NCBI RefSeq assembly: GCF_002224285.1
Contig: NZ_CP022436.1
Coordinates: 3,844,001-3,908,000 of the forward strand
Reading direction: 5' to 3'
Length of the DNA: 64,000 nt
From: Arthrobacter sp. YN
GTDB taxonomy: Bacteria; Actinomycetota; Actinomycetes; Actinomycetales; Micrococcaceae
In this document: one piece after another, positions 1-64,000 of the stretch
Position numbering within the stretch: position 1 is the stretch's first letter
Layout: each line of letters opens with the position of its first letter
Notes under the pieces: model-generated
Told to the model about the DNA's origin: nothing
The model's database searches: none
The model's input: only the letters and a program-made list of their open reading frames with translations
Program-made: the position numbers and the translations under genes

Positions 1-154
1 CATCGCGCTTCGCGGTGCGGTGATCGAGGACGCCAACACGGTGCGCCTGTATGCCGGGTGCGGCATCGTCGAGGGCTCCCAGCCGGAAGCCGAACTGGCG
101 GAAACATGGGCGAAATTCCGGCCGATGCTCGAAGCCCTGGGTATCCGCCGCTGA
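1..154 (+). CDS. menF: Isochorismate synthase, C-terminal fragment
   Basis: Only the last 50 residues are inside the window; the frame is read from base 2 to the TGA at 152-154. The segment contains the motif YAGCGIVEGSQPEAELAET, which is the conserved end of the chorismate-binding domain shared by isochorismate synthases (MenF/EntC), where the G-I-V-x-G-S-x-P-E pattern contributes to the active site. The enzyme converts chorismate to isochorismate, the first committed step of menaquinone synthesis. Assignment to MenF rather than a siderophore isochorismate synthase rests on menD and menC lying nearby. The 5' part cannot be checked. Confidence 0.8.
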   Translation, partial: IALRGAVIEDANTVRLYAGCGIVEGSQPEAELAETWAKFRPMLEALGIRR

Positions 155-312
155 ATCTGGGATTCCAGACAGAGGCCCCTCAGATGCGGTTGATAAGTGC
201 GTAAACTTGTTATCCAATAGTGAAACTTCGTTTCCTGTGATGCACATCTCACGTTCGGCGCTACACTAAAACCGACTCAGTTCAGCATCCACCGCAACAA
301 AAGGTAAACAAC

Positions 313-1110
313 ATGCAGATCTCCCGTTCGGTTCTGTCCGGCACCAAGATTGCCGCCGTGCTCGCAGCCGGCGCACTGGCCCTCACCGCCTGCGGTGGCT
401 CGTCCACCCCGGCTGCCACGGACGCCTCCGGCCTCAAGCTCATCAACGCCGGCAAGCTCACGGTGTGCTCGGACGTTCCCTACGAGCCGTTCGAATTCCA
501 GAAGGACGGCAAGATTGTCGGCTTCGACATGGACATCGCCGCCGAGCTCGCCAAGGACGTCAAGGCCGAACTCAACGTGGTGGACAGCTCCTTCGAAGCA
601 ATCGAGACCGGCACTGCACTGACCGGTTGCGACGTCTCCATCTCCTCGATCTCCATCACCGACGTCCGCAAGAGCGTCATGGACTTCTCCACCCCGTACC
701 TGGATGACGACCTGACCCTCGTGGCCACCTCGTCCTCCGGCATCAGCAACATCGACGGCGCCAAGGGCAAGAAGGTGGGCGTCCAGCAGGCCACCACCGG
801 CGCCCAGTACGCCAAGGACAAGGGAATCGACGCACAGCAGTTCGAAGACTCCGGCCTCCTGGTCCAGGCCCTCAAGGCCGGCACCATCGACGCCGCAATC
901 GGCAACCAGTCCGTCCTGGGCTACGCCATCAAGGACGACTCCAACCTCAAGCGCGTTGAAGACTACGCAACGGGCGAGAAGCTGGGCATCTCCATCAAGA
1001 AGGGCAACACCGCCATGACGGACGCCGTGAACGCCACGCTGAAGCGCATCACCGACGACGGCTCCCTCAAGAAGTTCGAGACCACCTGGTTCGGCGAAGC
1101 CACCAAGTAG
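313..1110 (+). CDS. Amino-acid ABC transporter substrate-binding lipoprotein
   Basis: A 265-residue family-3 solute-binding protein. Residues 1-26 form a lipoprotein signal peptide with lipobox L-T-A-C and acylated Cys27, so the protein should be membrane-anchored on the outer face. The body shows the usual features of polar amino-acid binding proteins: GFDMDIAAELAKD near residue 70, the hinge segment ISSISITDVRKSVMDFS, and KKVGVQQATTGAQYA of the second lobe. The ATG follows an AAAGG-type ribosome site. It is the first gene of a three-gene importer with the permease and ATPase just downstream. Substrate (glutamine, glutamate or another polar amino acid) cannot be fixed from sequence alone. 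Confidence 0.9.
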   Translation: MQISRSVLSGTKIAAVLAAGALALTACGGSSTPAATDASGLKLINAGKLTVCSDVPYEPFEFQKDGKIVGFDMDIAAELAKDVKAELNVVDSSFEAIETGTALTGCDVSISSISITDVRKSVMDFSTPYLDDDLTLVATSSSGISNIDGAKGKKVGVQQATTGAQYAKDKGIDAQQFEDSGLLVQALKAGTIDAAIGNQSVLGYAIKDDSNLKRVEDYATGEKLGISIKKGNTAMTDAVNATLKRITDDGSLKKFETTWFGEATK

Positions 1111-1143
1111 TCCGAGCCCCGGCTCCCCCAGATCCACGCAGGC

Positions 1144-1175
1144 GGGCCCCGAAACGACACGTTGTTTCGGGGCCC
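1144..1175 (+). terminator. Hairpin between binding protein and permease
   Basis: A perfect 12-bp inverted repeat (GGGCCCCGAAAC pairing with GTTTCGGGGCCC) with an 8-nt loop lies in the 94-bp gap between the binding-protein and permease genes. No T-run follows. In this position such stems usually act as a partial terminator or mRNA stabiliser, so that more binding protein than permease is made. Confidence 0.6.
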
Positions 1176-1204
1176 CACCTGCGCAACATGAATGTGAGAA
1201 CCCC

Positions 1205-1996
1205 ATGGCAATGACTGCACGTCAACGAGCCAAAGTCAGTTTGTACGTCCAGGCCGGAATCTTCGTGGTGGCCGTGGCCGCAGTGATCCTCGCTGTGGAC
1301 TGGAAGACGATCGGCACCAGCGTCTTCAACTTCTCCAAAATCGGGCCGATGTTCCCGGACATCTTCCTGGTGGGCCTCAAAAACACCCTGATCTACACGT
1401 TCCTCGGCTTCGTGGTGGGCTTGTCCGGAGGCCTTCTGCTGGCCCTGATGAAGCTCTCGTCCTTCCCGCTGTACCGCTGGCTCGCGACGGGATACATCGA
1501 GTTCTTCCGGGGTGTTCCCGCATTGCTGGTCTTCATCGCCTTCGGCTACGGCGTTCCGCTGGCCTTCGGAATCCAGTGGGACGTGAACATCATCGTGATG
1601 GTCTCGCTGGGTATGGTCGCAGCTGCGTACATCGCTGAAACCCTCCGCGCAGGCCTCCAGGCCGTGCCCAAGGGCCAAATGGAAGCAGCCCGTTCGCTGG
1701 GCATGCCGCAGTGGCGGGCCATGGTTTCCATCGTCATCCCGCAGGCTTTCAAGATCGTCCTGCCGCCGCTCACCAACGAGATCATCCTGCTCACCAAGGA
1801 CTCCTCGCTGATTTACGTCCTGGGTCTCACTGCGTCCCAGTACGAGCTCACCAAGTTCGGGCGCGACGGCATTTCCAGCCTCGGAGCCGGCCTGACGCCG
1901 CTGCTCGTGGCCGGCGCCTTCTACCTGGTCATCACCATCCCCTTGAGCCTCCTGGCACGGAAGTTCGAAAGCCGCTCCGCGCGGACGAAGCGATAG
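1205..1996 (+). CDS. Amino-acid ABC transporter permease
   Basis: A 263-residue integral membrane protein of the His/Glu/Gln/Arg permease family. Several hydrophobic helices are evident (for example residues 15-32 and 55-80). The cytoplasmic EAA loop reads [22 protein letters not shown] at about residues 160-180 and docks onto the ATPase. The sequence [15 protein letters not shown] is also typical of this family. It sits between the binding-protein gene and the ATPase gene, with only 11 bp before the ATPase start. A homodimer of this permease would form the transmembrane channel. Confidence 0.92.
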
Positions 1997-2007
1997 GCAG
2001 GACAGTC

Positions 2008-2802
2008 ATGAATAACTCCACTGGGAGCACGTCCAGCGTTCGCGCTGCGGGCGTCGACATCAAGGACCTCCGCAAGTCCTACGGCAGCAACGAGGTCCTC
2101 AAAGGTATCTCCCTGACCGTTGAACCTGGTCAGGTAGTTTGCCTGATCGGGCCCTCGGGTTCCGGCAAGTCCACCCTCCTTCGCTGCGTCAACCTGCTCG
2201 AGCAGCCCAACGCCGGCACCATCAACGTGGGCAAGTTCGAGGCCACCGACCCCGACGTAGACCTCAACAAAATGCGCCAAAGCGTTGGAATGGTGTTCCA
2301 GCACTTCAACCTGTTCCCGCACCTCAGCGTCCTGGACAACTGCACCATCTCGCAGACCAAGGTCCTCAAGCGTTCCAAGTCCGAAGCTTCTGACGTTGCG
2401 CGCCACAACCTGGAGCGCGTTGGCTTGGGACACCTCGCCGACCGCTTCCCGGACCAGCTCTCCGGTGGCCAGCAGCAGCGCGTGGCTATTGCCCGCGCCT
2501 TGTCCATGGACCCGCAGCTCATGCTTTTCGATGAGCCCACCTCTGCCCTCGACCCCGAAACCGTGGGCGATGTCCTGGCCGTCATGCGCAAGCTGGCACA
2601 GGAAGGCATGACCATGCTGGTGGTTACCCACGAGATGGGCTTCGCCCGGGAAGTGGCCGACCGCGTGGTCTTCATGGACGCCGGTGTAGTGGTGGAAGAA
2701 GGGCCGGCGGAAAACGTCATCAGCGCCCCCACCCAGCCTCGCACCAAGGAATTCCTGCGCCGCGTCCTGGACCCCACGCACATTGGTGTGGAGGAAGCCT
2801 AA
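2008..2802 (+). CDS. Amino-acid ABC transporter ATP-binding protein
   Basis: A 264-residue ATPase of the GlnQ/HisP type. Walker A is GPSGSGKST at about residues 48-56, the signature LSGGQQQR at about 151-158, Walker B LMLFDEP at about 171-177, and the H-loop VVTHE lies near 206. An upstream in-frame extension exists, but the ATG at 2008 follows directly on the permease gene, has an AGG-type ribosome site and gives the family length. It powers import by the transporter encoded by the two preceding genes. Confidence 0.95.
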
Positions 2803-2850
2803 ACGCTCTCCGGCACCTAGGCCGCGCATATCCGTGAGCGCCACAGGAAC

Positions 2851-2890
2851 GGGAGGTCGACACCCGCATTTGCGTGTCGACCTCCCTTTT
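2851..2890 (+). terminator. Rho-independent terminator of the amino-acid ABC operon
   Basis: A perfect 13-bp stem (GGGAGGTCGACAC with GTGTCGACCTCCC), a 10-nt loop and a TTTT tail start about 50 bp after the ATPase stop codon. This is the clearest intrinsic terminator in the window. Confidence 0.9.
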
Positions 2891-2899
2891 CTGTGTCAT

Positions 2900-3877
2900 C
2901 TATGAAGGTGGCTGGCCTGCAGAAGCACGACGACGGCGGGGAACCCCTGCTGCTACGAGCGCACGTTCCAACTTGCCCACCGTCAGGTCGCTCCAGACCA
3001 GCCGGAACACTCCTCGGCCTGTGGCACGTATGGCGTCTTCACGGTTCTTCTCCTCGATCACAACCTGAGAGGGCGTCCGGCCCTTGAGAAACTCGGGTTT
3101 CAAGTACTTCTCCCTGCCGTCGAACTCTCCCACCAGTCGGACGTCTTTCCAGTAGAAATCCGTGTAGACAGTCCCTCGCCTCGTTCGAAGTTCGTACTGT
3201 AGTTCTGGAGCAGCGAAACCGGCCACGTGCATGAGTCCCCTGCAGTAGGACTCCCCGGGCGATCCCGAATTGATGACAGCGAACTGGACAGCCGCAGCGA
3301 TGCGTTTGCCGGCGGCCTTCGAATACCGGGCATCAATGGCGTCCAGCAACTCATCCCTCAGTACAGGTTTCCGGTGACGTTCAGGGCATAAGAGGAAATC
3401 CAGGGGAACAACAGCCTCGGCAAATGGCACTAAGGCTGCGATGTCCAGTACTGTCCTGACCCGGCCTGTCACCAGAAAGCCGTTCATTTCCTCTGCTTCT
3501 TGAAGTTCACTAGCGATGAAGTGCCGTCGAACGCCTGCCCTGGACCTTCCTCCGCCGGCGTAAGAGCTGAGCGCGTGAATGGGTTGTCGCCCGAGGATGG
3601 TTGGAATGCCGTGAATACTCGCCGCGGAGTGATGAGAAAAAGTGGTGGGCGACGTGAATGTCTCCGACGCTGCTTCGACCCTCAAGGCATAACGTTCCCA
3701 GCTATCCAGTACCGTCCACTTTTGTGCATCGACGTACACCCCGTGCCGAATTCTCATGAGCTTCCCGGCCTTGGCCGCCTCAGACAATTTCCGGGAATCC
3801 GCGCCGATGAGTGACAAGTCCCTGGCCAGAATCAGTTTGGGTAGCGTTCGCATAGCACCAGCATTCGGCCTGGCCAC
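2900..3877 (-). CDS. AbiEi-type N-terminal domain protein with nuclease-like C-terminus
   Basis: A 325-residue protein. The N-terminal part (about residues 10-70, including LSEAAKAGKLMRIRHGVYV) resembles the winged-helix antitoxin domain of type IV AbiEi proteins. The C-terminal part (about 240-310) has the pattern VYTDFYWKDVRLVGEFDGREKY followed by a conserved Lys/Arg-Glu segment and a hydrophobic strand. That resembles the PD-(D/E)XK/DUF559 (Vsr-like) fold seen in many actinobacterial orphan AbiEi proteins. No AbiEii-type nucleotidyltransferase toxin lies next to it, so a functioning toxin-antitoxin pair is not supported. Its role is unknown; DNA binding or nuclease activity is inference. 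Confidence 0.65.
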   Translation of the reverse strand: MARPNAGAMRTLPKLILARDLSLIGADSRKLSEAAKAGKLMRIRHGVYVDAQKWTVLDSWERYALRVEAASETFTSPTTFSHHSAASIHGIPTILGRQPIHALSSYAGGGRSRAGVRRHFIASELQEAEEMNGFLVTGRVRTVLDIAALVPFAEAVVPLDFLLCPERHRKPVLRDELLDAIDARYSKAAGKRIAAAVQFAVINSGSPGESYCRGLMHVAGFAAPELQYELRTRRGTVYTDFYWKDVRLVGEFDGREKYLKPEFLKGRTPSQVVIEEKNREDAIRATGRGVFRLVWSDLTVGKLERALVAAGVPRRRRASAGQPPS

Positions 3878-4171
3878 CGCCTTCAGTAGGCGCTCTTCAC
3901 TCTATGTGGAAACTCCCGATCCACCGCCGCCGCACAGGTGGACCACCGACACTCGAATTCGGACGCCGCGCGGTCCGGTTCACGACAAACTCTTCGTCGG
4001 ACGACATGCATATGCGCTGACGACACTTGGATCCGGGCGGCGCCAGCCCGTTTGCGTGGCCCGAGCTCGGCAGGGTAGCGTGCACGAATTTAGGTGGCAC
4101 AGGCTGGATGACAGGCGCAAGGTAGAACGGCGGTAACGGTAGCGGACGGGTTTAGCCATCCCTGGCCGGGC

Positions 4172-5881
4172 CTAGCCTGCGGTCAGGACCTGGCCCACGG
4201 CGGCGGAGATGGCTTCCTTAATTCGACCATGGAGCGCCCGCAGGCCTGTCCGGTCCACGCGCACCTCCACAATGCTGCGCCCCTTGAGCGGCGCCTTGAG
4301 CGCCGAGGCAAGTTCCGCCGTCGTACTTACCGCTTGGTGTCCGACGCCGTACGCCGCCGCGAGTGCCGCGATGTCCACTGAGTGCGGGGTGCCGAAGAGA
4401 CGTTCGACGGCGGTGCCGTAGGCGCCTGAGTCCTCGACGGCGCCGTGCTCGAGGAGGCTGAAGATGGCACCGCCGGCGTCGTTGAGCACCACGATGCGCA
4501 GGTCCGGCACAGGTTCACGGTGGCCGAGGAGCAACCCCCCGGCGTCGTGGAGGAAGGTGACATCGCCCAGGAGGACCGTGGTTTCGCGTCCGCTGCCCAG
4601 GGCAATACCTGTGGCTGTGGCGATGGTGCCGTCGATGCCGGCGAGGCCGCGGTTGGCGTAAACACTGGCTATCGGATCGGTGTGGGGTTGTCCGGCGAGG
4701 TCGACGTCGCGGATGCCGTTGGAGGACCCGAGCACCAGCTGTCCGCGGGAATGTTCCCACACGGTGGCGCCGACGGATGGGCCGCTGGCAAGGGTCTCCC
4801 CCGCTAGCACTCCATCCAAGCCGTGCTGGGCGGCAGCGCCGGCGAGGAGCCAGGAGTCCAACCATTCGGCGGACCCGCGGCCGGCGAATTCTGCGAGCCC
4901 AGGAAGGGTTTCGATCGGCGTTTCACGGCGTCGGCCAGCCTCGTACCAAGCCACAGGAACGGGTTGGTAGATGGCTGTCTCTACTGATTCGCGTGCCAGT
5001 AGGGACGCCACGGGACGGGACAGAGTGGCGCGGCCAAACAAGACCACGCGTTCGATCGGAGACGGTGATTGGGGCCCGAAGTGCTCCAGCAACACCCGGT
5101 ACGGTCCCACTGCATTCGGGCCGAAGCGTGCATTGGACGACGGCTCGGCGAGCAATGGCAGGCCATGGGCACGGGCGAAGGCCTCGGCCACAGGGCCAGC
5201 ATCGTGGCCTGCGAGGACCACGGTGCGTCGCTCTGGGAGTGCTGTGGATGCTTCCGGGAGAACCAGTGCCTGAGGTCCGGCGTCGTAATGAAAAACGCCG
5301 TGTCCTGCGGCGACCGGAAGCGCGTCGCCGGGCGCGGGAACCAGTGGGTCACGGAAGGCAAGATTCACTTGGACAGGGCCGGGCGGCGTGTCCTCGAGGG
5401 CACCGGTTGCTGCGTACAGAGCCGTGGCAACGGCTTTTTGGGGATGGTCGCCGGCGGGAACGTCGACGGCGAATCTCACGTGATCGCCGAAGAGGTCCAG
5501 TTGGGTGGTGGTCTGGTTCGCCCCGGTTCCGTGGAGTTCTTCCGGGCGGTCCGCGGAAATAACCACCACGGGAACCGCGGAATGATTGGCTTCCATGACA
5601 GCCGGCAGGAGGTTGCCCACAGCCGTGCCGGATGTGGTTACCACGGCAACAGGGGCCTCGGTGGAAAGTGCCAGGCCGAGCGCGGTGAATCCGGCGTCGC
5701 GTTCGTCGATGCGCACGTGCAGCCGGACGCGGCCCGAAGCTTCTGCTTCAGCCAGGGCGTAGGCCATGGGTGCAGAGCGCGAACCCGGTGCCACCACCAC
5801 GTGTCGCACACCGCCGTCGAGCAGTGCCGTAACGGCGATCCGGGCGGCACCAATGGATGTCAGAGAGTCCTGGGAAGTCAC
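4172..5881 (-). CDS. menD: SEPHCHC synthase MenD
   Basis: 2-Succinyl-5-enolpyruvyl-6-hydroxy-3-cyclohexene-1-carboxylate synthase, 569 residues, the full family length. It is a thiamine-diphosphate enzyme joining isochorismate and 2-oxoglutarate in menaquinone synthesis. Visible features are VVAPGSRSAPMAYAL near the N-terminus, the activating glutamate in RIDERDAGF, TSGTAVGNLLPAVMEA, and the cofactor/Mg motif from GDVTFLHD to LNDAGGAIF near residues 440-475. It is transcribed leftward and lies near menC and the isochorismate synthase gene, but is not contiguous with them. Confidence 0.95.
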   Translation of the reverse strand: MTSQDSLTSIGAARIAVTALLDGGVRHVVVAPGSRSAPMAYALAEAEASGRVRLHVRIDERDAGFTALGLALSTEAPVAVVTTSGTAVGNLLPAVMEANHSAVPVVVISADRPEELHGTGANQTTTQLDLFGDHVRFAVDVPAGDHPQKAVATALYAATGALEDTPPGPVQVNLAFRDPLVPAPGDALPVAAGHGVFHYDAGPQALVLPEASTALPERRTVVLAGHDAGPVAEAFARAHGLPLLAEPSSNARFGPNAVGPYRVLLEHFGPQSPSPIERVVLFGRATLSRPVASLLARESVETAIYQPVPVAWYEAGRRRETPIETLPGLAEFAGRGSAEWLDSWLLAGAAAQHGLDGVLAGETLASGPSVGATVWEHSRGQLVLGSSNGIRDVDLAGQPHTDPIASVYANRGLAGIDGTIATATGIALGSGRETTVLLGDVTFLHDAGGLLLGHREPVPDLRIVVLNDAGGAIFSLLEHGAVEDSGAYGTAVERLFGTPHSVDIAALAAAYGVGHQAVSTTAELASALKAPLKGRSIVEVRVDRTGLRALHGRIKEAISAAVGQVLTAG

Positions 5882-5918
5882 CGTTCCAGTCTATTGGCGC
5901 AGGCGAGCCCTCAATGTT

Positions 5919-6014
5919 CTCTCACATCCCGGCCCACATCGGACATCCCTCTCTCACATCCCGGCCCACATCGGACATCCCTCTCTCACATCCCGGCCCA
6001 CATCGGACATCCCT
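5919..6014 (-). repeat. Array of three perfect 32-bp direct repeats
   Basis: Three identical, gapless 32-bp units occupy 5919-5950, 5951-5982 and 5983-6014, followed by a partial unit. Read on the minus strand each unit contains the core CGGGATGTGAGAGAG, which is shared with the arrays at 6081 and 33575. The array lies just upstream of menD. There are no spacers, so this is not CRISPR. Function unknown. Confidence 0.9.
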
Positions 6015-6080
6015 CTCACACTAGGGTGTCGCCGTTGTTCCGCACCTCGGGCGCTACCAGTTGTGGCGCAAGCCGCAAGA

Positions 6081-6236
6081 ACGCGGGAGGTGACAGAGCG
6101 TCCGGCTCAAACACGCGGGAGGTGATAGAGCGTCGGGCCCAAGCACGCGGGAGGTGATAGAGCGTCGGGCCCAAACACGCGGGAGGTGATAGAGCGTCGG
6201 GCCCAAACACGCGGGAGGTGATAGAGCGTCGGGGAA
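6081..6236 (+). repeat. Array of about five 32-bp direct repeats downstream of phoX
   Basis: Units begin at 6081, 6113, 6145, 6177 and 6209 with an exact 32-bp period; the last is incomplete. The core CGGGAGGTGATAGAG matches 13 of 15 positions of the core in the inverted array at 5919. The first unit is the most diverged. The array begins about 65 bp beyond the phoX stop codon, and with the facing array it fills most of the 420-bp gap between menD and phoX. As RNA the facing cores could pair. Confidence 0.9.
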
Positions 6237-6301
6237 GAGGAAGTGCTCCCCCACCCGGCAACCCGGGCGGGAGAGCACTCGTCATGCGCAAGGCACCAAG
6301 C

Positions 6302-8389
6302 CTACTTACGGAAGACCTGCACCACCGAGGGGCGGGGGGCCCGCGCCGCGCCCGCCGCCGGGGTAGCTCCGGCCGGGACGTAGTCCGGGAAGAAGGAGTT
6401 CTGCGCCGCGAACGAGCCATCCTCACCGGGGTGCTGGACGGCGACGAACACTGTGCGCTCTTCGTCGTGGATGATCGGACCACAGGTTTCAGCGTCGCGG
6501 GGAACAGCAAGGAACTGCTCAACCTTGCCGCGTTCCGGTCCCTCGAGGGTGACCTTGAACAGGCCATCGGCGTAGCCAATGGTGCCGGGGGCGCCGTCGG
6601 TGGAGATCCAGAGGTTGCCCACGGAGTCGAAGGCTACGTTGTCCGGGCAGGAGATCGGCGAGACCTTGTCCGCCGGGAAGCCGGAGAAGTACGTGGAGGT
6701 GTTCTTGGCGGGGTCACCGGCCACCAGCAGGAGGTTCCAATTGAACTTGGTGCCTGTCTGCTCGCGGCCCTCGGTGATTTCCACGACGTGGCCGTCACGG
6801 TTGAGGGTGCGCGGGTTGACCTCCGTAGCGCCTTCCTTGCCCGGCTTGCCGCGGTCCGTGTTGTTGGTGCAGGCCACGTAGACCTTGCCGGTACGCGGGT
6901 TGGGCTCAACATCTTCGCAACGGTCCATCTTGGTAGGCCCAACCTTGTCGGCGGCCAGGCGGGTGTAGACCAGGACCTCCGGGACGGTCATGCCGGGAAC
7001 TGCGGAGGTGCCGTTGACTACCAGGGGCAGCCATTCGCCGGTGCCGTCGAAGGCGCCATCGGCAGGAAGCTTGCCGGTGCCGTCGATGTCGGCAGGCGAA
7101 TCGCCCGTGAACTTGGCAACGAAGAGGTCACCTTCGGAGAGCAGGTTCATATTGTTCTTGCGGGCCTCGCGGGAGTCCCCGGCCTGGTACTTGCCCTTGG
7201 AGACGAACTTGTAGAGGTAGTCGAAGCGCTCGTCGTCGCCCATGTAGGCCACTACCTTGCCGGACGGGGCAACAATGACGTTGGCGCCTTCGTGCTTGAA
7301 CCGGCCCATCGCGGAGTGCTTCTTGGGAGTGGAGGTGGGGTCGAACGGGTCAACTTCAACAATCCAGCCGAAGCGGTTGGTCTCATTGGCGTAGCCCGGG
7401 TTGCGGGTGTCGAAGCGCGGCTCGTCGAGTTCCCACTGGCGGGTGGTCGGCTTCGCCGAAATTCCATAGCGCTTGTCGCCATCGCTGGTCCCCGGGGCAG
7501 CGAAGTAACCGTTGAAGTTTTCTTCGCCGGAGAGGATGGTTCCCCAGGGGGTGGTTCCACCGGCGCAGTTGCCCAGCGTGCCCTTGATCCAGCGGCCTGC
7601 CGGGTCATCGATCGTCTTGACCAGGTTGGTACCGGCCGCGGCGCCCGTCAGTTCGTAGACAGTGTCCGTGAGGAAGCGACGGTTCAGGGGTGCTCCCTGA
7701 ACGTAGTTCCACGGCTTGTTCTTGTTCTTGCGTTCGAGCTCCACCACGGCAAGGCCATGCCCGGCGCGTCCGATGGCACGTGCCTCTTTGGGGTCGAAGC
7801 CCTCGGGCAGCATGATGTTCTCGTTGGTGTACTCGTGGTTGCTGAAGAGCACGGCACGGCGATCCTTGGAACCCGGGATAGGCAGGATGTCCGTGTAGTC
7901 GTTGTTGTACCCGAACTGGCGGGCCTGGGCTGCGGCAGTCTGCGCGTTGAGGTCGAAGGCAGGCGAGTCGGCAAAGAGGGGGTCGCCCCAGCGGATGACC
8001 GGCTTCCAGTCAAAGCCCTCAGGCACGGTGAAGGCATCCACCGCTGCGTCTACCGGCTTGATGGCGGTGAACTTGAGCTTGGACTTGTCGAAGCCCTTCT
8101 TGGCAGCATCGGAGAGTCCGTTTCCAGGGTCGGCCACGGCGGTGTCGACACCGGTCACGGCACCACCGAGCACGATGGCGAGCGCCCCTGCGGCACCGAG
8201 GCCCAGGGCGGCACGGCGGGACATGGCTGTTGATGCGATGTCGCGGAAGTAGCCGTTGGCGCTCGTGTTGCAGACATCGCCAGAGCAGGCGTTGTCGCAC
8301 TTCAAAGCACAGGTAACCGCACTGCGCTTGCCCTTGGTGTGGCCGAGCATGGGGAGCAGCGGAAACGTGCGTCCGGTGGTTTCAGACAT
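6302..8389 (-). CDS. phoX: PhoX-family alkaline phosphatase (DUF839), Tat-exported
   Basis: A 695-residue secreted phosphatase. The N-terminus carries a Cys-rich stretch (about residues 27-40) and then a twin-arginine signal, SRRAALG at about 57-63, followed by a hydrophobic Ala/Gly-rich segment, so the folded protein should leave by the Tat pathway. The remainder matches the PhoX/DUF839 family, which binds Ca and Fe and releases phosphate from organic esters. Examples are GGTTPWGTILSGEENFNGYF, GWIVEVDPFDP, KHEGANVIVAPSGKVVAYMGDD and CPDNVAFDSVGNLWISTDG. The chosen ATG has a GGAAGG ribosome site; a longer frame running into menC is not credible. A PHO box lies upstream, predicting induction by phosphate starvation. 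Confidence 0.92.
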   Translation of the reverse strand: MSETTGRTFPLLPMLGHTKGKRSAVTCALKCDNACSGDVCNTSANGYFRDIASTAMSRRAALGLGAAGALAIVLGGAVTGVDTAVADPGNGLSDAAKKGFDKSKLKFTAIKPVDAAVDAFTVPEGFDWKPVIRWGDPLFADSPAFDLNAQTAAAQARQFGYNNDYTDILPIPGSKDRRAVLFSNHEYTNENIMLPEGFDPKEARAIGRAGHGLAVVELERKNKNKPWNYVQGAPLNRRFLTDTVYELTGAAAGTNLVKTIDDPAGRWIKGTLGNCAGGTTPWGTILSGEENFNGYFAAPGTSDGDKRYGISAKPTTRQWELDEPRFDTRNPGYANETNRFGWIVEVDPFDPTSTPKKHSAMGRFKHEGANVIVAPSGKVVAYMGDDERFDYLYKFVSKGKYQAGDSREARKNNMNLLSEGDLFVAKFTGDSPADIDGTGKLPADGAFDGTGEWLPLVVNGTSAVPGMTVPEVLVYTRLAADKVGPTKMDRCEDVEPNPRTGKVYVACTNNTDRGKPGKEGATEVNPRTLNRDGHVVEITEGREQTGTKFNWNLLLVAGDPAKNTSTYFSGFPADKVSPISCPDNVAFDSVGNLWISTDGAPGTIGYADGLFKVTLEGPERGKVEQFLAVPRDAETCGPIIHDEERTVFVAVQHPGEDGSFAAQNSFFPDYVPAGATPAAGAARAPRPSVVQVFRK

Positions 8390-8463
8390 GGGGAAGACCT
8401 TCCAGAGATGTACGAGGTTCCCGCTGAGCCTTTCAGCGGAAACCGAATCTGAGAGGTCTCTCC

Positions 8464-8481
8464 GGTTAAGAAACGGTGAAC
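8464..8481 (-). promoter_or_regulatory. PHO box upstream of phoX
   Basis: On the minus strand GTTCACC (8475-8481) and CTTAACC (8464-8470) lie exactly 11 bp apart. This matches the actinobacterial PhoP direct-repeat unit GTTCACC at 7/7 and 5/7 positions. The element is about 75-90 bp upstream of the phoX start and overlaps the stop codon of menC. Confidence 0.65.
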
Positions 8482-9482
8482 AAAGGATGCTGGTTTCCCG
8501 CCAGGACGGCATGCACCCTGCGAAGCCGGTCCAGCCACCAGTCCCTGCGTTCCGCCGGGGCCGCGTAATGCTCAAGCAGGCCGGGATCGGCGACAGCCTC
8601 GCGGACGTGGATGGCGCCGTCGTCGGCCACCAAGGGGTCCAGCGTAATGTCCGAGGCAAACAGCGATACGGTGCCAAGTCCGCAGGCGTAGGGAAGTGAG
8701 GGCAACGCGGCTGCGAGCGCGAGTCCGGCGCGGATGCCCACAGAGGTATCCAGCGCGGAACTGACGACGGCGGGCAGCCCGGCTTGGTGCACGATGTCCA
8801 GGGCCCGCCGGACTCCCCCGAGTGGAGCGACCTTGACCACGATGAGGTCCGCGGCGCCGGCTCTGGCTACCCGAAGGGGATCGTCTTCCTTGCGTACGCT
8901 CTCGTCAGCAGCGATGAGGACCGGCATCCCAGCGTCAGAGAGCCGACGACGGACCTCGGCCAGGCCCTCAATGGTTGGAACGGGCTGCTCAGCGTACTCA
9001 AGGCCGACAGCCGAGAGCTTGCCCAGGGCCTTCACTGCCTGCTCTACGTCCCATCCCCCGTTGGCATCCACGCGGATGGCGGCATCCGGCAAAGTTTCAC
9101 GTACTGCGTTTACCCGCGCAACGTCGTCCCTCAACGACTGCCCGCGCTCGGCAACTTTGATCTTGACCGCGTCCACCCGTCCGAAGCGTGCCAGCACCTC
9201 CGGGACGCGCTCTGCAGGAACGGCGGGAACCGTCGCATTGACCGGGATGGTGTCCCTGAGCTGAGGGGGGAACCCAAGCCAGCCAGCTTCGAGGGCGGCG
9301 GCCAGCCAGCGGGAGGATTCGTCGTCGTCGTATTCGGGGAAGGGACAGAACTCGCCCCAGCCCACGGGCCCGCGCAAGAGGAGCGTCTCGCGCTCCGTGA
9401 TGCCACGGAACTTCACGCGCATGGGGAGAGAGACCACATAGGCCGAATCGAGAAGTTCTTCAAGAGATGGAAGCGCAGGCAT
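8466..9482 (-). CDS. menC: o-Succinylbenzoate synthase MenC
   Basis: A 338-residue member of the enolase superfamily that dehydrates SHCHC to o-succinylbenzoate in menaquinone synthesis. Catalytic and metal-binding positions are visible: the Lys pair in VKIKVAE, the metal Asp in IRVDANGGWD, Glu in EYAEQP, Asp/Glu in IAADES, and Lys in LIVVKVAPLGG. The N-terminal capping domain contains GPVGWGEFCPFPEYDDDE. The start is the ATG at 9482. It is transcribed in the same direction as phoX, whose regulatory region overlaps the end of menC. Confidence 0.93.
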   Translation of the reverse strand: MPALPSLEELLDSAYVVSLPMRVKFRGITERETLLLRGPVGWGEFCPFPEYDDDESSRWLAAALEAGWLGFPPQLRDTIPVNATVPAVPAERVPEVLARFGRVDAVKIKVAERGQSLRDDVARVNAVRETLPDAAIRVDANGGWDVEQAVKALGKLSAVGLEYAEQPVPTIEGLAEVRRRLSDAGMPVLIAADESVRKEDDPLRVARAGAADLIVVKVAPLGGVRRALDIVHQAGLPAVVSSALDTSVGIRAGLALAAALPSLPYACGLGTVSLFASDITLDPLVADDGAIHVREAVADPGLLEHYAAPAERRDWWLDRLRRVHAVLAGNQHPLFTVS

Positions 9483-9543
9483 AGTGCCACTGTACCGGCG
9501 GCCCTCTGACCCGGCGGATGGCCAATCCGGCTATGTGGACAAG

Positions 9544-10152
9544 CTACCCGGACCAGTAGTTCCGGACCCTGCCCAAGGCATCACCCAGTTGGACGCCGGA
9601 CAATTCGAGGGAGCTTTCCGGCAATCCCAACGCCTCCCACCGGGCCACCAGCGTTGTGCCCCCTTCCAGCGGCAACGGCCACAACCAATAGCGGCCGGTG
9701 AACTGGACGTACTCGCCGTTGTTACTCCCTCCGCCTCCACCCAAGGTCGTCAGCACGGGCCCAGTGACGTCGTCGGTGTCATCGAACGCCGCCGGTCCGT
9801 GGATGGCAGCGACCGCCTTGCGTCCGTCCGCAAAAGCGACCCCTAGTTCCAGCCCCGTCCTGGTGTCCAGGCTGGAGCGCGGGTGGTTGTAGCACTCCTC
9901 AACGATCTCCCGCCATTCCTGGTCGGATTCATCCATGCGTCGAACAGACCACACCAAGTCCAGCAGGCAACCCGTGGAGTAAACCTCCACCAGTTTCAGG
10001 GCCACCACCATCCGCTGGCTCTGATGAACAAACCCGCCACCGGGAACCACCCCTGGCAGTTCGTCCGACGGCGGCCCGGCCCACCCCGGCCTGAGCGGCT
10101 GCGGTTGACGCGCCAGTTCGGGAGGCTCCGGAAGGTCGTCGAAGAAGCTCAT
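9544..10152 (-). CDS. Conserved hypothetical protein
   Basis: A 202-residue soluble protein with no signal peptide or membrane helix. The N-terminal 35 residues are rich in Pro and acidic residues. The middle (SQRMVVALKLVEVYSTGCLLDLVWSV) and the C-terminus (YWLWPLPLEGGTTLVARWEALGLPESSLELSG) look like a beta-rich fold. It lies just upstream of menC in the same orientation. I do not recognise a characterised family. Confidence 0.7.
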   Translation of the reverse strand: MSFFDDLPEPPELARQPQPLRPGWAGPPSDELPGVVPGGGFVHQSQRMVVALKLVEVYSTGCLLDLVWSVRRMDESDQEWREIVEECYNHPRSSLDTRTGLELGVAFADGRKAVAAIHGPAAFDDTDDVTGPVLTTLGGGGGSNNGEYVQFTGRYWLWPLPLEGGTTLVARWEALGLPESSLELSGVQLGDALGRVRNYWSG

Positions 10153-10254
10153 AAACCACTCTTACACCACCTCACAGGCGCTGGGGAGAGGTGTGTGGCA
10201 ACCGAGAGACGGCAATCGCGATATTCTCGGAATACGACTCAATGTGGGGGAGAT

Positions 10255-10896
10255 ATGACTCAATCAACGCCCGGTTCCACGACGCCTCCCGGCTGGTACC
10301 CGGACCCTTCGGACCCCCGACTGGTCCGGTGGTGGGACGGCCACGCCTCGACAGCCCACCAGGCTCCCCGGCAAGCTCCGCAGCAGGTGCAGTACCAGCC
10401 GGTTTTCAAGGCTCCGCGAACCCCGATCAGCGAGCAGACACCGGTCTACAACCCTTTCATTTGGGCCATCACGTTGCTGCCGTTGGTCTCGGTAGTGTTC
10501 ATGCTCACCTGGCAGCCGGAGTTCCGCGTCATCACCACGCGTCAAGGCGTCACCACCCTTGACCCCTTCTCGATCTATACGCCGGGGTACTTCCTGCTGA
10601 TGGCATCGAGCCTGGTGATCTATGGCCTTTCGGTGTTCTTCGCGTACCTGGACTATCAGCGGTTGGCGAGGTCCGGCGTCGTACGTCCCTTCCACTGGGC
10701 CTGGACGTTCCTGAACTCGGCGGTCTACGTCATTGGCCGTTCGGTGATCGTCAACAAAGCGGCGCCCAAACGCGGACTGTTGCCGGTGTGGATCACCATC
10801 GCCGTCTTTGTGATCAGCATGGTGGTGGCCGGCATTTGGACCTCCAACATGATGCAGACCATGATGTCGTCCTTCGGTTCGTCCCTCACCACGTAG
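10255..10896 (+). CDS. DUF2510-domain membrane protein
   Basis: 213 residues. The N-terminus PGWYPDPSDPRLVRWWDGHAST is the DUF2510 motif (tryptophan-rich, common at the N-terminus of actinobacterial membrane proteins). Four likely membrane helices follow, for example PFIWAITLLPLVSVVFMLTW, YFLLMASSLVIYGLSVFFAY and WITIAVFVISMVVAGIW. The ATG at 10255 has a strong GGGGGAG ribosome site, which decides the start over longer frames. Function unknown. Confidence 0.8.
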   Translation: MTQSTPGSTTPPGWYPDPSDPRLVRWWDGHASTAHQAPRQAPQQVQYQPVFKAPRTPISEQTPVYNPFIWAITLLPLVSVVFMLTWQPEFRVITTRQGVTTLDPFSIYTPGYFLLMASSLVIYGLSVFFAYLDYQRLARSGVVRPFHWAWTFLNSAVYVIGRSVIVNKAAPKRGLLPVWITIAVFVISMVVAGIWTSNMMQTMMSSFGSSLTT

Positions 10897-10920
10897 CGCC
10901 ACCTAGCACCACAGGAAACC

Positions 10921-10934
10921 TCACACGCGTTAGG
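10921..10934 (+). promoter_or_regulatory. LacI-type operator upstream of lacI-family gene
   Basis: TCACACGCGTTAGG lies about 35 bp before the regulator start. It matches the perfect palindrome found before the sugar-importer operon (TAACACGTGTTAGG at 16820) at 12 of 14 positions, so the regulator probably controls its own gene. A possible -10 TAGACT follows immediately at 10935-10940. Confidence 0.6.
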
Positions 10935-10967
10935 TAGACTGCTGTCAACGACCGGAAGGACACTCCC

Positions 10968-12020
10968 ATGAACCGCAAGGCCACTGCGTTGGATGTCGCC
11001 AAACGTGCGGGCGTGTCCAGAAGCGCGGTCTCGCTGGTCCTGAACGGCCGCGGTGATGGGAATGTGGCCAAGGAGAGCCAGGACCGGATCCGGGCGGCGG
11101 CGCTGGAGCTGAACTACTCCCCCAACGCGATCGCACTCAGCCTGCGAAACCAGCGTTCACGGGTTATTGGCATCCTGTCCGATGAGGTGGTGGTCAGCCC
11201 GTTCGACGGCAACATCATCGGCGGCGCAGATGACATCGCCCGCAGCCGCGGCTTTGTCACGGTTGTCATGGACACCGAGCGGGATAGCGCCCGGGATGCC
11301 GGCGCCATTGAGACCCTCCTGGACCGGCAAGTGGATGGGCTCATGTACGTCACTGTCGGCTTGAAACCGATCGACGTTCCGCAGGGCATGCTCCGCATTC
11401 CGTCCGTGTTGGCCAACTGCTACGACGCCCTCCCCCAGCCGCAGCTGCACCACGTTATTCCGGATGAGCTCACCGGCGGCCGCGAAGCTGCCGAGCACCT
11501 GCTGCAGCTGGGTCACCGGAACATCGCACTGCTGGCAGGAGACGAAGACTCACCGGCCGCGCCACTCCGCGTTCAGGGGTACCGGGATGCGCATGCAGCG
11601 GCCAACGTTCCGCTGCGGAGCGACCGGATCTTCATGGCCGGTTGGGATATTGATGCCGGCTACCGCGGCGCCATGAAACTGCTCGACGGAGTGTCCCCGG
11701 CTGAACGTCCAACGGCCATCATGTGCGCGAACGACCGCCTGGCCGTCGGGGTGACGCTTGCGGCTGCACGGCTTGGGCTCAGCGTTCCCGGGGACCTGTC
11801 CGTGATGGGCTACGACGACGAGACCCGGATCGCGGACACCATGGTCCCGGCACTGACCACCATGGCGTTGCCGTTGCGGGAGATCGGCCGCGCCGCGATG
11901 ACCACGCTGCTGGACGCCATCGAGGGAACCAACACCACAGAAAAGGGGACCACCGTGGAAACGATGGTCCCCTGCCGCCTTGTCATCCGGGAATCGACCG
12001 GCCCCGCGCCCACACGCTGA
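10968..12020 (+). CDS. LacI-family transcriptional regulator
   Basis: 350 residues. The N-terminal helix-turn-helix is typical: TALDVAKRAGVSRSAVSLVLNGRG at about residues 4-27, then the hinge helix ALELNYSPNAIALSLR. The rest is a periplasmic-binding-protein-like effector domain, including the C-terminal segments AIMCANDRLAVGVTLAAARLG and DLSVMGYDDE. The start has a GGAAGGA site seven bases upstream. It is convergent with the GH32/sugar ABC operon, and shared palindromes upstream of both indicate it represses that operon and itself. The inducer is likely sucrose, fructose or an oligofructoside (inference from the GH32 gene). Confidence 0.93.
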   Translation: MNRKATALDVAKRAGVSRSAVSLVLNGRGDGNVAKESQDRIRAAALELNYSPNAIALSLRNQRSRVIGILSDEVVVSPFDGNIIGGADDIARSRGFVTVVMDTERDSARDAGAIETLLDRQVDGLMYVTVGLKPIDVPQGMLRIPSVLANCYDALPQPQLHHVIPDELTGGREAAEHLLQLGHRNIALLAGDEDSPAAPLRVQGYRDAHAAANVPLRSDRIFMAGWDIDAGYRGAMKLLDGVSPAERPTAIMCANDRLAVGVTLAAARLGLSVPGDLSVMGYDDETRIADTMVPALTTMALPLREIGRAAMTTLLDAIEGTNTTEKGTTVETMVPCRLVIRESTGPAPTR

Positions 12021-12072
12021 TTCCCCGCGTTGGGGGCCCACTCTGCCCTAAACCGGGCACTAAGCATGCAAA

Positions 12073-12107
12073 GCAGGCCCCTCAACCAGCGCACGACGCC
12101 GGCCTGC
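12073..12107. terminator. Possible bidirectional terminator between convergent genes
   Basis: A 7-bp stem GCAGGCC/GGCCTGC with a 21-nt loop, preceded by a small TGCCC/GGGCA stem at 12044-12059. It lies in the 90-bp gap between the converging lacI-type and GH32 genes. No T-run is present. Confidence 0.35.
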
Positions 12108-12110
12108 CGC

Positions 12111-13514
12111 CTATGCGGAAAGGCTCAACTCCCATACGTCGGCAGTCGCGCCGTCGGGCAAGGTGAGCTGCCATTCCTCACCCGGAGCCGGGTAGGCCCG
12201 AAGGGTGGTGGCGACGGAACCGGAACGGTAGACCTCCACGAGGGAAGCGTCGACGAAGATGCGGAGCTCCTCCCCTGCAGCAAGGGAACCCGAGTAGACC
12301 ACTTGAGCATCGGCACCCGAACCAAGCACCAGCTCCACAGAGCCGGAACCAGAACCGGAAGAACCACCCCGAACCAGTACCTCGGCAAACGCAGGCACAG
12401 CAACGGTGCCGGCAGCCCCCTCAGCCACAGCAGCACCCCGGTACGCCTCAACCTCCGGCGCAGGAGTGACAGCCAGCGCCCCGTCAACCACGGACAAAAC
12501 GCGGGGATGCGTCAGGACACCCGACCACCCGGCGTCGTCGATTTCTTCCTGGGTGCGTCCACGGCGACCGTCGCGTCCGGGACCTTCATTGGCCCACCCC
12601 CACAACAAAGCAGCAGGAGCAGCAGCAGACCCGGCAGAGTAGGCCAGCTGCACAATCTGCGGTGCGTAGAAGTCGCGGCCAAGGTCCGCCTTCCCACCCG
12701 AGGCCGGAGCAAACACGGGCAACCCCGTGACAGGATCCGCGGACAGGGAGCCGGTCAGGTAGCCCACCCCATTGGCGTGCTCATGGTCGTCGCCGGAGAG
12801 CCACAGGGAGAACATCATGACCCAGGTGGAGCCACCAGAAGAGAGGGGCACCTCCACCAACTGCGGGCATTCCCAGATCTCGGCCGGCGTATGCACAGCA
12901 GCCACGGGATCAGCGGTGGTCAGCCAAATCCCTTGGTACTTCCAGTCGTCAAGGGACTCCACCGTGTACAGCAGCAACGCCGCGCGCCCGTCGGAGAGCC
13001 CCGCACCCTGCATGGCATAGCGGGCGCCGTTGAAGCGGAAGATGAAGGGGTCGCGGACTGCGGTTACCAGCGGATCCTCAGGCATGGACGCAGCCACATG
13101 CCCGTCCTGCTCCCACGTCACCAGATCAGCAGACCCGCGTGCGATCACCACCTGCGAGTGACCGCCGTGGTCCTTGATCCCGGAGTAGGCGGCGGTGGGC
13201 ACGCCACCGTCCGAGGTGACTACGCCCGTCCAGCATCCGGCGGAGTCGGGGCCGCCCGCTTGAGGAGAAAGCGCCACGGGGTGCTCTTCCCACCGCACTA
13301 AATCGCCGGAGCTCACGTGCCCCCAGTTGATTTGCGAATGCCGCGCTGACGACGGGTTGTACTGGAAGAACACGTGGTACCGGCCGTTGATGTAGCTGAT
13401 GCCGTTGGGATCGTTGATCCAGCCCTGCGCAGGACGCGGATGGAATCGCGGGAACGCCGGATCCGGGTGCGTCGCCGCCATAGCCAGTGAGGAAGAGAGT
13501 GCAAGGTCCGTCAA
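12111..13514 (-). CDS. GH32 beta-fructosidase
   Basis: A 467-residue glycoside hydrolase family 32 enzyme (levanase, inulinase, sucrase or sucrose-6-phosphate hydrolase). The nucleophile motif WINDPNG is at about residues 32-38, the RDP motif lies in VTAVRDPFIFRF, and the acid/base Glu lies in EIWECPQLVEV. The C-terminal beta-sandwich ends with FVDASLVEVYRSG. No signal peptide is seen, so it should cleave imported sugar in the cytoplasm. The preferred start is a TTG with a GAAAGGGG site five bases upstream; an ATG eleven codons further in (13481) is the alternative. It is the last gene of the importer operon. Confidence 0.9.
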   Translation of the reverse strand: MTDLALSSSLAMAATHPDPAFPRFHPRPAQGWINDPNGISYINGRYHVFFQYNPSSARHSQINWGHVSSGDLVRWEEHPVALSPQAGGPDSAGCWTGVVTSDGGVPTAAYSGIKDHGGHSQVVIARGSADLVTWEQDGHVAASMPEDPLVTAVRDPFIFRFNGARYAMQGAGLSDGRAALLLYTVESLDDWKYQGIWLTTADPVAAVHTPAEIWECPQLVEVPLSSGGSTWVMMFSLWLSGDDHEHANGVGYLTGSLSADPVTGLPVFAPASGGKADLGRDFYAPQIVQLAYSAGSAAAPAALLWGWANEGPGRDGRRGRTQEEIDDAGWSGVLTHPRVLSVVDGALAVTPAPEVEAYRGAAVAEGAAGTVAVPAFAEVLVRGGSSGSGSGSVELVLGSGADAQVVYSGSLAAGEELRIFVDASLVEVYRSGSVATTLRAYPAPGEEWQLTLPDGATADVWELSLSA

Positions 13515-13542
13515 CGGAACCCCTTTCAAAAGAGAGTGGAAA

Positions 13543-14415
13543 CTATTTGCCCGTGCCCGCGGTGAGCCCGTCCTGGAGCGCACGCTGACCGAACATGAAC
13601 ACCACCAGCGCGGGAATCATGGAGAGCACAACACCGGCCAGGACCACCGAGATGCTTCCGGTGCCGAGGTTGCCTTGGAGTGAGACCAAGCCCAGCGGGA
13701 GGGTGAAGTTCTGCTCGGAGATGGTCATGATGAGGGGCCTGAAGAACTCGTTCCAGTGGAAGTTGAACGCCAGGATGCCCACGATCGCCAGGCCCGGCAT
13801 GGCCAGAGGCGCATACACGGAGCGGAAGGTCCGCCACGGCGAGGCGCCGTCGATCGCAGCCGCTTCAGCGAGCTCACCCGGCAACCCCATGAAGTATTGG
13901 CGCATCAGGAAGGTACCGAACGCCGTCGGGATGGCCGGAATGATCAGCGCGAGCAGCGTGTCCGAGAGGCCCACGCCACGGATCAGCATGAACACGGGCA
14001 CGATGGTCACCTGGGCGGGCACCATCATGGTGGCCAACACGATCGAGAACAGGGCACCCCGCCCCCGGAACTTAAGATGCGCAAACGCGTACCCTGCCAG
14101 TGCGGCGGTGATCATCTGCCCCACCGCGATCAAGCCGGTCACCAGCGCGCTGTTCAGCACCAGCAGCACGATGTTGAGCTGCTTGAACACTTGCTCGTAG
14201 GAGGTGAAGTCCGGGTTCAGCGGAAGGAATGCCGGCGGCAGCTGGAAGGATTCCGACGGCGGTCGCAGCGAGGTGGACAGCGTCCACAACACCGGCCCCA
14301 GGACAAAGACGGACGCGATCAGCAAGACAACGACGCGGATGGCCACTGACCAGTCGCGCTTCTTCCGCTTCACTACAGGCGCCGTGGTGGTGACACGTTC
14401 TTGAATGGTAGTCAT
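13543..14415 (-). CDS. Sugar ABC transporter permease (MalG type)
   Basis: A 290-residue carbohydrate-uptake-1 permease with about six membrane helices. The EAA loop reads ELAEAAAIDGASPWRTFRSVYAPLA at about residues 180-205. The N-terminus is a short basic cytoplasmic tail (KRKKRDW) before the first helix. It lies eight bases after the partner permease, in the operon order binding protein, permease, permease, GH32. Confidence 0.93.
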   Translation of the reverse strand: MTTIQERVTTTAPVVKRKKRDWSVAIRVVVLLIASVFVLGPVLWTLSTSLRPPSESFQLPPAFLPLNPDFTSYEQVFKQLNIVLLVLNSALVTGLIAVGQMITAALAGYAFAHLKFRGRGALFSIVLATMMVPAQVTIVPVFMLIRGVGLSDTLLALIIPAIPTAFGTFLMRQYFMGLPGELAEAAAIDGASPWRTFRSVYAPLAMPGLAIVGILAFNFHWNEFFRPLIMTISEQNFTLPLGLVSLQGNLGTGSISVVLAGVVLSMIPALVVFMFGQRALQDGLTAGTGK

Positions 14416-14423
14416 GGCGGGCC

Positions 14424-15389
14424 TTACTGGTAGAAGACGAATCGTTTGCTGAGCCGGAATTGCGCGGCGGTGATGCCCATGATGATGAGCGTCAGGATCA
14501 CGCCGATCGCCGAGGCCTCGCCGAACTCAAGGCGCTGGAACGCGGACTCGAAGATGACCATCACGGCTGTGCGTGTCGAGTCGCCGGGGCCGCCGCGGGT
14601 GAGCACGTAGGGCTGGTCGAACACTTGCAGCGCGTTGATGATCGCCATGACCGAGGCCACCAAAGTGGTGGGGCTGAGCAGGGGCAGCGTAACGAACCAG
14701 TGCTTGCGCCAACCCGTCGCACCATCAATCGACGCGGCCTCGTACGTCTCCACCGGAATGGAGGCCAGGCCACCGATGAACAGCAGGAACGAGAACCCGA
14801 AGTTCTGCCACACGTACACAAGAATCACGACGGCGGCAGACCCGGTTGGCGTCGTCAGCCACGGGACCGCTGGGATGCCAACGATGGAAAGCAACCAGTT
14901 CACCACGCCGAATTGCTCGTTGAAGAGGTAGCGCATGAAGATCGATACCGATGCCGCAGACAGGATCAGCGGGAAAAAGAAGGCGGAGCGGAAGAACACC
15001 CTGAGCCAGGCCGGGAGCTTCTCCTGCACCATGATCGCCAGGCCCAACGCCAGTCCGAGTTGGAGAGCCACTGCCACCACAACGAACACGATGGTGTTCA
15101 GGAACGAGACCCGGACTGTGGGGTCCTGGACCACCTCGGCGAAGTTATCGAAACCCACGAACGTCGGCGCCGAGATGATGTCCCAGCGGAAGAAGGCGAG
15201 CGCAATTGAAGCGACGATCGGCAGGAGGGTAAAGATGCCCATGCCCACGATGGTCGGGGCCAGGAAGGCCCACGGCAGCCAGCGTTGTTGGACGCGGCCG
15301 CGCTTGGAGATTTGTCCGTTCTTATGGGCGGCCTGGCGACGACCCGGCTCGCTCCCCGTGCCTGTGGGAGTACTGGTGGCGGTGCTCAT
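14424..15389 (-). CDS. Sugar ABC transporter permease (MalF type)
   Basis: 321 residues, six or so membrane helices and the EAA loop YEAASIDGATGWRKHWFVTLPLL near residue 210. It has a hydrophilic N-terminal tail rich in Thr/Ser and Arg. Its ATG overlaps the stop codon of the binding-protein gene by four bases (ATGA), indicating translational coupling. It forms the channel with the following permease; no ATPase is encoded in the operon, so a shared MsiK-like ATPase elsewhere is likely. Confidence 0.93.
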   Translation of the reverse strand: MSTATSTPTGTGSEPGRRQAAHKNGQISKRGRVQQRWLPWAFLAPTIVGMGIFTLLPIVASIALAFFRWDIISAPTFVGFDNFAEVVQDPTVRVSFLNTIVFVVVAVALQLGLALGLAIMVQEKLPAWLRVFFRSAFFFPLILSAASVSIFMRYLFNEQFGVVNWLLSIVGIPAVPWLTTPTGSAAVVILVYVWQNFGFSFLLFIGGLASIPVETYEAASIDGATGWRKHWFVTLPLLSPTTLVASVMAIINALQVFDQPYVLTRGGPGDSTRTAVMVIFESAFQRLEFGEASAIGVILTLIIMGITAAQFRLSKRFVFYQ

Positions 15390-16804
15390 GGCTGCCTCCT
15401 CAGGGCAATTTCGAGGTCACGCTGCATGGAGGTCAGGGCGTCCTTGAGTTGGCGCTCGTCCCCGCTGACGGCCAGGCTGACGTTTTTCATGAGGGCGGTT
15501 TCGACGGCGGCCTGCTGGGGTGGCGCTGGAATGGGCCCTGTGGTGGGGAACTTGTCCAGGGTGTCGTAGAAGACCTTCCAGTTCCGCGGACCGGTTCCTG
15601 CGTAAAGCTGTTCGTTGACCATGGAGCGCCGGGCGGGTGTGGTGTTCGGTGTGGGGAAGACGATCTGCATGGCTTCGCGGCTGGAGCTGAACTTCACCCA
15701 TTCCCAGGCCGCGTCCTTGTCCTTGGCGGTCTTCATGATCGCGTACCCGGCTGTACCGAACTGGTGCCGCTGGGTGCGCCATTTGGGGAAGAACTGAACG
15801 TCGAAGTCGTTTTCGGTCATCCCCGCCTCGTGGAGGCCTTGGACCCAATAGCCGCCCGCCGGCGTCGTACCTATCCTGTTGGAGGCGAAGAGGCCGATCA
15901 GCGCGCTGCCGCCGCCTTCCTCAGGCCGGACACCCAGTCCGTCCTTGACCAGTCCGCGGAGGTAGTCGAAGGATTCGAAGACCCGGGGATCATCGGCGTT
16001 GGGTTCCAGCCACTGGTAGCCGCCGGAGCGGAGGCTGCGTGAGGGGTCGTTGGCGTAGAAGCCGTCCCACAACCATTCGCCGCCCGGGGACTTGGTTTCC
16101 TTGAGGAAGCTGGTGTCATTGGCGTAGAGCCACGGCACCACTCCACCGAAGAGGCGGTTGGTCCAGTAGTAGGGGGTGAAGTCCTTGGGGTTGGCCTTCT
16201 TCATGGCAGCGAGGGTGCTGCGGAAGTCGGTGTGCGTCCAGTTGTCTGAGGGCCGCTCCAGTCCCGCCTTGGTGAGCGCAGTGGCGTTGTAGTACATGTT
16301 GGCGGCGTTCCAGTCGATGGGGAGCTGGAACAGGCTGCCTTTGTACATGAATGCTTCCACCAGGCTGGGGTGGACGTCCTCGAAGTATTCCTTCATGTGG
16401 TCCGCGTCCCGGCGCAGGTACTCATCCAGCGGGTGGGCGAGTTTTTCTGCGAAGAGCTGGGCGCCTTCCGTGGCCACGTACACCACGTCCGGCGGGGTCC
16501 CTGCGGCCACCATGGTGAGGATCTTGGTGAAGAAGTCCTTCCAGTCCACAGCCTGGATCGCCTGGACCTTGACCTTGATTTCGGGGTGGACTTTGGCAAA
16601 GGCATCGATGACCTTTTGACGGGCTGCAGCGTCTGCTGCGGTGCCCATGATGGCGATGCTGAGGCTGTTGTCTCCCCGGCCGGGGATGTCCGCCCCGGTC
16701 AAACGCGGCCACGACGCCGCGGTTACTCCAACAATCCCGGCGCCGAGGGCTGTGAGGGCACTTCTGCGTGTGAATTGACGCAAAGCCCCATTGGTTCCCG
16801 ACAT
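15386..16804 (-). CDS. Sugar ABC transporter substrate-binding protein
   Basis: A 472-residue family-1 solute-binding protein. The N-terminus has a twin-arginine-like signal (QFTRRSALTALGAG at about residues 9-22) and no lipobox cysteine, so Tat export is plausible. The body shows IMGTAADAAARQKVIDAFAKVHPEIKVKVQ and, near the C-terminus, KDKDAAWEWVKFSSSREAMQ. The ATG at 16804 has a GGAAGG site seven bases upstream; seven further upstream codons overlap the operator and are unlikely to be translated. First gene of the operon. Confidence 0.9.
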   Translation of the reverse strand: MSGTNGALRQFTRRSALTALGAGIVGVTAASWPRLTGADIPGRGDNSLSIAIMGTAADAAARQKVIDAFAKVHPEIKVKVQAIQAVDWKDFFTKILTMVAAGTPPDVVYVATEGAQLFAEKLAHPLDEYLRRDADHMKEYFEDVHPSLVEAFMYKGSLFQLPIDWNAANMYYNATALTKAGLERPSDNWTHTDFRSTLAAMKKANPKDFTPYYWTNRLFGGVVPWLYANDTSFLKETKSPGGEWLWDGFYANDPSRSLRSGGYQWLEPNADDPRVFESFDYLRGLVKDGLGVRPEEGGGSALIGLFASNRIGTTPAGGYWVQGLHEAGMTENDFDVQFFPKWRTQRHQFGTAGYAIMKTAKDKDAAWEWVKFSSSREAMQIVFPTPNTTPARRSMVNEQLYAGTGPRNWKVFYDTLDKFPTTGPIPAPPQQAAVETALMKNVSLAVSGDERQLKDALTSMQRDLEIALRRQP

Positions 16805-16817
16805 GTAGATTTCCTTC

Positions 16818-16864
16818 CCTAACACGTGTTAGGAAGCCTAAACCTGCCACCTAACACGTGTCAA
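16818..16864 (-). promoter_or_regulatory. Promoter and twin LacI operators of the sugar operon
   Basis: On the minus strand TTGACA (16859-16864) and TAGGCT (16835-16840) are spaced 18 bp and form a good sigma-70-type promoter. The perfect palindrome CCTAACACGTGTTAGG (16818-16833) covers the expected transcription start. A second, slightly degenerate copy (16849-16864) overlaps the -35 box. This is a classic arrangement for repression by the convergent LacI-family protein. Confidence 0.75.
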
Positions 16865-16959
16865 CCGTCACAGGTATGTTGCAGGGATCTCACTTTGCCC
16901 CGCCACGCTAAGGCCCAACTCACACCGGCCTTCCAGAGAACTGTGGCACCCTAGACAGA

Positions 16960-17871
16960 ATGAGTTCCCAGCAATTCCGCACCAGCGGGAGGTCGAGCAA
17001 ACGGCCGCTTCAACAGCGCGACGCAGGCATTGGAACAGGATTCCTTTTCATCCTGGCCACCATCGCCAGCGTGGTGGGCCTGGCCGCGACGTACTACTTC
17101 TTTGTGCGCACCACCATGGGCCAGTTCATCGACGAGTCAGCGCTCGTTGAAGCCACCGTGCTGGGCGGAACAGCCGGCAGGGCCTCTACGGAGTTCCTGG
17201 ACATGCTGCCCATGCTTTCGCTGGCGATCGCCGCCATCATGGTGCTCTTCGTGACCATCGCCCGCCGCCGCTGGAGGGCCGCCGGCATCGCCGTGGCCGC
17301 ATGCATCGCCGCCAACGCAGCCACGCAGATCCTCAAATTCATCATCCCGGACCGCCCCGATCGCGGCGTCCAAACCCTGGAACTGAACTCACTTCCCTCG
17401 GGGCACACCACCCTTGCCGCATCCGCTGCCGCGGCCGTGTTCCTCATGGTGTCGCCGCGCTGGCGCCCCTTGGCCGGGTTCCTCGGCAGCACCTTCGCCG
17501 TCGCCACCGGAGTCTCCACGCTCATCAACCAATGGCACCGCCCGGCCGACGTCGTAGCGGCCTTCCTGGTAGTAGGTGCCGTCATGCTCCCCGCGGGGTG
17601 GCTCATCCTCCGCACAGGGACCAGCTGGAACGTATGGAAGGGATACGGCGAGCACTGGGCCGCATCCCGGCTGTGGGTATGGCTCACGGTAACCGCACTG
17701 GTGGTGGCGGGTGTTGTTGCCGGCTACTCGCTGCTGCAGGTCATGCCCGGCTTGAGCACCGACAGCACCATCGACTACTTCTGGGCCGGCACGGCCTTCA
17801 TTGTGATCGCCGGCTACCTGTCAGCACTGGGCGGCACGTGGCTCTTCGGTCTGGCTGCGCGGAAGAACTAA
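16960..17871 (+). CDS. PAP2-family membrane phosphatase
   Basis: 303 residues with about six membrane helices. The acid-phosphatase motifs are present in order: KFIIPDRPDRG (about 125-135), LPSGHTTLAASAAAAVF (about 145-160) and a third motif INQWHRPADVVAAFLV (about 188-203) with the catalytic His-x-x-x-Asp pattern. Such enzymes dephosphorylate lipid phosphates such as phosphatidate or undecaprenyl pyrophosphate at the outer membrane face. The N-terminal 20 residues are basic and cytoplasmic. Substrate not determinable. Confidence 0.88.
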   Translation: MSSQQFRTSGRSSKRPLQQRDAGIGTGFLFILATIASVVGLAATYYFFVRTTMGQFIDESALVEATVLGGTAGRASTEFLDMLPMLSLAIAAIMVLFVTIARRRWRAAGIAVAACIAANAATQILKFIIPDRPDRGVQTLELNSLPSGHTTLAASAAAAVFLMVSPRWRPLAGFLGSTFAVATGVSTLINQWHRPADVVAAFLVVGAVMLPAGWLILRTGTSWNVWKGYGEHWAASRLWVWLTVTALVVAGVVAGYSLLQVMPGLSTDSTIDYFWAGTAFIVIAGYLSALGGTWLFGLAARKN

Positions 17872-17892
17872 ACGCTTTTCACGCACGACGGC

Positions 17893-17956
17893 GGCGCACC
17901 CTTCCGCGCCGATCGCACCCGTGCTTACGGGGGCGATCCGCGCTAAACGGTGCGCC
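17893..17956. terminator. Nested hairpin between convergent genes
   Basis: An outer stem GGCGCACC/GGTGCGCC (17893-17900 with 17949-17956) encloses an inner stem around GATCGC/GCGATC (17911-17936). It lies between the stop codons of the PAP2 gene and the small leftward gene, where it could terminate both. No T-run follows. Confidence 0.45.
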
Positions 17957-17975
17957 GAACGTGGCGACAGAGCGG

Positions 17976-18236
17976 CTAGTCCTCCGGGCCCACTGAATCG
18001 AAGAACCTGGGGTCCTCCGCGGCCACATTCCCCCGAAGGTGCGCCTGTTCCCGGATGAAGAGTTGGTCATCCGCAGTGAGCAAAGTGCCGCCGTGGATGT
18101 CCACGGCCCCGTCCTCGCCGGTTTCGTCATTGAAGATGGCAGTCATGGTTCGGGGCACAATCATGCTTCCCGGATTGTCGATGAGCCATTGCTGCGTCTC
18201 CGGAGAAAGCTGACTCCAAAATTCCCTGATGTGCAT
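17976..18236 (-). CDS. Small hypothetical protein
   Basis: 86 residues, acidic and soluble. The sequence starts MHIREFWSQLSPETQQWLIDNPG and ends with DPRFFDSVGPED. The frame has codon use similar to neighbouring genes and a low-complexity-free composition, which supports coding. No family is recognised. It is convergent with the PAP2 phosphatase gene. Confidence 0.6.
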   Translation of the reverse strand: MHIREFWSQLSPETQQWLIDNPGSMIVPRTMTAIFNDETGEDGAVDIHGGTLLTADDQLFIREQAHLRGNVAAEDPRFFDSVGPED

Positions 18237-18395
18237 AGTGATCAGCGCTGCCGTTCATTGTTGGGGTGGATTTGTGGGACCTGAATGCGCTGCGCAATCT
18301 CTCTGGATACTGGGGCGTGTCCTCCTTCTTCAGGCTACGCCCCGACGGGTCATTCCTGACCCAAATGCCAAGACCTTTCTGAACAAGACGTCGAC

Positions 18396-18437
18396 GTAAC
18401 CCCGTTCATTGGGTTACAGTTAATCCACTCGTTGGAT
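18396..18437. promoter_or_regulatory. Two palindromes upstream of the acyltransferase gene
   Basis: GTAACCC-N8-GGGTTAC (18396-18417) is a perfect 7-bp inverted repeat. Directly downstream is ATCCA-CTCGT-TGGAT (18423-18437). They end 28 bp before the acyltransferase start codon, where a repressor (for example TetR-type) could bind. No regulator gene adjoins. Confidence 0.4.
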
Positions 18438-18464
18438 AAACAAGGCAACTTCCCAGGAGCACCC

Positions 18465-19808
18465 ATGTCTTCCACCCTCAGTCCCCGCCCGGCCCCCGCC
18501 ACGGCATCGACTCTCTCCGTCCCGGCGTCCCGCGATCTCGTGGTCGATTTCATTCGCGTCGCCTGCATGTTTGCCGTGGTGGCCGTCCACCTGCTCATGA
18601 TGGGCATCAGCGTGGACTCCTCCGGCATCGGGGTGGGGAATCCCCTGACGTCCTTGAGCTGGTTCGCGCAGGGTACGTGGTTCGGCCAGGTCATGCCGCT
18701 CTTCTTCGTGGTGGGCGGCTTCGCATCGCTCACCTCGTGGCGGAGCCTGCAACGCAAAGGCGGAGACGCCGGCGAGTACCTCCGGAACCGCGTGCTCCGA
18801 CTGGTTCGTCCTACGGTCGCCCTCTACGCCTTCCTCACCATTGCGCTGTGGAGCGCGACGGCGGCCGGCGTCCCGGGCGACCTTCTTACCGTTATCGCTG
18901 CGGGCGCCGGAGTTCAGTTGTGGTTCCTGGCTGCATACCTGATCTGCCAGGCGATGGTTCCTACCATGGCGAGGCTCCACGGCCTGGCACCGTACCGGAC
19001 CGTCGCAGCGCTGGCCGCGGGCGCCGTCGTCGTTGATGTTGTTCGCTTGGGCTTGGAGCACAACCCGTGGGGTTTCGACTCAAATCCGATCGGGCTGCTG
19101 AACATGGTGTTCGTGTGGGGGCTGCTGCAGCAGCTGGGGTTCTTCTACGCCGATGGCTTCTTCGACCGGTTTGCCCGCTGGAAGCTGGTCCTGGCCGCGG
19201 TTGCTTGTTATGGAGCGCTGGTCCCGCTGACGGGTGCCGGTCCCTACCCCGTGGACATGCTGACCAGCCAGAACCCGCCCATGTTCCCGCTGGTGTTGGT
19301 GGGCTTGGCGCACATTCTGCTGGTGAAGACGGTATACCCGGTGCTGCAGTGGTGCGTGCAGGTGGGCTGGGTGCAGAAGGTGATGTTCGTGGTGGGCAGC
19401 CGGGCCATGACCATCTACCTGTGGCACCTGCCGTTGATCATTGCCTTGTTCGGGATCGCACTGGTCCTGCGGCTGCCGTTCCCCGAGCCTGCCAGCACCG
19501 AGTGGTGGCTGAGTCGTCCCCTGTTCTACATCGCAGCGTGGGCGCTGGTGTTGCTGGTCTCTACACCGTTGGTCCGCTTGGAACTTGCCAGCACTGCCCT
19601 GGCTCCCGGTGCTTCGCGACCGCCCATGTGGCGTATCGCAGCTGGAACCGTCCTGGCGATCATCCCGCCCTTCGTGGTGATGAGGCAGGCTCTTGATGTC
19701 ACCAATGCGACATGGGGTTTGGTCCTGTTGGTGGTCGCCGTGGCACTTGTTACCGGCAAGGTCCCGGACCGGGCGTGGAAGACGCCGCGGCTGGCTGAGC
19801 GCACCTAA
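18465..19808 (+). CDS. Acyltransferase-3 family membrane protein
   Basis: 447 residues with about ten membrane helices. The first helix carries the family pattern RDLVVDFIRVACMFAVVAVHLLM with the conserved Arg and His, and VMPLFFVVGGFAS follows. This family moves acyl groups onto surface sugars or lipids. The ATG at 18465 has AGGAG five bases upstream; an earlier in-frame TTG at 18432 lacks a site. Acceptor unknown. Confidence 0.85.
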   Translation: MSSTLSPRPAPATASTLSVPASRDLVVDFIRVACMFAVVAVHLLMMGISVDSSGIGVGNPLTSLSWFAQGTWFGQVMPLFFVVGGFASLTSWRSLQRKGGDAGEYLRNRVLRLVRPTVALYAFLTIALWSATAAGVPGDLLTVIAAGAGVQLWFLAAYLICQAMVPTMARLHGLAPYRTVAALAAGAVVVDVVRLGLEHNPWGFDSNPIGLLNMVFVWGLLQQLGFFYADGFFDRFARWKLVLAAVACYGALVPLTGAGPYPVDMLTSQNPPMFPLVLVGLAHILLVKTVYPVLQWCVQVGWVQKVMFVVGSRAMTIYLWHLPLIIALFGIALVLRLPFPEPASTEWWLSRPLFYIAAWALVLLVSTPLVRLELASTALAPGASRPPMWRIAAGTVLAIIPPFVVMRQALDVTNATWGLVLLVVAVALVTGKVPDRAWKTPRLAERT

Positions 19809-19918
19809 GCCTGGCCGGCGCAAAAAACAAGCCTTCACCGGCGGACCCCTGCGGGGTAGATTCTGCGCTACCGCACCCGGCCACCCAATTACCGGGTCCC
19901 CACAGGGAGATGCATGAG

Positions 19919-21460
19919 ATGCATACAAGGCACAAACCACGCATTGAAAACCGAACCTCTGCCCTCGCGGCAGGAGTGGCAACGTTCGCCATTCTTGCCG
20001 TAGCCATAACACCACCCGCTCTGGCCGCCAAGGGGACGGACACTCAGGCCCTCCGCGACGCAGTCACTGCGGAAGCCATCATCGGCCACCTCGAAGAACT
20101 CCAAGCGATCGCTGATGCCAATGGCGGCACGCGATCTGCCGGTACGGCGGGCCATGTGGCCTCGGCGGAGTACATCGAGGATCAGCTCGAAGCCGCAGGC
20201 TTCGTGACCCAACGCCAGTACTTCGAATACCTCAAGTTCAACCTGAGGGGTGAAGCTTTTGAACGGCTAGCGCCAACCCTAAGAACGTACACCGAGGACG
20301 ATTTTGGTGCGATGTCCTATTCCGGCTTCGGTAACGTCACGGGGACTGTAACCCCGGTGGATATCAATCTCACGGGCGACCGTGCCTCCACCAGTGGTTG
20401 CGAGGCTACCGACTTCACCGGATTTGTGGCCGGAAACATCGCACTCATTCAGCGTGGCACCTGTCCCTTCAATACCAAGGCCGTGAACGCCCAAGCTGCC
20501 GGAGCAGCGGGCGTGATCATCTTCAACCAGGGCGACGCCGATGATCGGTTGGGCAGGGTGGATGGAACCCTCGGTGCCCCCACGGCTGACAACCCCGCAG
20601 TGACGGTCCCAACAGTTGGCGCAAGCTTTGCCGTAGGCGAGGAATTGGCCGGTCTCCCAGGAGCCACGGTACGCATCGAGGTCGAGGGCGACACCCAGCC
20701 GATCGAGACCTTCAACGTCCTGGCCGATACGACGGGTCGTGCAGACCGGACGGTTGTAGTGGGTGCCCACCTGGACTCAGTAGCTGAAGGCCCAGGCATC
20801 AACGACAACGGGTCCGGTTCCGCCGCCATTCTGGAGACCGCACTGCAGTTCGCGGCTCTCGGAATTTCCCCGGAGAACCGCGTGCGCTTCGCGTGGTGGA
20901 GCGGTGAGGAAGACGGCCTGGTTGGCTCCGACTATTACGTCTCGCAGCTGAGCAAGAGTGACCTCAAGAACCACGCACTGAACCTCAACTTCGACATGGT
21001 GGCATCACCCAACCCGGTCCGTTTCGTCTACGACGGCGACGGCCAACCGCTCGGAACCGCGGGGCCCAACGGTTCAGCCTTGATCGAGAAGGTGTTCCTG
21101 GACTACTTCGCCTCTCAAGGTCTGGCCACGGAGCCCACAGAGTTCGACGGCCGCTCGGATTACTTCGGATTCATCGAAAACGGCATTCCGGCCGGTGGCC
21201 TCTTCACCGGCGCTGAGGAGATCAAGACGGCGGAGCAGGCGGCAATTTACGGCGGAACGGCAGGGGTTGCCTATGACCCCTGCTACCACCAGGCCTGCGA
21301 TGACATCGACAACATCGACGCAGCGGTCCTCGAGCAAATGGCCGACGCCATTGCCCACTCCACGCTGGTCTTCGCTGAAACCCAGTCCGCGGTGAACGGC
21401 ACCGCGAAGGGCGCGGGCAACCTGAAGCTCGAGTTCAAGGGCAACCAGGCAGTCCGCTAG
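19919..21460 (+). CDS. Secreted M28-family aminopeptidase with PA domain
   Basis: 513 residues. A basic N-terminus and hydrophobic helix ending A-L-A-A (about residue 35) form a Sec signal peptide. Residues about 130-245 are a protease-associated insert (NIALIQRGTCPFNTKAVNAQAAGAAGVIIFN). The di-zinc peptidase domain has VVGAHLDSVAEGPGINDNGSGSA, WWSGEEDGLVGSDYY, LNFDMVASPN and a final YHQACDDIDNID with the last metal His. The chosen ATG has AGGGAGA eight bases upstream; ATG 19910 is too close to that site. Likely an extracellular leucine or similar aminopeptidase. Confidence 0.9.
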   Translation: MHTRHKPRIENRTSALAAGVATFAILAVAITPPALAAKGTDTQALRDAVTAEAIIGHLEELQAIADANGGTRSAGTAGHVASAEYIEDQLEAAGFVTQRQYFEYLKFNLRGEAFERLAPTLRTYTEDDFGAMSYSGFGNVTGTVTPVDINLTGDRASTSGCEATDFTGFVAGNIALIQRGTCPFNTKAVNAQAAGAAGVIIFNQGDADDRLGRVDGTLGAPTADNPAVTVPTVGASFAVGEELAGLPGATVRIEVEGDTQPIETFNVLADTTGRADRTVVVGAHLDSVAEGPGINDNGSGSAAILETALQFAALGISPENRVRFAWWSGEEDGLVGSDYYVSQLSKSDLKNHALNLNFDMVASPNPVRFVYDGDGQPLGTAGPNGSALIEKVFLDYFASQGLATEPTEFDGRSDYFGFIENGIPAGGLFTGAEEIKTAEQAAIYGGTAGVAYDPCYHQACDDIDNIDAAVLEQMADAIAHSTLVFAETQSAVNGTAKGAGNLKLEFKGNQAVR

Positions 21461-21480
21461 TAGTTCTGTTTGAATGCGAC

Positions 21481-21524
21481 AACGGCCGCCGGGCAATCCC
21501 TCACGGGGTTGTCTGGCGGCCGTT
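21481..21524. terminator. Terminator hairpin between convergent genes
   Basis: A 10-bp outer stem AACGGCCGCC/GGCGGCCGTT plus a 7-bp inner stem (CAATCCC with GGGGTTG) begins 20 bp after the M28 peptidase stop codon. It lies just before the end of the leftward hydrolase gene. There is no T-run, but the stem is very stable. Confidence 0.7.
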
Positions 21525-21547
21525 GGTGTAGCCGCGTTGGAGCAAGC

Positions 21548-21715
21548 CTAGGTGCCGGAAGCAGCCTTTGCTGGAGCTGTATCCAGCACTCGCCGTTTCA
21601 CGTCCTGACGGGTCGTCTCTGCTTGGAATCCAGAAGCAGTGAGTCCTGCCCGCCAGTCTCCGCGACACGTCGCCAGTTCTTCGAAGCACGCCCTGATCAG
21701 TTCCTTGGGCGGGGG
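21548..21715 (-). pseudogene. Out-of-frame continuation of the alpha/beta hydrolase gene
   Basis: Inserting one C in the run CCCCC (minus strand, 21711-21715) joins the upstream frame at HIPPPKELIRACFEELA and continues for about 50 residues to TAG at 21548-21550. The paralogue at 45.4 kb continues similarly after its GPGH motif (AKAELYAHFRSAALEHF). The single-base loss is either a real mutation or a homopolymer error; the catalytic residues are all upstream of it. Confidence 0.7.
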
Positions 21716-22482
21716 ATGTGGCCATCACCAGTGTCGGGTCCCCACCGGTCCATCAGCATGAAGAGGTTGTCCGAGTCACCAACAACATCAACAAACGGCA
21801 GCTGGTGCTTCTGTATATGGAACCAGTCCTTGGCGTTCTGGATAAGAGCCACCGTGTGACTGAACCCCGCCGAATACGCCGGAATAAGGTTATGAGCCAC
21901 GCTCGCCGGTAATTCGGACATATCCTTGCCGTCCATCTCCCAGGCGTAGGTCATGTAGCGCTCAACCGCCCCAGGGTAGAAACGGGAAATGGAGGTCTGC
22001 GGATTGACAGCAAGAGCCAGCGATGTTGGGAAGAACCTCGACAAAGCAAGACTGGCGTATCCGCCGGCTGAACTGCCGAAGAACACCAGGTTGTGACCTC
22101 CGGTCTCCCTCACAATGCGTCTAACAACGTCCGCCAGGATCTCTTGAAGGTCGGGCTGCTCTTTTGAGCCCGCATACCAAGCCAGGTTGAAGTCAGTTGA
22201 TTTGCGGAGGCTGGGATCTGAGATAAAAATGCGGTTGACGGGTAGCCCGGCGGTGACTCCTTGCCCAAGGAACCATGGGAGTCGGACGTCTTTTTCGGCC
22301 GCTCCGTGGAAGCACACCAAGGTGGTATCGGAATCGGCGGGGACGTTCAGTATCTCAAGCGGCAAGCCCTGGTGCTGGATCTCGATCAGCCCTGCAGGAG
22401 CCTCTTCAGCGGACAGGAATGAGTTAAGGTCCGGGAAGCTGGATGGCGTCGGTGTATCGACAACTGGGTTTTCAGACACCAC
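21697..22482 (-). CDS. Alpha/beta-hydrolase-fold protein, 3' end frameshifted
   Basis: The open frame gives 261 residues. It has a serine-hydrolase elbow, NLVFFGSSAGGYASLALSRFF (about residues 130-150), then LALAVNPQTSISRFYPG, and near its end a Gly-Asp-Gly-His likely to hold the catalytic His. The same architecture appears at the C-terminus of the fusion protein at 42502-45447 (SGSSGGGFTALQ, LVFNPQTDVKEYF, GPGH). The frame stops eight codons after that His, whereas a good continuation exists in the next frame (21548-21715). The start is one of two adjacent GTG codons directly after a TAGACT box, suggesting a leaderless message. Substrate unknown. Confidence 0.75.
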   Translation of the reverse strand: MVSENPVVDTPTPSSFPDLNSFLSAEEAPAGLIEIQHQGLPLEILNVPADSDTTLVCFHGAAEKDVRLPWFLGQGVTAGLPVNRIFISDPSLRKSTDFNLAWYAGSKEQPDLQEILADVVRRIVRETGGHNLVFFGSSAGGYASLALSRFFPTSLALAVNPQTSISRFYPGAVERYMTYAWEMDGKDMSELPASVAHNLIPAYSAGFSHTVALIQNAKDWFHIQKHQLPFVDVVGDSDNLFMLMDRWGPDTGDGHIPRPRN

Positions 22483-22539
22483 GGTAGTCTAGCCGCGGAG
22501 GTCGAAGACCCCAGAATCCCGGGACATGACCAGCACCCC

Positions 22540-23757
22540 TCAGTAATTGCGCCGATGCTTCAATCTGGGAATTGCGACGGCGAACACCACTGCGGCTGCG
22601 AAGCCCAGTACGCCTGTGGCCCAGATCCCTGCGGACAGTGAGATGGCGGCCGTCAGCCCGGAAAGCAGCACCGGTCCCCCGGTTCCGCCCGAGTCAGCGA
22701 TGAAGCGCCAGATGCCCAGGAAGTGACTGCGGCCATTGTCCGGCGAGAAGTCGGCACCCAGCGTCATAATGAGTCCTGAACTAATGCCGTTGCCGAACCC
22801 GATCAGCAGCGCGACCAAAAGCAACGGCACAAACCCGGCAGTGAACGGAATCAGGATCAAGGCCGATCCCATGACTACCGTGGACGGGATGGCCACCCAT
22901 TGCCGGCCTTTCCTGTCCATAAGCTTTCCGGCAGGGTAGAACACCAGCATGTCGATTGCGCCGGACAGACCGAACAACAGCGAGGCATGCGTGGCGTCGA
23001 GCCCCAGGTGATCCGCCCACAACGGGATCACCACCTGACGCGAGGCACGCAAGGCACTCAACAGCAGAATCCCGAACCCAACGGTCAGGAACACGCCCGA
23101 ATGGGAGGCGGCGACGCTCCGCAGCGTGGACGCTGGAGGGCGAGGAGCGCCGTCGGACATATCCGGAGCCACTAAATCCGGGATGGTGAGCGACAAAGCC
23201 GCGGCCGCCATCATGCCCGCAAAGCCCACCCAATACGCGCCGCTGATGCCCGCGAACTGCATGACGCCGGCCCCAACGAAGGGTCCGATGAAGAGACCGA
23301 TCCTGGTCACGCCGCCCAATGTGGACAGTGCCCGTGCGCGATAGAGAACCGGGACCGCTTCTGTCAGGAACTTCTGCCGGGCAAGGTTGAAGACGCTGGC
23401 TGACATGCCCACCAGCGTCATCGAAGCCGCCAGCAGCCACAGGCCGTGCTCCATTTGCGGTGCAAACGCTGCCGCACCCAGCGCTATCGCGCCCAAGGCG
23501 CCGGCCCCGACAATAGACCATCGTTCGCCGAACTTCTCCGTGATGATCGACGCCGGAATGTTGAAGATCCAGGACCCCAGCCCGATCAGGGTCACAATCA
23601 GCGCGGAAACTGCCACGGACGCCCCGAGGTCACGCGCCGAGAGCGCGATGACCGGCAGGACCGCCCCTTCACCGATACAGAACAGCAACGCGGGCCCGAA
23701 GGCCGGCAAAGCAACGCTGCGAAGGCTGAACGTTTGGTTTGTCTGGGTCTTGGTCAT
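22540..23757 (-). CDS. MFS transporter
   Basis: A 405-residue major facilitator with about 12 membrane helices. Signature segments are SWIFNIPASIITEKFGERWSIVGAG (loop 2-3), ALSTLGGVTRIGLFIGPFVGAGV, and in the second half LVFYPAGKLMDRKGRQW. I place the start at the ATG at 23757, because a TAGGAT -10 box ends eight bases upstream and makes a leaderless message likely; a frame extending to 23856 would run through that promoter. It resembles drug or sugar efflux carriers; substrate unknown. Confidence 0.85.
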   Translation of the reverse strand: MTKTQTNQTFSLRSVALPAFGPALLFCIGEGAVLPVIALSARDLGASVAVSALIVTLIGLGSWIFNIPASIITEKFGERWSIVGAGALGAIALGAAAFAPQMEHGLWLLAASMTLVGMSASVFNLARQKFLTEAVPVLYRARALSTLGGVTRIGLFIGPFVGAGVMQFAGISGAYWVGFAGMMAAAALSLTIPDLVAPDMSDGAPRPPASTLRSVAASHSGVFLTVGFGILLLSALRASRQVVIPLWADHLGLDATHASLLFGLSGAIDMLVFYPAGKLMDRKGRQWVAIPSTVVMGSALILIPFTAGFVPLLLVALLIGFGNGISSGLIMTLGADFSPDNGRSHFLGIWRFIADSGGTGGPVLLSGLTAAISLSAGIWATGVLGFAAAVVFAVAIPRLKHRRNY

Positions 23758-23761
23758 CCCT

Positions 23762-23784
23762 TTCATCCTAGGACTGCGATTACC
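23762..23784 (-). promoter_or_regulatory. Shared promoter element upstream of the MFS gene
   Basis: On the minus strand GGTAA-N4-CAGTCCTAGGATGAA. The same 23-bp element, differing only in the variable positions, occurs upstream of the secreted protein gene at 25964. TAGGAT is a credible -10 box; the conserved GGTAA may be a regulator or sigma contact. Confidence 0.5.
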
Positions 23785-23800
23785 GAGGTCAGGGCCCGCA

Positions 23801-23958
23801 TTACGTTGTGCAATGCCCACCCGTGGACCAGTGCGCTCCAGGGATAAGTCCGCCACCAGCAGGCGGGTTCACGGTAGGAGGGTTCACAACCGGAGGCGTG
23901 ACAACCGGCGGGTTTACCGTGCCAGTCGAGCCACCTCCCACACCCACCGAGATGGACC
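23801..23958 (-). pseudogene. Out-of-frame continuation of the chaplin-like gene
   Basis: Adding one G to the GGG run (minus strand, about 23956-23958) restores repeat five as PVTLGSISVGVGGGSTG. It continues through a Pro-Val-Asn-rich linker (TVNPPVVTPPVVNPPTVNPP) to the end HWSTGGHCTT and stop at 23801. The fit to repeats 1-4 makes this the original reading frame. Confidence 0.75.
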
Positions 23959-24849
23959 CAACGTGACCGGTTCGGTAATCGGAACGATCAGCTGCCTACC
24001 CGGGAGAAGTCCTCCAGCGCCGGAGGTAGTGCTGCCACCCGCGGTGCCAGCAGGAGTATCTGGAGCAGCAGGTGCTCCGGAGGTAGTGCTGCCACCCGCG
24101 GTGCCAGCAGGAGTATCTGGAGCAGCAGGTGCGGAAGAACCCGACGTAGCCGCAGAATCCCCAGCTACACCCACAGCAGTGGCTCCGATGTTAACAGGGA
24201 CCGATATCGGAGCCACTACCTGAGCGCCGGATGCGATTGACTCTCCCCCCGACGTTGTTGCCCGCGCTGGCGCTTGAGCCGGCGCAGGAGCTGGAACTGA
24301 TGCCGCGGGCATGGTGGTGGCTGATGAATCCCCCAAGACAGCGGCCGACGTCGAACCCACAGTGACGGGCACCGTCACCGGCGCTACCACTTGGGTTCCC
24401 GAGGCGATTCCGCCGGAACCGCTGGTCCCGGCGGCCGGCGTCGAACGTGTTGCCGCTGCTGGTGCGGCAGGTGTGGCTGGGCTCGCCGCAGTGGAGCCCC
24501 CCAGCAGACCCACTGACGACGAGCCCAGGTTTATGGGCACCGTAACCGGGGCAACTACTTGCGTCCCGGAGCCGATGCTGTTGGAGCCATTGGTGGTACC
24601 GGCAGGCGCGTGGCCCGAACCTCCAGCAGTTCCCGGCGCGGACACCGTAGCTGCTGAATCCCCCAACAGTTCCAGTGAGGTAGCGCCCGTGAAAATCGGC
24701 GCTGTTACTGGCGCTATGACCTGCGTTCCGGAAAGGACTCCATCCTTGCCGGACGTGGTGTCCGCGGCATTGGCCGCGGTTGCGCTGAGGACAATGATGC
24801 CCCCGGCAAAGCACGTGCCGAGGAGGCACTTGCGTAGGGTCCTGTTCAT
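23914..24849 (-). CDS. Secreted chaplin-like repeat protein, 3' end frameshifted
   Basis: The open frame gives 311 residues. Residues 1-28 are a Sec signal peptide ending ANA. Five repeats of about 30 residues follow, each with the pattern SGTQVVAPVTVPINLGSSS-VGLLGDS, separated by Ala/Pro/Ser/Thr/Gly linkers. The repeats resemble the chaplin domain (hydrophobic surface proteins of streptomycetes), but the usual cysteines are absent. One linker is a perfect tandem duplication (24020-24133). The fifth repeat breaks off after PVTLG and the frame ends in a non-native tail. An excellent continuation is present in the next frame. Confidence 0.7.
   Translation of the reverse strand: MNRTLRKCLLGTCFAGGIIVLSATAANAADTTSGKDGVLSGTQVIAPVTAPIFTGATSLELLGDSAATVSAPGTAGGSGHAPAGTTNGSNSIGSGTQVVAPVTVPINLGSSSVGLLGGSTAASPATPAAPAAATRSTPAAGTSGSGGIASGTQVVAPVTVPVTVGSTSAAVLGDSSATTMPAASVPAPAPAQAPARATTSGGESIASGAQVVAPISVPVNIGATAVGVAGDSAATSGSSAPAAPDTPAGTAGGSTTSGAPAAPDTPAGTAGGSTTSGAGGLLPGRQLIVPITEPVTLGPSRWVWEVARLAR
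24020..24133. repeat. 57-bp tandem duplication in the chaplin-like gene
   Basis: Two copies (24020-24076 and 24077-24133), identical except at the very end, encode the 19-residue linker APAAPDTPAGTAGGSTTSG twice. This is a recent in-frame duplication, showing that the linker can vary in length. Confidence 0.9.
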
Positions 24850-24947
24850 GGTGATCTTCTCCTGAAAGTCCTGTTCCCAAAGGCGTCCGTTGACGGATCG
24901 CCTGAATTGCCGTCGGCTGCGTCTTGTTGCGCAGCGAGGCTGGGGAA

Positions 24948-25964
24948 CTAGTCAGGAGAGGAGCCGGGATCGAATGAAACCGGCTTTGGATGTTGTTCAT
25001 CGCTGACCGTCTCCAGGTCAGTGAGGGAATCCGCGGGAACGATCAGTGCACCGTGCAGGAATGCCGCGGCGGGGCTCGGGGGCCCGTTCTGGGAGTTACC
25101 CGAGCCGTTGCCTGCGAGTCCGGCCGGCACTGATCCGAGGCCGGCCGGAAGGTCTGCGGGTTCCGTAGGCTCTTGGGCTGACCCAGTTCCAACGGCTTGT
25201 ACTGAGTTTGCAGAACCCAGCACACGGGCTATGGACAGCACCGGCAACGCCACCGTGGCAGAACCCGAAGCAATGGCACGGGTTGCTGGCACGGTTCCTG
25301 CCGCAGCAGGTACCTCGACATCATTTTCGGTAGCAGCCGCCCCCGGCTGTGAACTTACGACGCCGGAACTTGGCAGAGTGCCAACGCCCGGTGTTGGGTC
25401 TCCTGACGGCGCTGCCGGAGGTAAGGATCCCACGCCTCCAGGTACAGTCGGCAGAACCGGAGGAAGGACCGAGCCGACCGGCTGCAAGACTTCGTCAACC
25501 ACGTCAATGATTGGCTGAACGATGGGGTTGGTGACGTCGGTGACTGGAGGAACAACTCCAGCGACGGCGCGGTCCGCGGTTTCCGTCACAGGGACAGCGA
25601 CTGCCTCCACGACGGTCCCGACATTTCCCCCTACGGCCTCTCCCACATGCGCCACGAGGGGCGTCACTGCCGGAACCGGAACGGAAATCGGCTGTGCCGG
25701 CACCACCGCTTTCACGGGTGCGGGCAGGGTAACGTTCGGAACGGGAACGCTGACGGGAGGAGCCGAAGACTGATGGGCCGTTGCTTTTTCAACAGATGAC
25801 ACAGCGGACGTCACTCCGCCAGGAAGCGAGTAGTTTTCGTCAGCTCCGGTGTCGGCACTCGCAGCTGTTGCGGAGAGAGCCATCCAAAGTGCCGTGCCGG
25901 CTCCAGCGATCACGACAGAGCGGAGAATGTTGGTAGCGCGCGGGAATGCGCGTGTGCCCTTCAT
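24948..25964 (-). CDS. Secreted Val/Pro-rich protein
   Basis: 338 residues. A basic N-terminus and hydrophobic helix ending ASA (about residue 37) form a signal peptide. The rest is rich in Val, Pro, Ala and Gly with recurring VSVPVP/ISVPVPAVTP and VPPVTDVTNPIVQPI segments and no cysteine. It lies 98 bp upstream of the chaplin-like gene in the same direction, so both may be surface-associated hydrophobic proteins. No characterised family is recognised. Confidence 0.7.
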   Translation of the reverse strand: MKGTRAFPRATNILRSVVIAGAGTALWMALSATAASADTGADENYSLPGGVTSAVSSVEKATAHQSSAPPVSVPVPNVTLPAPVKAVVPAQPISVPVPAVTPLVAHVGEAVGGNVGTVVEAVAVPVTETADRAVAGVVPPVTDVTNPIVQPIIDVVDEVLQPVGSVLPPVLPTVPGGVGSLPPAAPSGDPTPGVGTLPSSGVVSSQPGAAATENDVEVPAAAGTVPATRAIASGSATVALPVLSIARVLGSANSVQAVGTGSAQEPTEPADLPAGLGSVPAGLAGNGSGNSQNGPPSPAAAFLHGALIVPADSLTDLETVSDEQHPKPVSFDPGSSPD

Positions 25965-26002
25965 CTCGACACCCCCAGGTAGTCGCGAACCGAACGGTCG
26001 CC

Positions 26003-26025
26003 TTCATCCTAGGACTGGAGTTACC
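26003..26025 (-). promoter_or_regulatory. Shared promoter element upstream of the Val/Pro-rich protein
   Basis: The second copy of the 23-bp element described at 23762 (GGTAA-N4-CAGTCCTAGGATGAA on the minus strand), about 40 bp upstream of the ATG at 25964. The gene has a separate GGGGG-rich ribosome site, so the message here has a leader. Confidence 0.5.
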
Positions 26026-26077
26026 CAATAGTCCATGGTTGGGGGTCAACAAGGTGACAAATTCGTAAGGAACCTTG

Positions 26078-26950
26078 TTACGAAGGGTAGAACCCGGTCT
26101 TTTCAGGCCCGAAATCCGGCGTGGCCAGCGACGCACGACCCTGGGCATTGGTTTCCTGAAGCCTCTTGATGAACCAACGGGACTGCTCAGGGCCGTAGGG
26201 AAGGACCGGAATCGCTTTGGTCGCGTCCGAGGGCATGTCACGGATGGACTGTGTGGCCTGCCGGACTGCCGTACCCATGGTGTCTGCCATGGTCTTCACG
26301 AACTCGTCACTGGCAGGTTTGCCGTGACCTGGAACCAGGAATTCATAGCGGTGGCGGAGAGCGGAGATGTGCCGCAAGGCATCGGCCCACTCTTCCGGAT
26401 ACGAGTCCTCGAATGACGGATGCGCGCCCTGCTCCACCAAATCGCCAACGTACAGCGTGGTGCTGGTGCCCACTAGGAGGTCGCCGTCGGTGTGGGCCCT
26501 TCCAAGGTAGAAGAGCGTGGCAGTGATCCCACCGAGGTCCACCAACACGGGCTGGTCATGGACCAAAGCGTTGGGAACTACGATGTCGACGGCGTCACCC
26601 TCCCCCGCTGCCATCTCAGGTTCGTTGGTAGCCACGAAGCGCCGCTGGTTGTCGGCGTCTTTCTCGATGGCCGCCGCACAGTTGGCATGCGCCCAAAACT
26701 CCGTGACGCCGTCGTCCGCGAAAACGGCGTTGCCGAAGTAGTGGTCGTAGTGGGCATGGGTGTTCACAACCACCAGAGGAAGCTGGGTCTTCTCGCGCAC
26801 TGCTGCGAGGATCTCCCGGCCTTGGCGGGGGCCACAGCCGGTGTCGATGACCATAGCGAGTTCGGAGCCCACTACGAGCCCGGTGTTCAGTAGGTACCCC
26901 TCGGTTTCCAGGACGTAGTTGTTGGGACCGAGTTCTAGCCAAGCTGACAA
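26078..26950 (-). CDS. Metallo-beta-lactamase-fold hydrolase
   Basis: 290 residues. The zinc motif THAHYDHYFGN lies at about residues 65-75 (H-x-H-x-D-H). Later ligands are in LGRAHTDGDLLV and the C-terminal VPGHGKPA. The N-terminal segment NTGLVVGSELAMVIDTGCGPRQG is the usual first beta-hairpin. The start is a TTG with GGAGAA five bases upstream. No signal peptide is present. It belongs to the broad glyoxalase II-like MBL superfamily; substrate unknown. Confidence 0.85.
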   Translation of the reverse strand: MSAWLELGPNNYVLETEGYLLNTGLVVGSELAMVIDTGCGPRQGREILAAVREKTQLPLVVVNTHAHYDHYFGNAVFADDGVTEFWAHANCAAAIEKDADNQRRFVATNEPEMAAGEGDAVDIVVPNALVHDQPVLVDLGGITATLFYLGRAHTDGDLLVGTSTTLYVGDLVEQGAHPSFEDSYPEEWADALRHISALRHRYEFLVPGHGKPASDEFVKTMADTMGTAVRQATQSIRDMPSDATKAIPVLPYGPEQSRWFIKRLQETNAQGRASLATPDFGPEKTGFYPS

Positions 26951-27065
26951 TTGATTCTCCGTTTACAGTGCAATCCGGCGATGTTCAGGCCTCTACTCTA
27001 CCCACGGAAAGCTGGGAGGGCGCGGAACCCGGACTATCGCGGCGCACTGATTTACGTGCAGTGCC

Positions 27066-27815
27066 TCAGAGGATGGCAGTCATGATGTTCCAGCCGGATC
27101 CTACCTGGGTGGCATAGATCCAGCCGCCCGAACCGTTGCCGCCGTAGAGAACCAGGTCGCCGTTGCTGGCGCGACCCAAGAGGTCCACGGTGCCATCCCC
27201 GTTGAAGTCGCCCGGAGATTCGATGGCGGTCATGATGTTCCAGCCTTGACCGATCTGGCCGGCCGGGAGCCAGCCACCGGAACCATTGCCCGGGTAGAGC
27301 AGAAGTGCTCCGGAGCCGTTGCGGGCCACGACATCGGCTTTGCCGTCTCCGTTGAAGTCACCCACGCCCTCAATGGCCGTCATGACATTCCATCCCTGAC
27401 CGATCTGACGGGCAGGAAGCCAACCACCGGAACCATTACCCGGGTACAGCCACAGGACACCGGCGTTGTCGCGGGCAATCACATCGGCCTTGTAGTCCCC
27501 ATTGAAATCACCGGGAGCTTCTATGGCAGTCATAACGTTCCAGCCCGAGCCGATTTGGCGGGCAGCAAGCCAACCACCGGAACCGTTGCCCGGGTAGAGC
27601 CACAACCGGCCGCTGGAATCGCGTGCCAGAACGTCGGCATTGCCGTCGCCGTCGAAGTCACCGGGAGCCTCGATGGCCGTCATGCCATTCCAGCCCGAAC
27701 CGATTTGGCGGGCAGCAAGCCAACCGCGGTAGCCGTTGCCTGCATACAGCCACAATCGCCCGCTGGAGTCGCGGGCCAGGACGTCGCTGCGGGAGTCGCC
27801 GTCGAAATCGGTGAT
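27066..27815. repeat. Five 150-bp tandem repeats in the subtilase gene
   Basis: Equivalent positions of the unit recur at 27079, 27229, 27379, 27529 and 27679, an exact 150-bp period matching the 50-residue protein repeat. Several units are very similar at DNA level, so recombination between units is possible. Confidence 0.85.
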
Positions 27816-29273
27816 CTTCCTCCTGTTAACCGGGGCCGTCCCGCCGTAGGTGCTCAGTGCCTTGTTGGCATCGACAAGGCCTGCCCCGCAGCCAGCCGGG
27901 CACCCCGCCGGAAGAGGCCTTGAGGTTGCTTTCAATTGCTGCTCTACCTGAGCCGGTGTGAGGCTGCTGCCCTCGGCCGAGATCAGCAATGCTGCCAGCC
28001 CAGCCACCTGAGGTGCCGCCATGGAGGTTCCCTGCATCCAGGCGTAGGCAGATCCGGCGCTGGTGGTTTTTCCGAAGTTGAACGTAGACAGGATTCCGTT
28101 TTTGGCAGCCTGGCTCATGTCGCCGCCAGGGGCTGTGACGTCCACTGCGCTGCCATAGTTTGAGTACTGCGCACGGGCACCGGAGGCGTTGCTGGCGGCC
28201 ACGGTGATGACGTTTTCGCAGTTGGCCGGGCTTGCATCGGCAGCGGGACGGTTGGAGTTTCCTGCCGAAACCACAACTACGGCACCGGCGTTGCGGGCGA
28301 AATTAATGGCGTTTTGGTAGGTTGCCGAGCAGGGCTTGATACCGCCGAGGCTGAGGTTGATCACGCGGGCCGGGTTGGGGTTGACCGGCGCTCCGGTAAC
28401 GGTCCCTCCGGCGGCCCAGATGATGGAATCAGCGATGTCAGAGGTGTATCCGCCGCAGTAGCTCATGGCCCTAACGGGCAGGATCTGTGAGTAAGGCGCA
28501 ACGCCCGTGATGCCCTGTCCGTTGTTGGTAACCGCAGCGATAATCCCGGCGACATGGGTGCCGTGCCACGACGAATTTTGGGCGGGGCTTCCCACCTCGC
28601 ATACACCGGCCGGCTCCCAGTCACCTTGGTCAGTGGGGTCCGGATCGCGGCCGTCGCCGTCCCGGGCATCCTCGGCGTAGGAGATCATGTCATAACCAGG
28701 CAGGACGTTCCCGTCCAGATCCTCGTGCCGGGTTATTCCGCTGTCCACCACCGCAACAACAACGTTCTCGCCCTGGACGTAGTCCCAGGCGCCGGCAGCA
28801 TTGATGCTGGCAGGACCCTTCAGGTTCCACTGATCCGGGAAGCCGGGGTCAGTGGCATCCGCGGTGGCATGCATGATGTCATCGGGCTCTGCGTAGGCAA
28901 TGGCGGGATCGGTGCGCAGCGTTTTGACGAAAAGCGCGGACTCCGCAGCGGAAAGCGGCTTATCGAGCTTGATGACATGCCCGCCCGCGGCGTTCTGGCG
29001 GGAGGTCTCGGCCACAGCACCGAGCGAGCTCGCCGCTTTGCCGGCAACATCGCGCACTGCTTTGTCGGCGGACTGGGCCGTGGCGTCCTTCATCCCCACA
29101 ATGAACTGATCTGTGGGAGATTCGGGGGCGGGCTTCAGCACCTGCGGCCCCGCGGGAACAATATCCAGGGTGTCTGCTGCGGCCGGCTGGACTGCCAGGC
29201 CACCGCCGATCAGAAGAGTAGTGAGCGCCAGACCTGCAGCTCTCAGGGACCGGATTCGGGAGTCTTTAACCAT
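27066..29273 (-). CDS. Secreted subtilisin-like protease with VCBS/FG-GAP repeats
   Basis: 735 residues. An N-terminal signal peptide (ending PAAA) is followed by an I9-type prodomain (about 40-125). The S8 catalytic triad is present: Asp in VVAVVDSGITRHEDLDGN, His in SWHGTHVAGI and Ser in GTSMAAPQVAGLAAL. After about residue 485 come five 50-residue repeats of the FG-GAP/VCBS type (GDFDGDGNADVLARDSSGRLWLY), each with an Asp-rich calcium-binding-like loop. The ATG at 29273 has AAGGA eight bases upstream, which decides the start. Probably an extracellular or wall-bound protease. Confidence 0.92.
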   Translation of the reverse strand: MVKDSRIRSLRAAGLALTTLLIGGGLAVQPAAADTLDIVPAGPQVLKPAPESPTDQFIVGMKDATAQSADKAVRDVAGKAASSLGAVAETSRQNAAGGHVIKLDKPLSAAESALFVKTLRTDPAIAYAEPDDIMHATADATDPGFPDQWNLKGPASINAAGAWDYVQGENVVVAVVDSGITRHEDLDGNVLPGYDMISYAEDARDGDGRDPDPTDQGDWEPAGVCEVGSPAQNSSWHGTHVAGIIAAVTNNGQGITGVAPYSQILPVRAMSYCGGYTSDIADSIIWAAGGTVTGAPVNPNPARVINLSLGGIKPCSATYQNAINFARNAGAVVVVSAGNSNRPAADASPANCENVITVAASNASGARAQYSNYGSAVDVTAPGGDMSQAAKNGILSTFNFGKTTSAGSAYAWMQGTSMAAPQVAGLAALLISAEGSSLTPAQVEQQLKATSRPLPAGCPAGCGAGLVDANKALSTYGGTAPVNRRKITDFDGDSRSDVLARDSSGRLWLYAGNGYRGWLAARQIGSGWNGMTAIEAPGDFDGDGNADVLARDSSGRLWLYPGNGSGGWLAARQIGSGWNVMTAIEAPGDFNGDYKADVIARDNAGVLWLYPGNGSGGWLPARQIGQGWNVMTAIEGVGDFNGDGKADVVARNGSGALLLYPGNGSGGWLPAGQIGQGWNIMTAIESPGDFNGDGTVDLLGRASNGDLVLYGGNGSGGWIYATQVGSGWNIMTAIL

Positions 29274-29487
29274 CAGGGGCATCCTTGGGACGTCGCGACC
29301 AACCCTGAGCGGCTGATTGCGGGCAACTGGAGACCACCAGTTGACCCCCAAGGAATTGTAAGCTGACTCCCGGCTTTCCGGTGTAGGAATCGCGGTTTGT
29401 TACAGCTTCCGCGAAATCAACCAGCCAAGGCGCCCCGCCCGTCGGAGGAAGGGCCGAGACGGATGAATATCCAACGCTTAAAAGGAC

Positions 29488-29700
29488 TTAGCCGACGCGC
29501 TCAAACACCATGGTCGCCTGGATGCGGTCGCCCCCGCCGATCACGCCCTTGCTCCCGCTGCTGGCAGTGGTGATGGTGTGGAGCCGGTATCCCTTTGCGG
29601 CTTGATCGTTGATGGCCTTTTCCAGAGAGGGAAGGTTGCCTGAACCGGCGCCCCACATTTTCTCTTTCAGGATCACTTGGAGAACAACGTACTGCTGCAT
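29488..29700 (-). CDS. DUF4177-like small protein
   Basis: 70 residues, soluble. It begins MQQYVVLQVILKEKMWG, has LEKAINDQAAKGYRLHTITTA in the middle and ends QATMVFERV. The pattern (beta strand, helix with a Gly-Tyr/Trp turn, final strand) fits the DUF4177 family. AGGAAG lies eight bases before the ATG. Function unknown. Confidence 0.75.
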   Translation of the reverse strand: MQQYVVLQVILKEKMWGAGSGNLPSLEKAINDQAAKGYRLHTITTASSGSKGVIGGGDRIQATMVFERVG

Positions 29701-29771
29701 TGCACCACTTCCTTCTGTTGCTGGACGGTTGCGTGCAAGGCTACTCGACGCCGGCAGGGAACCCTTGGGAT

Positions 29772-30137
29772 TCAGCCCAGTTCACGCAGTCCAGCGGTCA
29801 TTTCACCACCGGCGTCTCCAGTGTTGACGGTACCTTTTGGCTCGAACAGCAGTGCCTGGACCTCGTTTTCAGCCTTGGGGCAGTGCTCGGTTCCTTTAGG
29901 GACCACGTAGATGTCATTCGGCCCTAGCTCCACATCGCCGTCGCGGAGTTGAATGGTGAGATTGCCACTGATGACCATGAACAGTTCATCGGTATCAGGA
30001 TGGGTGTGCCAGACAAACTCCCCCTGGATCTTCACCACTTTCACGTCATAGTCATTGATACTGATCAGCCGGTGCGGCTGCCAATGCTCCGAGATCGAAT
30101 TAAGGGCGGCATTGATGTTGCGAACGGAATCGGTCAT
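29772..30137 (-). CDS. Cupin-domain protein
   Basis: 121 residues forming a single cupin barrel. The first metal motif is WHTHPDTDELFMVISG at about residues 50-65 and the second is GPNDIYVVPKGTEHCPKAE near 80-98. It is a small cytoplasmic protein of the type often acting as a sugar or small-molecule isomerase or sensor; the exact role cannot be deduced. The divergent AraC-type regulator gene lies about 340 bp away. Confidence 0.85.
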   Translation of the reverse strand: MTDSVRNINAALNSISEHWQPHRLISINDYDVKVVKIQGEFVWHTHPDTDELFMVISGNLTIQLRDGDVELGPNDIYVVPKGTEHCPKAENEVQALLFEPKGTVNTGDAGGEMTAGLRELG

Positions 30138-30479
30138 GTTAGTCAGCTCTTTCTTTTGATGTCATCATTCGGGGCGTCGGGCGTTTCACGCATGCATTCG
30201 TGCGCCCTTGACGATCCGATCAACAACGTTTCGGGGTCCGCGGAGGGCTATTCCCACGAGATCGAGATCCGGGGCAGCGACGGCCGCCACGGCCGCGCGA
30301 TTGGCCTCATCGTGGCCCGTGGCAAAGAGGTCACAAAAGATCGTCGCCAAGGACCACCACAACCTTTGTCTCGAAGCGGCCGGTTGCGAGGGAAGGGGAA
30401 TCAATAACTGTTGAGGAGTTTTCCTGCATGTGTCCCAGCATGGCCGCCAACAGGAGTGGCCGTCTTGTACATTTCTTGC
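30138..30479. other. Intergenic region, no convincing gene
   Basis: A 342-bp gap between the divergent cupin and AraC-type genes. It contains open frames on both strands (for example leftward at 30186-30404), but none has a ribosome site or recognisable family. A phrase such as APDLDLVGIALRGPRNVVDRIV hints at a decayed gene on the minus strand. It presumably also holds both promoters. Confidence 0.4.
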
Positions 30480-31256
30480 ATGGGGAACTCAGTGCAGGCA
30501 TGGCATCCCGCTGTGCCATACGTGCGCGAGGTGCTGCATGCAACGTTCGAGGATCACAGCTACCCGTCCCACACCCATGAGGACTGGACTGTGCTTCTGA
30601 TCGACAAAGGTGCAGTGACTTACGACCTTGGACGCACCGAGCATCAGGCAGTTCCCGCCTCAATCACCTTGCTACCCCCGCATGTCCCGCACGACGGTCG
30701 GTCCGCCGTCGGGGGTGAATCATTCCGTAAGCGAGTCCTGTATCTGAGCGAGGACTGGCTGCCTGCCAAGGCAGCGGAGGCAGCAGTGGCGCAGCCACTG
30801 CTGCTGGATCCGCGGACGGTGGCAACCGTGACCGGCATCCACACGGCGCTCACCTCGCCGGCGGATGCGATGGAGGCAGAATGCGGCGTTCTGGCTCTCC
30901 GCGAATCCGTGCGTTCACACTTGGGAACGCCTGCGTCGCCGGTGCGGGACGCTCCCCTGGCCCGCCAGCTGCGCGAGATGCTGGATGACCGCCTGTTTGA
31001 GTCCTTCACCATCGCCGAAGCGGCTCAATTGCTGGGTGCGCATCCGAGCCACTTGGTGCGGGCCTTCTCCAAGGCTTACGGCATCGCCCCCTACCGCTAC
31101 GTCACGGGGCGCCGCGTGGACCGCGCCCGACGCCTGCTTCTCGACGGCCGCCCGGCCTCCGAGGCGGCGGTTGAGGCGGGCTTTCACGATCAGTCGCACC
31201 TCACCAGGCATTTCCGGCGCGTTCTGGGTACAACGCCGGGAGCATTCACCGCCTGA
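30480..31256 (+). CDS. AraC-family transcriptional regulator
   Basis: 258 residues. The N-terminal half is an AraC-type cupin ligand domain (SYPSHTHEDWTVLLIDKGAVTYDL). The C-terminal half has two helix-turn-helix motifs: FTIAEAAQLLGAHPSHLVRAFSKAYG and the recognition region ASEAAVEAGFHDQSHLTRHFRRVLG, ending TTPGAFTA. I chose the ATG at 30480 because it gives the usual domain start; no clear ribosome site is visible, so a leaderless message or the GTG at 30456 is possible. Target unknown. Confidence 0.88.
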   Translation: MGNSVQAWHPAVPYVREVLHATFEDHSYPSHTHEDWTVLLIDKGAVTYDLGRTEHQAVPASITLLPPHVPHDGRSAVGGESFRKRVLYLSEDWLPAKAAEAAVAQPLLLDPRTVATVTGIHTALTSPADAMEAECGVLALRESVRSHLGTPASPVRDAPLARQLREMLDDRLFESFTIAEAAQLLGAHPSHLVRAFSKAYGIAPYRYVTGRRVDRARRLLLDGRPASEAAVEAGFHDQSHLTRHFRRVLGTTPGAFTA

Positions 31257-31301
31257 CGGTCTCCGATCAGGAGCGCAAAAGCGATCGGCGTCGGGCGATA
31301 C

Positions 31302-31332
31302 TTGACTCTGACACTGTGGAAGGCGAGAGAAC
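31302..31332 (+). promoter_or_regulatory. Possible MerR-type promoter/operator
   Basis: TTGACTCTGACACTGTGGAAGG resembles the elongated-spacer promoters autoregulated by MerR proteins, with TTGACT as -35 and a partial dyad (CTGACAC with GTGG) in the spacer. The -10 box is poor. It lies about 35 bp before the MerR-family start codon. Confidence 0.35.
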
Positions 31333-31338
31333 TGAGAC

Positions 31339-32142
31339 ATGTTATCCATCGGAGCTTTCGCGCAGATCGGGCAGGTGACCCACCGGATGCTGCGGCATTG
31401 GGACACCGCAGGTCTGCTCGTGCCAGCCCACGTTGACGAGTTCAGCGGTTACCGATCCTATGATCCCTCCCAGCTTGAGCGTCTCCATCGAATCGTTGCA
31501 CTGCGCCAGCTCGGTTTCGGCCTTAACGACATTTCGTCGATTCTTGACCAGGGCGTCGAGGCCGATCGCATCGCAGCTCTGTTGCGGATTCGCCGCGCAG
31601 AGGTTGAGCAGGAACACCGGATCGCTGCTGGCCGCCTCGTCGACGTGCAACGGCGGCTCCATCTCATCGAGAAAGAGAACCACATGTCCCAGATCGAGAT
31701 CATTGAGAAGCCTTTGCCCGCTGTCCGCCTCGCAGCCCGCCGCGCGGTCGTAGCAGACCAACCTGAGGTCGCAAGTGTCGTGGGTCCCTCCTTTGACTCC
31801 GTTTCCCAGATCATCGGCGGTGAGCGTGGAACTCTAGAGACGCCAGTCGCGCTGTACGAGACGGTTGACGACGGCCTGCAAATCATCGCCGGTTACGCCT
31901 ACACGGGACCCGCCCGCGACGGCTTCGAGATCATCGAGCTGCCCGCTGTTGAAAATGCCGTTTGCGGCGTCCATCTCGGCTCCATGGAGCACATTGCAGA
32001 AAGCTGGCAAGCGCTCCACGCTGAGATCTTCGCCCGAGGGCTTGTCCACTCAGGGCCGTGCCGCGAACTTTACGTCCGAGCGATTTCAGAGGATCAATCC
32101 GACTGGGTGACCGAGCTGCAGCAGCCTGTTCGGCGGGACTAA
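31339..32142 (+). CDS. MerR-family regulator with GyrI-like effector domain
   Basis: 267 residues. The N-terminal MerR winged helix is LSIGAFAQIGQVTHRMLRHWDTAGLLVPAHVDEFSGYRSY, followed by a dimerisation coiled coil (about 75-115). The C-terminal domain (about 120-265) has the GyrI/AraC-effector-binding pattern, including YAYTGPARDGFEIIELPA and the final strand DWVTELQQPV. Such BmrR-like proteins sense small hydrophobic compounds. Its 3' end overlaps the convergent HxlR gene by 57 bp. Confidence 0.9.
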   Translation: MLSIGAFAQIGQVTHRMLRHWDTAGLLVPAHVDEFSGYRSYDPSQLERLHRIVALRQLGFGLNDISSILDQGVEADRIAALLRIRRAEVEQEHRIAAGRLVDVQRRLHLIEKENHMSQIEIIEKPLPAVRLAARRAVVADQPEVASVVGPSFDSVSQIIGGERGTLETPVALYETVDDGLQIIAGYAYTGPARDGFEIIELPAVENAVCGVHLGSMEHIAESWQALHAEIFARGLVHSGPCRELYVRAISEDQSDWVTELQQPVRRD

Positions 32143-32478
32143 GCATCCCTGGGTTCCTATAACGGTGTCTGGAAGCTTAGGTTTTCGGGCACCCCCAGGC
32201 CACTGCCCGCCGCCCCAGCGTTCCAGCGCAACGATGGCCTCGCGCAAGGCGAGCCCTTTATCGGTCAGCGCGTAGGCCCGGGTGTTGTGCCGGAGTGGCA
32301 GTCGGGAAAGTACGCCGGCGGCCTCAAGCTCGCGCAGGCGCGTCGCGAGCATGTTGGTCGGCACTCCCAAGTCACGCTGCAGATCGCCGTAACGCTGTGG
32401 TCCGTCGAGCAGCCGCTCCACGATAAGCAGGGCCCACCGTGCTCCGACGACGTCGAGGGCCGCGGCGAGGTTGCTCAC
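32086..32478 (-). CDS. HxlR-family transcriptional regulator
   Basis: 130 residues. The winged helix is evident: VVGARWALLIVERLLDGPQRYGDLQRDLGVPTNMLATRLRELEAAGVL, then RAYALTDKGLALREAIVALERWG. The GTG start overlaps the stop of the VOC-family gene (GTGA), so the two are translationally coupled. The last 19 codons run antisense to the MerR gene end, which suggests the native stop could be slightly earlier if an indel is present. It probably represses its own operon through the palindrome at 32889. Confidence 0.87.
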   Translation of the reverse strand: MSNLAAALDVVGARWALLIVERLLDGPQRYGDLQRDLGVPTNMLATRLRELEAAGVLSRLPLRHNTRAYALTDKGLALREAIVALERWGGGQWPGGARKPKLPDTVIGTQGCLVPPNRLLQLGHPVGLIL

Positions 32479-32879
32479 GCAGTCGGATCAGCGTCCGGCT
32501 TCATCCAAAACGGTGAGTAGTGGTAGCCGTCGGGGTCATCGAACTGGCGCTGGTACATGAACGGGTAGTCGTCGGTGTCACCAATCCGCCCGCCGGCGGC
32601 ACCTGCGCGTTCGATGAGTTTGTCCACCGCTTCGCGACTGCCGAGGTCGAATGAAACTGTAACTTTCGAGGGGGTGTCGGGTCCGCCGACCAGTTCCTCG
32701 GCGCCGCCGACGCTCGCGTACATCTCGCGGCTGCCGAGCATGACGTACTGCTCAGGCGCGATCGCAAAGCATGACACGTTGTGATCGGACATCTCGGTAT
32801 TTAGAGTCCAGCCGAGGGCGGAATAAAAGGCGGTCGCGCGCTGGACACTCTCAACTGGGCAGGTGATGAAAAGGCTCAT
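32475..32879 (-). CDS. VOC-family (glyoxalase-like) protein
   Basis: 134 residues in one vicinal-oxygen-chelate fold: LFITCPVESVQRATAFYSALGW at the start, MYQRQFDDPDGYHYSPFWMK at the end. The start ATG at 32879 is chosen because the upstream ATG at 32888 lies inside the -10 box; the message would be almost leaderless. Members act on small molecules or bind antibiotics; the pairing with an HxlR regulator that often senses reactive compounds suggests a detoxification role (inference). Confidence 0.87.
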   Translation of the reverse strand: MSLFITCPVESVQRATAFYSALGWTLNTEMSDHNVSCFAIAPEQYVMLGSREMYASVGGAEELVGGPDTPSKVTVSFDLGSREAVDKLIERAGAAGGRIGDTDDYPFMYQRQFDDPDGYHYSPFWMKPDADPTA

Positions 32880-32886
32880 GCGGCCC

Positions 32887-32915
32887 ATACTTGCAAAATG
32901 CAAGTGCGGCGTCAA
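32887..32915 (-). promoter_or_regulatory. Promoter and HxlR operator of the VOC-hxlR operon
   Basis: On the minus strand TTGACG (32910-32915) and AAGTAT (32887-32892) are exactly 17 bp apart. The spacer and -10 contain the perfect inverted repeat ACTTGCA-AAA-TGCAAGT (32889-32905), of the type bound by HxlR regulators. Binding would block RNA polymerase directly. Confidence 0.8.
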
Positions 32916-32992
32916 GACCCGGGTAAAGCGAACCTGACACGGCAGGTGCACTCCCTACCGAACCCGCCGGTGAACCGCGAACCGGACAGCCA

Positions 32993-33376
32993 TCAATGCA
33001 ACAGGGTTTGGATCTTCTTCAGATTTGCAAGCCATGCCACATAGTCCTCGTCGTCTTCACCGAGTTCCGCCCACACATCGTGCCCATCAGCCTCGGGGTC
33101 CTCGATGATGTCCTGGATGGCATTCGCAGCGCTCAGCTTCAGAGCCGAGGGCGGAGTAGGCCTGCCAGCAGCCCACTCGGCCACATGAGGATGAACCTCT
33201 ATGCCGCTGTTGCCACTCAGGAGGGCCAATACAGCACCGGCGGCAACGATGCTCTCCGTGGAACCAACCGCAAGTGTTTCCTGAATGAAGGGAAAGACCT
33301 CCGGCGCTTCCTTCAGATCACCAAACCAATCGAGGGCATCGTCATTGCCGAAACTTCCCGTTGACCAAGCACCCAT
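32993..33376 (-). CDS. DUF4259-domain protein
   Basis: 127 residues. It starts MGAWSTGSFGNDDALDWFGDL, the recognisable opening of DUF4259 proteins, with a helical middle (ESIVAAGAVLALLSG, PSALKLSAANAIQDI) and an acidic tail ending LKKIQTLL. The ATG at 33376 has AGAGGAG six bases upstream; the much longer open frame upstream is not coding. Function unknown. Confidence 0.85.
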   Translation of the reverse strand: MGAWSTGSFGNDDALDWFGDLKEAPEVFPFIQETLAVGSTESIVAAGAVLALLSGNSGIEVHPHVAEWAAGRPTPPSALKLSAANAIQDIIEDPEADGHDVWAELGEDDEDYVAWLANLKKIQTLLH

Positions 33377-33574
33377 TCCGAACTCCTCTCGTTGTGTATT
33401 CATCATGTCTGAAACGTCCGCCGAAGGAGGTTTTTGGTTGAGCTTCATTCCACGACACTGCTTCTGCAAGAAGAATTGGGCTCGCCGGGCCCTAGGCATG
33501 GATTCAGCGTCCACCCACCCAGCGGGCAACCCGGAATGGGAGGCCCGCCTGTGGTCGGATACCGAGGAACTGCC

Positions 33575-33660
33575 CGGCATGTGAGAGCGCATCCCGCCCA
33601 AACCCGAGGGATGTGAAAGAAGGTCCCGTCCAAGCCCGCGGGATGTGAGAGAGCCTGCGG
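33575..33660 (+). repeat. Third array of 32-bp repeats, downstream of the E2 gene
   Basis: Three diverged units with the core GGGATGTGAGAGAG are spaced exactly 32 bp (core starts 33576, 33608, 33640). The core and period are the same as in the arrays at 5919 and 6081. As with phoX, the array begins within a few tens of bases of the stop codon of a leftward gene and has the same orientation relative to it. Confidence 0.8.
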
Positions 33661-33664
33661 GGTG

Positions 33665-35143
33665 CTACATGTCCGCGAGCGCTCCACCCGGGTTCTCGAT
33701 GGCGTCAGCAACGTACCGGAGGAAGCCGGCCGCGGTTTCGCCGTCGCACACGCGGTGGTCGAAAGCCAAGGTCAGTTCGGTGACCTTGCGGACGGCGAGC
33801 TCGCCATTGACTACCCAGGGCTTGTCGATGATGCGGCCCACGCCGAGCATCGCAACCTCGGGGTAGTTGATGATCGCGGCGGAGCCGTCCACACCGAACA
33901 CGCCGTAGTTGTTCAGCGTGAAGGTGCCTGAGCCCAGTTCAGTGGGGGTCGCCTTTCCGTCACGTGCGACGGCGGTGAGTCGACGGATCTCTGCGTCCAG
34001 TTCGCGGGCACTCAACTCGTGCGCGTTCCGTACAGAAGGAACCACAAGGCCCCGGTCCGTCTGCGCGGCGAAGCCGAGGTTGATGCCGTCGAACCCAACG
34101 ATCTCCTGCGAGCCGTCCGACGCAGTTTCAAAGCGCGTGTTCAGGGCCGGGTATTTTTTTAACCCAGCCGTGACAAAACGGGCAATGAAGGCCAGCAGAC
34201 CAGGGGTATCGTGCGGTGCGCGCTTTTTGAGCTCGGCCCGCATCTCCAGCAACGCGGTAGCGTCCACGTCAACCCAAACCGTGGCTTCGGGGATCTCCGA
34301 TCGGCTGCGGGTCATGTTCGCAGCAACAGCCTTGCGGACACCACGAACCGGCGTTCGCGCCAACACAGGCAGACCAGTCCGGCTATCAACGGCACCCGCA
34401 TCAGCAGGTGCGGCAACGGGTGCGGCCTCCGGAGCGGGTGCAGAAGGAGCAGCAACAGAAGGCGCCGTAATAGCAGCCTCTACGTCCCGCCGCATGATCA
34501 GCCCACTGGCACCCGAACCCTCAATCGCTTCAAGGGAAACACCGTGGTCGCGCGCCATCTTCCGAACGAGCGGTGAGATCACTGCACTGAGCTTGCCAGG
34601 GATCCGCGTCCCCGCCACAGCAGGCTCCATCACCGGCTCAGCCACTGAAACAGCAGAAGCAGAAGAACCGACGCCGGCACCCGCCTTCCGCGGACGCGTC
34701 CGGCCCCCGGTAGCTCCGCCGGGCGTACCGTATCCAATCAGTACGTTGCCGGAGCCGGCCTTCTCTTCAGTCCGGTAGGTCTCAGCAGCAGCTTCCACGG
34801 CCGACGAAACGTCAAGACCCGAGGACACCGGCGAAGGATCAACAGAACCAGCCGGAGCAGGAACAGGAGCGGCAGCGGGCGCAGCCGCCGAAGAACCAGC
34901 GCGAGCAATCGAGATCAGCGGCTTGCCGACGTCGAGCGTTTGACCGGCCTCGCCGTGCAGCTCGGCAACCGTGCCGGCGTAAGGCGAGGGCACCTCCACC
35001 ATGGACTTCGCGGTCTCAACCTCGGCGATGGGCTGGTCAACCACAATCTCGTCACCCACGGCAACGAGCCAGTTCACCAGTTCGGCCTCGGTGAGGCCCT
35101 CCCCCAGGTCGGGCAGTTTGAAAACCTGCATATCTGAGCTCAT
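33665..35143 (-). CDS. Branched-chain 2-oxoacid dehydrogenase E2 (dihydrolipoyl acyltransferase)
   Basis: 492 residues. One N-terminal lipoyl domain (about 5-80) carries the lipoylated Lys in VETAKSMVEVPSP. An Ala/Pro-rich linker follows, then a peripheral subunit-binding domain (SPLVRKMARDHGVSLEAIEGSGASGLIMRRDVEAAI). A second Ala/Pro linker leads to the catalytic domain with the His-Asp motif AFDHRVCDGETAA near the C-terminus. The ATG at 35143 has GGAGGA inside the end of the E1-beta gene. It transfers acyl groups from E1 to CoA. No E3 gene is in the window. Confidence 0.92.
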   Translation of the reverse strand: MSSDMQVFKLPDLGEGLTEAELVNWLVAVGDEIVVDQPIAEVETAKSMVEVPSPYAGTVAELHGEAGQTLDVGKPLISIARAGSSAAAPAAAPVPAPAGSVDPSPVSSGLDVSSAVEAAAETYRTEEKAGSGNVLIGYGTPGGATGGRTRPRKAGAGVGSSASAVSVAEPVMEPAVAGTRIPGKLSAVISPLVRKMARDHGVSLEAIEGSGASGLIMRRDVEAAITAPSVAAPSAPAPEAAPVAAPADAGAVDSRTGLPVLARTPVRGVRKAVAANMTRSRSEIPEATVWVDVDATALLEMRAELKKRAPHDTPGLLAFIARFVTAGLKKYPALNTRFETASDGSQEIVGFDGINLGFAAQTDRGLVVPSVRNAHELSARELDAEIRRLTAVARDGKATPTELGSGTFTLNNYGVFGVDGSAAIINYPEVAMLGVGRIIDKPWVVNGELAVRKVTELTLAFDHRVCDGETAAGFLRYVADAIENPGGALADM

Positions 35144-35145
35144 GG

Positions 35146-36246
35146 TCAGTCCTCCCATTGAAGGTCGTCGACGGCGTCGAGGATGCGGTCGACGCTTGGC
35201 AGGTAGTAGTGCTCCAGCTTGGGAGACGGGAACGGGACGTCGAAGCCGGTCACTCGCAGGATCGGGGCGGCGAGGTAGTGGAACGCACGTTCCTGGACGC
35301 GGGCCACGATCTCGGAAGACACGGACGCGAATCCATGGGCTTCGGCGATCACGACGGCGCGTCCCGTCTTGCGCACGGACGCGCAGACAGTCTCGTCGTC
35401 GAAGGGGACGAGAGTGCGGACGTCGATGACTTCCAGCGAGCGTCCTTCTTCTGCGGCGGCCGCTGCTGCGGCGAGCGCGGTGGGGACGGACGGGCCGTAG
35501 GCGATGAGCGTCGCGTCCGTACCGGGACGGGCAACAGCCGCGCGGCCCTCGGTGGAGGTACCGGCGTCGTGTTCTGCTCGCAGGGCGCCCAAGTCCACCT
35601 GGTCCTTGGACCAGTAGAGCTTCTTGGGTTCCATGAACATCACGGGGTCATCGGAGTCGATGGCTTCGCGGAGCATTCGGTAGCCATCGGCAACGGTGGC
35701 CGGGGTGTAGACCTTGAGGCCGGCGGTGTGGGCGTAGTAGGACTCGGAGGAGTCGCAGTGGTGCTCCACTCCCCCGATTCCGCCGGCGTAGGGAACACGG
35801 ATGACCATGGGCATTTTGAGTTTGCCCTTGGTCCGGTTGTGCATTTTGGCGACGTGGCTGACGATCTGCTCGAAGGCGGGGTAGGCGAAAGCGTCGAACT
35901 GCATTTCGATGACGGGCCGCATGCCGTTGATGGCCATGCCCACTGCCATGCCGACGATGCCGGACTCGGCCAGCGGGGTGTCGAAGCAGCGTTGTTCGCC
36001 GAATTCGGCCATGAGGCCGTCGGTGATGCGGAAGACGCCTCCCAGCATTCCGACGTCTTCGCCGAATACCAAGACGGAGGGGTCGGAGCGCATGGCGTCT
36101 GCCATGGCGGTGTTGAGCGCTTTGGCCATGGTGAGGCTCTGCGGGCCGGTGGCTTCGGCAGTGGCCGCGGCGGACGCGGCGGCGCTGGCGGTGGCGGCGC
36201 TGACGTTGGCTGTGGTGGTGCCGTTGGCAGTGGTGGTGACGGTCAT
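35146..36246 (-). CDS. 2-oxoacid dehydrogenase E1 component, beta subunit
   Basis: 366 residues. The first 30 residues are Ala/Thr-rich and probably disordered. The transketolase-like beta domain follows: TMAKALNTAMADAMRSDPSVLVFGEDVG, AVGMAINGMRPVIEMQFDAFAYPAFEQI, GVEHHCDSSESYYAHTAGLKV. The C-terminal part has VIDVRTLVPFDDETV and VTGFDVPFPSPKLEHYYLPS. It overlaps the E1-alpha gene by four bases (ATGA). The alpha/beta-type E1 points to the branched-chain complex, since actinobacterial pyruvate dehydrogenase normally uses a single-chain AceE. Confidence 0.92.
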   Translation of the reverse strand: MTVTTTANGTTTANVSAATASAAASAAATAEATGPQSLTMAKALNTAMADAMRSDPSVLVFGEDVGMLGGVFRITDGLMAEFGEQRCFDTPLAESGIVGMAVGMAINGMRPVIEMQFDAFAYPAFEQIVSHVAKMHNRTKGKLKMPMVIRVPYAGGIGGVEHHCDSSESYYAHTAGLKVYTPATVADGYRMLREAIDSDDPVMFMEPKKLYWSKDQVDLGALRAEHDAGTSTEGRAAVARPGTDATLIAYGPSVPTALAAAAAAAEEGRSLEVIDVRTLVPFDDETVCASVRKTGRAVVIAEAHGFASVSSEIVARVQERAFHYLAAPILRVTGFDVPFPSPKLEHYYLPSVDRILDAVDDLQWED

Positions 36247-37436
36247 TTTGCGCTCTCCTCTCGGGCGAGTTCGCTGGCCAGCAGCTCGGACTGTTCTTTC
36301 AGCTGCGGCGTTTGCTTGTCGAAGACGTACTTGAAGAGGTCCAGCGGCTGGACGGGGACGTCCTCACCCAGGCCTTCGCGGAGCTGGGTGGCCACGGCCT
36401 CGGCGTGCTCAGCGATCTTGTTGCTCGCCTCGTCGTCGAGGAGACCCTTGTCCGTGAGGTACGACTTCATGCGAGCCAGCGGATCCTTCGCCTGCCATTC
36501 GGCAACTTCGCTGTCCGGACGGTAGCGGGTGGCGTCGTCGGCGTTGGTGTGGGCCTGCATGCGGTAGGTGTGGGCCTCGATCAGCAGCGGGCCGGATCCT
36601 TCGCGGGCCAGCTTCACTGCGCGGTCCATGACTGCGAGCAGCGCGACAAGGTCGTTGCCGTCAACGCGCTCACCGGCCATGCCGTAGCCAACGGCCTTAT
36701 GGGCCAGCGACGGCGCCACGGACTGGTGGCTGAGCGGTACGGAGATGGCGTACTTGTTGTTCTGCACGAAGAAGATGACGGGCAGGTGGAAGACGGCGGC
36801 GAAGTTCAGGGCCTCGTGGAAGTCGCCTTCGCTGGTAGCTCCGTCACCGCACATAGCCATGACTACCGTGTCTTCACCGCGCAGCTTGGCAGCATGCGCG
36901 ACGCCCACGGCGTGCAGCAGCTGGGTGGTCAACGGCGTGCACTGGATGCCCACGTTGTGCTCTTTGGGGTCGTACCCGCCGTGCCAATCGCCGCGGAAGA
37001 TGGTCATCACCTCAACGGGGTCCACCCCGCGGGTCATGACGGCGACAGCGTCACGGTAAGTGGGGAACAGCCAGTCGCCTTCGCTGAGGCACATGGCAGC
37101 TGCAACCTGGCAGGCCTCCTGGCCGTGGCTTGAGGGGTAGACGGCCATGCGGCCCTGCCGGACGAGCGCGGAGTTCTGGTCGTTGACCCTCCGGCCCACT
37201 ACCAGTTGCTCGTAGGCGGCCATCAGCTCGGCGTCGCCGGGGGTGGGGTATTCGTGGCCGGGTTCGGTGCCTTGCTCATCATGGGAGCGGAGGGTGCCGT
37301 CCGGGTTAACCATCTGGATCTGGTGCCGGGCGGGAAGCATGTAGTCCTCAACGCTGATGCCGAATTTTGTCCGAACGTCAGCAGCTTGGTCCTCTACAGC
37401 CGTTTCCGGCGCAGTGTGGTCTGCGTGGATCGTCAT
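36243..37436 (-). CDS. 2-oxoacid dehydrogenase E1 component, alpha subunit
   Basis: 397 residues, thiamine-diphosphate dependent. The cofactor motif is MCGDGATSEGDFHEALNFA through FFVQNNKYAISVP near residues 195-235. The phosphorylation-loop region reads EAHTYRMQAHTNADDATRYR. The N-terminal 40 residues are extended. It is the first gene of the operon, divergent from the Lrp-type regulator, with GAAGGACGG before the ATG. It decarboxylates 2-oxoacids from Val, Leu and Ile, feeding branched fatty-acid synthesis and catabolism. Confidence 0.92.
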   Translation of the reverse strand: MTIHADHTAPETAVEDQAADVRTKFGISVEDYMLPARHQIQMVNPDGTLRSHDEQGTEPGHEYPTPGDAELMAAYEQLVVGRRVNDQNSALVRQGRMAVYPSSHGQEACQVAAAMCLSEGDWLFPTYRDAVAVMTRGVDPVEVMTIFRGDWHGGYDPKEHNVGIQCTPLTTQLLHAVGVAHAAKLRGEDTVVMAMCGDGATSEGDFHEALNFAAVFHLPVIFFVQNNKYAISVPLSHQSVAPSLAHKAVGYGMAGERVDGNDLVALLAVMDRAVKLAREGSGPLLIEAHTYRMQAHTNADDATRYRPDSEVAEWQAKDPLARMKSYLTDKGLLDDEASNKIAEHAEAVATQLREGLGEDVPVQPLDLFKYVFDKQTPQLKEQSELLASELAREESAK

Positions 37437-37607
37437 TGGTCCGTCCTTCTCTAGCCACTATGTGCTTCCAGTATGTTCCAGCTAGATGTTTCGTATCCAG
37501 CTTTCGGCTGGATCATGGAAGCCCTTTCCTGGAATGGGTATTCTGAAAGACGAATTGCAATTGTGAGCTGGGTAACGTGCCCGTGCTGTAGACGAATTGG
37601 AGAGCCA

Positions 37608-38072
37608 GTGAGCGAGGCCGAGGCGGAGCAGACCGCCGTACCGCTGGACAGCGTGGACCAGGACATCATCCGGGAGCTGACCACCGACGGGCGCATGTCC
37701 GTCACCCAAGTGGCCGAGAACGTGCACATCAGCCGCGCCCACGCCTATACAAGGATCGCCCGCCTCACGGGCGAAGGTGTGTTGACCAAGTTCACGGCCC
37801 TGGTGGATCCCATCAAAGCCGGCCTTCGGTCATCGGCCTACGTGACGTTGAAAGTTCAGCAGCACTCGTGGCGCGAACTCAAGGAACAGCTGCGCGCGAT
37901 CCCGGAGATCCACCACATCGCTCTGGTAGGCGGAGACTTCGACGTCATCCTTTTGGTCCGGGCAACGGACAACATCCACCTCCGGCGTGTGATCTTCGAC
38001 CAGTTGCAGTCCATGGACGGAGTGCAGGATACCCAGACTTTCCTTGTCTTTGAGGACGTTGATACCCGGTAA
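37608..38072 (+). CDS. Lrp/AsnC-family transcriptional regulator
   Basis: 154 residues. The N-terminal helix-turn-helix is DSVDQDIIRELTTDGRMSVTQVAENVHISRAHAYTRIARLTGEGVL; the C-terminal RAM ligand domain has SAYVTLKVQQHSW, IHHIALVGGDFDVILLVRA and ends VQDTQTFLVFED. The GTG start has GGAG six bases upstream, which excludes the longer frame. It is divergent from the E1/E2 operon and likely controls it in response to branched-chain amino acids, as BkdR does in pseudomonads (inference). Two copies of ACGAATTG lie in the shared promoter region. Confidence 0.9.
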   Translation: MSEAEAEQTAVPLDSVDQDIIRELTTDGRMSVTQVAENVHISRAHAYTRIARLTGEGVLTKFTALVDPIKAGLRSSAYVTLKVQQHSWRELKEQLRAIPEIHHIALVGGDFDVILLVRATDNIHLRRVIFDQLQSMDGVQDTQTFLVFEDVDTR

Positions 38073-38132
38073 GGCCCCTGGACGGTCCATTGCTGGGAGG
38101 AAGCACCCATTTCCGAACCTTAGACTGTCCCC

Positions 38133-38705
38133 GTGCCCCTCAAGACTGCCTCCGCCACCCGCGCCATTGGCGTGTTTGTGGTGGCGTGTCTTTTGGCGGC
38201 GCTGTTCTGGATGATCGCGGCCTTTCAGTTCTTCTACGACCCTCCACAGGCCACGCCTCACCGCACGGATGCGATTGTGGTGTTGGGCGGTATGAGCAAG
38301 GAGCGGCTGCCCGTGGCCCAGAAACTGCGAAAGAAACTGGATATCCCCGTCCTTGTGGTCTCGACGACTGGTTTGGCCGGCAACGCGGAGGGTGACGCAC
38401 TGTGCGATGAGGACCAGGGTGATTCCGACCTGGTGTGCTTCCGTCCTTCGCCGCTGAATACAAGAGGTGAGGCTGAGGCATTGCGCGGGTTGATTGCCGA
38501 CCATGGCTGGAAGTCCGTGACTGTGGTGACTTCTGAGTATCACGTGATTCGGGCAGGCACTCTGATTGAGCAATGCACTTCGGCGGAAGTGCAGATGGTT
38601 GGGTCGCAACCGGACCTCTCAGCGGGAGCTTGGCTGGACCGGTTTGTGGTGGAAACAGGTGGGTTGATCGACACGTGGATGCGACCGGAGTGCTCGAGTA
38701 GTTAG
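38133..38705 (+). CDS. YdcF/DUF218-family protein
   Basis: 190 residues. One N-terminal membrane helix (IGVFVVACLLAALFWMIAAF) is followed by the DUF218 domain: DAIVVLGGMSKERLPVAQKL, PLNTRGEAEALRGLIADHG and TVVTSEYHVIRAGTLIEQ. The family is linked to cell-envelope metabolism, but the reaction is not established. The GTG start is 60 bp after the Lrp-type gene. Confidence 0.82.
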   Translation: MPLKTASATRAIGVFVVACLLAALFWMIAAFQFFYDPPQATPHRTDAIVVLGGMSKERLPVAQKLRKKLDIPVLVVSTTGLAGNAEGDALCDEDQGDSDLVCFRPSPLNTRGEAEALRGLIADHGWKSVTVVTSEYHVIRAGTLIEQCTSAEVQMVGSQPDLSAGAWLDRFVVETGGLIDTWMRPECSSS

Positions 38706-38910
38706 AGCCGGGTCCACCGACTTGGCTGTTGTGACAAATCCAGTAACTCCATATCGATCGCTGTCGGCTTCGGAGTCAAAGCACTTCATACGTTTTGCAA
38801 ACTTTTTGGCTACATGAAGGTTCTGGTCAAGCTATTGAGTTTTGGGGAGGCAGCGCCCCATCCTTTTGCCATAGGTCCAAGGTCTCACCCTACGAGCCCA
38901 AGGATTCTCC

Positions 38911-40557
38911 GTGGCCACTTTCAGAGCAGAGCCGACACCTTTTCCTCCCCGCAGGTCCCGTCACCTCACAGCCGGCCTTATGGCAGCGGTCGTTCTGGTG
39001 CTCGGTATCCTTCACGGGTCCCCGGCCCAAGCTGCAACTTCTCCTATTTATCCCATCAGCGGTTACTTCATCTATGGCAGCACCAGTGATGCAAACAATC
39101 TAAAGAAACTGACGGACATAAAGTCAGTGGGTGGTGACACCGTCATCACCTTCGGCTCACTGCTCAAGCCTGCATCGCTGTCGACCATCCCGGCTGGGTG
39201 CACAATTTCGGGCGTCAACTGTGCGAAGGCCGCCGCTTCCGGGGTCACCGTGAACCGCTACTTCATCTACTCGGACAACAGCTCATGGGGGTCCCCGGCC
39301 GTGCTGTGTGGCCGTGATAAGACCGTCACGAACGGCACGACAAAATACACCATACTGCTGCTGCCCACCCAAGGAAGCGGTTGCACTTCTCCTACAAATA
39401 CCTATGACGTTGTTGTGATTACCGGTGGCCAGTCATCAATATCCATTTCATTGGGCAAGACAGCCACCGACCTGGGCATGAAGTATTACGCTGGTCTGCC
39501 CGCACCGGTCAAGAGAACTGACATAACGTACTTACCCGATCTCTCCTACCAAGCGACATTTTCGCTCTTCACGGCCCGTTTCCTGCTCTATCAAGCGAAA
39601 GTCAACGATGTTCCCGGCCTGGCAGGTTTCTACCACCACACGGAGATGCCACTCAGCAATGGGGCCGTCTGGGATGCTGTCCTGAAGGTATACGAAATCC
39701 AGAATTCGAGGATTGCCCAGTACCAGCCAACTCGTTCAGCAATTGTCAGCCCCTACATCGACTCGCGTAGCGCTTTCTCCGGCAGAGTCACAGTTGATCA
39801 GGCGCGCGAAGCCGTAGAGAACATTGCCAACACTGCCGATGGCGTGGATCTCGCGATCGCAGTACAGGACGGCATGGGTACCGGCAAGGGCGCTTCATTC
39901 TTCGGAAGCGAATCCGGAAACAGCGTGGATCAGTATGCAGCCGCGATAGTGGGCAACGGAACCTGGGGTTCCAAGTACATGGCCCCAACACGCGAGTACT
40001 TTGTAGCCCTGGCTGAAGGTGTCCAGGGCACGGGAGCCGAGCTGTGGGCGAACCTGGAAGGCATGGCGCCGGCGACCTCGCAGAATCCATGCGACAACAG
40101 CCTGCGCGGTCAGACAACCAAGTCAAGAATGAACAAGCAACTCCAGCAACTGGGCAACACTCCTGGCAAGGTCATTTCCTTCATGTGGGATCCATACTTC
40201 ACATGTTCTGGGACGTTTGCCCCGATGCTGGAGCGGCTTAAGACCACCAGCACGACTCCTGTGATTACGGACTCCATTTTCTATGGGAATGGTGATGTGT
40301 TGGTCACCGGTCACAACTTGAGCGGTGGGAAGGTACAGGTCAAGTGGACCGACGCTTATGGGAGGGTGTTTGACAAGACCGTAACTGCCACGGGCTACAA
40401 CGCAGCGTACGGGAAGCAATTGGGCATCAACCCACTTCTTGAGTCGGTGACGGCAAAGCTGGGCAGCACCTCCCTGGGCTCGGGCAAGAACTACTTCGTC
40501 AACGTGACTAACGGTTCGGGAGTGAAGAACGACGCCCTCTATTCTGATCGGGGTTGA
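38911..40557 (+). CDS. Secreted DUF4434-like protein
   Basis: 548 residues. An N-terminal signal peptide (basic start, hydrophobic core, ending AQAA near residue 42) precedes PISGYFIYGSTSDANNLKKLTDIKSVGGDTVITFG, which fits the TIM-barrel-like DUF4434 fold, possibly a glycoside hydrolase. A C-terminal beta domain (about 450-548) looks IPT/Ig-like. The GTG start has AAGGA six bases upstream. Its N-terminal 120 residues align clearly with the partial gene at 63498, so two paralogues bracket the polysaccharide locus. A role in trimming or modifying the exported glycan is inference. Confidence 0.8.
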   Translation: MATFRAEPTPFPPRRSRHLTAGLMAAVVLVLGILHGSPAQAATSPIYPISGYFIYGSTSDANNLKKLTDIKSVGGDTVITFGSLLKPASLSTIPAGCTISGVNCAKAAASGVTVNRYFIYSDNSSWGSPAVLCGRDKTVTNGTTKYTILLLPTQGSGCTSPTNTYDVVVITGGQSSISISLGKTATDLGMKYYAGLPAPVKRTDITYLPDLSYQATFSLFTARFLLYQAKVNDVPGLAGFYHHTEMPLSNGAVWDAVLKVYEIQNSRIAQYQPTRSAIVSPYIDSRSAFSGRVTVDQAREAVENIANTADGVDLAIAVQDGMGTGKGASFFGSESGNSVDQYAAAIVGNGTWGSKYMAPTREYFVALAEGVQGTGAELWANLEGMAPATSQNPCDNSLRGQTTKSRMNKQLQQLGNTPGKVISFMWDPYFTCSGTFAPMLERLKTTSTTPVITDSIFYGNGDVLVTGHNLSGGKVQVKWTDAYGRVFDKTVTATGYNAAYGKQLGINPLLESVTAKLGSTSLGSGKNYFVNVTNGSGVKNDALYSDRG

Positions 40558-40565
40558 ACCACTGC

Positions 40566-40604
40566 CGACGGCGGCCGCCCACCATAGTGAAGCGGCCGCC
40601 GTCG
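40566..40604 (+). terminator. Terminator after the first DUF4434-like gene
   Basis: A perfect 13-bp GC-rich stem (CGACGGCGGCCGC with GCGGCCGCCGTCG) and 13-nt loop start nine bases after the stop codon, separating this gene from the rest of the rightward block. Confidence 0.8.
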
Positions 40605-40741
40605 CTCTGTCGTGTTTATGAAGACCTCCTTGGATTGCATTCTGAGGCACTGTCCATGCGGTCGGATATGTCACTCGACTTCCCAGATGCAAGAATTGAT
40701 TATGACCCTGTCCCGTTTCAACGCACCTGAGGAGTGATGAA

Positions 40742-41074
40742 GTGACGAACCCTGTTTCCCGAACAGCTGCCCTTTCGCCTTCTCCGCGCCACATGCGACG
40801 GCGTCGTTTCAGGGGTGACGTTCCTTCTTCGCTCCTGCCTGGGCACCAGCACAGTCAGACGACTGCAGAGCGCGCGCGGCCCGCGGTGGTCAATCGAACC
40901 TCATCTTCGGCGCCGCCAGAGATTAAGGCGCCTGCGGCAAAGGCCTCGAAGCCTCCCTCGACCCCGTCCAAGGACGTCAGCCTTCGTCGCAAACGCATTG
41001 TAGCCCTCGCAGTTGTGACGCTTGTCTCTCTGAGTATTCCGATTCTGGCTCTGACCTTGATGTTTGGCCGCTAA
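40742..41074 (+). CDS. Small C-terminally anchored membrane protein
   Basis: 110 residues. The first 80 are basic and rich in Pro, Ser and Ala, with no fold evident. A single membrane helix (VALAVVTLVSLSIPILALTLMF) closes the protein. The GTG start has GAGGAG seven bases upstream. It lies between the DUF4434-like gene and wecB; function unknown, possibly related to assembly of the export machinery. Confidence 0.6.
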   Translation: MTNPVSRTAALSPSPRHMRRRRFRGDVPSSLLPGHQHSQTTAERARPAVVNRTSSSAPPEIKAPAAKASKPPSTPSKDVSLRRKRIVALAVVTLVSLSIPILALTLMFGR

Positions 41075-41162
41075 GCAATATATTGCGTCATACGTAATTA
41101 AGGACCTCGAGGGACGGTGCGATAGCATCGGCTGGTCAGCCACTGCCTTTCTCGGGGAATCC

Positions 41163-42305
41163 ATGCCCATCGTCATGCCAATTTTCGGTACCCGTCCGGA
41201 AGCCATCAAAATGGCTCCGATCGTCACCGCCTTTCAAGAGTCTGCAGACTTCGAGTGCGTAGTGACCGTCACTGGTCAGCACCGCGAGATGCTGGACCAA
41301 GTCAACGAGTTATTTGGAATCGTCCCGGACCACGATCTGAACATCCTGCAGCAACGTCAATCGTTGTCTGCCATCATGACCCGCACGATTGACGGCTTGG
41401 ACAAACTGTTTGCGGCCAACAAACCCGATGCAGTCATCGTCCAAGGTGACACGACCACTTCCACGGCCGGCGCCATCGCTGCCTTCTACCATGGCATCCC
41501 CGTGGTCCACGTCGAGGCCGGACTCCGGAGCGGTGACCTGTTCTCTCCGTTCCCTGAAGAGGCGAACCGCAAAATCACGAGCCAGATCGCCAGCCTCCAC
41601 TTGGCCCCGACTAGTGTCAGCCGCGGCAACCTGCTGGCCGAGGGGATTTCCGAAAGCGACATCGTCGTCACTGGCAATTCAGTCATTGATGCACTCCTGA
41701 CCACCGTGGACAAGCACATCCCGTTCTCGGATCCGCAGCTGGAGGAGCTTGCTGCCAGCGGCCGCCGAATCCTCCTGGTGACCACGCACCGCCGCGAAAA
41801 CCAGGGCGATGCGATGCGTGGTGTTGGACGCGCTTTGGCTCGCATTGCCGAAGCAGAGCCGGACCTGATGATTGTGTTGCCTGCCCATAAGAACCCTGTT
41901 GTTCGCGAAGCGGTTCTGCCCGCCCTTGAAGGCAAGGAGAACGTCATCGTCACTGAGCCCTTGGCTTACGGCGAATTCACCCGGATGCTCTCCTTGGCGC
42001 ACATTGTTCTTACAGACTCCGGCGGAGTCCAGGAAGAGGCACCGAGTCTCGGTAAGCCGGTTCTGGTAATGCGCGATAACACGGAGCGGCCGGAAGCAGT
42101 TGACGCCGGAACTGTGACGCTTATCGGCACTGACGAAGAGAAGATCGTCAAGGAAGTTGACCGCCTCCTGAATCAGCAGGACGCATTCGACGCCATGGCC
42201 AACGCCGTGAACCCCTACGGTGACGGAAAAGCTGCCGAACGGACAGTTGCAGCTGTGGCCCAGCTCCTCGGGACCGGCTCGCGCATCCCGGAGTTCGTAA
42301 GCTAA
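41163..42305 (+). CDS. wecB: UDP-GlcNAc 2-epimerase (non-hydrolysing)
   Basis: 380 residues, family length. It converts UDP-GlcNAc to UDP-ManNAc in the cytoplasm. Diagnostic segments are MPIFGTRPEAIKMAPIV at the start, VTGQHREMLDQV, VIVQGDTTTSTAGAIAAF, VHVEAGLRSGD, PEEANRK, and LTDSGGVQEEAPSLGKPVLVMRDNTERPEAV. The ATG at 41163 has GGGGAA upstream; codons further upstream are not supported. Together with WecC (encoded in the convergent block) it should provide UDP-ManNAcA. Confidence 0.95.
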   Translation: MPIVMPIFGTRPEAIKMAPIVTAFQESADFECVVTVTGQHREMLDQVNELFGIVPDHDLNILQQRQSLSAIMTRTIDGLDKLFAANKPDAVIVQGDTTTSTAGAIAAFYHGIPVVHVEAGLRSGDLFSPFPEEANRKITSQIASLHLAPTSVSRGNLLAEGISESDIVVTGNSVIDALLTTVDKHIPFSDPQLEELAASGRRILLVTTHRRENQGDAMRGVGRALARIAEAEPDLMIVLPAHKNPVVREAVLPALEGKENVIVTEPLAYGEFTRMLSLAHIVLTDSGGVQEEAPSLGKPVLVMRDNTERPEAVDAGTVTLIGTDEEKIVKEVDRLLNQQDAFDAMANAVNPYGDGKAAERTVAAVAQLLGTGSRIPEFVS

Positions 42306-42312
42306 TTTGAAA

Positions 42313-42343
42313 CTGCCCTGGCTGGCTTGTCCAGTCAGGGCAG
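42313..42343 (+). terminator. Terminator after wecB
   Basis: A 13-bp stem with one G-T pair (CTGCCCTGGCTGG with CCAGTCAGGGCAG) and a 5-nt loop starts eight bases after the wecB stop. A promoter for the next gene is likely in the following 150 bp (TTGCTC at 42418, GATAGT at 42442, 18-bp spacing). Confidence 0.65.
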
Positions 42344-42501
42344 CTGCCTATCCGTTGTGGGTAGGCACTCTTGCCTCCGGGCGACCGTTACGCATTGTCC
42401 CGCTCTGTTTGTGACAGTTGCTCCTGGCGGCGCTCACCTAAGATAGTGCTCGAATGTGGCCGTTCAGGGGCAGATAGCCCGATTACGGCGTAAGGAATCG
42501 C

Positions 42502-45447
42502 ATGACCACCCACACAGTAGATCTCGACGTCGTTCGGCGCCAGACGTTCGGAGAGATGTTCAGGAAGAGGTCAACTGACCGTGCTCTTGCTGACGAGCTC
42601 CTCGTCGGCAAGCTCAGCATGCGTCCTCACCCGACGTGGAATTTCCAGGATGACATCGACTGGAATGCAGATCCGTTCGGGCAACGGAATTGGCGGGCGC
42701 AACTTCACATGCTGCGCTGGTTGGAGCCGGTCCGCAGGGTAGCTATGGATGGAGACCGGCAAGCCCAGGAGTTTTGGCTCCAAACGTGCAAGTCGTGGAT
42801 TGAAGCCAATCCTCAGTCGGACCCGAAGGAGAAGGACCAACAGGGCAATTTTGTCAGCTATGCATGGGCTGACATGGTGGAGGCGCTACGTGCCATGGTC
42901 CTGACGTTTGGTCTCCCGCTGGTTCAGGAGGGCGAAGATCAATGGCTGGCGGAGTCCATCTATGCACACGGCTTGTGGCTGGCGGACTCCAAGCATCTCG
43001 GTCATTCAAATCATGCCCTGCACCAGCACCAGGCTCTTTTCGTCATCGGTTCAGCCCTGGGCAACGCGGAATGGACGCAACTGGCAACACAGCGCCTCAC
43101 GAGCTTGTTCGAGGAAAATTATGACGAACAGGGCGTAAATGTCGAAGGGGCCATTGGCTACCACAAGAACAATCTTGTGTGGTGGGAAGAGGCCTTCAAG
43201 CGTCTGGATGTGGAAGGCGTGCCCCGTCCGGCCTCAGCCGAGAGGCTGAATCTCGCCTACCTGGAACTTGCCCATGCCACTAAGCCCGACGGTACCTTTG
43301 AACTGATTGGTGATACTGAAGCCACCACTCCGGGAGCGTTGTCGTCCCCCGAATTGGATTACGTGAAGTCGGAAGGTGCTACGGGACAACCGCCCGCGGA
43401 GCTCACAAAGATTTACGAGAAGGGGTATGTCTTCGGGCGCAGCGGCTGGGGCGATCATGAACGTGATTTCAAGAAGGAAACCTTCTATTCCCTGTCCTTC
43501 GGCAAGGCCAACCGCGTACATGGTCACCAAGATGGCGCTTCCCTGACCCTTCATTCAAACGGCCATCCATGGCTGGTTGACGCCGGTAAATACGCGTACA
43601 AAAAAGACGCCATGCGCGACTACTGCTTGTCCCGGCTTGGACACAACGTAGTGCAAGTCGAGGACAGGGTATACAACCCCAAGTCCGAAGTGGCCCTCAT
43701 CCGGTCATTCACCAGCGATGAAGTTGACGACTTCACCTTCGCGGATTCCGGGTATAAAGGCGTCGAACTGAAGAGGCGTGTCGTCTACTGCCGTGGTGGC
43801 GAGTTCTTACTCGTCATAGACAACGTGTTCAGTGCTGACGAGGTCTCCGCCAGACAGCGTTGGCATCTTGACACGGACACCGCGGTGGAGGATATCCCGG
43901 GCGGCCTGCGACTGGATCGCGATGGCACGTCCTCCTTCCTCCTTTGGAAGGGCAACGCGCCTGCCATCTCAATTGTGAAGGGTTCAGAAGAACCCTTCGA
44001 CGGCTGGATGTCCAGGAAATGGATGGAGAAATTGCCAACCCAGGTTGTCTCCGCGACACAGAGCGGGCGGCGCTTCCGGTTCATCACCATCATCGCCGCG
44101 CCACAATCAGGCAACTTCTCTGTTAAGAAAATGGATGCCACCGGCGGACGAATAGCGTTGAGTGCGCTCTCCGGACGTTACCAGTTCAACCTGACCGTCG
44201 AAGAGGATCGCGTTTCGGTCACCCTCGGCGAGGAAGGAACGATTTCCTCCGAACTGGACGACGTGAGGTCAGCATGGCTTAAGACCATGGACCTTTGCCG
44301 CGACGCAGGCGCCGTGTGGTCAGCGCCCAAACCAGATGACGGCTTGTTCACGACGAGGTACTGGGGCCATTTGAAGGCATGGGTTGCCCAACAGGACGAC
44401 ACCCGAAGTGCGCGGCTGGAAGCTTTGAGCATTCTTCTCAACCTTCTTCTCGACGCCACCGATAACGCGAGCGAAGACCAAGGCCTGCGTGCGGGCATCG
44501 TGGATCTCCTGGGGAACGACCTCACCGAGGAACTCGAGCTTAACAACAGCGCTCTTGGCGTGATGCGTGAGCCGCTGATTGCCTGGGCCGGCGTTGATCT
44601 TCGCTCAAAGACGTATGGCCGCGAGATCCAGACCATCAGTTCGCCGAGTGAGATCGGTTTCGAGGACGGCGAGAAGTCCAAGATTTACTCCGCCAACCTG
44701 GGAGGCCTGGTTCTGCCTTTCGCGGTAGGGCGTGGTCCGTCTGATCTCTTATCCGTCAGGTTCCACGGCGCGATCAATAGAACCAAGACAACGTTGCCTT
44801 TCTTCCAGGGGCTGACTTCCGAGCTTATGGAAGGGGGAAACCATGCCGTCTTCCAGGATCCCTCACTGGACCTCAACAAGAACATGACCCTCTCTTGGTA
44901 CCTCGGAGATGGCAGCATCAATGTCCATCGGTTCATGGCCGAGTGCATCCGCAAGCTCCAGCTTGAAACGAATGCCACGCGTATTCTTCTGTCGGGCAGC
45001 TCGGGTGGCGGATTCACTGCCCTTCAAGTTGCCGCCTACCTCCCCGATTCCGTCGCACTGGTCTTCAACCCCCAAACCGACGTAAAGGAATACTTCCGGA
45101 CCAGCGCAGATGTGGCTCTATCCACCTGCTTGAAGTCTGATGTCGATGTGGAAGAAGCACGCGCCTTCAGGCTTTCCACGTCCGTGGTCGAAACGTATGC
45201 GATGCTGGAACACCTCCCCCGTATCCTCTACGTCCAGAACACAGGCGATACCCACCACGTCACAAAACACCGTAACCCGTTCCGCTTAATGCTGGAGTCT
45301 GAACACAGCCACCATGAAGATCGGATCGAATTCGTTGATGTTGAGTGGGGTCCTGGGCACGTGGCCGCTAAAGCCGAGCTTTATGCCCATTTCCGCTCCG
45401 CCGCCTTGGAGCACTTTCCGAAAAGTACCAGTTCATTAATCAACTGA
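42502..45447 (+). CDS. Heparinase II/III-like protein fused to an alpha/beta hydrolase
   Basis: 981 residues, no signal peptide. The N-terminal alpha/alpha toroid (about 30-290, including HSNHALHQHQALFVIG) and a beta-sandwich domain with FGKANRVHGHQDGASLTLHSNGHPWLVDAG and RLGHNVVQVEDR (about 330-400) match the heparinase II/III superfamily of polysaccharide lyases. From about residue 720 on lies a hydrolase domain with elbow LSGSSGGGFTALQ, LVFNPQTDVKEYF and final WGPGH. This half is homologous to the separate protein encoded at 21697-22482. The fusion is unusual and suggests cleavage or editing of a glycan plus removal of an ester group (inference). Cytoplasmic location is predicted. Confidence 0.82.
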   Translation: MTTHTVDLDVVRRQTFGEMFRKRSTDRALADELLVGKLSMRPHPTWNFQDDIDWNADPFGQRNWRAQLHMLRWLEPVRRVAMDGDRQAQEFWLQTCKSWIEANPQSDPKEKDQQGNFVSYAWADMVEALRAMVLTFGLPLVQEGEDQWLAESIYAHGLWLADSKHLGHSNHALHQHQALFVIGSALGNAEWTQLATQRLTSLFEENYDEQGVNVEGAIGYHKNNLVWWEEAFKRLDVEGVPRPASAERLNLAYLELAHATKPDGTFELIGDTEATTPGALSSPELDYVKSEGATGQPPAELTKIYEKGYVFGRSGWGDHERDFKKETFYSLSFGKANRVHGHQDGASLTLHSNGHPWLVDAGKYAYKKDAMRDYCLSRLGHNVVQVEDRVYNPKSEVALIRSFTSDEVDDFTFADSGYKGVELKRRVVYCRGGEFLLVIDNVFSADEVSARQRWHLDTDTAVEDIPGGLRLDRDGTSSFLLWKGNAPAISIVKGSEEPFDGWMSRKWMEKLPTQVVSATQSGRRFRFITIIAAPQSGNFSVKKMDATGGRIALSALSGRYQFNLTVEEDRVSVTLGEEGTISSELDDVRSAWLKTMDLCRDAGAVWSAPKPDDGLFTTRYWGHLKAWVAQQDDTRSARLEALSILLNLLLDATDNASEDQGLRAGIVDLLGNDLTEELELNNSALGVMREPLIAWAGVDLRSKTYGREIQTISSPSEIGFEDGEKSKIYSANLGGLVLPFAVGRGPSDLLSVRFHGAINRTKTTLPFFQGLTSELMEGGNHAVFQDPSLDLNKNMTLSWYLGDGSINVHRFMAECIRKLQLETNATRILLSGSSGGGFTALQVAAYLPDSVALVFNPQTDVKEYFRTSADVALSTCLKSDVDVEEARAFRLSTSVVETYAMLEHLPRILYVQNTGDTHHVTKHRNPFRLMLESEHSHHEDRIEFVDVEWGPGHVAAKAELYAHFRSAALEHFPKSTSSLIN

Positions 45448-45493
45448 TGCAACACTTTTGCACCGACCAGATTTCGTTGACTTAGGAAACACG

Positions 45494-47692
45494 TTGCACA
45501 TTAACAGAAGACTCAGTTCTGACAGGACCATCGGCCTTTCCGCAGTTGCGGGTTTTGCCTTCATTTTCTTTGGAACGTTGTTGGCTCTCCTGCCGCTGGC
45601 GGCTTCGACGGCAAGCGCGGTGGTCATCATCGCTTTGTTTGTGGTGGCTAGTGTCGCCTTCAGCGTTGCCACCACCGGCCTGATTGGGAGGCTGAAGGAG
45701 AACCGGCGCTTGCAGCGCGAGTCCCAGGCCTCAATTAAGAAGTACCTGCTGACTCTGCAACGGCAGTTGACTGATCTGGGAGAAACTCAGACCGCCTCCA
45801 CGGCGCAGCTCACCGACCTGAAGGAGGCCCACAACGCCTCCACAGCACGGCTCACCGACCTGAAGAAAGCCCACAACGCCTCCACAGCACAGCTCACCGA
45901 CCTGAAGAAAGCCCACAACGCCTCCACGGCACAGTTGTCAGATGCGGTCCTAACCGCGATTAGGACACTGCCCGTCCCCAAGCCTGAGCTTGAGGCCGAG
46001 CACGGGCGCTTGCTGCAACTCGTCGAGGACCTTAAAACCGAACAAGAAGAAAGGGTCCAGGAGGCCGAGGAGCGACATCTCGAACGGCAGTTCGATCTTG
46101 TGGCGCTTGACGGGAAAAACTGGGACTCTTTCTCCGGTTCCGAGGTTAAGAAACTTGCGGAGACGCAGTTCAACGCTAAGCCCTTGGCGGTCTACGAGAT
46201 GCTCGAAGCCCATTCGATCTTTGAGAAGATCAATATGACGTCTCTGCGTGGCCTGGCAAGTGAGCTGCGCAAGCTCGGATACACAGCCAAGAGCCAGCAC
46301 GTCCTGCGGGTAGTACTTAGCCGGAAGCACAACGAGAAATTGGCCAGTGCAGTCGCGTTACGCGATGAAGAGGTCAAGATCTTCTCCGGTGCCTTCAAGC
46401 CTGAGCCGCAAGGACCGTACGAGCGCTTTGCTCCCAAGCCGAACTGCATCCTGCACGTAGTGGGCAAAGTTCTCCCGACTACACAGTCGGGATATACGCT
46501 GCGTACGCACTACACGGCCTTAGCCCAGATCCAGTCCGGGTTGGAAGTACACGTGTGCAATCAGGTGGGCGATGCAGTGAACGCCGATGTAGCCGCGCAG
46601 ATGGACGTTGACGGTGTCACCTACCATCTCCCGACAGGACCCATCCGACTGAACACTCCCCTGACTACTTGGCTAAGCGCCAACGTTGAGGAACTCGCGA
46701 GAGTGGTTGCAGAGGTACGTCCTGCTGTTCTCCATGCCCACTCAGACTTCTTCAATGCCCTCTCCGCAAGGGCTGTTGGTGACTATTTCGAGATTCCTGT
46801 GATTTACGAAAGCCGCGGCTTCTGGGAAGAGTCTTGGCTTTCCCGAATGGCCCAAGCCAGCGGTATCGAAGACATCGAGGCATTCAGCAATCGCTGGGGC
46901 ATCCCTGACACCTACGCATGGCGTCGGGAACGCGAGCGTGATTGCAGGGAAGCAGCGGACCATGTGTTCACCCTTGCAGAGGTCATGAAACGCCGAATTA
47001 CGGCCGAAGGGTGCCCGGAGGACAAGACCTCGGTAGTGCCCAACGCTGTCAGCGGCGCCCAATTCCCGGTTCAAACGCGAAATGCCGAGTTGGCTGGCAG
47101 GCTAGGCATACAGAGCGACGAGATCGTCATCGGGTACATTTCATCCCTGGTCGAGTATGAGGGAGTACCGGTACTTATCGATGCCTTCCGACAGTTGCGT
47201 GAACGCCTGAGCGTTCCTGTCCGGCTCCTCGTGGTAGGCGATGGACCAGTCCTCGACTCTCTCAAGGCCACAGCTGCGTCGCTCGGACTTCAGGATGCTC
47301 TCTTCACAGGGCGCGTACCCCACGAGGACATCCTGGGGTATTACGGGCTCATCGACATTTTCGTTGTCCCACGCACGGCAGCAGCTGTATGCCAGCTCGT
47401 CACGCCCCTGAAACCCTTTGAAGCCTTCGCAACGGGACGAACGATTGTTATGTCTGACGTCGACGCGCTCAAGGAAATTGCAGAGGCAAGCGGCTCGGCT
47501 GCTCTGTTCCAGGCTGGAAACAGTGACTCACTCGCGGACGTACTAGCCGACCTTGTTTCAAGCCCTGAGACGAGGAGCCAGATGGCGGCAGCCGGCGCGG
47601 CTTGGGTACGTGAAAGTCGCTCATGGGAAGCCAACGCGGCTGTCTATAACAACCAGTATGCGAATCTGGCGGCGAATGCAATCCGCGTCTGA
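45494..47692 (+). CDS. GT4 glycosyltransferase with membrane and coiled-coil N-terminus
   Basis: 732 residues. Two adjacent membrane helices (about 15-60) are followed by a coiled coil (about 65-230) containing near-identical 14-residue repeats STAQLTDLKKAHNA. The C-terminal half is a GT-B fold GT4 enzyme: VVGKVLPTTQSGYTLRTHY, VYESRGFW-like YESRGFWEESW, SVVPNAVSG, IGYISSLVEYEGVPVLIDAF, VTPLKPFEAFATGRTIV. A TTG with AGGAAA upstream is the preferred start. The helices and coil should tether the enzyme to the membrane near the exporter. It is related to the GT4 encoded at 59584-61317. Confidence 0.85.
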   Translation: MHINRRLSSDRTIGLSAVAGFAFIFFGTLLALLPLAASTASAVVIIALFVVASVAFSVATTGLIGRLKENRRLQRESQASIKKYLLTLQRQLTDLGETQTASTAQLTDLKEAHNASTARLTDLKKAHNASTAQLTDLKKAHNASTAQLSDAVLTAIRTLPVPKPELEAEHGRLLQLVEDLKTEQEERVQEAEERHLERQFDLVALDGKNWDSFSGSEVKKLAETQFNAKPLAVYEMLEAHSIFEKINMTSLRGLASELRKLGYTAKSQHVLRVVLSRKHNEKLASAVALRDEEVKIFSGAFKPEPQGPYERFAPKPNCILHVVGKVLPTTQSGYTLRTHYTALAQIQSGLEVHVCNQVGDAVNADVAAQMDVDGVTYHLPTGPIRLNTPLTTWLSANVEELARVVAEVRPAVLHAHSDFFNALSARAVGDYFEIPVIYESRGFWEESWLSRMAQASGIEDIEAFSNRWGIPDTYAWRRERERDCREAADHVFTLAEVMKRRITAEGCPEDKTSVVPNAVSGAQFPVQTRNAELAGRLGIQSDEIVIGYISSLVEYEGVPVLIDAFRQLRERLSVPVRLLVVGDGPVLDSLKATAASLGLQDALFTGRVPHEDILGYYGLIDIFVVPRTAAAVCQLVTPLKPFEAFATGRTIVMSDVDALKEIAEASGSAALFQAGNSDSLADVLADLVSSPETRSQMAAAGAAWVRESRSWEANAAVYNNQYANLAANAIRV
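45794..45939. repeat. 42-bp tandem repeats in the coiled-coil region
   Basis: Three full units (45794-45835, 45836-45877, 45878-45919) and half of a fourth differ at only a few positions. They encode 14-residue coiled-coil repeats, so the coil length can change by unit gain or loss without breaking the frame. Confidence 0.9.
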
Positions 47693-49424
47693 ATTGCTGT
47701 TCCAGCAATTAACGGACGCTGATATTGAAGCGCTTCGGCTATGGGTCGCTTCAAGTCACCGCCCCGATCTTTCGGACGCAGTTTGGTTCGACAGCCTAAT
47801 CAGTGATTCCGATTCGGATGTTATTAACAACGGCTGGAAGGCCGGAGACTACGATCGGCTGGATCTTTCGCTGCCACTCGCCTGGGATAGTCTCTGCGCG
47901 GACGACAGAAGCTGGGGTTCCCAGCTCCACGGCTGGAAATTCATGGACAGGCCAATCCAGGAGTTTATCCGTACTGGTGAAAAGATCTACCTTCAATGGT
48001 GCTTGGATCGTGCAGTCTCCTGGTCGGAGAGGTATTCTGGCCAGGAGACAGACAACGCGATCGTCTGGTACAACATGGCTCTCGGACAGCGCGCCCTTCG
48101 CCTCGCTGGCCTCATTTATCTGGGGGCAAAAAACGGCATAGCTATTCAGGAACTGCGGTCCCTGCTCAGTGCTGTAGACAGGCACAGGCTCGAATTCGCT
48201 CTCGAAAGCTCGTTCAATCCACGCACTAACCATGGCTATTTTGTGGCCATCGGTCAGACAGTACTGGGCGCAGCTCTTGAAGCTGTGCCAGAGTTGAGCG
48301 GGCTGGCTGAGGAGGGCCGCAGACGGCTGGCAGTCATGATCCGAACACAGTTTCTTCCGGACGGCGGCCACAGCGAGCACTCCCCCGAATACCATCGGAT
48401 GCTCATGCAATCCTTCCAGATTGCGGTGGACAACGGCCTCATCGAAGATTCCGAACTGACGGGCCGCCTCCGCAAGGCCGCGGACTTGCTGGGCTGGATG
48501 ATCCAGCCCAATGGTTCGCTGGTCCCGTTGGGTGATACCCCGTACGTCAAAATGATAGACGGGAGTCATCCTCTGACTCTGAGCCCTGAAACCAACTTTC
48601 TGATGTCGGGAGGTTCATTCGGTCAGGCGTGCCCAACAGAACTGGGAGTATTTCCGGACTCTGGCTATGCCTTTGTCCGTTCACCCCAGCCACGAGGAGA
48701 AGCCGGACAGTCAACTTCGTCTTACCTCGCTTTCACAGCGGCCTTCCACGGCAGAGCGCACAAACACGCGGACGATCTCAATTTCGTCTGGTATGACCGG
48801 GGGCAGGAGATATTGGTCGAAGGCGGCCGTTACGGGTACGGTGCACAATTGCCCGTCGATTCGCCCCTTCGCGCGGACGGCTTCTACTATGCCGATCCCT
48901 TCCGTCGGTTCGTCGAATCTACGATGGCTCATAATACGGTGACCGCCAACGGAAGGAACCACGACCGGCGTCGAACCCCTGCAGGCTCTGGTCTTGGGCT
49001 GTGTGAGCAGGTGGGCGACGTGTTCGTTCTGAACGGCCGCATGGACCATGGAGGATGGACCCACCGCCGGACGGTTGAGTTGAAACCCGGCATTGGTCTC
49101 ACCGTCACAGATGACGTGCAGTCCACGGATGCCGTCAAGCGGGACTACCAGGTTTGGTTCAATCTCTCTGGAGCACTGAAATTAAGTTCATCCCCTTCTG
49201 CCGGGCTTTCCTGGTCTCCAGCCGGTGGAGAGTGGCATCTGACGTTAAGGACGGAACCGGGCACTTCGGTCCACGGCCCAGTACGTGAATCCGACAACCC
49301 TCTCAGGGGCTGGCGGTCAGTCGAGGACGGAACCCGCGAGGGCGTTTGGTCCATCTGTTTGGAGGCCAGGAAAACCCGTCACCACGTGTTCAGGAGCAGA
49401 TTTACCTTCGACAACGATAACTAG
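47676..49424 (+). CDS. Heparinase II/III-like protein
   Basis: 582 residues, no signal peptide. An alpha-helical N-terminal half (NAIVWYNMALGQRALRLAGLIYLGAK; PDGGHSEHSPEYHRMLMQSFQ) and a beta-sandwich half with HGRAHKHADDLNFVWYDRGQEILVEGGRYGYG and MAHNTVTANGRNHDRR match the superfamily that includes heparin, heparosan and alginate lyases. The His/Tyr-type catalytic residues appear conserved. The start overlaps the preceding gene by 17 bases. Being cytoplasmic and inside a biosynthetic locus is atypical for a degradative lyase; a role in editing or modification is inference. Confidence 0.85.
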   Translation: MQSASELLFQQLTDADIEALRLWVASSHRPDLSDAVWFDSLISDSDSDVINNGWKAGDYDRLDLSLPLAWDSLCADDRSWGSQLHGWKFMDRPIQEFIRTGEKIYLQWCLDRAVSWSERYSGQETDNAIVWYNMALGQRALRLAGLIYLGAKNGIAIQELRSLLSAVDRHRLEFALESSFNPRTNHGYFVAIGQTVLGAALEAVPELSGLAEEGRRRLAVMIRTQFLPDGGHSEHSPEYHRMLMQSFQIAVDNGLIEDSELTGRLRKAADLLGWMIQPNGSLVPLGDTPYVKMIDGSHPLTLSPETNFLMSGGSFGQACPTELGVFPDSGYAFVRSPQPRGEAGQSTSSYLAFTAAFHGRAHKHADDLNFVWYDRGQEILVEGGRYGYGAQLPVDSPLRADGFYYADPFRRFVESTMAHNTVTANGRNHDRRRTPAGSGLGLCEQVGDVFVLNGRMDHGGWTHRRTVELKPGIGLTVTDDVQSTDAVKRDYQVWFNLSGALKLSSSPSAGLSWSPAGGEWHLTLRTEPGTSVHGPVRESDNPLRGWRSVEDGTREGVWSICLEARKTRHHVFRSRFTFDNDN

Positions 49425-49745
49425 GCAAGCCAGCACGATCTCCTAAGAGTGAGACAAATAGGACCTCTTGGCTCGTTTTTCTCAGTAGCGACAAGAGAGA
49501 GTCACGCCTACAACTCTCTGACTTCAAACCGACCCTCCGCGCCCGGCGTGAGATATTCAAACATTCAGCAACCCTCATACGAGCGTTGAGGCATGGCTGC
49601 GTGCTAAGTCAGTGCTTTGTTTATCAGGCTCCATCAACATCAGGCAGCCATATTGTGACGGCGATTCCCGTCTGAACAAGGGGTAGGTCTGTTCCAACCG
49701 GTAACGTTGGTCCTTGGTAATATCGACTTAACAACTGGGGAACTC
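49425..49745. other. Intergenic region before the C5-epimerase gene
   Basis: About 320 bp with lower G+C than the flanking genes and no convincing reading frame. It probably carries a separate promoter for the C5-epimerase gene; I could not pick a single clear box pair. Confidence 0.4.
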
Positions 49746-51071
49746 ATGGGCTCAGCTACCGACTATGTGACCAATGAATACGAGGTTGGTTTGCCACCGC
49801 TCCGCATGGAGCGCAAAGCCATCTGGGACTACTACCGTATAGAGTTCTTGCCCAATGGATACCCTGGCCGCCGGACTGACGGTGTGCTCATGGCGCACCC
49901 GATCTATGGCCCTTACGTCATCACTGACTACCTGATCCAGTATGGGCTCACCGAGGATCCCATATTCCTCGAAGCTGCCATTCGGGTCGCTGACATCTCA
50001 GTCGCCATGATGGAGCCATTGCACGACGGCTTGGTATTTAACTATGACGAGGAGCGGGCCAAGGTCTCCAGCAAGAAGGGCACCTGGTACAGCGGCCTCA
50101 CGCAGTCCCGTTACGTGGACGTCCTCAGTAGGCTCCTCGCCTACCCGGATACCGAACGGTTCCGCGGACCACTGAAGGCTGTCTTGACCAGCTTGACCAT
50201 CCCCGTAGAGGACGGCGGCGTTGCGCGCTACACCAGCGACGGTGGACTCATTATCGAGGAGTACCCGGCTACCTTCCCGAACTGCACCCTGAACGGATGG
50301 ACCACAGCGACGTGCATCCTGTTGGACGTCGCGAAGGCCACGAACGATGACGGCGATTGGGAAGTGTTCCACAAATCCGTTAGAGGCATGGAAAGCGTCA
50401 TCGGCCTCTACGACGTCCCTGAGCTCGCCAACTCCCGTTACAAACTCGAAGGCGACGCCACGTTCCAGCTCACGGCTGCAGGCTCCGACTTGGAAGTGAC
50501 GGACTGCCACGTGGTTGTCCCATCAGCCGGCGTCTTTGCTGCGAACGTCGACGGTGACCAGGCGGGGGAAGCTCTCAAGGCCGGCCCCCTGGCCATTCGA
50601 GACGGCAAGCTGGGGCGCGTCAAGGTTCGTTTGAGTAGGTTTTCGTGGCCTTCGCCCAACAGGCTTTTGCTGAAGGTCACGGCTGAACGTGCAGCGCAAG
50701 TCAAAGTGGCTATTGGCGAGACGACGTACAATCCGTTCGGGAGCGTGCCGAAGGTGACCGGTCAGAAGCACCTTCAAGAGTTCGACTTACTTCCCGGTGA
50801 AAACCTTCTTGAGATTGCGGTGCCGTGGATTGCTGCGGAGATGGTTGCGCACCCCACCAATTTTTCCAAGAAACTCACGGGGCGGCAGTTCAACGTCTAC
50901 CACTTCATTCACATCGACACTCTCACGAAAATCGTAGAGCAGTCTGGAAGCGAGATTCTGGGCTATTACCTCGATAAATGGCGGCATGCTCCGTCACTTT
51001 GGGCTGAACACCCGGCCTACCAAGATGAACGCCTGATGTTGGAGCGCTTCGACATGCACAAACACAAGTAG
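49746..51071 (+). CDS. D-glucuronyl C5-epimerase family protein
   Basis: 441 residues. The segments PIYGPYVITDYLIQYGLTEDP, GTWYSGLTQSRYVDVLSRLL, IIEEYPATFPNCTLNGWTTATCILLDVAKA and GMESVIGLYDVPE match the C-terminal catalytic region of glucuronyl C5-epimerases (GLCE), including the conserved Tyr-rich and Glu-Glu-Tyr-Pro positions. These enzymes invert C5 of hexuronic acids within a polymer, for example GlcA to IdoA. A beta domain (about 265-360) is inserted before the final helices. No signal peptide, so it should act in the cytoplasm. The ATG has GGGGAA five bases upstream. Here the substrate may be a ManNAcA- or GlcA-containing chain (inference). Confidence 0.82.
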   Translation: MGSATDYVTNEYEVGLPPLRMERKAIWDYYRIEFLPNGYPGRRTDGVLMAHPIYGPYVITDYLIQYGLTEDPIFLEAAIRVADISVAMMEPLHDGLVFNYDEERAKVSSKKGTWYSGLTQSRYVDVLSRLLAYPDTERFRGPLKAVLTSLTIPVEDGGVARYTSDGGLIIEEYPATFPNCTLNGWTTATCILLDVAKATNDDGDWEVFHKSVRGMESVIGLYDVPELANSRYKLEGDATFQLTAAGSDLEVTDCHVVVPSAGVFAANVDGDQAGEALKAGPLAIRDGKLGRVKVRLSRFSWPSPNRLLLKVTAERAAQVKVAIGETTYNPFGSVPKVTGQKHLQEFDLLPGENLLEIAVPWIAAEMVAHPTNFSKKLTGRQFNVYHFIHIDTLTKIVEQSGSEILGYYLDKWRHAPSLWAEHPAYQDERLMLERFDMHKHK

Positions 51072-51078
51072 CCACAAC

Positions 51079-51124
51079 CGACACAGATGCCCCACCATTA
51101 GAGCGCGTGGGGGCATCTGTGTCG
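51079..51124. terminator. Strong bidirectional terminator between the two blocks
   Basis: A 15-bp perfect stem (CGACACAGATGCCCC with GGGGCATCTGTGTCG) extended by CAC/GTG, starting eight bases after the C5-epimerase stop codon. It separates the converging transcription blocks of the polysaccharide locus. Confidence 0.8.
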
Positions 51125-51436
51125 CGGAGCCTAGACGGCTCTCCATGGTTCATGGTTCCCTGTGAAACGGACTCCCTGACTTGAAAGCTGAAGTTCTCGA
51201 AGCCCTGCTGTGTTGAATGATCTCTACGCATTCATCAAGAGTCAGGAGCTACGATCCTTGATCAAGCAAAGTTCCCGGCGCCACGATGCTGCCACCGCGA
51301 GCAAGCACATCAAAAGGACCGGCAGAGGAATCACCTCCTCGGAACTACAAACGCCTAACCTGCTGCGCAGTGCCGCCAGACAGCGGCGGGAATATCCCCC
51401 ACGGCAAAACGCTCGCCGCGAACCGCGAACAGCCGC
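51125..51436. other. Intergenic region at the convergence point
   Basis: About 310 bp between the terminator and the end of the leftward glycosyltransferase gene. Open frames on both strands lack ribosome sites or recognisable families. A leftward 30-codon frame (51242-51334) encodes a hydrophobic peptide, but its only purine-rich stretch touches the start codon, so I do not call it. Confidence 0.4.
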
Positions 51437-52537
51437 TTAGGCAGTGTGGAGCGCCGTGGTGTCGCCCTTCATAATTGCCGAAACCTCTGGATCCTCCCAG
51501 GTTATGGGCGCGTAAATCTCCCCCAGTTGCTGGATCAGCTCAACACATTCTGCGACATCAGCCTCAGGGACGCGCTTGAGTTTGTGGATAAACCAGTGCT
51601 TCATGAAGGTCTGGGCGCGGCCAGCCTTATAGTCCGGCATCAGCCCGACTTCCTCGAGCCATGCGGCGCGAGCCGTCTCCAACGGCAGATACTTGCGGTA
51701 GAACCGGGGTCCGAGGGTATTCACCACGGAGTTCTCCACCGCACCGTAATAGATGTGGATCGGGACTTCGAGAACGTCGATCCTGCGGGCGTAATGTACC
51801 AACTGCTGGAAGAAGAATGAATCCTGTCCAAGCGCTCCCACGGGCTGCTCAAGATGAAGATTCTTCAACCACGTGGAATTGAGCACGGCAGCCTGGATGC
51901 TCATCGGATAGAAGTCCAGACGACTGAGAAGGCTGTCCGGAACACCGTCACCGGCTTCGGGCAAGACGTCCAAGTTGCGGCCAAGTTTTCGAGAGTTGTG
52001 GAAAGTTCTGATGCCGTCCGAGTATCTGAGCATGTCACCCAAGGCCATGTCCAAGGATTCATCAACGGCGAGTTGCACCAACTGTGCATAACCGTCGTTG
52101 ATTGCTTCGTTGTCTGGATCCAAATAAGTCACCCATGGTGCTGTTGCAAGCTCCAGCCCCTTATTTCGTGGCCTGGAAGCGCTACCCGAGCCAGTGCCCC
52201 CAAACTTGAAAACAGAAATCTGGCTGTGGCGTTCCGCCAGCTCGTCAAGTATTTGATGAGTGCGCAGATCCGTAGAACCATCGTCAACCAGGATGATCTC
52301 CATCTGGGCGAAAAGTGACGATCGCTCGAGGGACCTGATGCACTTATTCAGAAGGAACGGGCCGTTGTTATGAACTGGCACAATGACGGAAAGAAGGGCT
52401 TCGAAGGGGCCTCGGCTGACTCCGATATTGACAAGGAATCTGTACGCATTCCGATGCCCAGAGGATCGAGCACGTAGCCGTTGCCTTGAACGCGACCACC
52501 TTGGCGATACGCTTCGCCGGCAGCAGAGTCGAGCCAA
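51437..52537 (-). CDS. GT2 glycosyltransferase domain, separated from the preceding gene by a frameshift
   Basis: The open frame runs from a TTG at 52537 but meaningful homology starts only at about 52396 with LLSVIVPVHNNGPFLLNKCI. Then come EIILVDDGSTD (the GT-A DDGS motif) and ATAPWVTYLDPDNEAIND, which holds the DxD-type acceptor. The first 45 residues are Arg/Ser-rich antisense-like sequence and no start codon lies near the domain. Adding one C to the CCC run (minus strand, 52396-52398) joins it in frame to the 52348-54099 gene. It is most likely the third domain of one long glycosyltransferase. Confidence 0.7.
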   Translation of the reverse strand: MARLCCRRSVSPRWSRSRQRLRARSSGHRNAYRFLVNIGVSRGPFEALLSVIVPVHNNGPFLLNKCIRSLERSSLFAQMEIILVDDGSTDLRTHQILDELAERHSQISVFKFGGTGSGSASRPRNKGLELATAPWVTYLDPDNEAINDGYAQLVQLAVDESLDMALGDMLRYSDGIRTFHNSRKLGRNLDVLPEAGDGVPDSLLSRLDFYPMSIQAAVLNSTWLKNLHLEQPVGALGQDSFFFQQLVHYARRIDVLEVPIHIYYGAVENSVVNTLGPRFYRKYLPLETARAAWLEEVGLMPDYKAGRAQTFMKHWFIHKLKRVPEADVAECVELIQQLGEIYAPITWEDPEVSAIMKGDTTALHTA

Positions 52538-54099
52538 AGGGCACCCGCTGAAGGTTCTGGCAAGGCGGAGAAGGACTCATGCTCGGGCATTGGGGCTGTG
52601 TCCGTACCGACATTCGGCAGTGACTTCGTGACGAAATCAGCATCAGCATACTTGAACGCGTTGACCAGATCCTCAACGTACGTGGGAGCATATCTGAACC
52701 GATCCGAAACGGGTATGGCGATGTCGAACTCCTTGTAACGCCGGCGCAACTGTTCCGGGCTCACGGTTTCGACTCCGCGGACAGTCTGCTCCTGTATAAC
52801 ACGCTGAAGTCCCTCGGAGGGTGCCTCCATGACCGCACACACCCTCGCCGGAGAAGCCCCCGCTGCCAGGCCTGCAGCCTCCAAAATCTCTGCCATGCGA
52901 TCGTGGGCAAGGTGGTCCGTGTAAGCCCTCCTGAGGCCTTCCATTTGGACTTCATAGAGGTTGGTCTGAGACATTCCGTCCAGAACGTCACGGACATCTG
53001 ACGTAGTCTGCGCCGTCAGTACGTTAGGGAACCTATTATTGACGCCTACGTTGTAGTTCGACAGCACCATCGACCCCATGGCCTGAAGTTCAACAACCCG
53101 GTTGGCGTACATCGAAGCACTGGATATCACGGAGTTCAAGTTAATATTGAAGTCGGATATTCGCTGGAGCTTCAAAAGCAGATCATGTTCGACAGTGGGT
53201 ACCACATGCTGGAGGTATTCCTCCGGGAAAAAGTACCGGCTGTTTTCCAGCGACCAGTTGCGGTCAATGATCACAAGGTTCCGTGACGATTCGAGGACGC
53301 CATCGAAGATGGCTTTCGCTCCCGATCGGCGTGCGGGATACCGCTGTGTGTGCCATGAGCCAGCGAACAACACATCCGGGAGACGATGTCTGCGTGAGTA
53401 CACAGGTGAGTGGTGATAGGGATTTACCCCAAAGCTCAACACACCAATGGATGCCGCATCAGGGCAATCCCGAGTGTAGTCCGGGACGCTTTCTGCTGCA
53501 CAAGTGAAAACATGGTCGGCGGCCTTGGCAATGCTAAGGAATTGGCTGTAGTTGGGAGGGTCCTCTTTGGAATAGAAGGCAACTGGCGTCCCTTTGGCTC
53601 TGAAGTATGGGACTACCTCTTCAAGAAGAAATTTCCTCTTCTTTGACTCCGGAGTTGCAAGCCCTTTCCATTCACCGCTAAGTCCACGCCAGGTACTCGC
53701 TATGAGCAACAGCCCGGCATCAGCAGCTATGTCCTGATAGTTTGCAGGAGTGACGTAGCTGAGACGAGCGGTTGAGTCGAAACTCTTGTAAAGAAACTCA
53801 TCGGCAATAATGGCAACGTCAACCGCATGGGGCCTGAGGCTTCTCGAACCCAGCGTTTCGGGAATGTCTTCCAGGATAGGACGGAGATCCTCAATATAGC
53901 CCTCGATGTGTGACGCATTCCGCCGGGCCAGATACTTCCGTTTTGTGTTCGACGGCAAAACGGGCTTGCCGGCGAGTACTGAATCCACATAGTACTTTGA
54001 GGTGTAAAAACCCTGCCGTGAGTCCGACGCTGCTTGGCAGTATTCGAGTTCTTCCAAACGCTTCTTAGACCGCCATAGGCGGTTCTCCGCGTCACCCAT
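52348..54099 (-). CDS. CgeB-like glycosyltransferase, 3' part frameshifted
   Basis: The open frame gives 583 residues. The central GT-B-like region has GTPVAFYSKEDPPNYSQFLSIAKAADHVFTCA, DVLFAGSWHTQRYPARR, FNINLNSVISSASMYANRVVELQAMGSMVLSNYN, the pattern of CgeB-type (spore-maturation-like) glycosyltransferases. A partial GT-A-like segment follows (EFDIAIPVSDRFRYAPTYVEDLVNAFKYADADFVTKS). The last 30 residues are probably the wrong frame (see the GT2 entry). The start codon overlaps the stop of the coiled-coil gene (TGATG). It is related to the gene at 55792-57696. Sugar and linkage unknown. Confidence 0.75.
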   Translation of the reverse strand: MGDAENRLWRSKKRLEELEYCQAASDSRQGFYTSKYYVDSVLAGKPVLPSNTKRKYLARRNASHIEGYIEDLRPILEDIPETLGSRSLRPHAVDVAIIADEFLYKSFDSTARLSYVTPANYQDIAADAGLLLIASTWRGLSGEWKGLATPESKKRKFLLEEVVPYFRAKGTPVAFYSKEDPPNYSQFLSIAKAADHVFTCAAESVPDYTRDCPDAASIGVLSFGVNPYHHSPVYSRRHRLPDVLFAGSWHTQRYPARRSGAKAIFDGVLESSRNLVIIDRNWSLENSRYFFPEEYLQHVVPTVEHDLLLKLQRISDFNINLNSVISSASMYANRVVELQAMGSMVLSNYNVGVNNRFPNVLTAQTTSDVRDVLDGMSQTNLYEVQMEGLRRAYTDHLAHDRMAEILEAAGLAAGASPARVCAVMEAPSEGLQRVIQEQTVRGVETVSPEQLRRRYKEFDIAIPVSDRFRYAPTYVEDLVNAFKYADADFVTKSLPNVGTDTAPMPEHESFSALPEPSAGALWLDSAAGEAYRQGGRVQGNGYVLDPLGIGMRTDSLSISESAEAPSKPFFPSLCQFITTARSF

Positions 54100-54437
54100 C
54101 AGGCTTTTCCCCGTCCTTGGCGCCTGCGTAGGCGCCAGTACTTCAGTTGCAGCGCACCGAGCGCCGAATTGGACAATGCTGCGAGCTTCTTGTCGCGCTC
54201 GGCCAGTTCCCTCTGGATGTCAGCATATTTCTCGCGGTACATGTCCAGTTTAAGGCGGGCCGTGAAAAGCTCCTGGCTGAACTTCCGCCTTTCGGCTACC
54301 ACAGAGGCCATCTCCACTTCCCGCTGGTATGCGTCGCGCAATTCAGCCTGCAGTTTTTCGATCTGGACATTGTGGGCAAGCGCCGCACGGCTAATGCCCT
54401 GCCGAATATGCTCGACGTCCCCTTTGTTGCGGTCCAT
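54099..54437 (-). CDS. Coiled-coil protein
   Basis: 112 residues, almost entirely helical with heptad-like spacing (IEKLQAELRDAYQREVEMASVVAERRKF; YREKYADIQRELAERDKKLAAL) and a very basic C-terminus (LRRRQGRGK). It lies between wecC and the CgeB-like gene and is translationally coupled to the latter (TGATG). A scaffold or length-control role for the glycosyltransferases is possible, but not shown. Confidence 0.7.
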   Translation of the reverse strand: MDRNKGDVEHIRQGISRAALAHNVQIEKLQAELRDAYQREVEMASVVAERRKFSQELFTARLKLDMYREKYADIQRELAERDKKLAALSNSALGALQLKYWRLRRRQGRGKA

Positions 54438-54475
54438 GAAGTAGCGAATCCTCCTCTGTGGTAACCGAAGTGCCG

Positions 54476-55774
54476 TTAGTTGGCGGCGTGGGCTACGGTG
54501 GCAGCCGCTACAGCGTTGGCATCCGGTCCCCAGATGCCGCGGGAGTCGATTACCGTCTTGCCTGCATATGCCGACGGAGAGATGGACTTGAATTCGTCGT
54601 GGTCCACCAAAACCACAATGACATCAGCCTTGGAAATGGCTTCTTCCGTGCTCACAAGCTCCACATTGGAACGGTCCCGAAGGGCAGCGGGAAGTGCCTC
54701 GACGTGCGGCTCCACTACCAGGAGTCTTGCCGTCGGAAGCTGCTCAGCCAGTTCAGCTGTGATGCCAATGGACGGCGACTCGCGCAGGTCATCGATGTTC
54801 GCCTTGAACGCCAGACCGAGCGTGGCGATAACGGGTGCGGCTCCGACTGCCTCAGCAGCCTTGCGCGCCTTGGCAACAACCCATTCCGGCTTGGAGTCGT
54901 TGGTAATGCGGGCTTGGCGGATGAGCTGAGCTTCCTCCGGAGCGGCGGCCACAATAAACCACGGGTCCACAGCAATGCAGTGGCCCCCAACACCTGGACC
55001 TGGCTGCAGGATGTTAACCCTCGGGTGGTGGTTGGCCAACCGGATCAATTCCCACACGTCGATGCCGAGTTTGTCGCTGATGATGGAGAGTTCATTTGCG
55101 AAAGCAATGTTGACATCGCGGTACGAGTTCTCAACGAGCTTCGCCATTTCAGCCGTCACGTCATCGGTGACCAGAATTTCCCCTTGGCAGAACACTGCGT
55201 AGAGGTCTTTTGCCAGTTCCGCGGCTGCGGGCGTAATGCCACCCACAATTCGGTCATTGGTGACGAGTTCGATCATTACGCGGCCGGGCAGAACCCGCTC
55301 AGGGCAATGAGCAAAATGAATAACCGGTGCACCATTGGCACCGTCAAGCGAGAGGTCAGGCCTCAGAGCGAGAATGTAATCAGCCATTTGCCGCGTGGCG
55401 CGTGGGGGTGAAGTCGACTCGAGAATAACGAGTTCGTCGCCTTTGAGCTGAGGCGCGATTCCGCGGGCAGCTGCCTCAATGTAGCTCAAGTCGGCAGAGT
55501 GGTCGTCACGGAACGGCGTGGGTACAGCCACGATGTAGGCCTCGGCAGACGGAGTTTCCGTTGTCGCCTTGAGATGCCCCTGGCTTACGGCACCGGCCAC
55601 GTGGACACCCAGGTCGGGCTCCACGAACGGGACCTCGCCTCGATTTACTGCATCGACCGTGTTTTGGTTCACGTCGATGCCTACGACGTTGATCCCATTG
55701 GTCGCGAGGATGGCGGCAGTCGGAAGCCCGATATATCCAAGGCCAACAACAGCTACTGTTTTGATGTTCGTCAT
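54476..55774 (-). CDS. wecC: UDP-N-acetyl-D-mannosamine dehydrogenase
   Basis: 432 residues, full length for the UDP-sugar dehydrogenase family. The NAD-binding motif is VAVVGLGYIGLPTAA, then VAVPTPFRDDHSADLSYIEAAA and ESTSPPRATRQM. CPERVLPGRVMIELVTNDRIVGG is characteristic of WecC. GPGVGGHCIAVDPWF holds the catalytic Cys. FKANIDDLRESPS is the C-terminal domain start. It oxidises UDP-ManNAc to UDP-ManNAcA. AAGGGGA precedes the ATG. WecB is encoded in the convergent block. Confidence 0.94.
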   Translation of the reverse strand: MTNIKTVAVVGLGYIGLPTAAILATNGINVVGIDVNQNTVDAVNRGEVPFVEPDLGVHVAGAVSQGHLKATTETPSAEAYIVAVPTPFRDDHSADLSYIEAAARGIAPQLKGDELVILESTSPPRATRQMADYILALRPDLSLDGANGAPVIHFAHCPERVLPGRVMIELVTNDRIVGGITPAAAELAKDLYAVFCQGEILVTDDVTAEMAKLVENSYRDVNIAFANELSIISDKLGIDVWELIRLANHHPRVNILQPGPGVGGHCIAVDPWFIVAAAPEEAQLIRQARITNDSKPEWVVAKARKAAEAVGAAPVIATLGLAFKANIDDLRESPSIGITAELAEQLPTARLLVVEPHVEALPAALRDRSNVELVSTEEAISKADVIVVLVDHDEFKSISPSAYAGKTVIDSRGIWGPDANAVAAATVAHAAN

Positions 55775-55791
55775 TTACTTCCCCTTTTTAG

Positions 55792-57696
55792 TTAAACAGT
55801 GATGTGTTCTTTGGGATCTCCAAAGAACCTGATTTCGCCGGACGCGGCCAGTTCCTCATCTGAGACATCCCAAGTATGACCGTCGCCCTGCCGGATCTGG
55901 CAGAAGTTGAATCTGTCGGCAGAATAGATGAAGCCACCCGCCGTGGTGACGGCTTTTAGGAAGCCTGTATCTTCTCCACGGTTAACAGCTTCAAAAGGAT
56001 TGGATTCAAAGACTTCACGTCGTGCCGTGATAGTCGGTCCAACCACAAAGCGGGTTAGACGATGTTCCATATGGGCGATACGGAGCGCCGTCGCCTTTGT
56101 CGACACGAAGTGCATGTAGTGCGCTTGCTTTCCCACCACGTCTGCCTTCGAGTAATCAAGTGCATGAAGGAGGTCCACAAGATATTGCGGACCATAGTAG
56201 TCGTCGTCATCCATCTTTGTGAGAACTTCACTCGAAGACGCGGCGACACACTGGTTCAGGCATTCACCCAACGTCAAGTCTCTGGACGCAGTCAGAAGCT
56301 TGAAGCGCTGAACCCCGTGCTTTGCGGCCAAATCCTCGACATGGTCCATGGCTACTTCGAATCCGTGCGTTAGAAGTACCAACTCAACATCAACGTCCGA
56401 TTGACTACCGATGGTCGCGAACACATTCTCCAGCTGATGTGGTCGAATGGTCGGCACGAGTGCACTGACTGTTGGCAGCTGGACCGGTCGCAACAGCTCC
56501 GGGAGAACTGATGCGACTATTGTTTCCGCCCTGTGGGCGTAGGTGTGCTCGCTCCAGATCCGTCGTTGGCCCCTGTGAACTACTCGGTCATTGAGTTCGG
56601 AGCTGCGCGCCAACATCCTGATCTGATGTTCACCTTGCTCCTGCGAACCCGCTACGAAGACTTCATCCGGCTCAAAGAAGTGACCGATGGCGGAGCTCGG
56701 TGTTGAGACGATGGGCGTCCCCGAAGCGGTGATCTCAAAAATCCGTCTCGCGCACATGCTGGGCGAGCCGACAACGGAATTGACGTTAAGAAATACCTTG
56801 TACGCCCTGTATGCGGTCAACATTTTTGCGTAATCCAGACTCCCGACCACATTCTCATTGAACGGTACTGGGAACTGGTAACTGGAATCTCCACCGAGTT
56901 GACGCGAAAAGATGTCCAGCCTTGGCCCTGACTTAGAGGATGCATCCCTCGCTGCATTAAGAAGTAGATCCATTTGCTGGCGGCGTTCTGGGTATTTATG
57001 AGCAAAGTACATCCCCGCGAAGGCCACCCCTCGTGAGTGACGTCCTTCTCCGATACGAATCGGATTATGGATTGCCGGCTGCGCAGCAAACGGCAGCGGA
57101 GCTATGCGGTCGTGGCCCAAGTCCCTCTGATAGGAGGGAATACGGTCTGAATCACTCGTGAAAACCATGTCGAACTCACGAGCCGCAGGCAGGAAGTCAT
57201 CGTAGTGAGGCGGATCCTCTTTGTTCCAAAAGACCGTTGGGATCTGACGCGCCCGGCACCAGGCAACCAATTCCAAGAACTCGGGCTTTGGTCCGGATGT
57301 GCCCATGAGCTGGTACTTCCAGGAGCCTTGGTTGCCGTTCCAGGCTGACTCTACGAACAAGAAATCGATTGACGTTGCCGCCAGTTGCTCCTGCCACGAG
57401 TCTTTTCGAAGATGCAGCAGGTTCCATTCAAAGGAGTAGGCAGCACTCGAAAAGTCATCCAGAATCACGCCAACTGTAAGGTCCTGGCGCCGGGGATCAC
57501 GATCAGGGACGCGATAGGGCCCAAACGCCACCAGGTTGCCCGGCTCTGAGATTGAACCAGCCCGAGTCTTGCTCTTGCCGCGAGAACTGTTGATTCGCTT
57601 CTCGACTTTTCGTCTCCTGCGCCACTCCAGGAGCTGGTTTAGTCCTCCCTGCCGGAAATGCCATGCAGCTTTGCGCATGTCCTCTATCACTAGCAT
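55792..57696 (-). CDS. Two-domain glycosyltransferase (CgeB-like plus GT2)
   Basis: 634 residues. N-terminal part: VGVILDDFSSAAYSFEWNLLHL, IPTVFWNKEDPPHYDDFLPAAREFDMVF, FLNVNSVVGSPSMCARRIFEITASGTPIV, typical of CgeB-like GT-B enzymes. C-terminal part (about 420-634): SALVPTIRPHQLENVFATIGSQ, VLTKMDDDDYYGPQYLVDLL (GT2 DDD motif) and NRGEDTGFLKAV. The ATG at 57696 is one base after the stop of the ABC ATPase gene and has GGAAGGA eight bases upstream. Such bifunctional enzymes often build a repeating disaccharide or a linker (inference). Confidence 0.87.
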   Translation of the reverse strand: MLVIEDMRKAAWHFRQGGLNQLLEWRRRRKVEKRINSSRGKSKTRAGSISEPGNLVAFGPYRVPDRDPRRQDLTVGVILDDFSSAAYSFEWNLLHLRKDSWQEQLAATSIDFLFVESAWNGNQGSWKYQLMGTSGPKPEFLELVAWCRARQIPTVFWNKEDPPHYDDFLPAAREFDMVFTSDSDRIPSYQRDLGHDRIAPLPFAAQPAIHNPIRIGEGRHSRGVAFAGMYFAHKYPERRQQMDLLLNAARDASSKSGPRLDIFSRQLGGDSSYQFPVPFNENVVGSLDYAKMLTAYRAYKVFLNVNSVVGSPSMCARRIFEITASGTPIVSTPSSAIGHFFEPDEVFVAGSQEQGEHQIRMLARSSELNDRVVHRGQRRIWSEHTYAHRAETIVASVLPELLRPVQLPTVSALVPTIRPHQLENVFATIGSQSDVDVELVLLTHGFEVAMDHVEDLAAKHGVQRFKLLTASRDLTLGECLNQCVAASSSEVLTKMDDDDYYGPQYLVDLLHALDYSKADVVGKQAHYMHFVSTKATALRIAHMEHRLTRFVVGPTITARREVFESNPFEAVNRGEDTGFLKAVTTAGGFIYSADRFNFCQIRQGDGHTWDVSDEELAASGEIRFFGDPKEHITV

Positions 57697-57697
57697 G

Positions 57698-58591
57698 TCA
57701 GCGTCCTTCCATACGACGCCCGCTGGCTCGTTCGAGCACACGTGTAGCGACAAGGTTTGCACGGGCTTCATCCTTGATACCTGCGGCTGTGAGGTTGTTC
57801 CCACGGGATAGGTTGGATGAGAAGTCTTTGTAAGTAGCTGTCACGTCTTCAGCGGGTCCATCCATGATGAGCTCGCCCTTATCCAGCCAGATCACCCTGC
57901 TGCACATGTCCCGAATGGTATCCAGACCATGACTGACGATGAAGACGCAACCCGCTTGGGCCCGCAGCTCATCCATGCGCGCTTTACTTCGGTTGTTGAA
58001 CTGCGCGTCGCCAGTGTTCAGCGCTTCATCGACCAGGAGGATCTCCGGATTAACAGATGCTGCAATAGCAAAGCGCAGTCTGGACGCCATGCCTGAAGAG
58101 TACGTTTTCATTGGCAGGAAGATGGCGGAATCCAAACCTGAGACTTCGACGATATTGTCGAAGCGAGCATCGATCTGCTCCCTGGTCATACCCATAGCGA
58201 GGCAGCCCAGAACGACGTTTTGATCGCCGGAAAGTTCAGGGACCAGTGCGGCATTGACACCAAGGAGAACGGGAGTGCTTGAAGCGTAGACAGCGCCGTC
58301 GGTAGGCGCCACCTGGCCGCTGATCAACTTCATCATTGTGCTTTTTCCAGAACCATTCCGCCCGATGATGCCGACAGACTCGCCCCTTTCCACGACCAAA
58401 GAGATCTCTTTGAGCGCAGAAACGGTGACCAAGTTCGGCCGCTCAAGCAGGCTTGTAATTCTTCCCCTGATTCCCCGTCTGCTGGACGTGCTGCGTCCAT
58501 CAGAAGATGGCACCCGATAAGTCATCCGGACCTTGTCTATCACTACGCATGGAGGACCGTCCAGAAATGCAGTTGAATCAATCGCGCCCAT
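57698..58591 (-). CDS. Polysaccharide ABC exporter ATPase (Wzt/TagH type)
   Basis: 297 residues. Walker A is GIIGRNGSGKST (about 105-116); the signature region is YSSGMASRLRFAIAASVNP; Walker B is EILLVDEALNTGD; the H-loop is FIVSHG. The N-terminus contains MTYRVPSSDGRSTSSRRG, an insertion typical of TagH/KpsT-type ATPases. There is no C-terminal carbohydrate-binding domain as in long Wzt proteins. GGAGGAG precedes the ATG at 58591, which overlaps the permease gene by 14 bases. It powers export of the finished glycan. Confidence 0.9.
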   Translation of the reverse strand: MGAIDSTAFLDGPPCVVIDKVRMTYRVPSSDGRSTSSRRGIRGRITSLLERPNLVTVSALKEISLVVERGESVGIIGRNGSGKSTMMKLISGQVAPTDGAVYASSTPVLLGVNAALVPELSGDQNVVLGCLAMGMTREQIDARFDNIVEVSGLDSAIFLPMKTYSSGMASRLRFAIAASVNPEILLVDEALNTGDAQFNNRSKARMDELRAQAGCVFIVSHGLDTIRDMCSRVIWLDKGELIMDGPAEDVTATYKDFSSNLSRGNNLTAAGIKDEARANLVATRVLERASGRRMEGR

Positions 58592-59465
58592 AAGTCTCCT
58601 CCCCTTGCCAGAAGAATACGAAGCCAACCAAGAGTGCCCCCAGTGCGACGACACCCAGAGTTGCCCATGACTCCCAAGAAGGCACACGGTCGTAAAGGAC
58701 GCTGCTGCGAACGATGTCAATGACGTTGAAGAGCGGATTGAACTTCATCACGGCGAGAATCGTCGGATCGGACACGAATCGTTCGTAGGAGTAGAAGACA
58801 GCCGAACCGTACATCCAGGCACGAATAGCGAACGGAAGGAGGTGCGTAACGTCATGCACCTTCGAAATAACGCGTGCAAGTATCAGGCCGATCCCAAGAT
58901 TGAAGATTCCCTGAAGAATCACTGCGGGAATGGTGAGAAGCCAGAGAACGCTGACCTTCTCGGCGGGCGGCACTATGACTATGAGAAGAAGCATGCCCAA
59001 GATCAAGGGCACGGCTGAGAGCATCTCACGCATGTTGGCACCCAAAGGCAGGGCTGCCCGTGGAAAGTTGAATGCTTGGACGACAGACTTGCCGTTGCGT
59101 ATTGATCGCGCACCTGATGTGATCGCGCCAGAACTGAACTGGAAAAGGAAGATTCCAACCACTAAGTAACCGACGAAGTTATCGATGCCGTGGCTGGTCT
59201 GCAGCAACAATCCGAACACGAAGTAATACGTCAGTCCGTTAAAAACGGGATTCAACAGTAGCCACGCGCTACCTAGCCGGTCTTTTCGCGTTCCACTCTG
59301 CACGCGAGCCCGGGCATCGTAGAAAATAAACTGACGGTAGTCCCATAATTGGACCAGGTAGTCCAGAAACCCCGGACGGGACCCCACCCGGGAGAGCTTC
59401 CTGATATCCACCGACAACGGCTGTATTGCCGCCGGCGGTGGAAGCTTAGCCTTCTTTGCCGACAC
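58578..59465 (-). CDS. Polysaccharide ABC exporter permease (Wzm/TagG type)
   Basis: 295 residues with six membrane helices of the ABC-2 type. Characteristic parts are the amphipathic N-terminal LWDYRQFIFYDARARVQSGTRKDRLGSAWLLLNPV, then NGKSVVQAFNFPRAALPLG and the C-terminal FNPLFNVIDIVRSSVL. A GTG start is used. It forms the transmembrane half of the exporter with the following ATPase. The 118-bp gap before it holds no gene. Confidence 0.92.
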   Translation of the reverse strand: MSAKKAKLPPPAAIQPLSVDIRKLSRVGSRPGFLDYLVQLWDYRQFIFYDARARVQSGTRKDRLGSAWLLLNPVFNGLTYYFVFGLLLQTSHGIDNFVGYLVVGIFLFQFSSGAITSGARSIRNGKSVVQAFNFPRAALPLGANMREMLSAVPLILGMLLLIVIVPPAEKVSVLWLLTIPAVILQGIFNLGIGLILARVISKVHDVTHLLPFAIRAWMYGSAVFYSYERFVSDPTILAVMKFNPLFNVIDIVRSSVLYDRVPSWESWATLGVVALGALLVGFVFFWQGEETYGRD

Positions 59466-59583
59466 TAAATGGGTCTCCTAGATCGTTTCGAACACACGGT
59501 GTCGCAAGCTCCAGCCAACTGAACCAGTACGTCGTTGTGGGTGCCATCAGGCACCGCAGGCGTCGCCATGTTGTCCCCTGACA

Positions 59584-61317
59584 TCAGTTGCCCCTCAGTG
59601 TCTCGTAAGCCTTGCCGTATAAATCTGCGTTTGCACTCCACGTCCTGGTGTCCAAGACTCCCTGACGGCCGGCGGCGCCAAACCGCAGACGCAGACCTGC
59701 ATCCTCAAGCAACTCGAGCAGTGCTTCGGCAAGCGCGTGGGGATTCTGCGCCGGTACCAGGCGGCCGTTCACCCCGTCATGCACGATCTCCCTCAAGGCA
59801 TCAAGATCGCTGGCCACCACCGGCCTCCCCGATGCCAATGCCTCAACGGGTTTCAACGGCGTAACTGCCCTCGTTACGGCGAGGTCCTTCCGAGGCACGA
59901 CGAATACGTCCAGAGCCTGGTGGAAGAGATGCGCTTGCGCTGGTGGCACTCGCCCCGCGAAATGAGTCCGGTCCGATAGACCCAGCCGCCGGACCTGGTC
60001 TTGAAGCGCAGGAGCAGCCGCCCCATCTCCCACCACGATCAACTTCAACTTTGACAGCCGAGGTGCAAGCAGCGCAAATGCTGTGACGAGATCATCAATC
60101 CCTTCGTAGTCCACGAGGCTGCTGACAGTTCCTATGTAAAGTCCCTCTGGGTCAAGACCCAGAGCCAGTCGCGCCGCCTTATGCTGCAGGGGTTCGCTCA
60201 AGTAGGACCCGCCGACAGCATTCGGACAGATGAGCACCTTACTGGCTGGGACTCCAGACGCAACGATATTGCTCTTCATGGCCTCGCCGAGAGTTACCAC
60301 CAAGTCAGCGCTGCGCATGATTTCAGCCTCGCGCTCCACAAACAGTTGATAGCGTTCGCTGCATCGTGCTTCATCCCCGCGGGTTGATGCCCAAGTATCG
60401 GCCAACTGCCCACGAACTTCGTAAACCCAAGGTACGTCCAAAGCGCTGGCTACTTCGCGTGCGACCACACCGTTGACAAAGTGAGTGGTCGTGTGGATAA
60501 TGCCAGGATTGAAACGCCGGGCTACTTTGAGAAGCTCATTGGCTTGTTGCTGCAATCGACCATCCATGGACTTGGCCATGTGACTTGGCAGTAAGCGCGT
60601 GTAGTGAACCCCATCCACCACGTCATCCTTCCGAGCCGTGAGCGCACCGATCTGGACCGGATACCCCAGGCGGGTGACGGCCAACGTCTCCCAACCGGAG
60701 TTCTGTTGGGCCGTGAGGATCGAGTGTGTACGCCGGGCGTAACCGCTGGCCGTATGGGGCACTGAATTTGTCAAAAGGTGCATGACGCGGCGAGGCTGTG
60801 GCTCCGAGCTGACTTTCGGCAGAACGGGATGCCAGCCTTGGAAGACCCTCAACTCTGATTCAAGGCGCTTTCGCTGCCTGGCCATGCCTGCGGACTGACC
60901 TGCAAGAGCCTCTACGGCTCCGGACATGTCACCGTCGTACCACTTGCGTCGCGCCGAAGTCGCGGGAGCATGACGTGTTCCTGATGCCTGCCGCAAGAAT
61001 ATGTCGGACCATTCAGTTTGTCCTGCGGCAAGGGCAACTTCGCTTGCCTTCCGAGCCTGTCCAGCTGAGATTTTTTGAGCAGCGGCACACTCGAACCGCC
61101 TCACCAGCCCGCGAGTATCACCCGCAGCGTGGCTTGCGAGCAAAAATAGCGGTTTAGCGGATCTTGGCGCCACTTTGGCGACAATGAGCGCAGCAGGTCC
61201 AACCACGGATGATGGCAGCCGCCTGAGCATCAGGAGCACCAGCATGAACGGCGCTTCCGTCATGTGTTCGATAACTGTGCTCATGGCCAGCTTCAAGTTG
61301 TTCATGACGTGGATCAT
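59584..61317 (-). CDS. GT4 glycosyltransferase
   Basis: 577 residues. A helical N-terminal extension (about 1-170) precedes a GT-B fold: MHLLTNSVPHTASGYARRTHSILTAQ, PWVYEVRGQLADTWAS, VLICPNAVGGSYL, LYIGTVSSLVDYEGIDDLVTAFALL, VTPLKPVEALASGRPVVASDLDALREIV. It resembles the GT4 at 45494-47692 in architecture and motifs, so the two blocks share related enzymes. The ATG overlaps the preceding gene's stop by four bases (ATGA). Donor sugar unknown. Confidence 0.88.
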   Translation of the reverse strand: MIHVMNNLKLAMSTVIEHMTEAPFMLVLLMLRRLPSSVVGPAALIVAKVAPRSAKPLFLLASHAAGDTRGLVRRFECAAAQKISAGQARKASEVALAAGQTEWSDIFLRQASGTRHAPATSARRKWYDGDMSGAVEALAGQSAGMARQRKRLESELRVFQGWHPVLPKVSSEPQPRRVMHLLTNSVPHTASGYARRTHSILTAQQNSGWETLAVTRLGYPVQIGALTARKDDVVDGVHYTRLLPSHMAKSMDGRLQQQANELLKVARRFNPGIIHTTTHFVNGVVAREVASALDVPWVYEVRGQLADTWASTRGDEARCSERYQLFVEREAEIMRSADLVVTLGEAMKSNIVASGVPASKVLICPNAVGGSYLSEPLQHKAARLALGLDPEGLYIGTVSSLVDYEGIDDLVTAFALLAPRLSKLKLIVVGDGAAAPALQDQVRRLGLSDRTHFAGRVPPAQAHLFHQALDVFVVPRKDLAVTRAVTPLKPVEALASGRPVVASDLDALREIVHDGVNGRLVPAQNPHALAEALLELLEDAGLRLRFGAAGRQGVLDTRTWSANADLYGKAYETLRGN

Positions 61318-62591
61318 CGTGATCCCCGCCGTCCTGAGGCATGGGAATTCTTACCTACTACTGTGGCGATCTCCTGCATATATTGAAGGGCAAGGTGTGC
61401 ATAGTCCGCGTGCTCGCTTACCCACTCCCGCCCACTTTTGCCTGCGGTAAGCCTTTGGCGGTCCTGAGCAAGCTCGCGCCATAGTTGAGCGACAGCTTCG
61501 GGATTGGCATTAACCACATCACCTGCCTTGGCCTCGCGGATAATTCGCTCAGCCTCACCTCGAACAATTGCAGTCACGTGCCTGCCGATTGCGAGAACCT
61601 CGTATGTCTTCGATGGAACGGTGGTTTCAAACGACTTCCAGTCATCGCGAAGAGACACGATACATGTGTCCGTTTCCCGATATTTTTCCAGAACAGCAGG
61701 TCCGTGAAGCGACGGATAAAACGTCACCGGCGCATTCAGCTCTCGGGCTAGCTTGACCAGTTGAGGCCTGGTTGTTCCCTGGCCGACCAAGGTTAGATGA
61801 AAGCCATCACCCAACAACGCGCTGGCGCGGATAAGGACGTCCAATTTCTGGCTTTTGCCGTGATTTCCAAGATACAGAGCACGAAACTCCTTCCGGTCCA
61901 GAGCCGGCGGCTCCAGGAATGGGACGGTATGGAGGTCCAGGCCATTACTTACTGTGGCTACGTGCTTGATGCCCCTCGCTCGTAGCGTGTCAGCAAATCC
62001 TTCTGTCACCGTCACGACGAGGTCGGCCCGTTGCTGCAAGAACTCCACGGCGTGCTCAACTACGCTCTTTACGCTGCCCTGGACGATACGGGCATCCCGT
62101 GCCAGGTCCGGCCAAGCATCACGCATCTCCACAATGAACGGGACTCCCCTGAGCTTGGAGAGAACGTATCCAGTAGCCAACGTTGGGAGACTGGGAGCCG
62201 TGGCAAGGATTGCGTCGGGCTTCTTTCCTCCCAGACCTACGGGGACGGACATAATGGCAGAGAAGAGTTGATCCATGAATCGGGCCAGGGACGAAGTGCC
62301 CATGTGTCGCAGGTAAGGGACACGGCGGATAGTCTCTCCATGGAGACCCCGCTGGTGCGAGAAGGCGAGTCCCGCTTGCCTGCGGGGCAGATTGCGCCGG
62401 CCGTTTGGATAATGCGCTACAGGTGCGACAACGTCAACGTCCCAGCCAGCCCTTCGGAATTCTCGAGCGAGGGATGCCCATCTACGTTGAGGTGGGCTAT
62501 GTTCGGGCCAGTAAGAGTGCGTGAGGAGCATGAGGCGCATCGGTGGAGCGGGAATTTCCGCAGCCTTGTCCCCGGTGAGGGAGTTAACCAT
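61314..62591 (-). CDS. GT4 glycosyltransferase (WbuB-like)
   Basis: 425 residues, a GT-B enzyme. Opening MRLMLLTHSYWPEHSPPQRRWASLAREFRRAGWDVDVVAPV is typical of WbuB/ManNAc- or FucNAc-transferase-like GT4 members. Later motifs are RGVPFIVEMRDAWPDLAR, ATVSNGLDLHTVPF, FRALYLGNHGKSQKLDVLIRA and SFETTVPSKTYEVLAIGRHV. The ATG at 62591 lies four bases after the stop of the Pro-rich protein gene; a longer frame overlaps that gene and is rejected. Confidence 0.85.
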   Translation of the reverse strand: MVNSLTGDKAAEIPAPPMRLMLLTHSYWPEHSPPQRRWASLAREFRRAGWDVDVVAPVAHYPNGRRNLPRRQAGLAFSHQRGLHGETIRRVPYLRHMGTSSLARFMDQLFSAIMSVPVGLGGKKPDAILATAPSLPTLATGYVLSKLRGVPFIVEMRDAWPDLARDARIVQGSVKSVVEHAVEFLQQRADLVVTVTEGFADTLRARGIKHVATVSNGLDLHTVPFLEPPALDRKEFRALYLGNHGKSQKLDVLIRASALLGDGFHLTLVGQGTTRPQLVKLARELNAPVTFYPSLHGPAVLEKYRETDTCIVSLRDDWKSFETTVPSKTYEVLAIGRHVTAIVRGEAERIIREAKAGDVVNANPEAVAQLWRELAQDRQRLTAGKSGREWVSEHADYAHLALQYMQEIATVVGKNSHASGRRGSR

Positions 62592-62595
62592 GGGC

Positions 62596-63258
62596 CTACT
62601 TGCCGTTGAGGCGGGGGCGAGGGCTCCCCTTGGAACGCAGAGCCCGGAAGTACGCAACACCCAGCAGAATCAGCACCAGAACAGTAACCCCTTGGACGAT
62701 GGGGTTATTTTCAGCGACGGGGGCCAGCGCAACCTTCAGCGGGCCGGCAATATCGGCGCTGGCAACAGGTGGCGCCGCTGACTTAGTTGCCGACGGTGTC
62801 GGCGTTGGGGTCGGGGTGGGCTCCGCCGGGGCTGTCGTGGTTTCGACAGGAACCAGAGGTTCTTCAACATAGCCTTGAATCCCGGAGTCCGTGGGCAGGA
62901 CCGGCAACGGCGATTCTTGCGTGGGAGACGCGGGTGCGACCGGCTCAACGGCCGGTGGGACTGCGGGCTCCGTGACGGGCGGAGCAACAGGTGCTGGCTC
63001 TACTGGCGGAGGAACGGGTTCTGGGCTTTGCTCAGGCTCCAACGGGGTGAGCGTCGGAGACGGCTCCAAAATGGGAGGGACAACGACAGGCGGCACCACT
63101 GGTTTAGTCGGGACTCCCGGATCGGTTGGTTGCCCGGTTTCGGTCCCGGGGCCCGGCTCCAACTCGGTTGCGATGGCGGGTTGGATGCCAATGAACCCGA
63201 TAATGGCCAGCAAAAAGACCACGAGCATGGCTTGAACACGTTTGATTCCAGTGCCCAA
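62596..63258 (-). CDS. Secreted Pro-rich protein with C-terminal membrane anchor
   Basis: 220 residues. A signal peptide (VQAMLVVFLLAIIGFIGIQPAIA) is followed by about 120 residues of Pro/Glu/Val/Thr repeats (PEQSPEPVPPPVEPAP), then a final membrane helix (VQGVTVLVLILLGVAYF) and a basic tail (RALRSKGSPRPRLNGK). The C-terminus has no LPXTG motif. A TTG start with GGGGGGA upstream. First gene of the leftward block; such a wall-spanning Pro-rich stalk could attach to the surface glycan (inference). Confidence 0.7.
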   Translation of the reverse strand: MGTGIKRVQAMLVVFLLAIIGFIGIQPAIATELEPGPGTETGQPTDPGVPTKPVVPPVVVPPILEPSPTLTPLEPEQSPEPVPPPVEPAPVAPPVTEPAVPPAVEPVAPASPTQESPLPVLPTDSGIQGYVEEPLVPVETTTAPAEPTPTPTPTPSATKSAAPPVASADIAGPLKVALAPVAENNPIVQGVTVLVLILLGVAYFRALRSKGSPRPRLNGK

Positions 63259-63497
63259 CTTTCCCCCCGTTGTGTATGTTTTAGAACGCTATCTACGATC
63301 CATCCATCGCTACCGCCTGAGACATGACGGCGCGCGGACGTCCCCCTCCGCGGAGGGGCGACCCACGTTAGTTTATCGTATGGATTAGACCCAGCCCCCC
63401 TCAGCCGCAGGGACCTCGTCGCGAGTCCACCCCACTGGGCTTGATTATGGCCGCCCTTGGTAGAGTCGTCTCTGCTGACGTCGATTCAGAGGATTAC
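63259..63497. promoter_or_regulatory. Divergent promoter region with a 16-bp palindrome
   Basis: The 239-bp gap between the leftward Pro-rich gene and the rightward DUF4434-like gene must hold both promoters. CCCCTCCGCGGAGGGG (63343-63358) is a perfect palindrome that could be an operator or hairpin. A/T-rich sequence next to it (63371-63390) may contain a -10 box. Exact boxes are uncertain. Confidence 0.4.
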
Positions 63498-64000
63498 ATG
63501 ACACCCCTAAACTTCTCCCGACAATCATGGCTGCTGAGGCCATCTTCCGGAGGAGCTGGGCGATGGTCCCTCGCCATTCTCGCGGCCCTCCTGGTCGTCG
63601 TGGGCGTGATCTTCGCTCCCTGGGACAATAAGGCCGTTACACCCAACAATGCCGTGACACCCAACGCCCCCGCTTCACCGCCATCCCATCCCATCAGCGG
63701 TTACTTCATCACCGCCAATACCGAGTCATCCGCCAACAGGGAGAAGATGGCAGATATCAAGGCCTTGGGTGGAGATACAGCGATCACTTTTGGCACCCTT
63801 TTGAGACCGGCCACGGTGGAATCCCTTCCGACCGACTGCGTTGTGCAAGGTGTGGCCTGCGGCAAATTCGTCAGCACGTCCTTGAGCGTTCATCGATACT
63901 TCACCTATTCCGACGGAAGCCACTGGGGGGACTCTGTGGCGAAATGTCCCAATGACCGGAGTGTCTCATCCGCTGATAAGTCCTACACCATCTTGGTACT
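63498..64000 (+). CDS. DUF4434-like protein, N-terminal part (runs off the window)
   Basis: The open frame from ATG 63498 (AGAGG six bases upstream) has no stop before the window end, giving at least 167 residues. A membrane helix or signal anchor (WSLAILAALLVVVGVIFAPW) and a short Pro/Asn/Ala linker precede HPISGYFITANTESSANREK, MADIKALGGDTAITFG and SLSVHRYFTYSDGSHWGDS. These align along their length with residues about 45-150 of the protein encoded at 38911 (including paired cysteines). It closes the visible part of the polysaccharide locus. Confidence 0.8.
   Translation, partial: MTPLNFSRQSWLLRPSSGGAGRWSLAILAALLVVVGVIFAPWDNKAVTPNNAVTPNAPASPPSHPISGYFITANTESSANREKMADIKALGGDTAITFGTLLRPATVESLPTDCVVQGVACGKFVSTSLSVHRYFTYSDGSHWGDSVAKCPNDRSVSSADKSYTILV

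Follow-up and report, generated by a model that had tools for sequence, protein, structure and literature searches.

In the window analyzed here, a 64,000-nucleotide stretch of Arthrobacter sp. YN (NZ_CP022436.1, GCF_002224285.1, positions 3,844,001-3,908,000), positions 38911-64000 contain a gene cluster whose most likely product, judged from its genes and their linkage, would be a teichuronic-acid-like ManNAcA polymer, partly converted to L-GulNAcA. At close to even odds (probability about 0.48), we propose that the locus makes an anionic surface polymer of this type with D-ManNAcA, which is epimerized, O-acetylated and edited, and exported by a Wzm/Wzt transporter. A published description of such a cluster was not found in a literature search covering open-licence papers.

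The G+C content in 2-kb blocks is 0.606-0.666 ahead of base 38000 versus 0.542-0.606 past it. On the plus strand, the locus starts with a secreted protein (38911-40557) that has an N-terminal hydrophobic segment (residues 16-39) and no match of its own in the Pfam scan. It shares 49.7% identity over 541 residues with the product of L002:2372-4207, a paralogue on the opposite side of the locus that matches DUF4434 (33.0 bits, cut-off 30), which we take to be a putative glycosidase fold. Further genes on this strand encode the UDP-GlcNAc 2-epimerase WecB (41064-42305; TIGR00236, 473.3 bits, cut-off 210.15), the two-domain protein HepA (42502-45447), a GT4-family glycosyltransferase with an N-terminal membrane segment at residues 24-79 (45458-47692; Glycos_transf_1, 89.7 bits), the PL17-like heparinase II/III-superfamily protein HepB (47658-49424, start approximate, with an ATG at 47658; Hepar_II_III_C, 74 bits) and a C5-epimerase of 441 amino acids (49746-51071). 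The minus strand carries a two-domain glycosyltransferase (GT-B-like plus GT2; 51437-54099), the UDP-ManNAc dehydrogenase WecC (54476-55774; PRK11064, 580.4 bits, cut-off 459), whose best PDB relative is Cap5O (E 3e-99), and a paralogue of the two-domain glycosyltransferase (55792-57804). These are accompanied by a Wzt/TagH-type exporter ATPase (57698-58720; galactan_ABC_ATP 173.4 bits and TagH 168 bits, both under the equivalog cut-offs), a Wzm-type ABC-2 permease (58578-59465; ABC2_membrane, 38.6 bits, cut-off 26.9) and two more GT4-family glycosyltransferases, at 59584-61317 (a paralogue of 45458-47692) and 61314-62660. The glycosyltransferase at 51437-54099 is split by a frameshift into overlapping frames (52348-54099 and 51437-52537), and its counterparts in L011 and L164 are single reading frames of ~940 amino acids. 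Thus, the inventory given by the sequence-only reading was borne out: WecB and WecC, a glucuronyl C5-epimerase-family protein, two heparinase II/III-superfamily proteins, an ABC-2 exporter and five glycosyltransferase genes, where it had counted five or more. No promoters or terminators were found in 49300-52000 (chance expectation 0.9 and 3.0, respectively), and an LCP ligase is absent among the scanned locus genes. Separately, L126 of genome G069 holds an LCP ligase.

The epimerase matches PF06662 at 70.1 bits (cut-off 23.3). An ATG is present at 49746, as earlier read, and the relatives in L010/L074, L011 and L012 likewise have 441 amino acids and an ATG start. The match spans profile positions 7-143 of 188, the remainder being displaced by an insertion of ~150 residues between Y232 and Y385. 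In the structural model, the catalytic domain is predicted to have the GlcE fold, and human and zebrafish GlcE are its best fold matches. Residues E172, Y173, N183, Y232 and Y385 correspond to the GlcE catalytic residues E499, Y500, N510, Y560 and Y578, and all five occur together in 24 of 35 aligned rows. The earlier proposal was to fall if this protein lacked the epimerase active site; with the fold and all five residues retained, it stands on this point. Unlike GlcE, the protein is bacterial, has no membrane helix and adjoins ManNAcA genes, and it is predicted to be cytosolic. The 441-residue model places six helices of 13-21 residues each (54-222) ahead of the main beta region (~229-359), which lies as an insertion between the equivalents of Y560 and Y578, whereas eukaryotic GlcE is described as a beta-hairpin and a beta-sandwich followed by the helical domain. 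Because this eukaryotic domain order is not seen, we file the protein under PF06662 rather than as a GlcE orthologue. A defence-system reading was rejected, as PADLOC returned no match for HepA or the epimerase.

HepA residues ~1-570 have a heparinase-III fold, with N170, Y220, H221 and H340 aligned to what we presume to be the catalytic Asn/Tyr/His set of heparinase III; these residues are lost in L074; the HepA of genome G069 is without the lyase-type residues. HepB has no hydrophobic segment and matches alginate lyases at E 1.4e-07 to 5.7e-05. Both proteins resemble heparinase III/HepC (4mmh, 5jmd) and PL17 alginate lyases in fold and aligned catalytic-type residues, and differ from them in lacking a signal peptide by hydropathy and in being encoded in a biosynthetic locus. 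HepA alone carries an additional domain (residues ~707-970), overlooked in the sequence-only reading, which has a CsaC/SacC-like alpha/beta-hydrolase fold and is a probable O-acetyltransferase. It follows that, next to UDP-ManNAcA synthesis and an ABC exporter, the locus encodes a set of apparently cytosolic modifying proteins: the epimerase, the two proteins with lyase folds and the probable O-acetyltransferase. Equivalents of the S114, D198 and H228 triad and of Q138, H201 and Y79 are invariant in all seven aligned rows, so that HepA matches CsaC/SacC of Neisseria meningitidis serogroup A, as described in PMC7501274, in its fold and at six active-site positions, among them the unusual arm of Q138, H201 and Y79. 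The S-Q (24) and D-H201 (3) spacings are the same as in CsaC; the others are close or shifted (HepA versus CsaC: S-Y 34 versus 35, S-D 82 versus 84, D-H228 37 versus 30). The likeness is structural, with very weak sequence similarity (6yuo, E 0.66), and in HepA the domain sits behind a heparinase-III-fold domain. The acceptor-positioning R148 of CsaC was sought in the seven rows and not matched: the column at Q138+10 holds S (4), A (1) or F (2), and an R lies two columns before it in just three rows. According to the relevant part of PMC7501274, CsaC without R148 is unable to acetylate its polymer. We therefore call the domain CsaC-like rather than CsaC and treat acetylation of a ManNAc chain as conjectural; the domain may use another acceptor or act as an esterase. 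For the same reason, our probability for the main reading was reduced from 0.50 to 0.48. VIA-align re-examined the matches that Foldseek had given, and absence of a family from its listings carries no evidential weight.

Which uronate is epimerized cannot be read from the missing dehydrogenase, as previously argued. The statement that no UDP-glucose dehydrogenase is visible holds within the window and fails at the level of the genome, which encodes a UDP-glucose-dehydrogenase-like protein ~2.5 Mb away (G000:C1:1364667; TuaD model 333.3 bits, WecC model 148.9 bits, both under the equivalog cut-offs). We therefore reject that argument for ManNAcA over GlcA, since GlcA is available. Comparative linkage gives better support: each of the five closest members of the epimerase clade, from three lineages, comes from a genome that also has WecC and HepA, which makes ManNAcA the best inference for the epimerized residue. 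Among close relatives of HepA, the epimerase is often missing, and it thus looks optional. A ManNAcA-containing chain is itself well supported, and UDP-ManNAcA synthesis and glycosyltransferases, features of Micrococcus-type ManNAcA teichuronic acid, are present. Overall, the earlier interpretation is upheld for the ManNAcA chain and the retained active site, and not for its dehydrogenase reasoning.

It is unlikely, by contrast, that the epimerase converts D-GlcA to L-IdoA, in the same or another polymer, using the distant dehydrogenase, with the proximity of WecB/WecC being incidental. A characterized bacterial GlcE relative is active on GlcA (Raedts 2013, as cited by others), and in P. aurescens TC1 the epimerase gene lies outside the operon, ~27.5 kb from HepB and beside non-polysaccharide genes. 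Among 46 wide PF06662-type loci, a UDP-glucose dehydrogenase lies close to the PF06662 gene in two (L088 and L089). However, the distance of the dehydrogenase and the linkage of the closest clade members argue the other way, as do L072 and L085, which pair the PF06662 gene with an amino-uronate-type dehydrogenase. In 40 of the 46 loci, none of the three nucleotide-sugar dehydrogenase classes tested is present within the stretch; the 46 are a subset of PF06662 matches (other matches, many on short contigs, were left out), five of the 46 are shorter than 19.9 kb, and some genomes are counted twice, so that they are not independent. A tight phylum-wide bond between PF06662 and amino-uronate genes is thus unsupported, and the family overall is not tied to amino-uronates. 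L095 has an apparent 2,3-diamino-uronate pathway in addition to WecC, and therefore its substrate may differ.

Other readings concern the heparinase-fold proteins. We consider it quite improbable that HepA, through its heparinase-fold domain, and perhaps HepB act as C5-epimerases in the way human dermatan sulfate epimerase does, with the PF06662 protein as a second epimerase producing another pattern. It is also distinctly unlikely that these proteins are lyases solely for chain length or quality control while the epimerase acts on a lipid-linked repeat instead of the polymer: HepB is fused to GT4 in L170 and L171, and Agl32, an unrelated archaeal C5-epimerase, is reported to work on a lipid-linked tetrasaccharide, but the exporter is of the whole-chain Wzm/Wzt type and Pfam scans of the locus genes detected no Wzx/Wzy families. 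Two polysaccharide-lyase folds and DUF4434-type proteins at the flanks might suggest a catabolic locus degrading environmental amino-uronate or glycosaminoglycan polymers; this is very improbable given Hep proteins without signal peptides and the surrounding WecB/WecC, five glycosyltransferases and ABC-2 exporter.

Under our preferred reading of a modified ManNAcA surface polymer, WecB and WecC would produce UDP-ManNAcA, and the five glycosyltransferases would assemble the chain in the cytosol, attached to a lipid carrier. The C5-epimerase would invert some units ahead of export, the CsaC-like domain of HepA would add O-acetyl groups, the heparinase folds of the two Hep proteins would cut or edit the chain, and Wzm/Wzt would export it. 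Sequence and models support the gene assignments, the active-site residues and folds, the lack of signal peptides, the linkage and the purifying selection. We infer which residue is epimerized, that the chain is acetylated, in which order the steps occur and that the polymer is attached to the wall. Available GlcA, the many PF06662-type loci without a dehydrogenase of the classes tested, the displaced TC1 epimerase, the additional pathway in L095, the purely structural likeness to CsaC with its unmatched R148 and the split glycosyltransferase gene were counted against this reading.

In alginate synthesis, an AlgG/AlgE-type beta-helix protein epimerizes mannuronan, GDP-mannose dehydrogenase supplies GDP-ManA, and modification is periplasmic. 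The same three kinds of activity (epimerase, lyase and O-acetyltransferase) are predicted here, but from other protein families: the epimerase has the GlcE helical fold, the dehydrogenase is of the UDP-ManNAc type, providing UDP-ManNAcA, and modification is predicted to be cytosolic. Hence, the earlier term alginate-like fits the set of modifications and not the protein families, and heparosan-like has little support. A Gram-positive "amino-alginate" is a doubtful proposal, and it was also marked down slightly for the missing R148. In this proposal, C5 epimerization of a ManNAcA chain to L-GulNAcA, O-acetylation and lyase editing would all take place in the cytosol, ahead of Wzm/Wzt export, and the enzymes would be unrelated to those of alginate, among them a bifunctional lyase/O-acetyltransferase and a cytosolic offshoot of the GlcE family. 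The wall teichuronic acids of Micrococcus luteus (PMC3005890) and, likewise, Streptomyces griseus (ManNAc3NAcA; PMC13274773) resemble the predicted product in containing a ManNAc-configured amino-uronate, and differ in that the relevant parts of these papers report no C5-inverted residue. RED65_08024 of Bermanella marisrubri is a polymer-active bacterial C5-epimerase related to GlcE (PMC4432689, PMC13308652); a review calls its natural target unknown, whereas here the locus suggests an amino-uronate. For a Vibrio polysaccharide (VPS), 2-acetamido-L-guluronic acid formed by C5 inversion of ManNAcA has already been proposed (PMC3901696); this system is Gram-negative and, in the part of that paper concerned, no C5-epimerase gene is named, with a review suggesting the dehydrogenase VpsB for the inversion. 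PMC10622841 served as an additional source.

As far as the literature drawn on here goes, the enzyme making bacterial L-GulNAcA is not established. With its predicted cytosolic C5-epimerase, the locus offers a concrete candidate with the sugar supply adjoining, and a suggested second evolutionary route to the alginate logic of epimerizing, acetylating and cutting. Variation in Streptomyces teichuronic acid is reported to shape which species antibacterial toxin particles bind and, by analogy, an optional epimerase could alter recognition by such particles.

The surface-polysaccharide locus of Arthrobacter sp. YN (genome size, 5.06 Mb; window, C1:3844001-3908000) starts at about base 38900 of the window, where the G+C content drops. 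Its forward strand encodes, in order, WecB, HepA (42502-45447; a heparinase-III-fold domain plus a CsaC/SacC-like domain), a GT4 glycosyltransferase, HepB (about 47658-49424), and a C5-epimerase (PF06662) of 441 aa with an insertion of ~150 residues (49746-51071). On the reverse strand, facing these genes, are a two-domain glycosyltransferase, WecC, a second two-domain glycosyltransferase, the ABC-2 exporter components Wzt and Wzm, and two GT4 glycosyltransferases. Both WecB and WecC, the UDP-ManNAcA supply, passed curated cut-offs in the profile search. A frameshift divides the two-domain glycosyltransferase gene at 51437-54099 (-) into two overlapping frames and could reflect either genuine mutation or an error in sequencing; in the fetched stretches L011 and L164 (the latter from Paenarthrobacter aurescens TC1) the gene is a single frame of ~940 aa. 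Paralogues sharing 49.7% identity lie at both locus borders (38911-40557, and L002:2372-4207, i.e., window 63372 onward). One of them matches DUF4434, a possible glycosidase fold, and they could serve polymer turnover or mark duplication at the borders. Large FG-GAP-repeat proteins, one behind a subtilase domain, are also encoded near the locus (27066-29351, -; L002:7714-11592, +).

Relatives found by name were Arthrobacter sp. 18067, P. aurescens TC1, and Paenarthrobacter sp. CM16, and the full-length epimerases of the first two are 94% and 92% identical to that of the window. Within the genus, the epimerase and a close HepA (E ≤ 1e-40) were each detected in 2 of 61 genomes, namely the same pair, strain YN and G242 (whose epimerase is interrupted by a contig end). 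PF06662 was found in 4/197 family, 25/396 order (24 above the cut-off), and 31/396 phylum genomes. In the distant insertion-bearing members L033, L042, and L112, the catalytic Y500 is replaced by V or S, and these enzymes may be inactive or altered.

At E ≤ 1e-8, an order-wide HepA search hit 45 of 297 genomes, many of them via the acetyltransferase-like domain alone, and seven genomes besides that of strain YN exceeded 200 bits. Their 20-kb stretches contain WecC (6/7), HepB (4/7), and WecB (3/7), and none contains the epimerase by a profile that recovers it in 46/46 epimerase loci. All seven are absent from the set of 25 order genomes with PF06662, and a repeat search of six gave no match. 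In all, 18 of 38 genomes in the genus of G590 have HepA (E ≤ 1e-60), and only G590 itself has its type of epimerase. Weaker Hep relatives without the epimerase occur in three genomes of strain YN's own genus (G086, G106, and G137; E 1e-18 to 1e-24). In the G086 stretch (L175), a distant heparinase-fold protein is accompanied by close relatives of WecB (739 bits) and the GT4, and the epimerase is missing from that stretch; perhaps it specifies a different ManNAcA polymer of a sister species. WecC and HepA are present in every genome with one of the five closest epimerases (the window, L011, and TC1, counted as one lineage; G069; G590). From the counts for the seven strong HepA relatives, the genes for ManNAcA supply, the Hep proteins, the glycosyltransferases, and the exporter appear to form the core of the locus, with the epimerase as an optional extra.

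HepB resembles PL17 alginate lyases (E 1.4e-07), and its H227 and Y280 (623-aa frame numbering) align with H202 and Y258 of Alg17c, positions altered in Alg17c mutants. In the relatives L170:3055-7089 and L171:3746-7594, homologues of HepB and GT4 form one fused polypeptide. Hydropathy analysis detected no hydrophobic signal or membrane segment in HepA or HepB. A short separate protein (about 21781-22365, -) resembles the acetyltransferase-like domain of HepA (31% identity, E 1.4e-19). The HepA of G069 (L074:12778-15621, -) has lost lyase-type residues (N170->S, H171->Q, E215->A, Y220->Q, and H340->R) and retains all six CsaC-type residues, and the G069 epimerase is intact. In TC1, the locus is colinear, but no epimerase separates HepB from the glycosyltransferase; the epimerase (L012:10010-11335; 441 aa) is intact and under purifying selection, and lies ~27.5 kb from HepB, near SelO. 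Since the HepA of G069 lost the lyase-type residues and kept the CsaC-type set, and the TC1 epimerase is relocated yet intact, the epimerase, lyase-type site, and acetyltransferase-type site look like separable modules.

G590 also carries an aminotransferase, an oxidoreductase, a hexapeptide transferase, and a second dehydrogenase, with no WecB seen in its two stretches. By our own assignment, with models below equivalog cut-offs, these extra genes resemble the WbpA/B/E/D route, by which 2,3-diacetamido-uronates are made (PMC10622841). L072 (same family as strain YN) and L085 have epimerases without the insertion and likewise carry a dehydrogenase of the amino-uronate class; L072 additionally has an aminotransferase and an oxidoreductase. 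As counter-evidence, 40 of 46 wide PF06662-type loci lack all three nucleotide-sugar dehydrogenase classes in the stretch, and UDP-glucose dehydrogenase is present in two of the 46. GlcA is a possible epimerase substrate, because UDP-glucose dehydrogenase is encoded elsewhere in the strain YN genome.

Every part of the locus can be assigned to an established family or fold. In open-licence literature searches, we found no published account of the gene combination and no description of the heparinase-III/CsaC-like fusion or of the insertion-bearing, apparently cytosolic epimerase branch. ManNAcA is a component of Micrococcus luteus teichuronic acid (PMC3005890), and ManNAc3NAcA is one in that of Streptomyces griseus (PMC13274773). 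For Vibrio polysaccharide L-GulNAcA, the passages on its origin propose C5 inversion of ManNAcA and name no enzyme (PMC3901696); a review tentatively assigns the inversion to a dehydrogenase. Sequence and model evidence supports the predicted gene identities and active sites; the epimerase substrate, acetylation, and step order are inferred. The best-supported reading is that the locus would produce a teichuronic-acid-like, ManNAcA-containing polymer, which would be modified in the cytosol and then exported as a whole chain.
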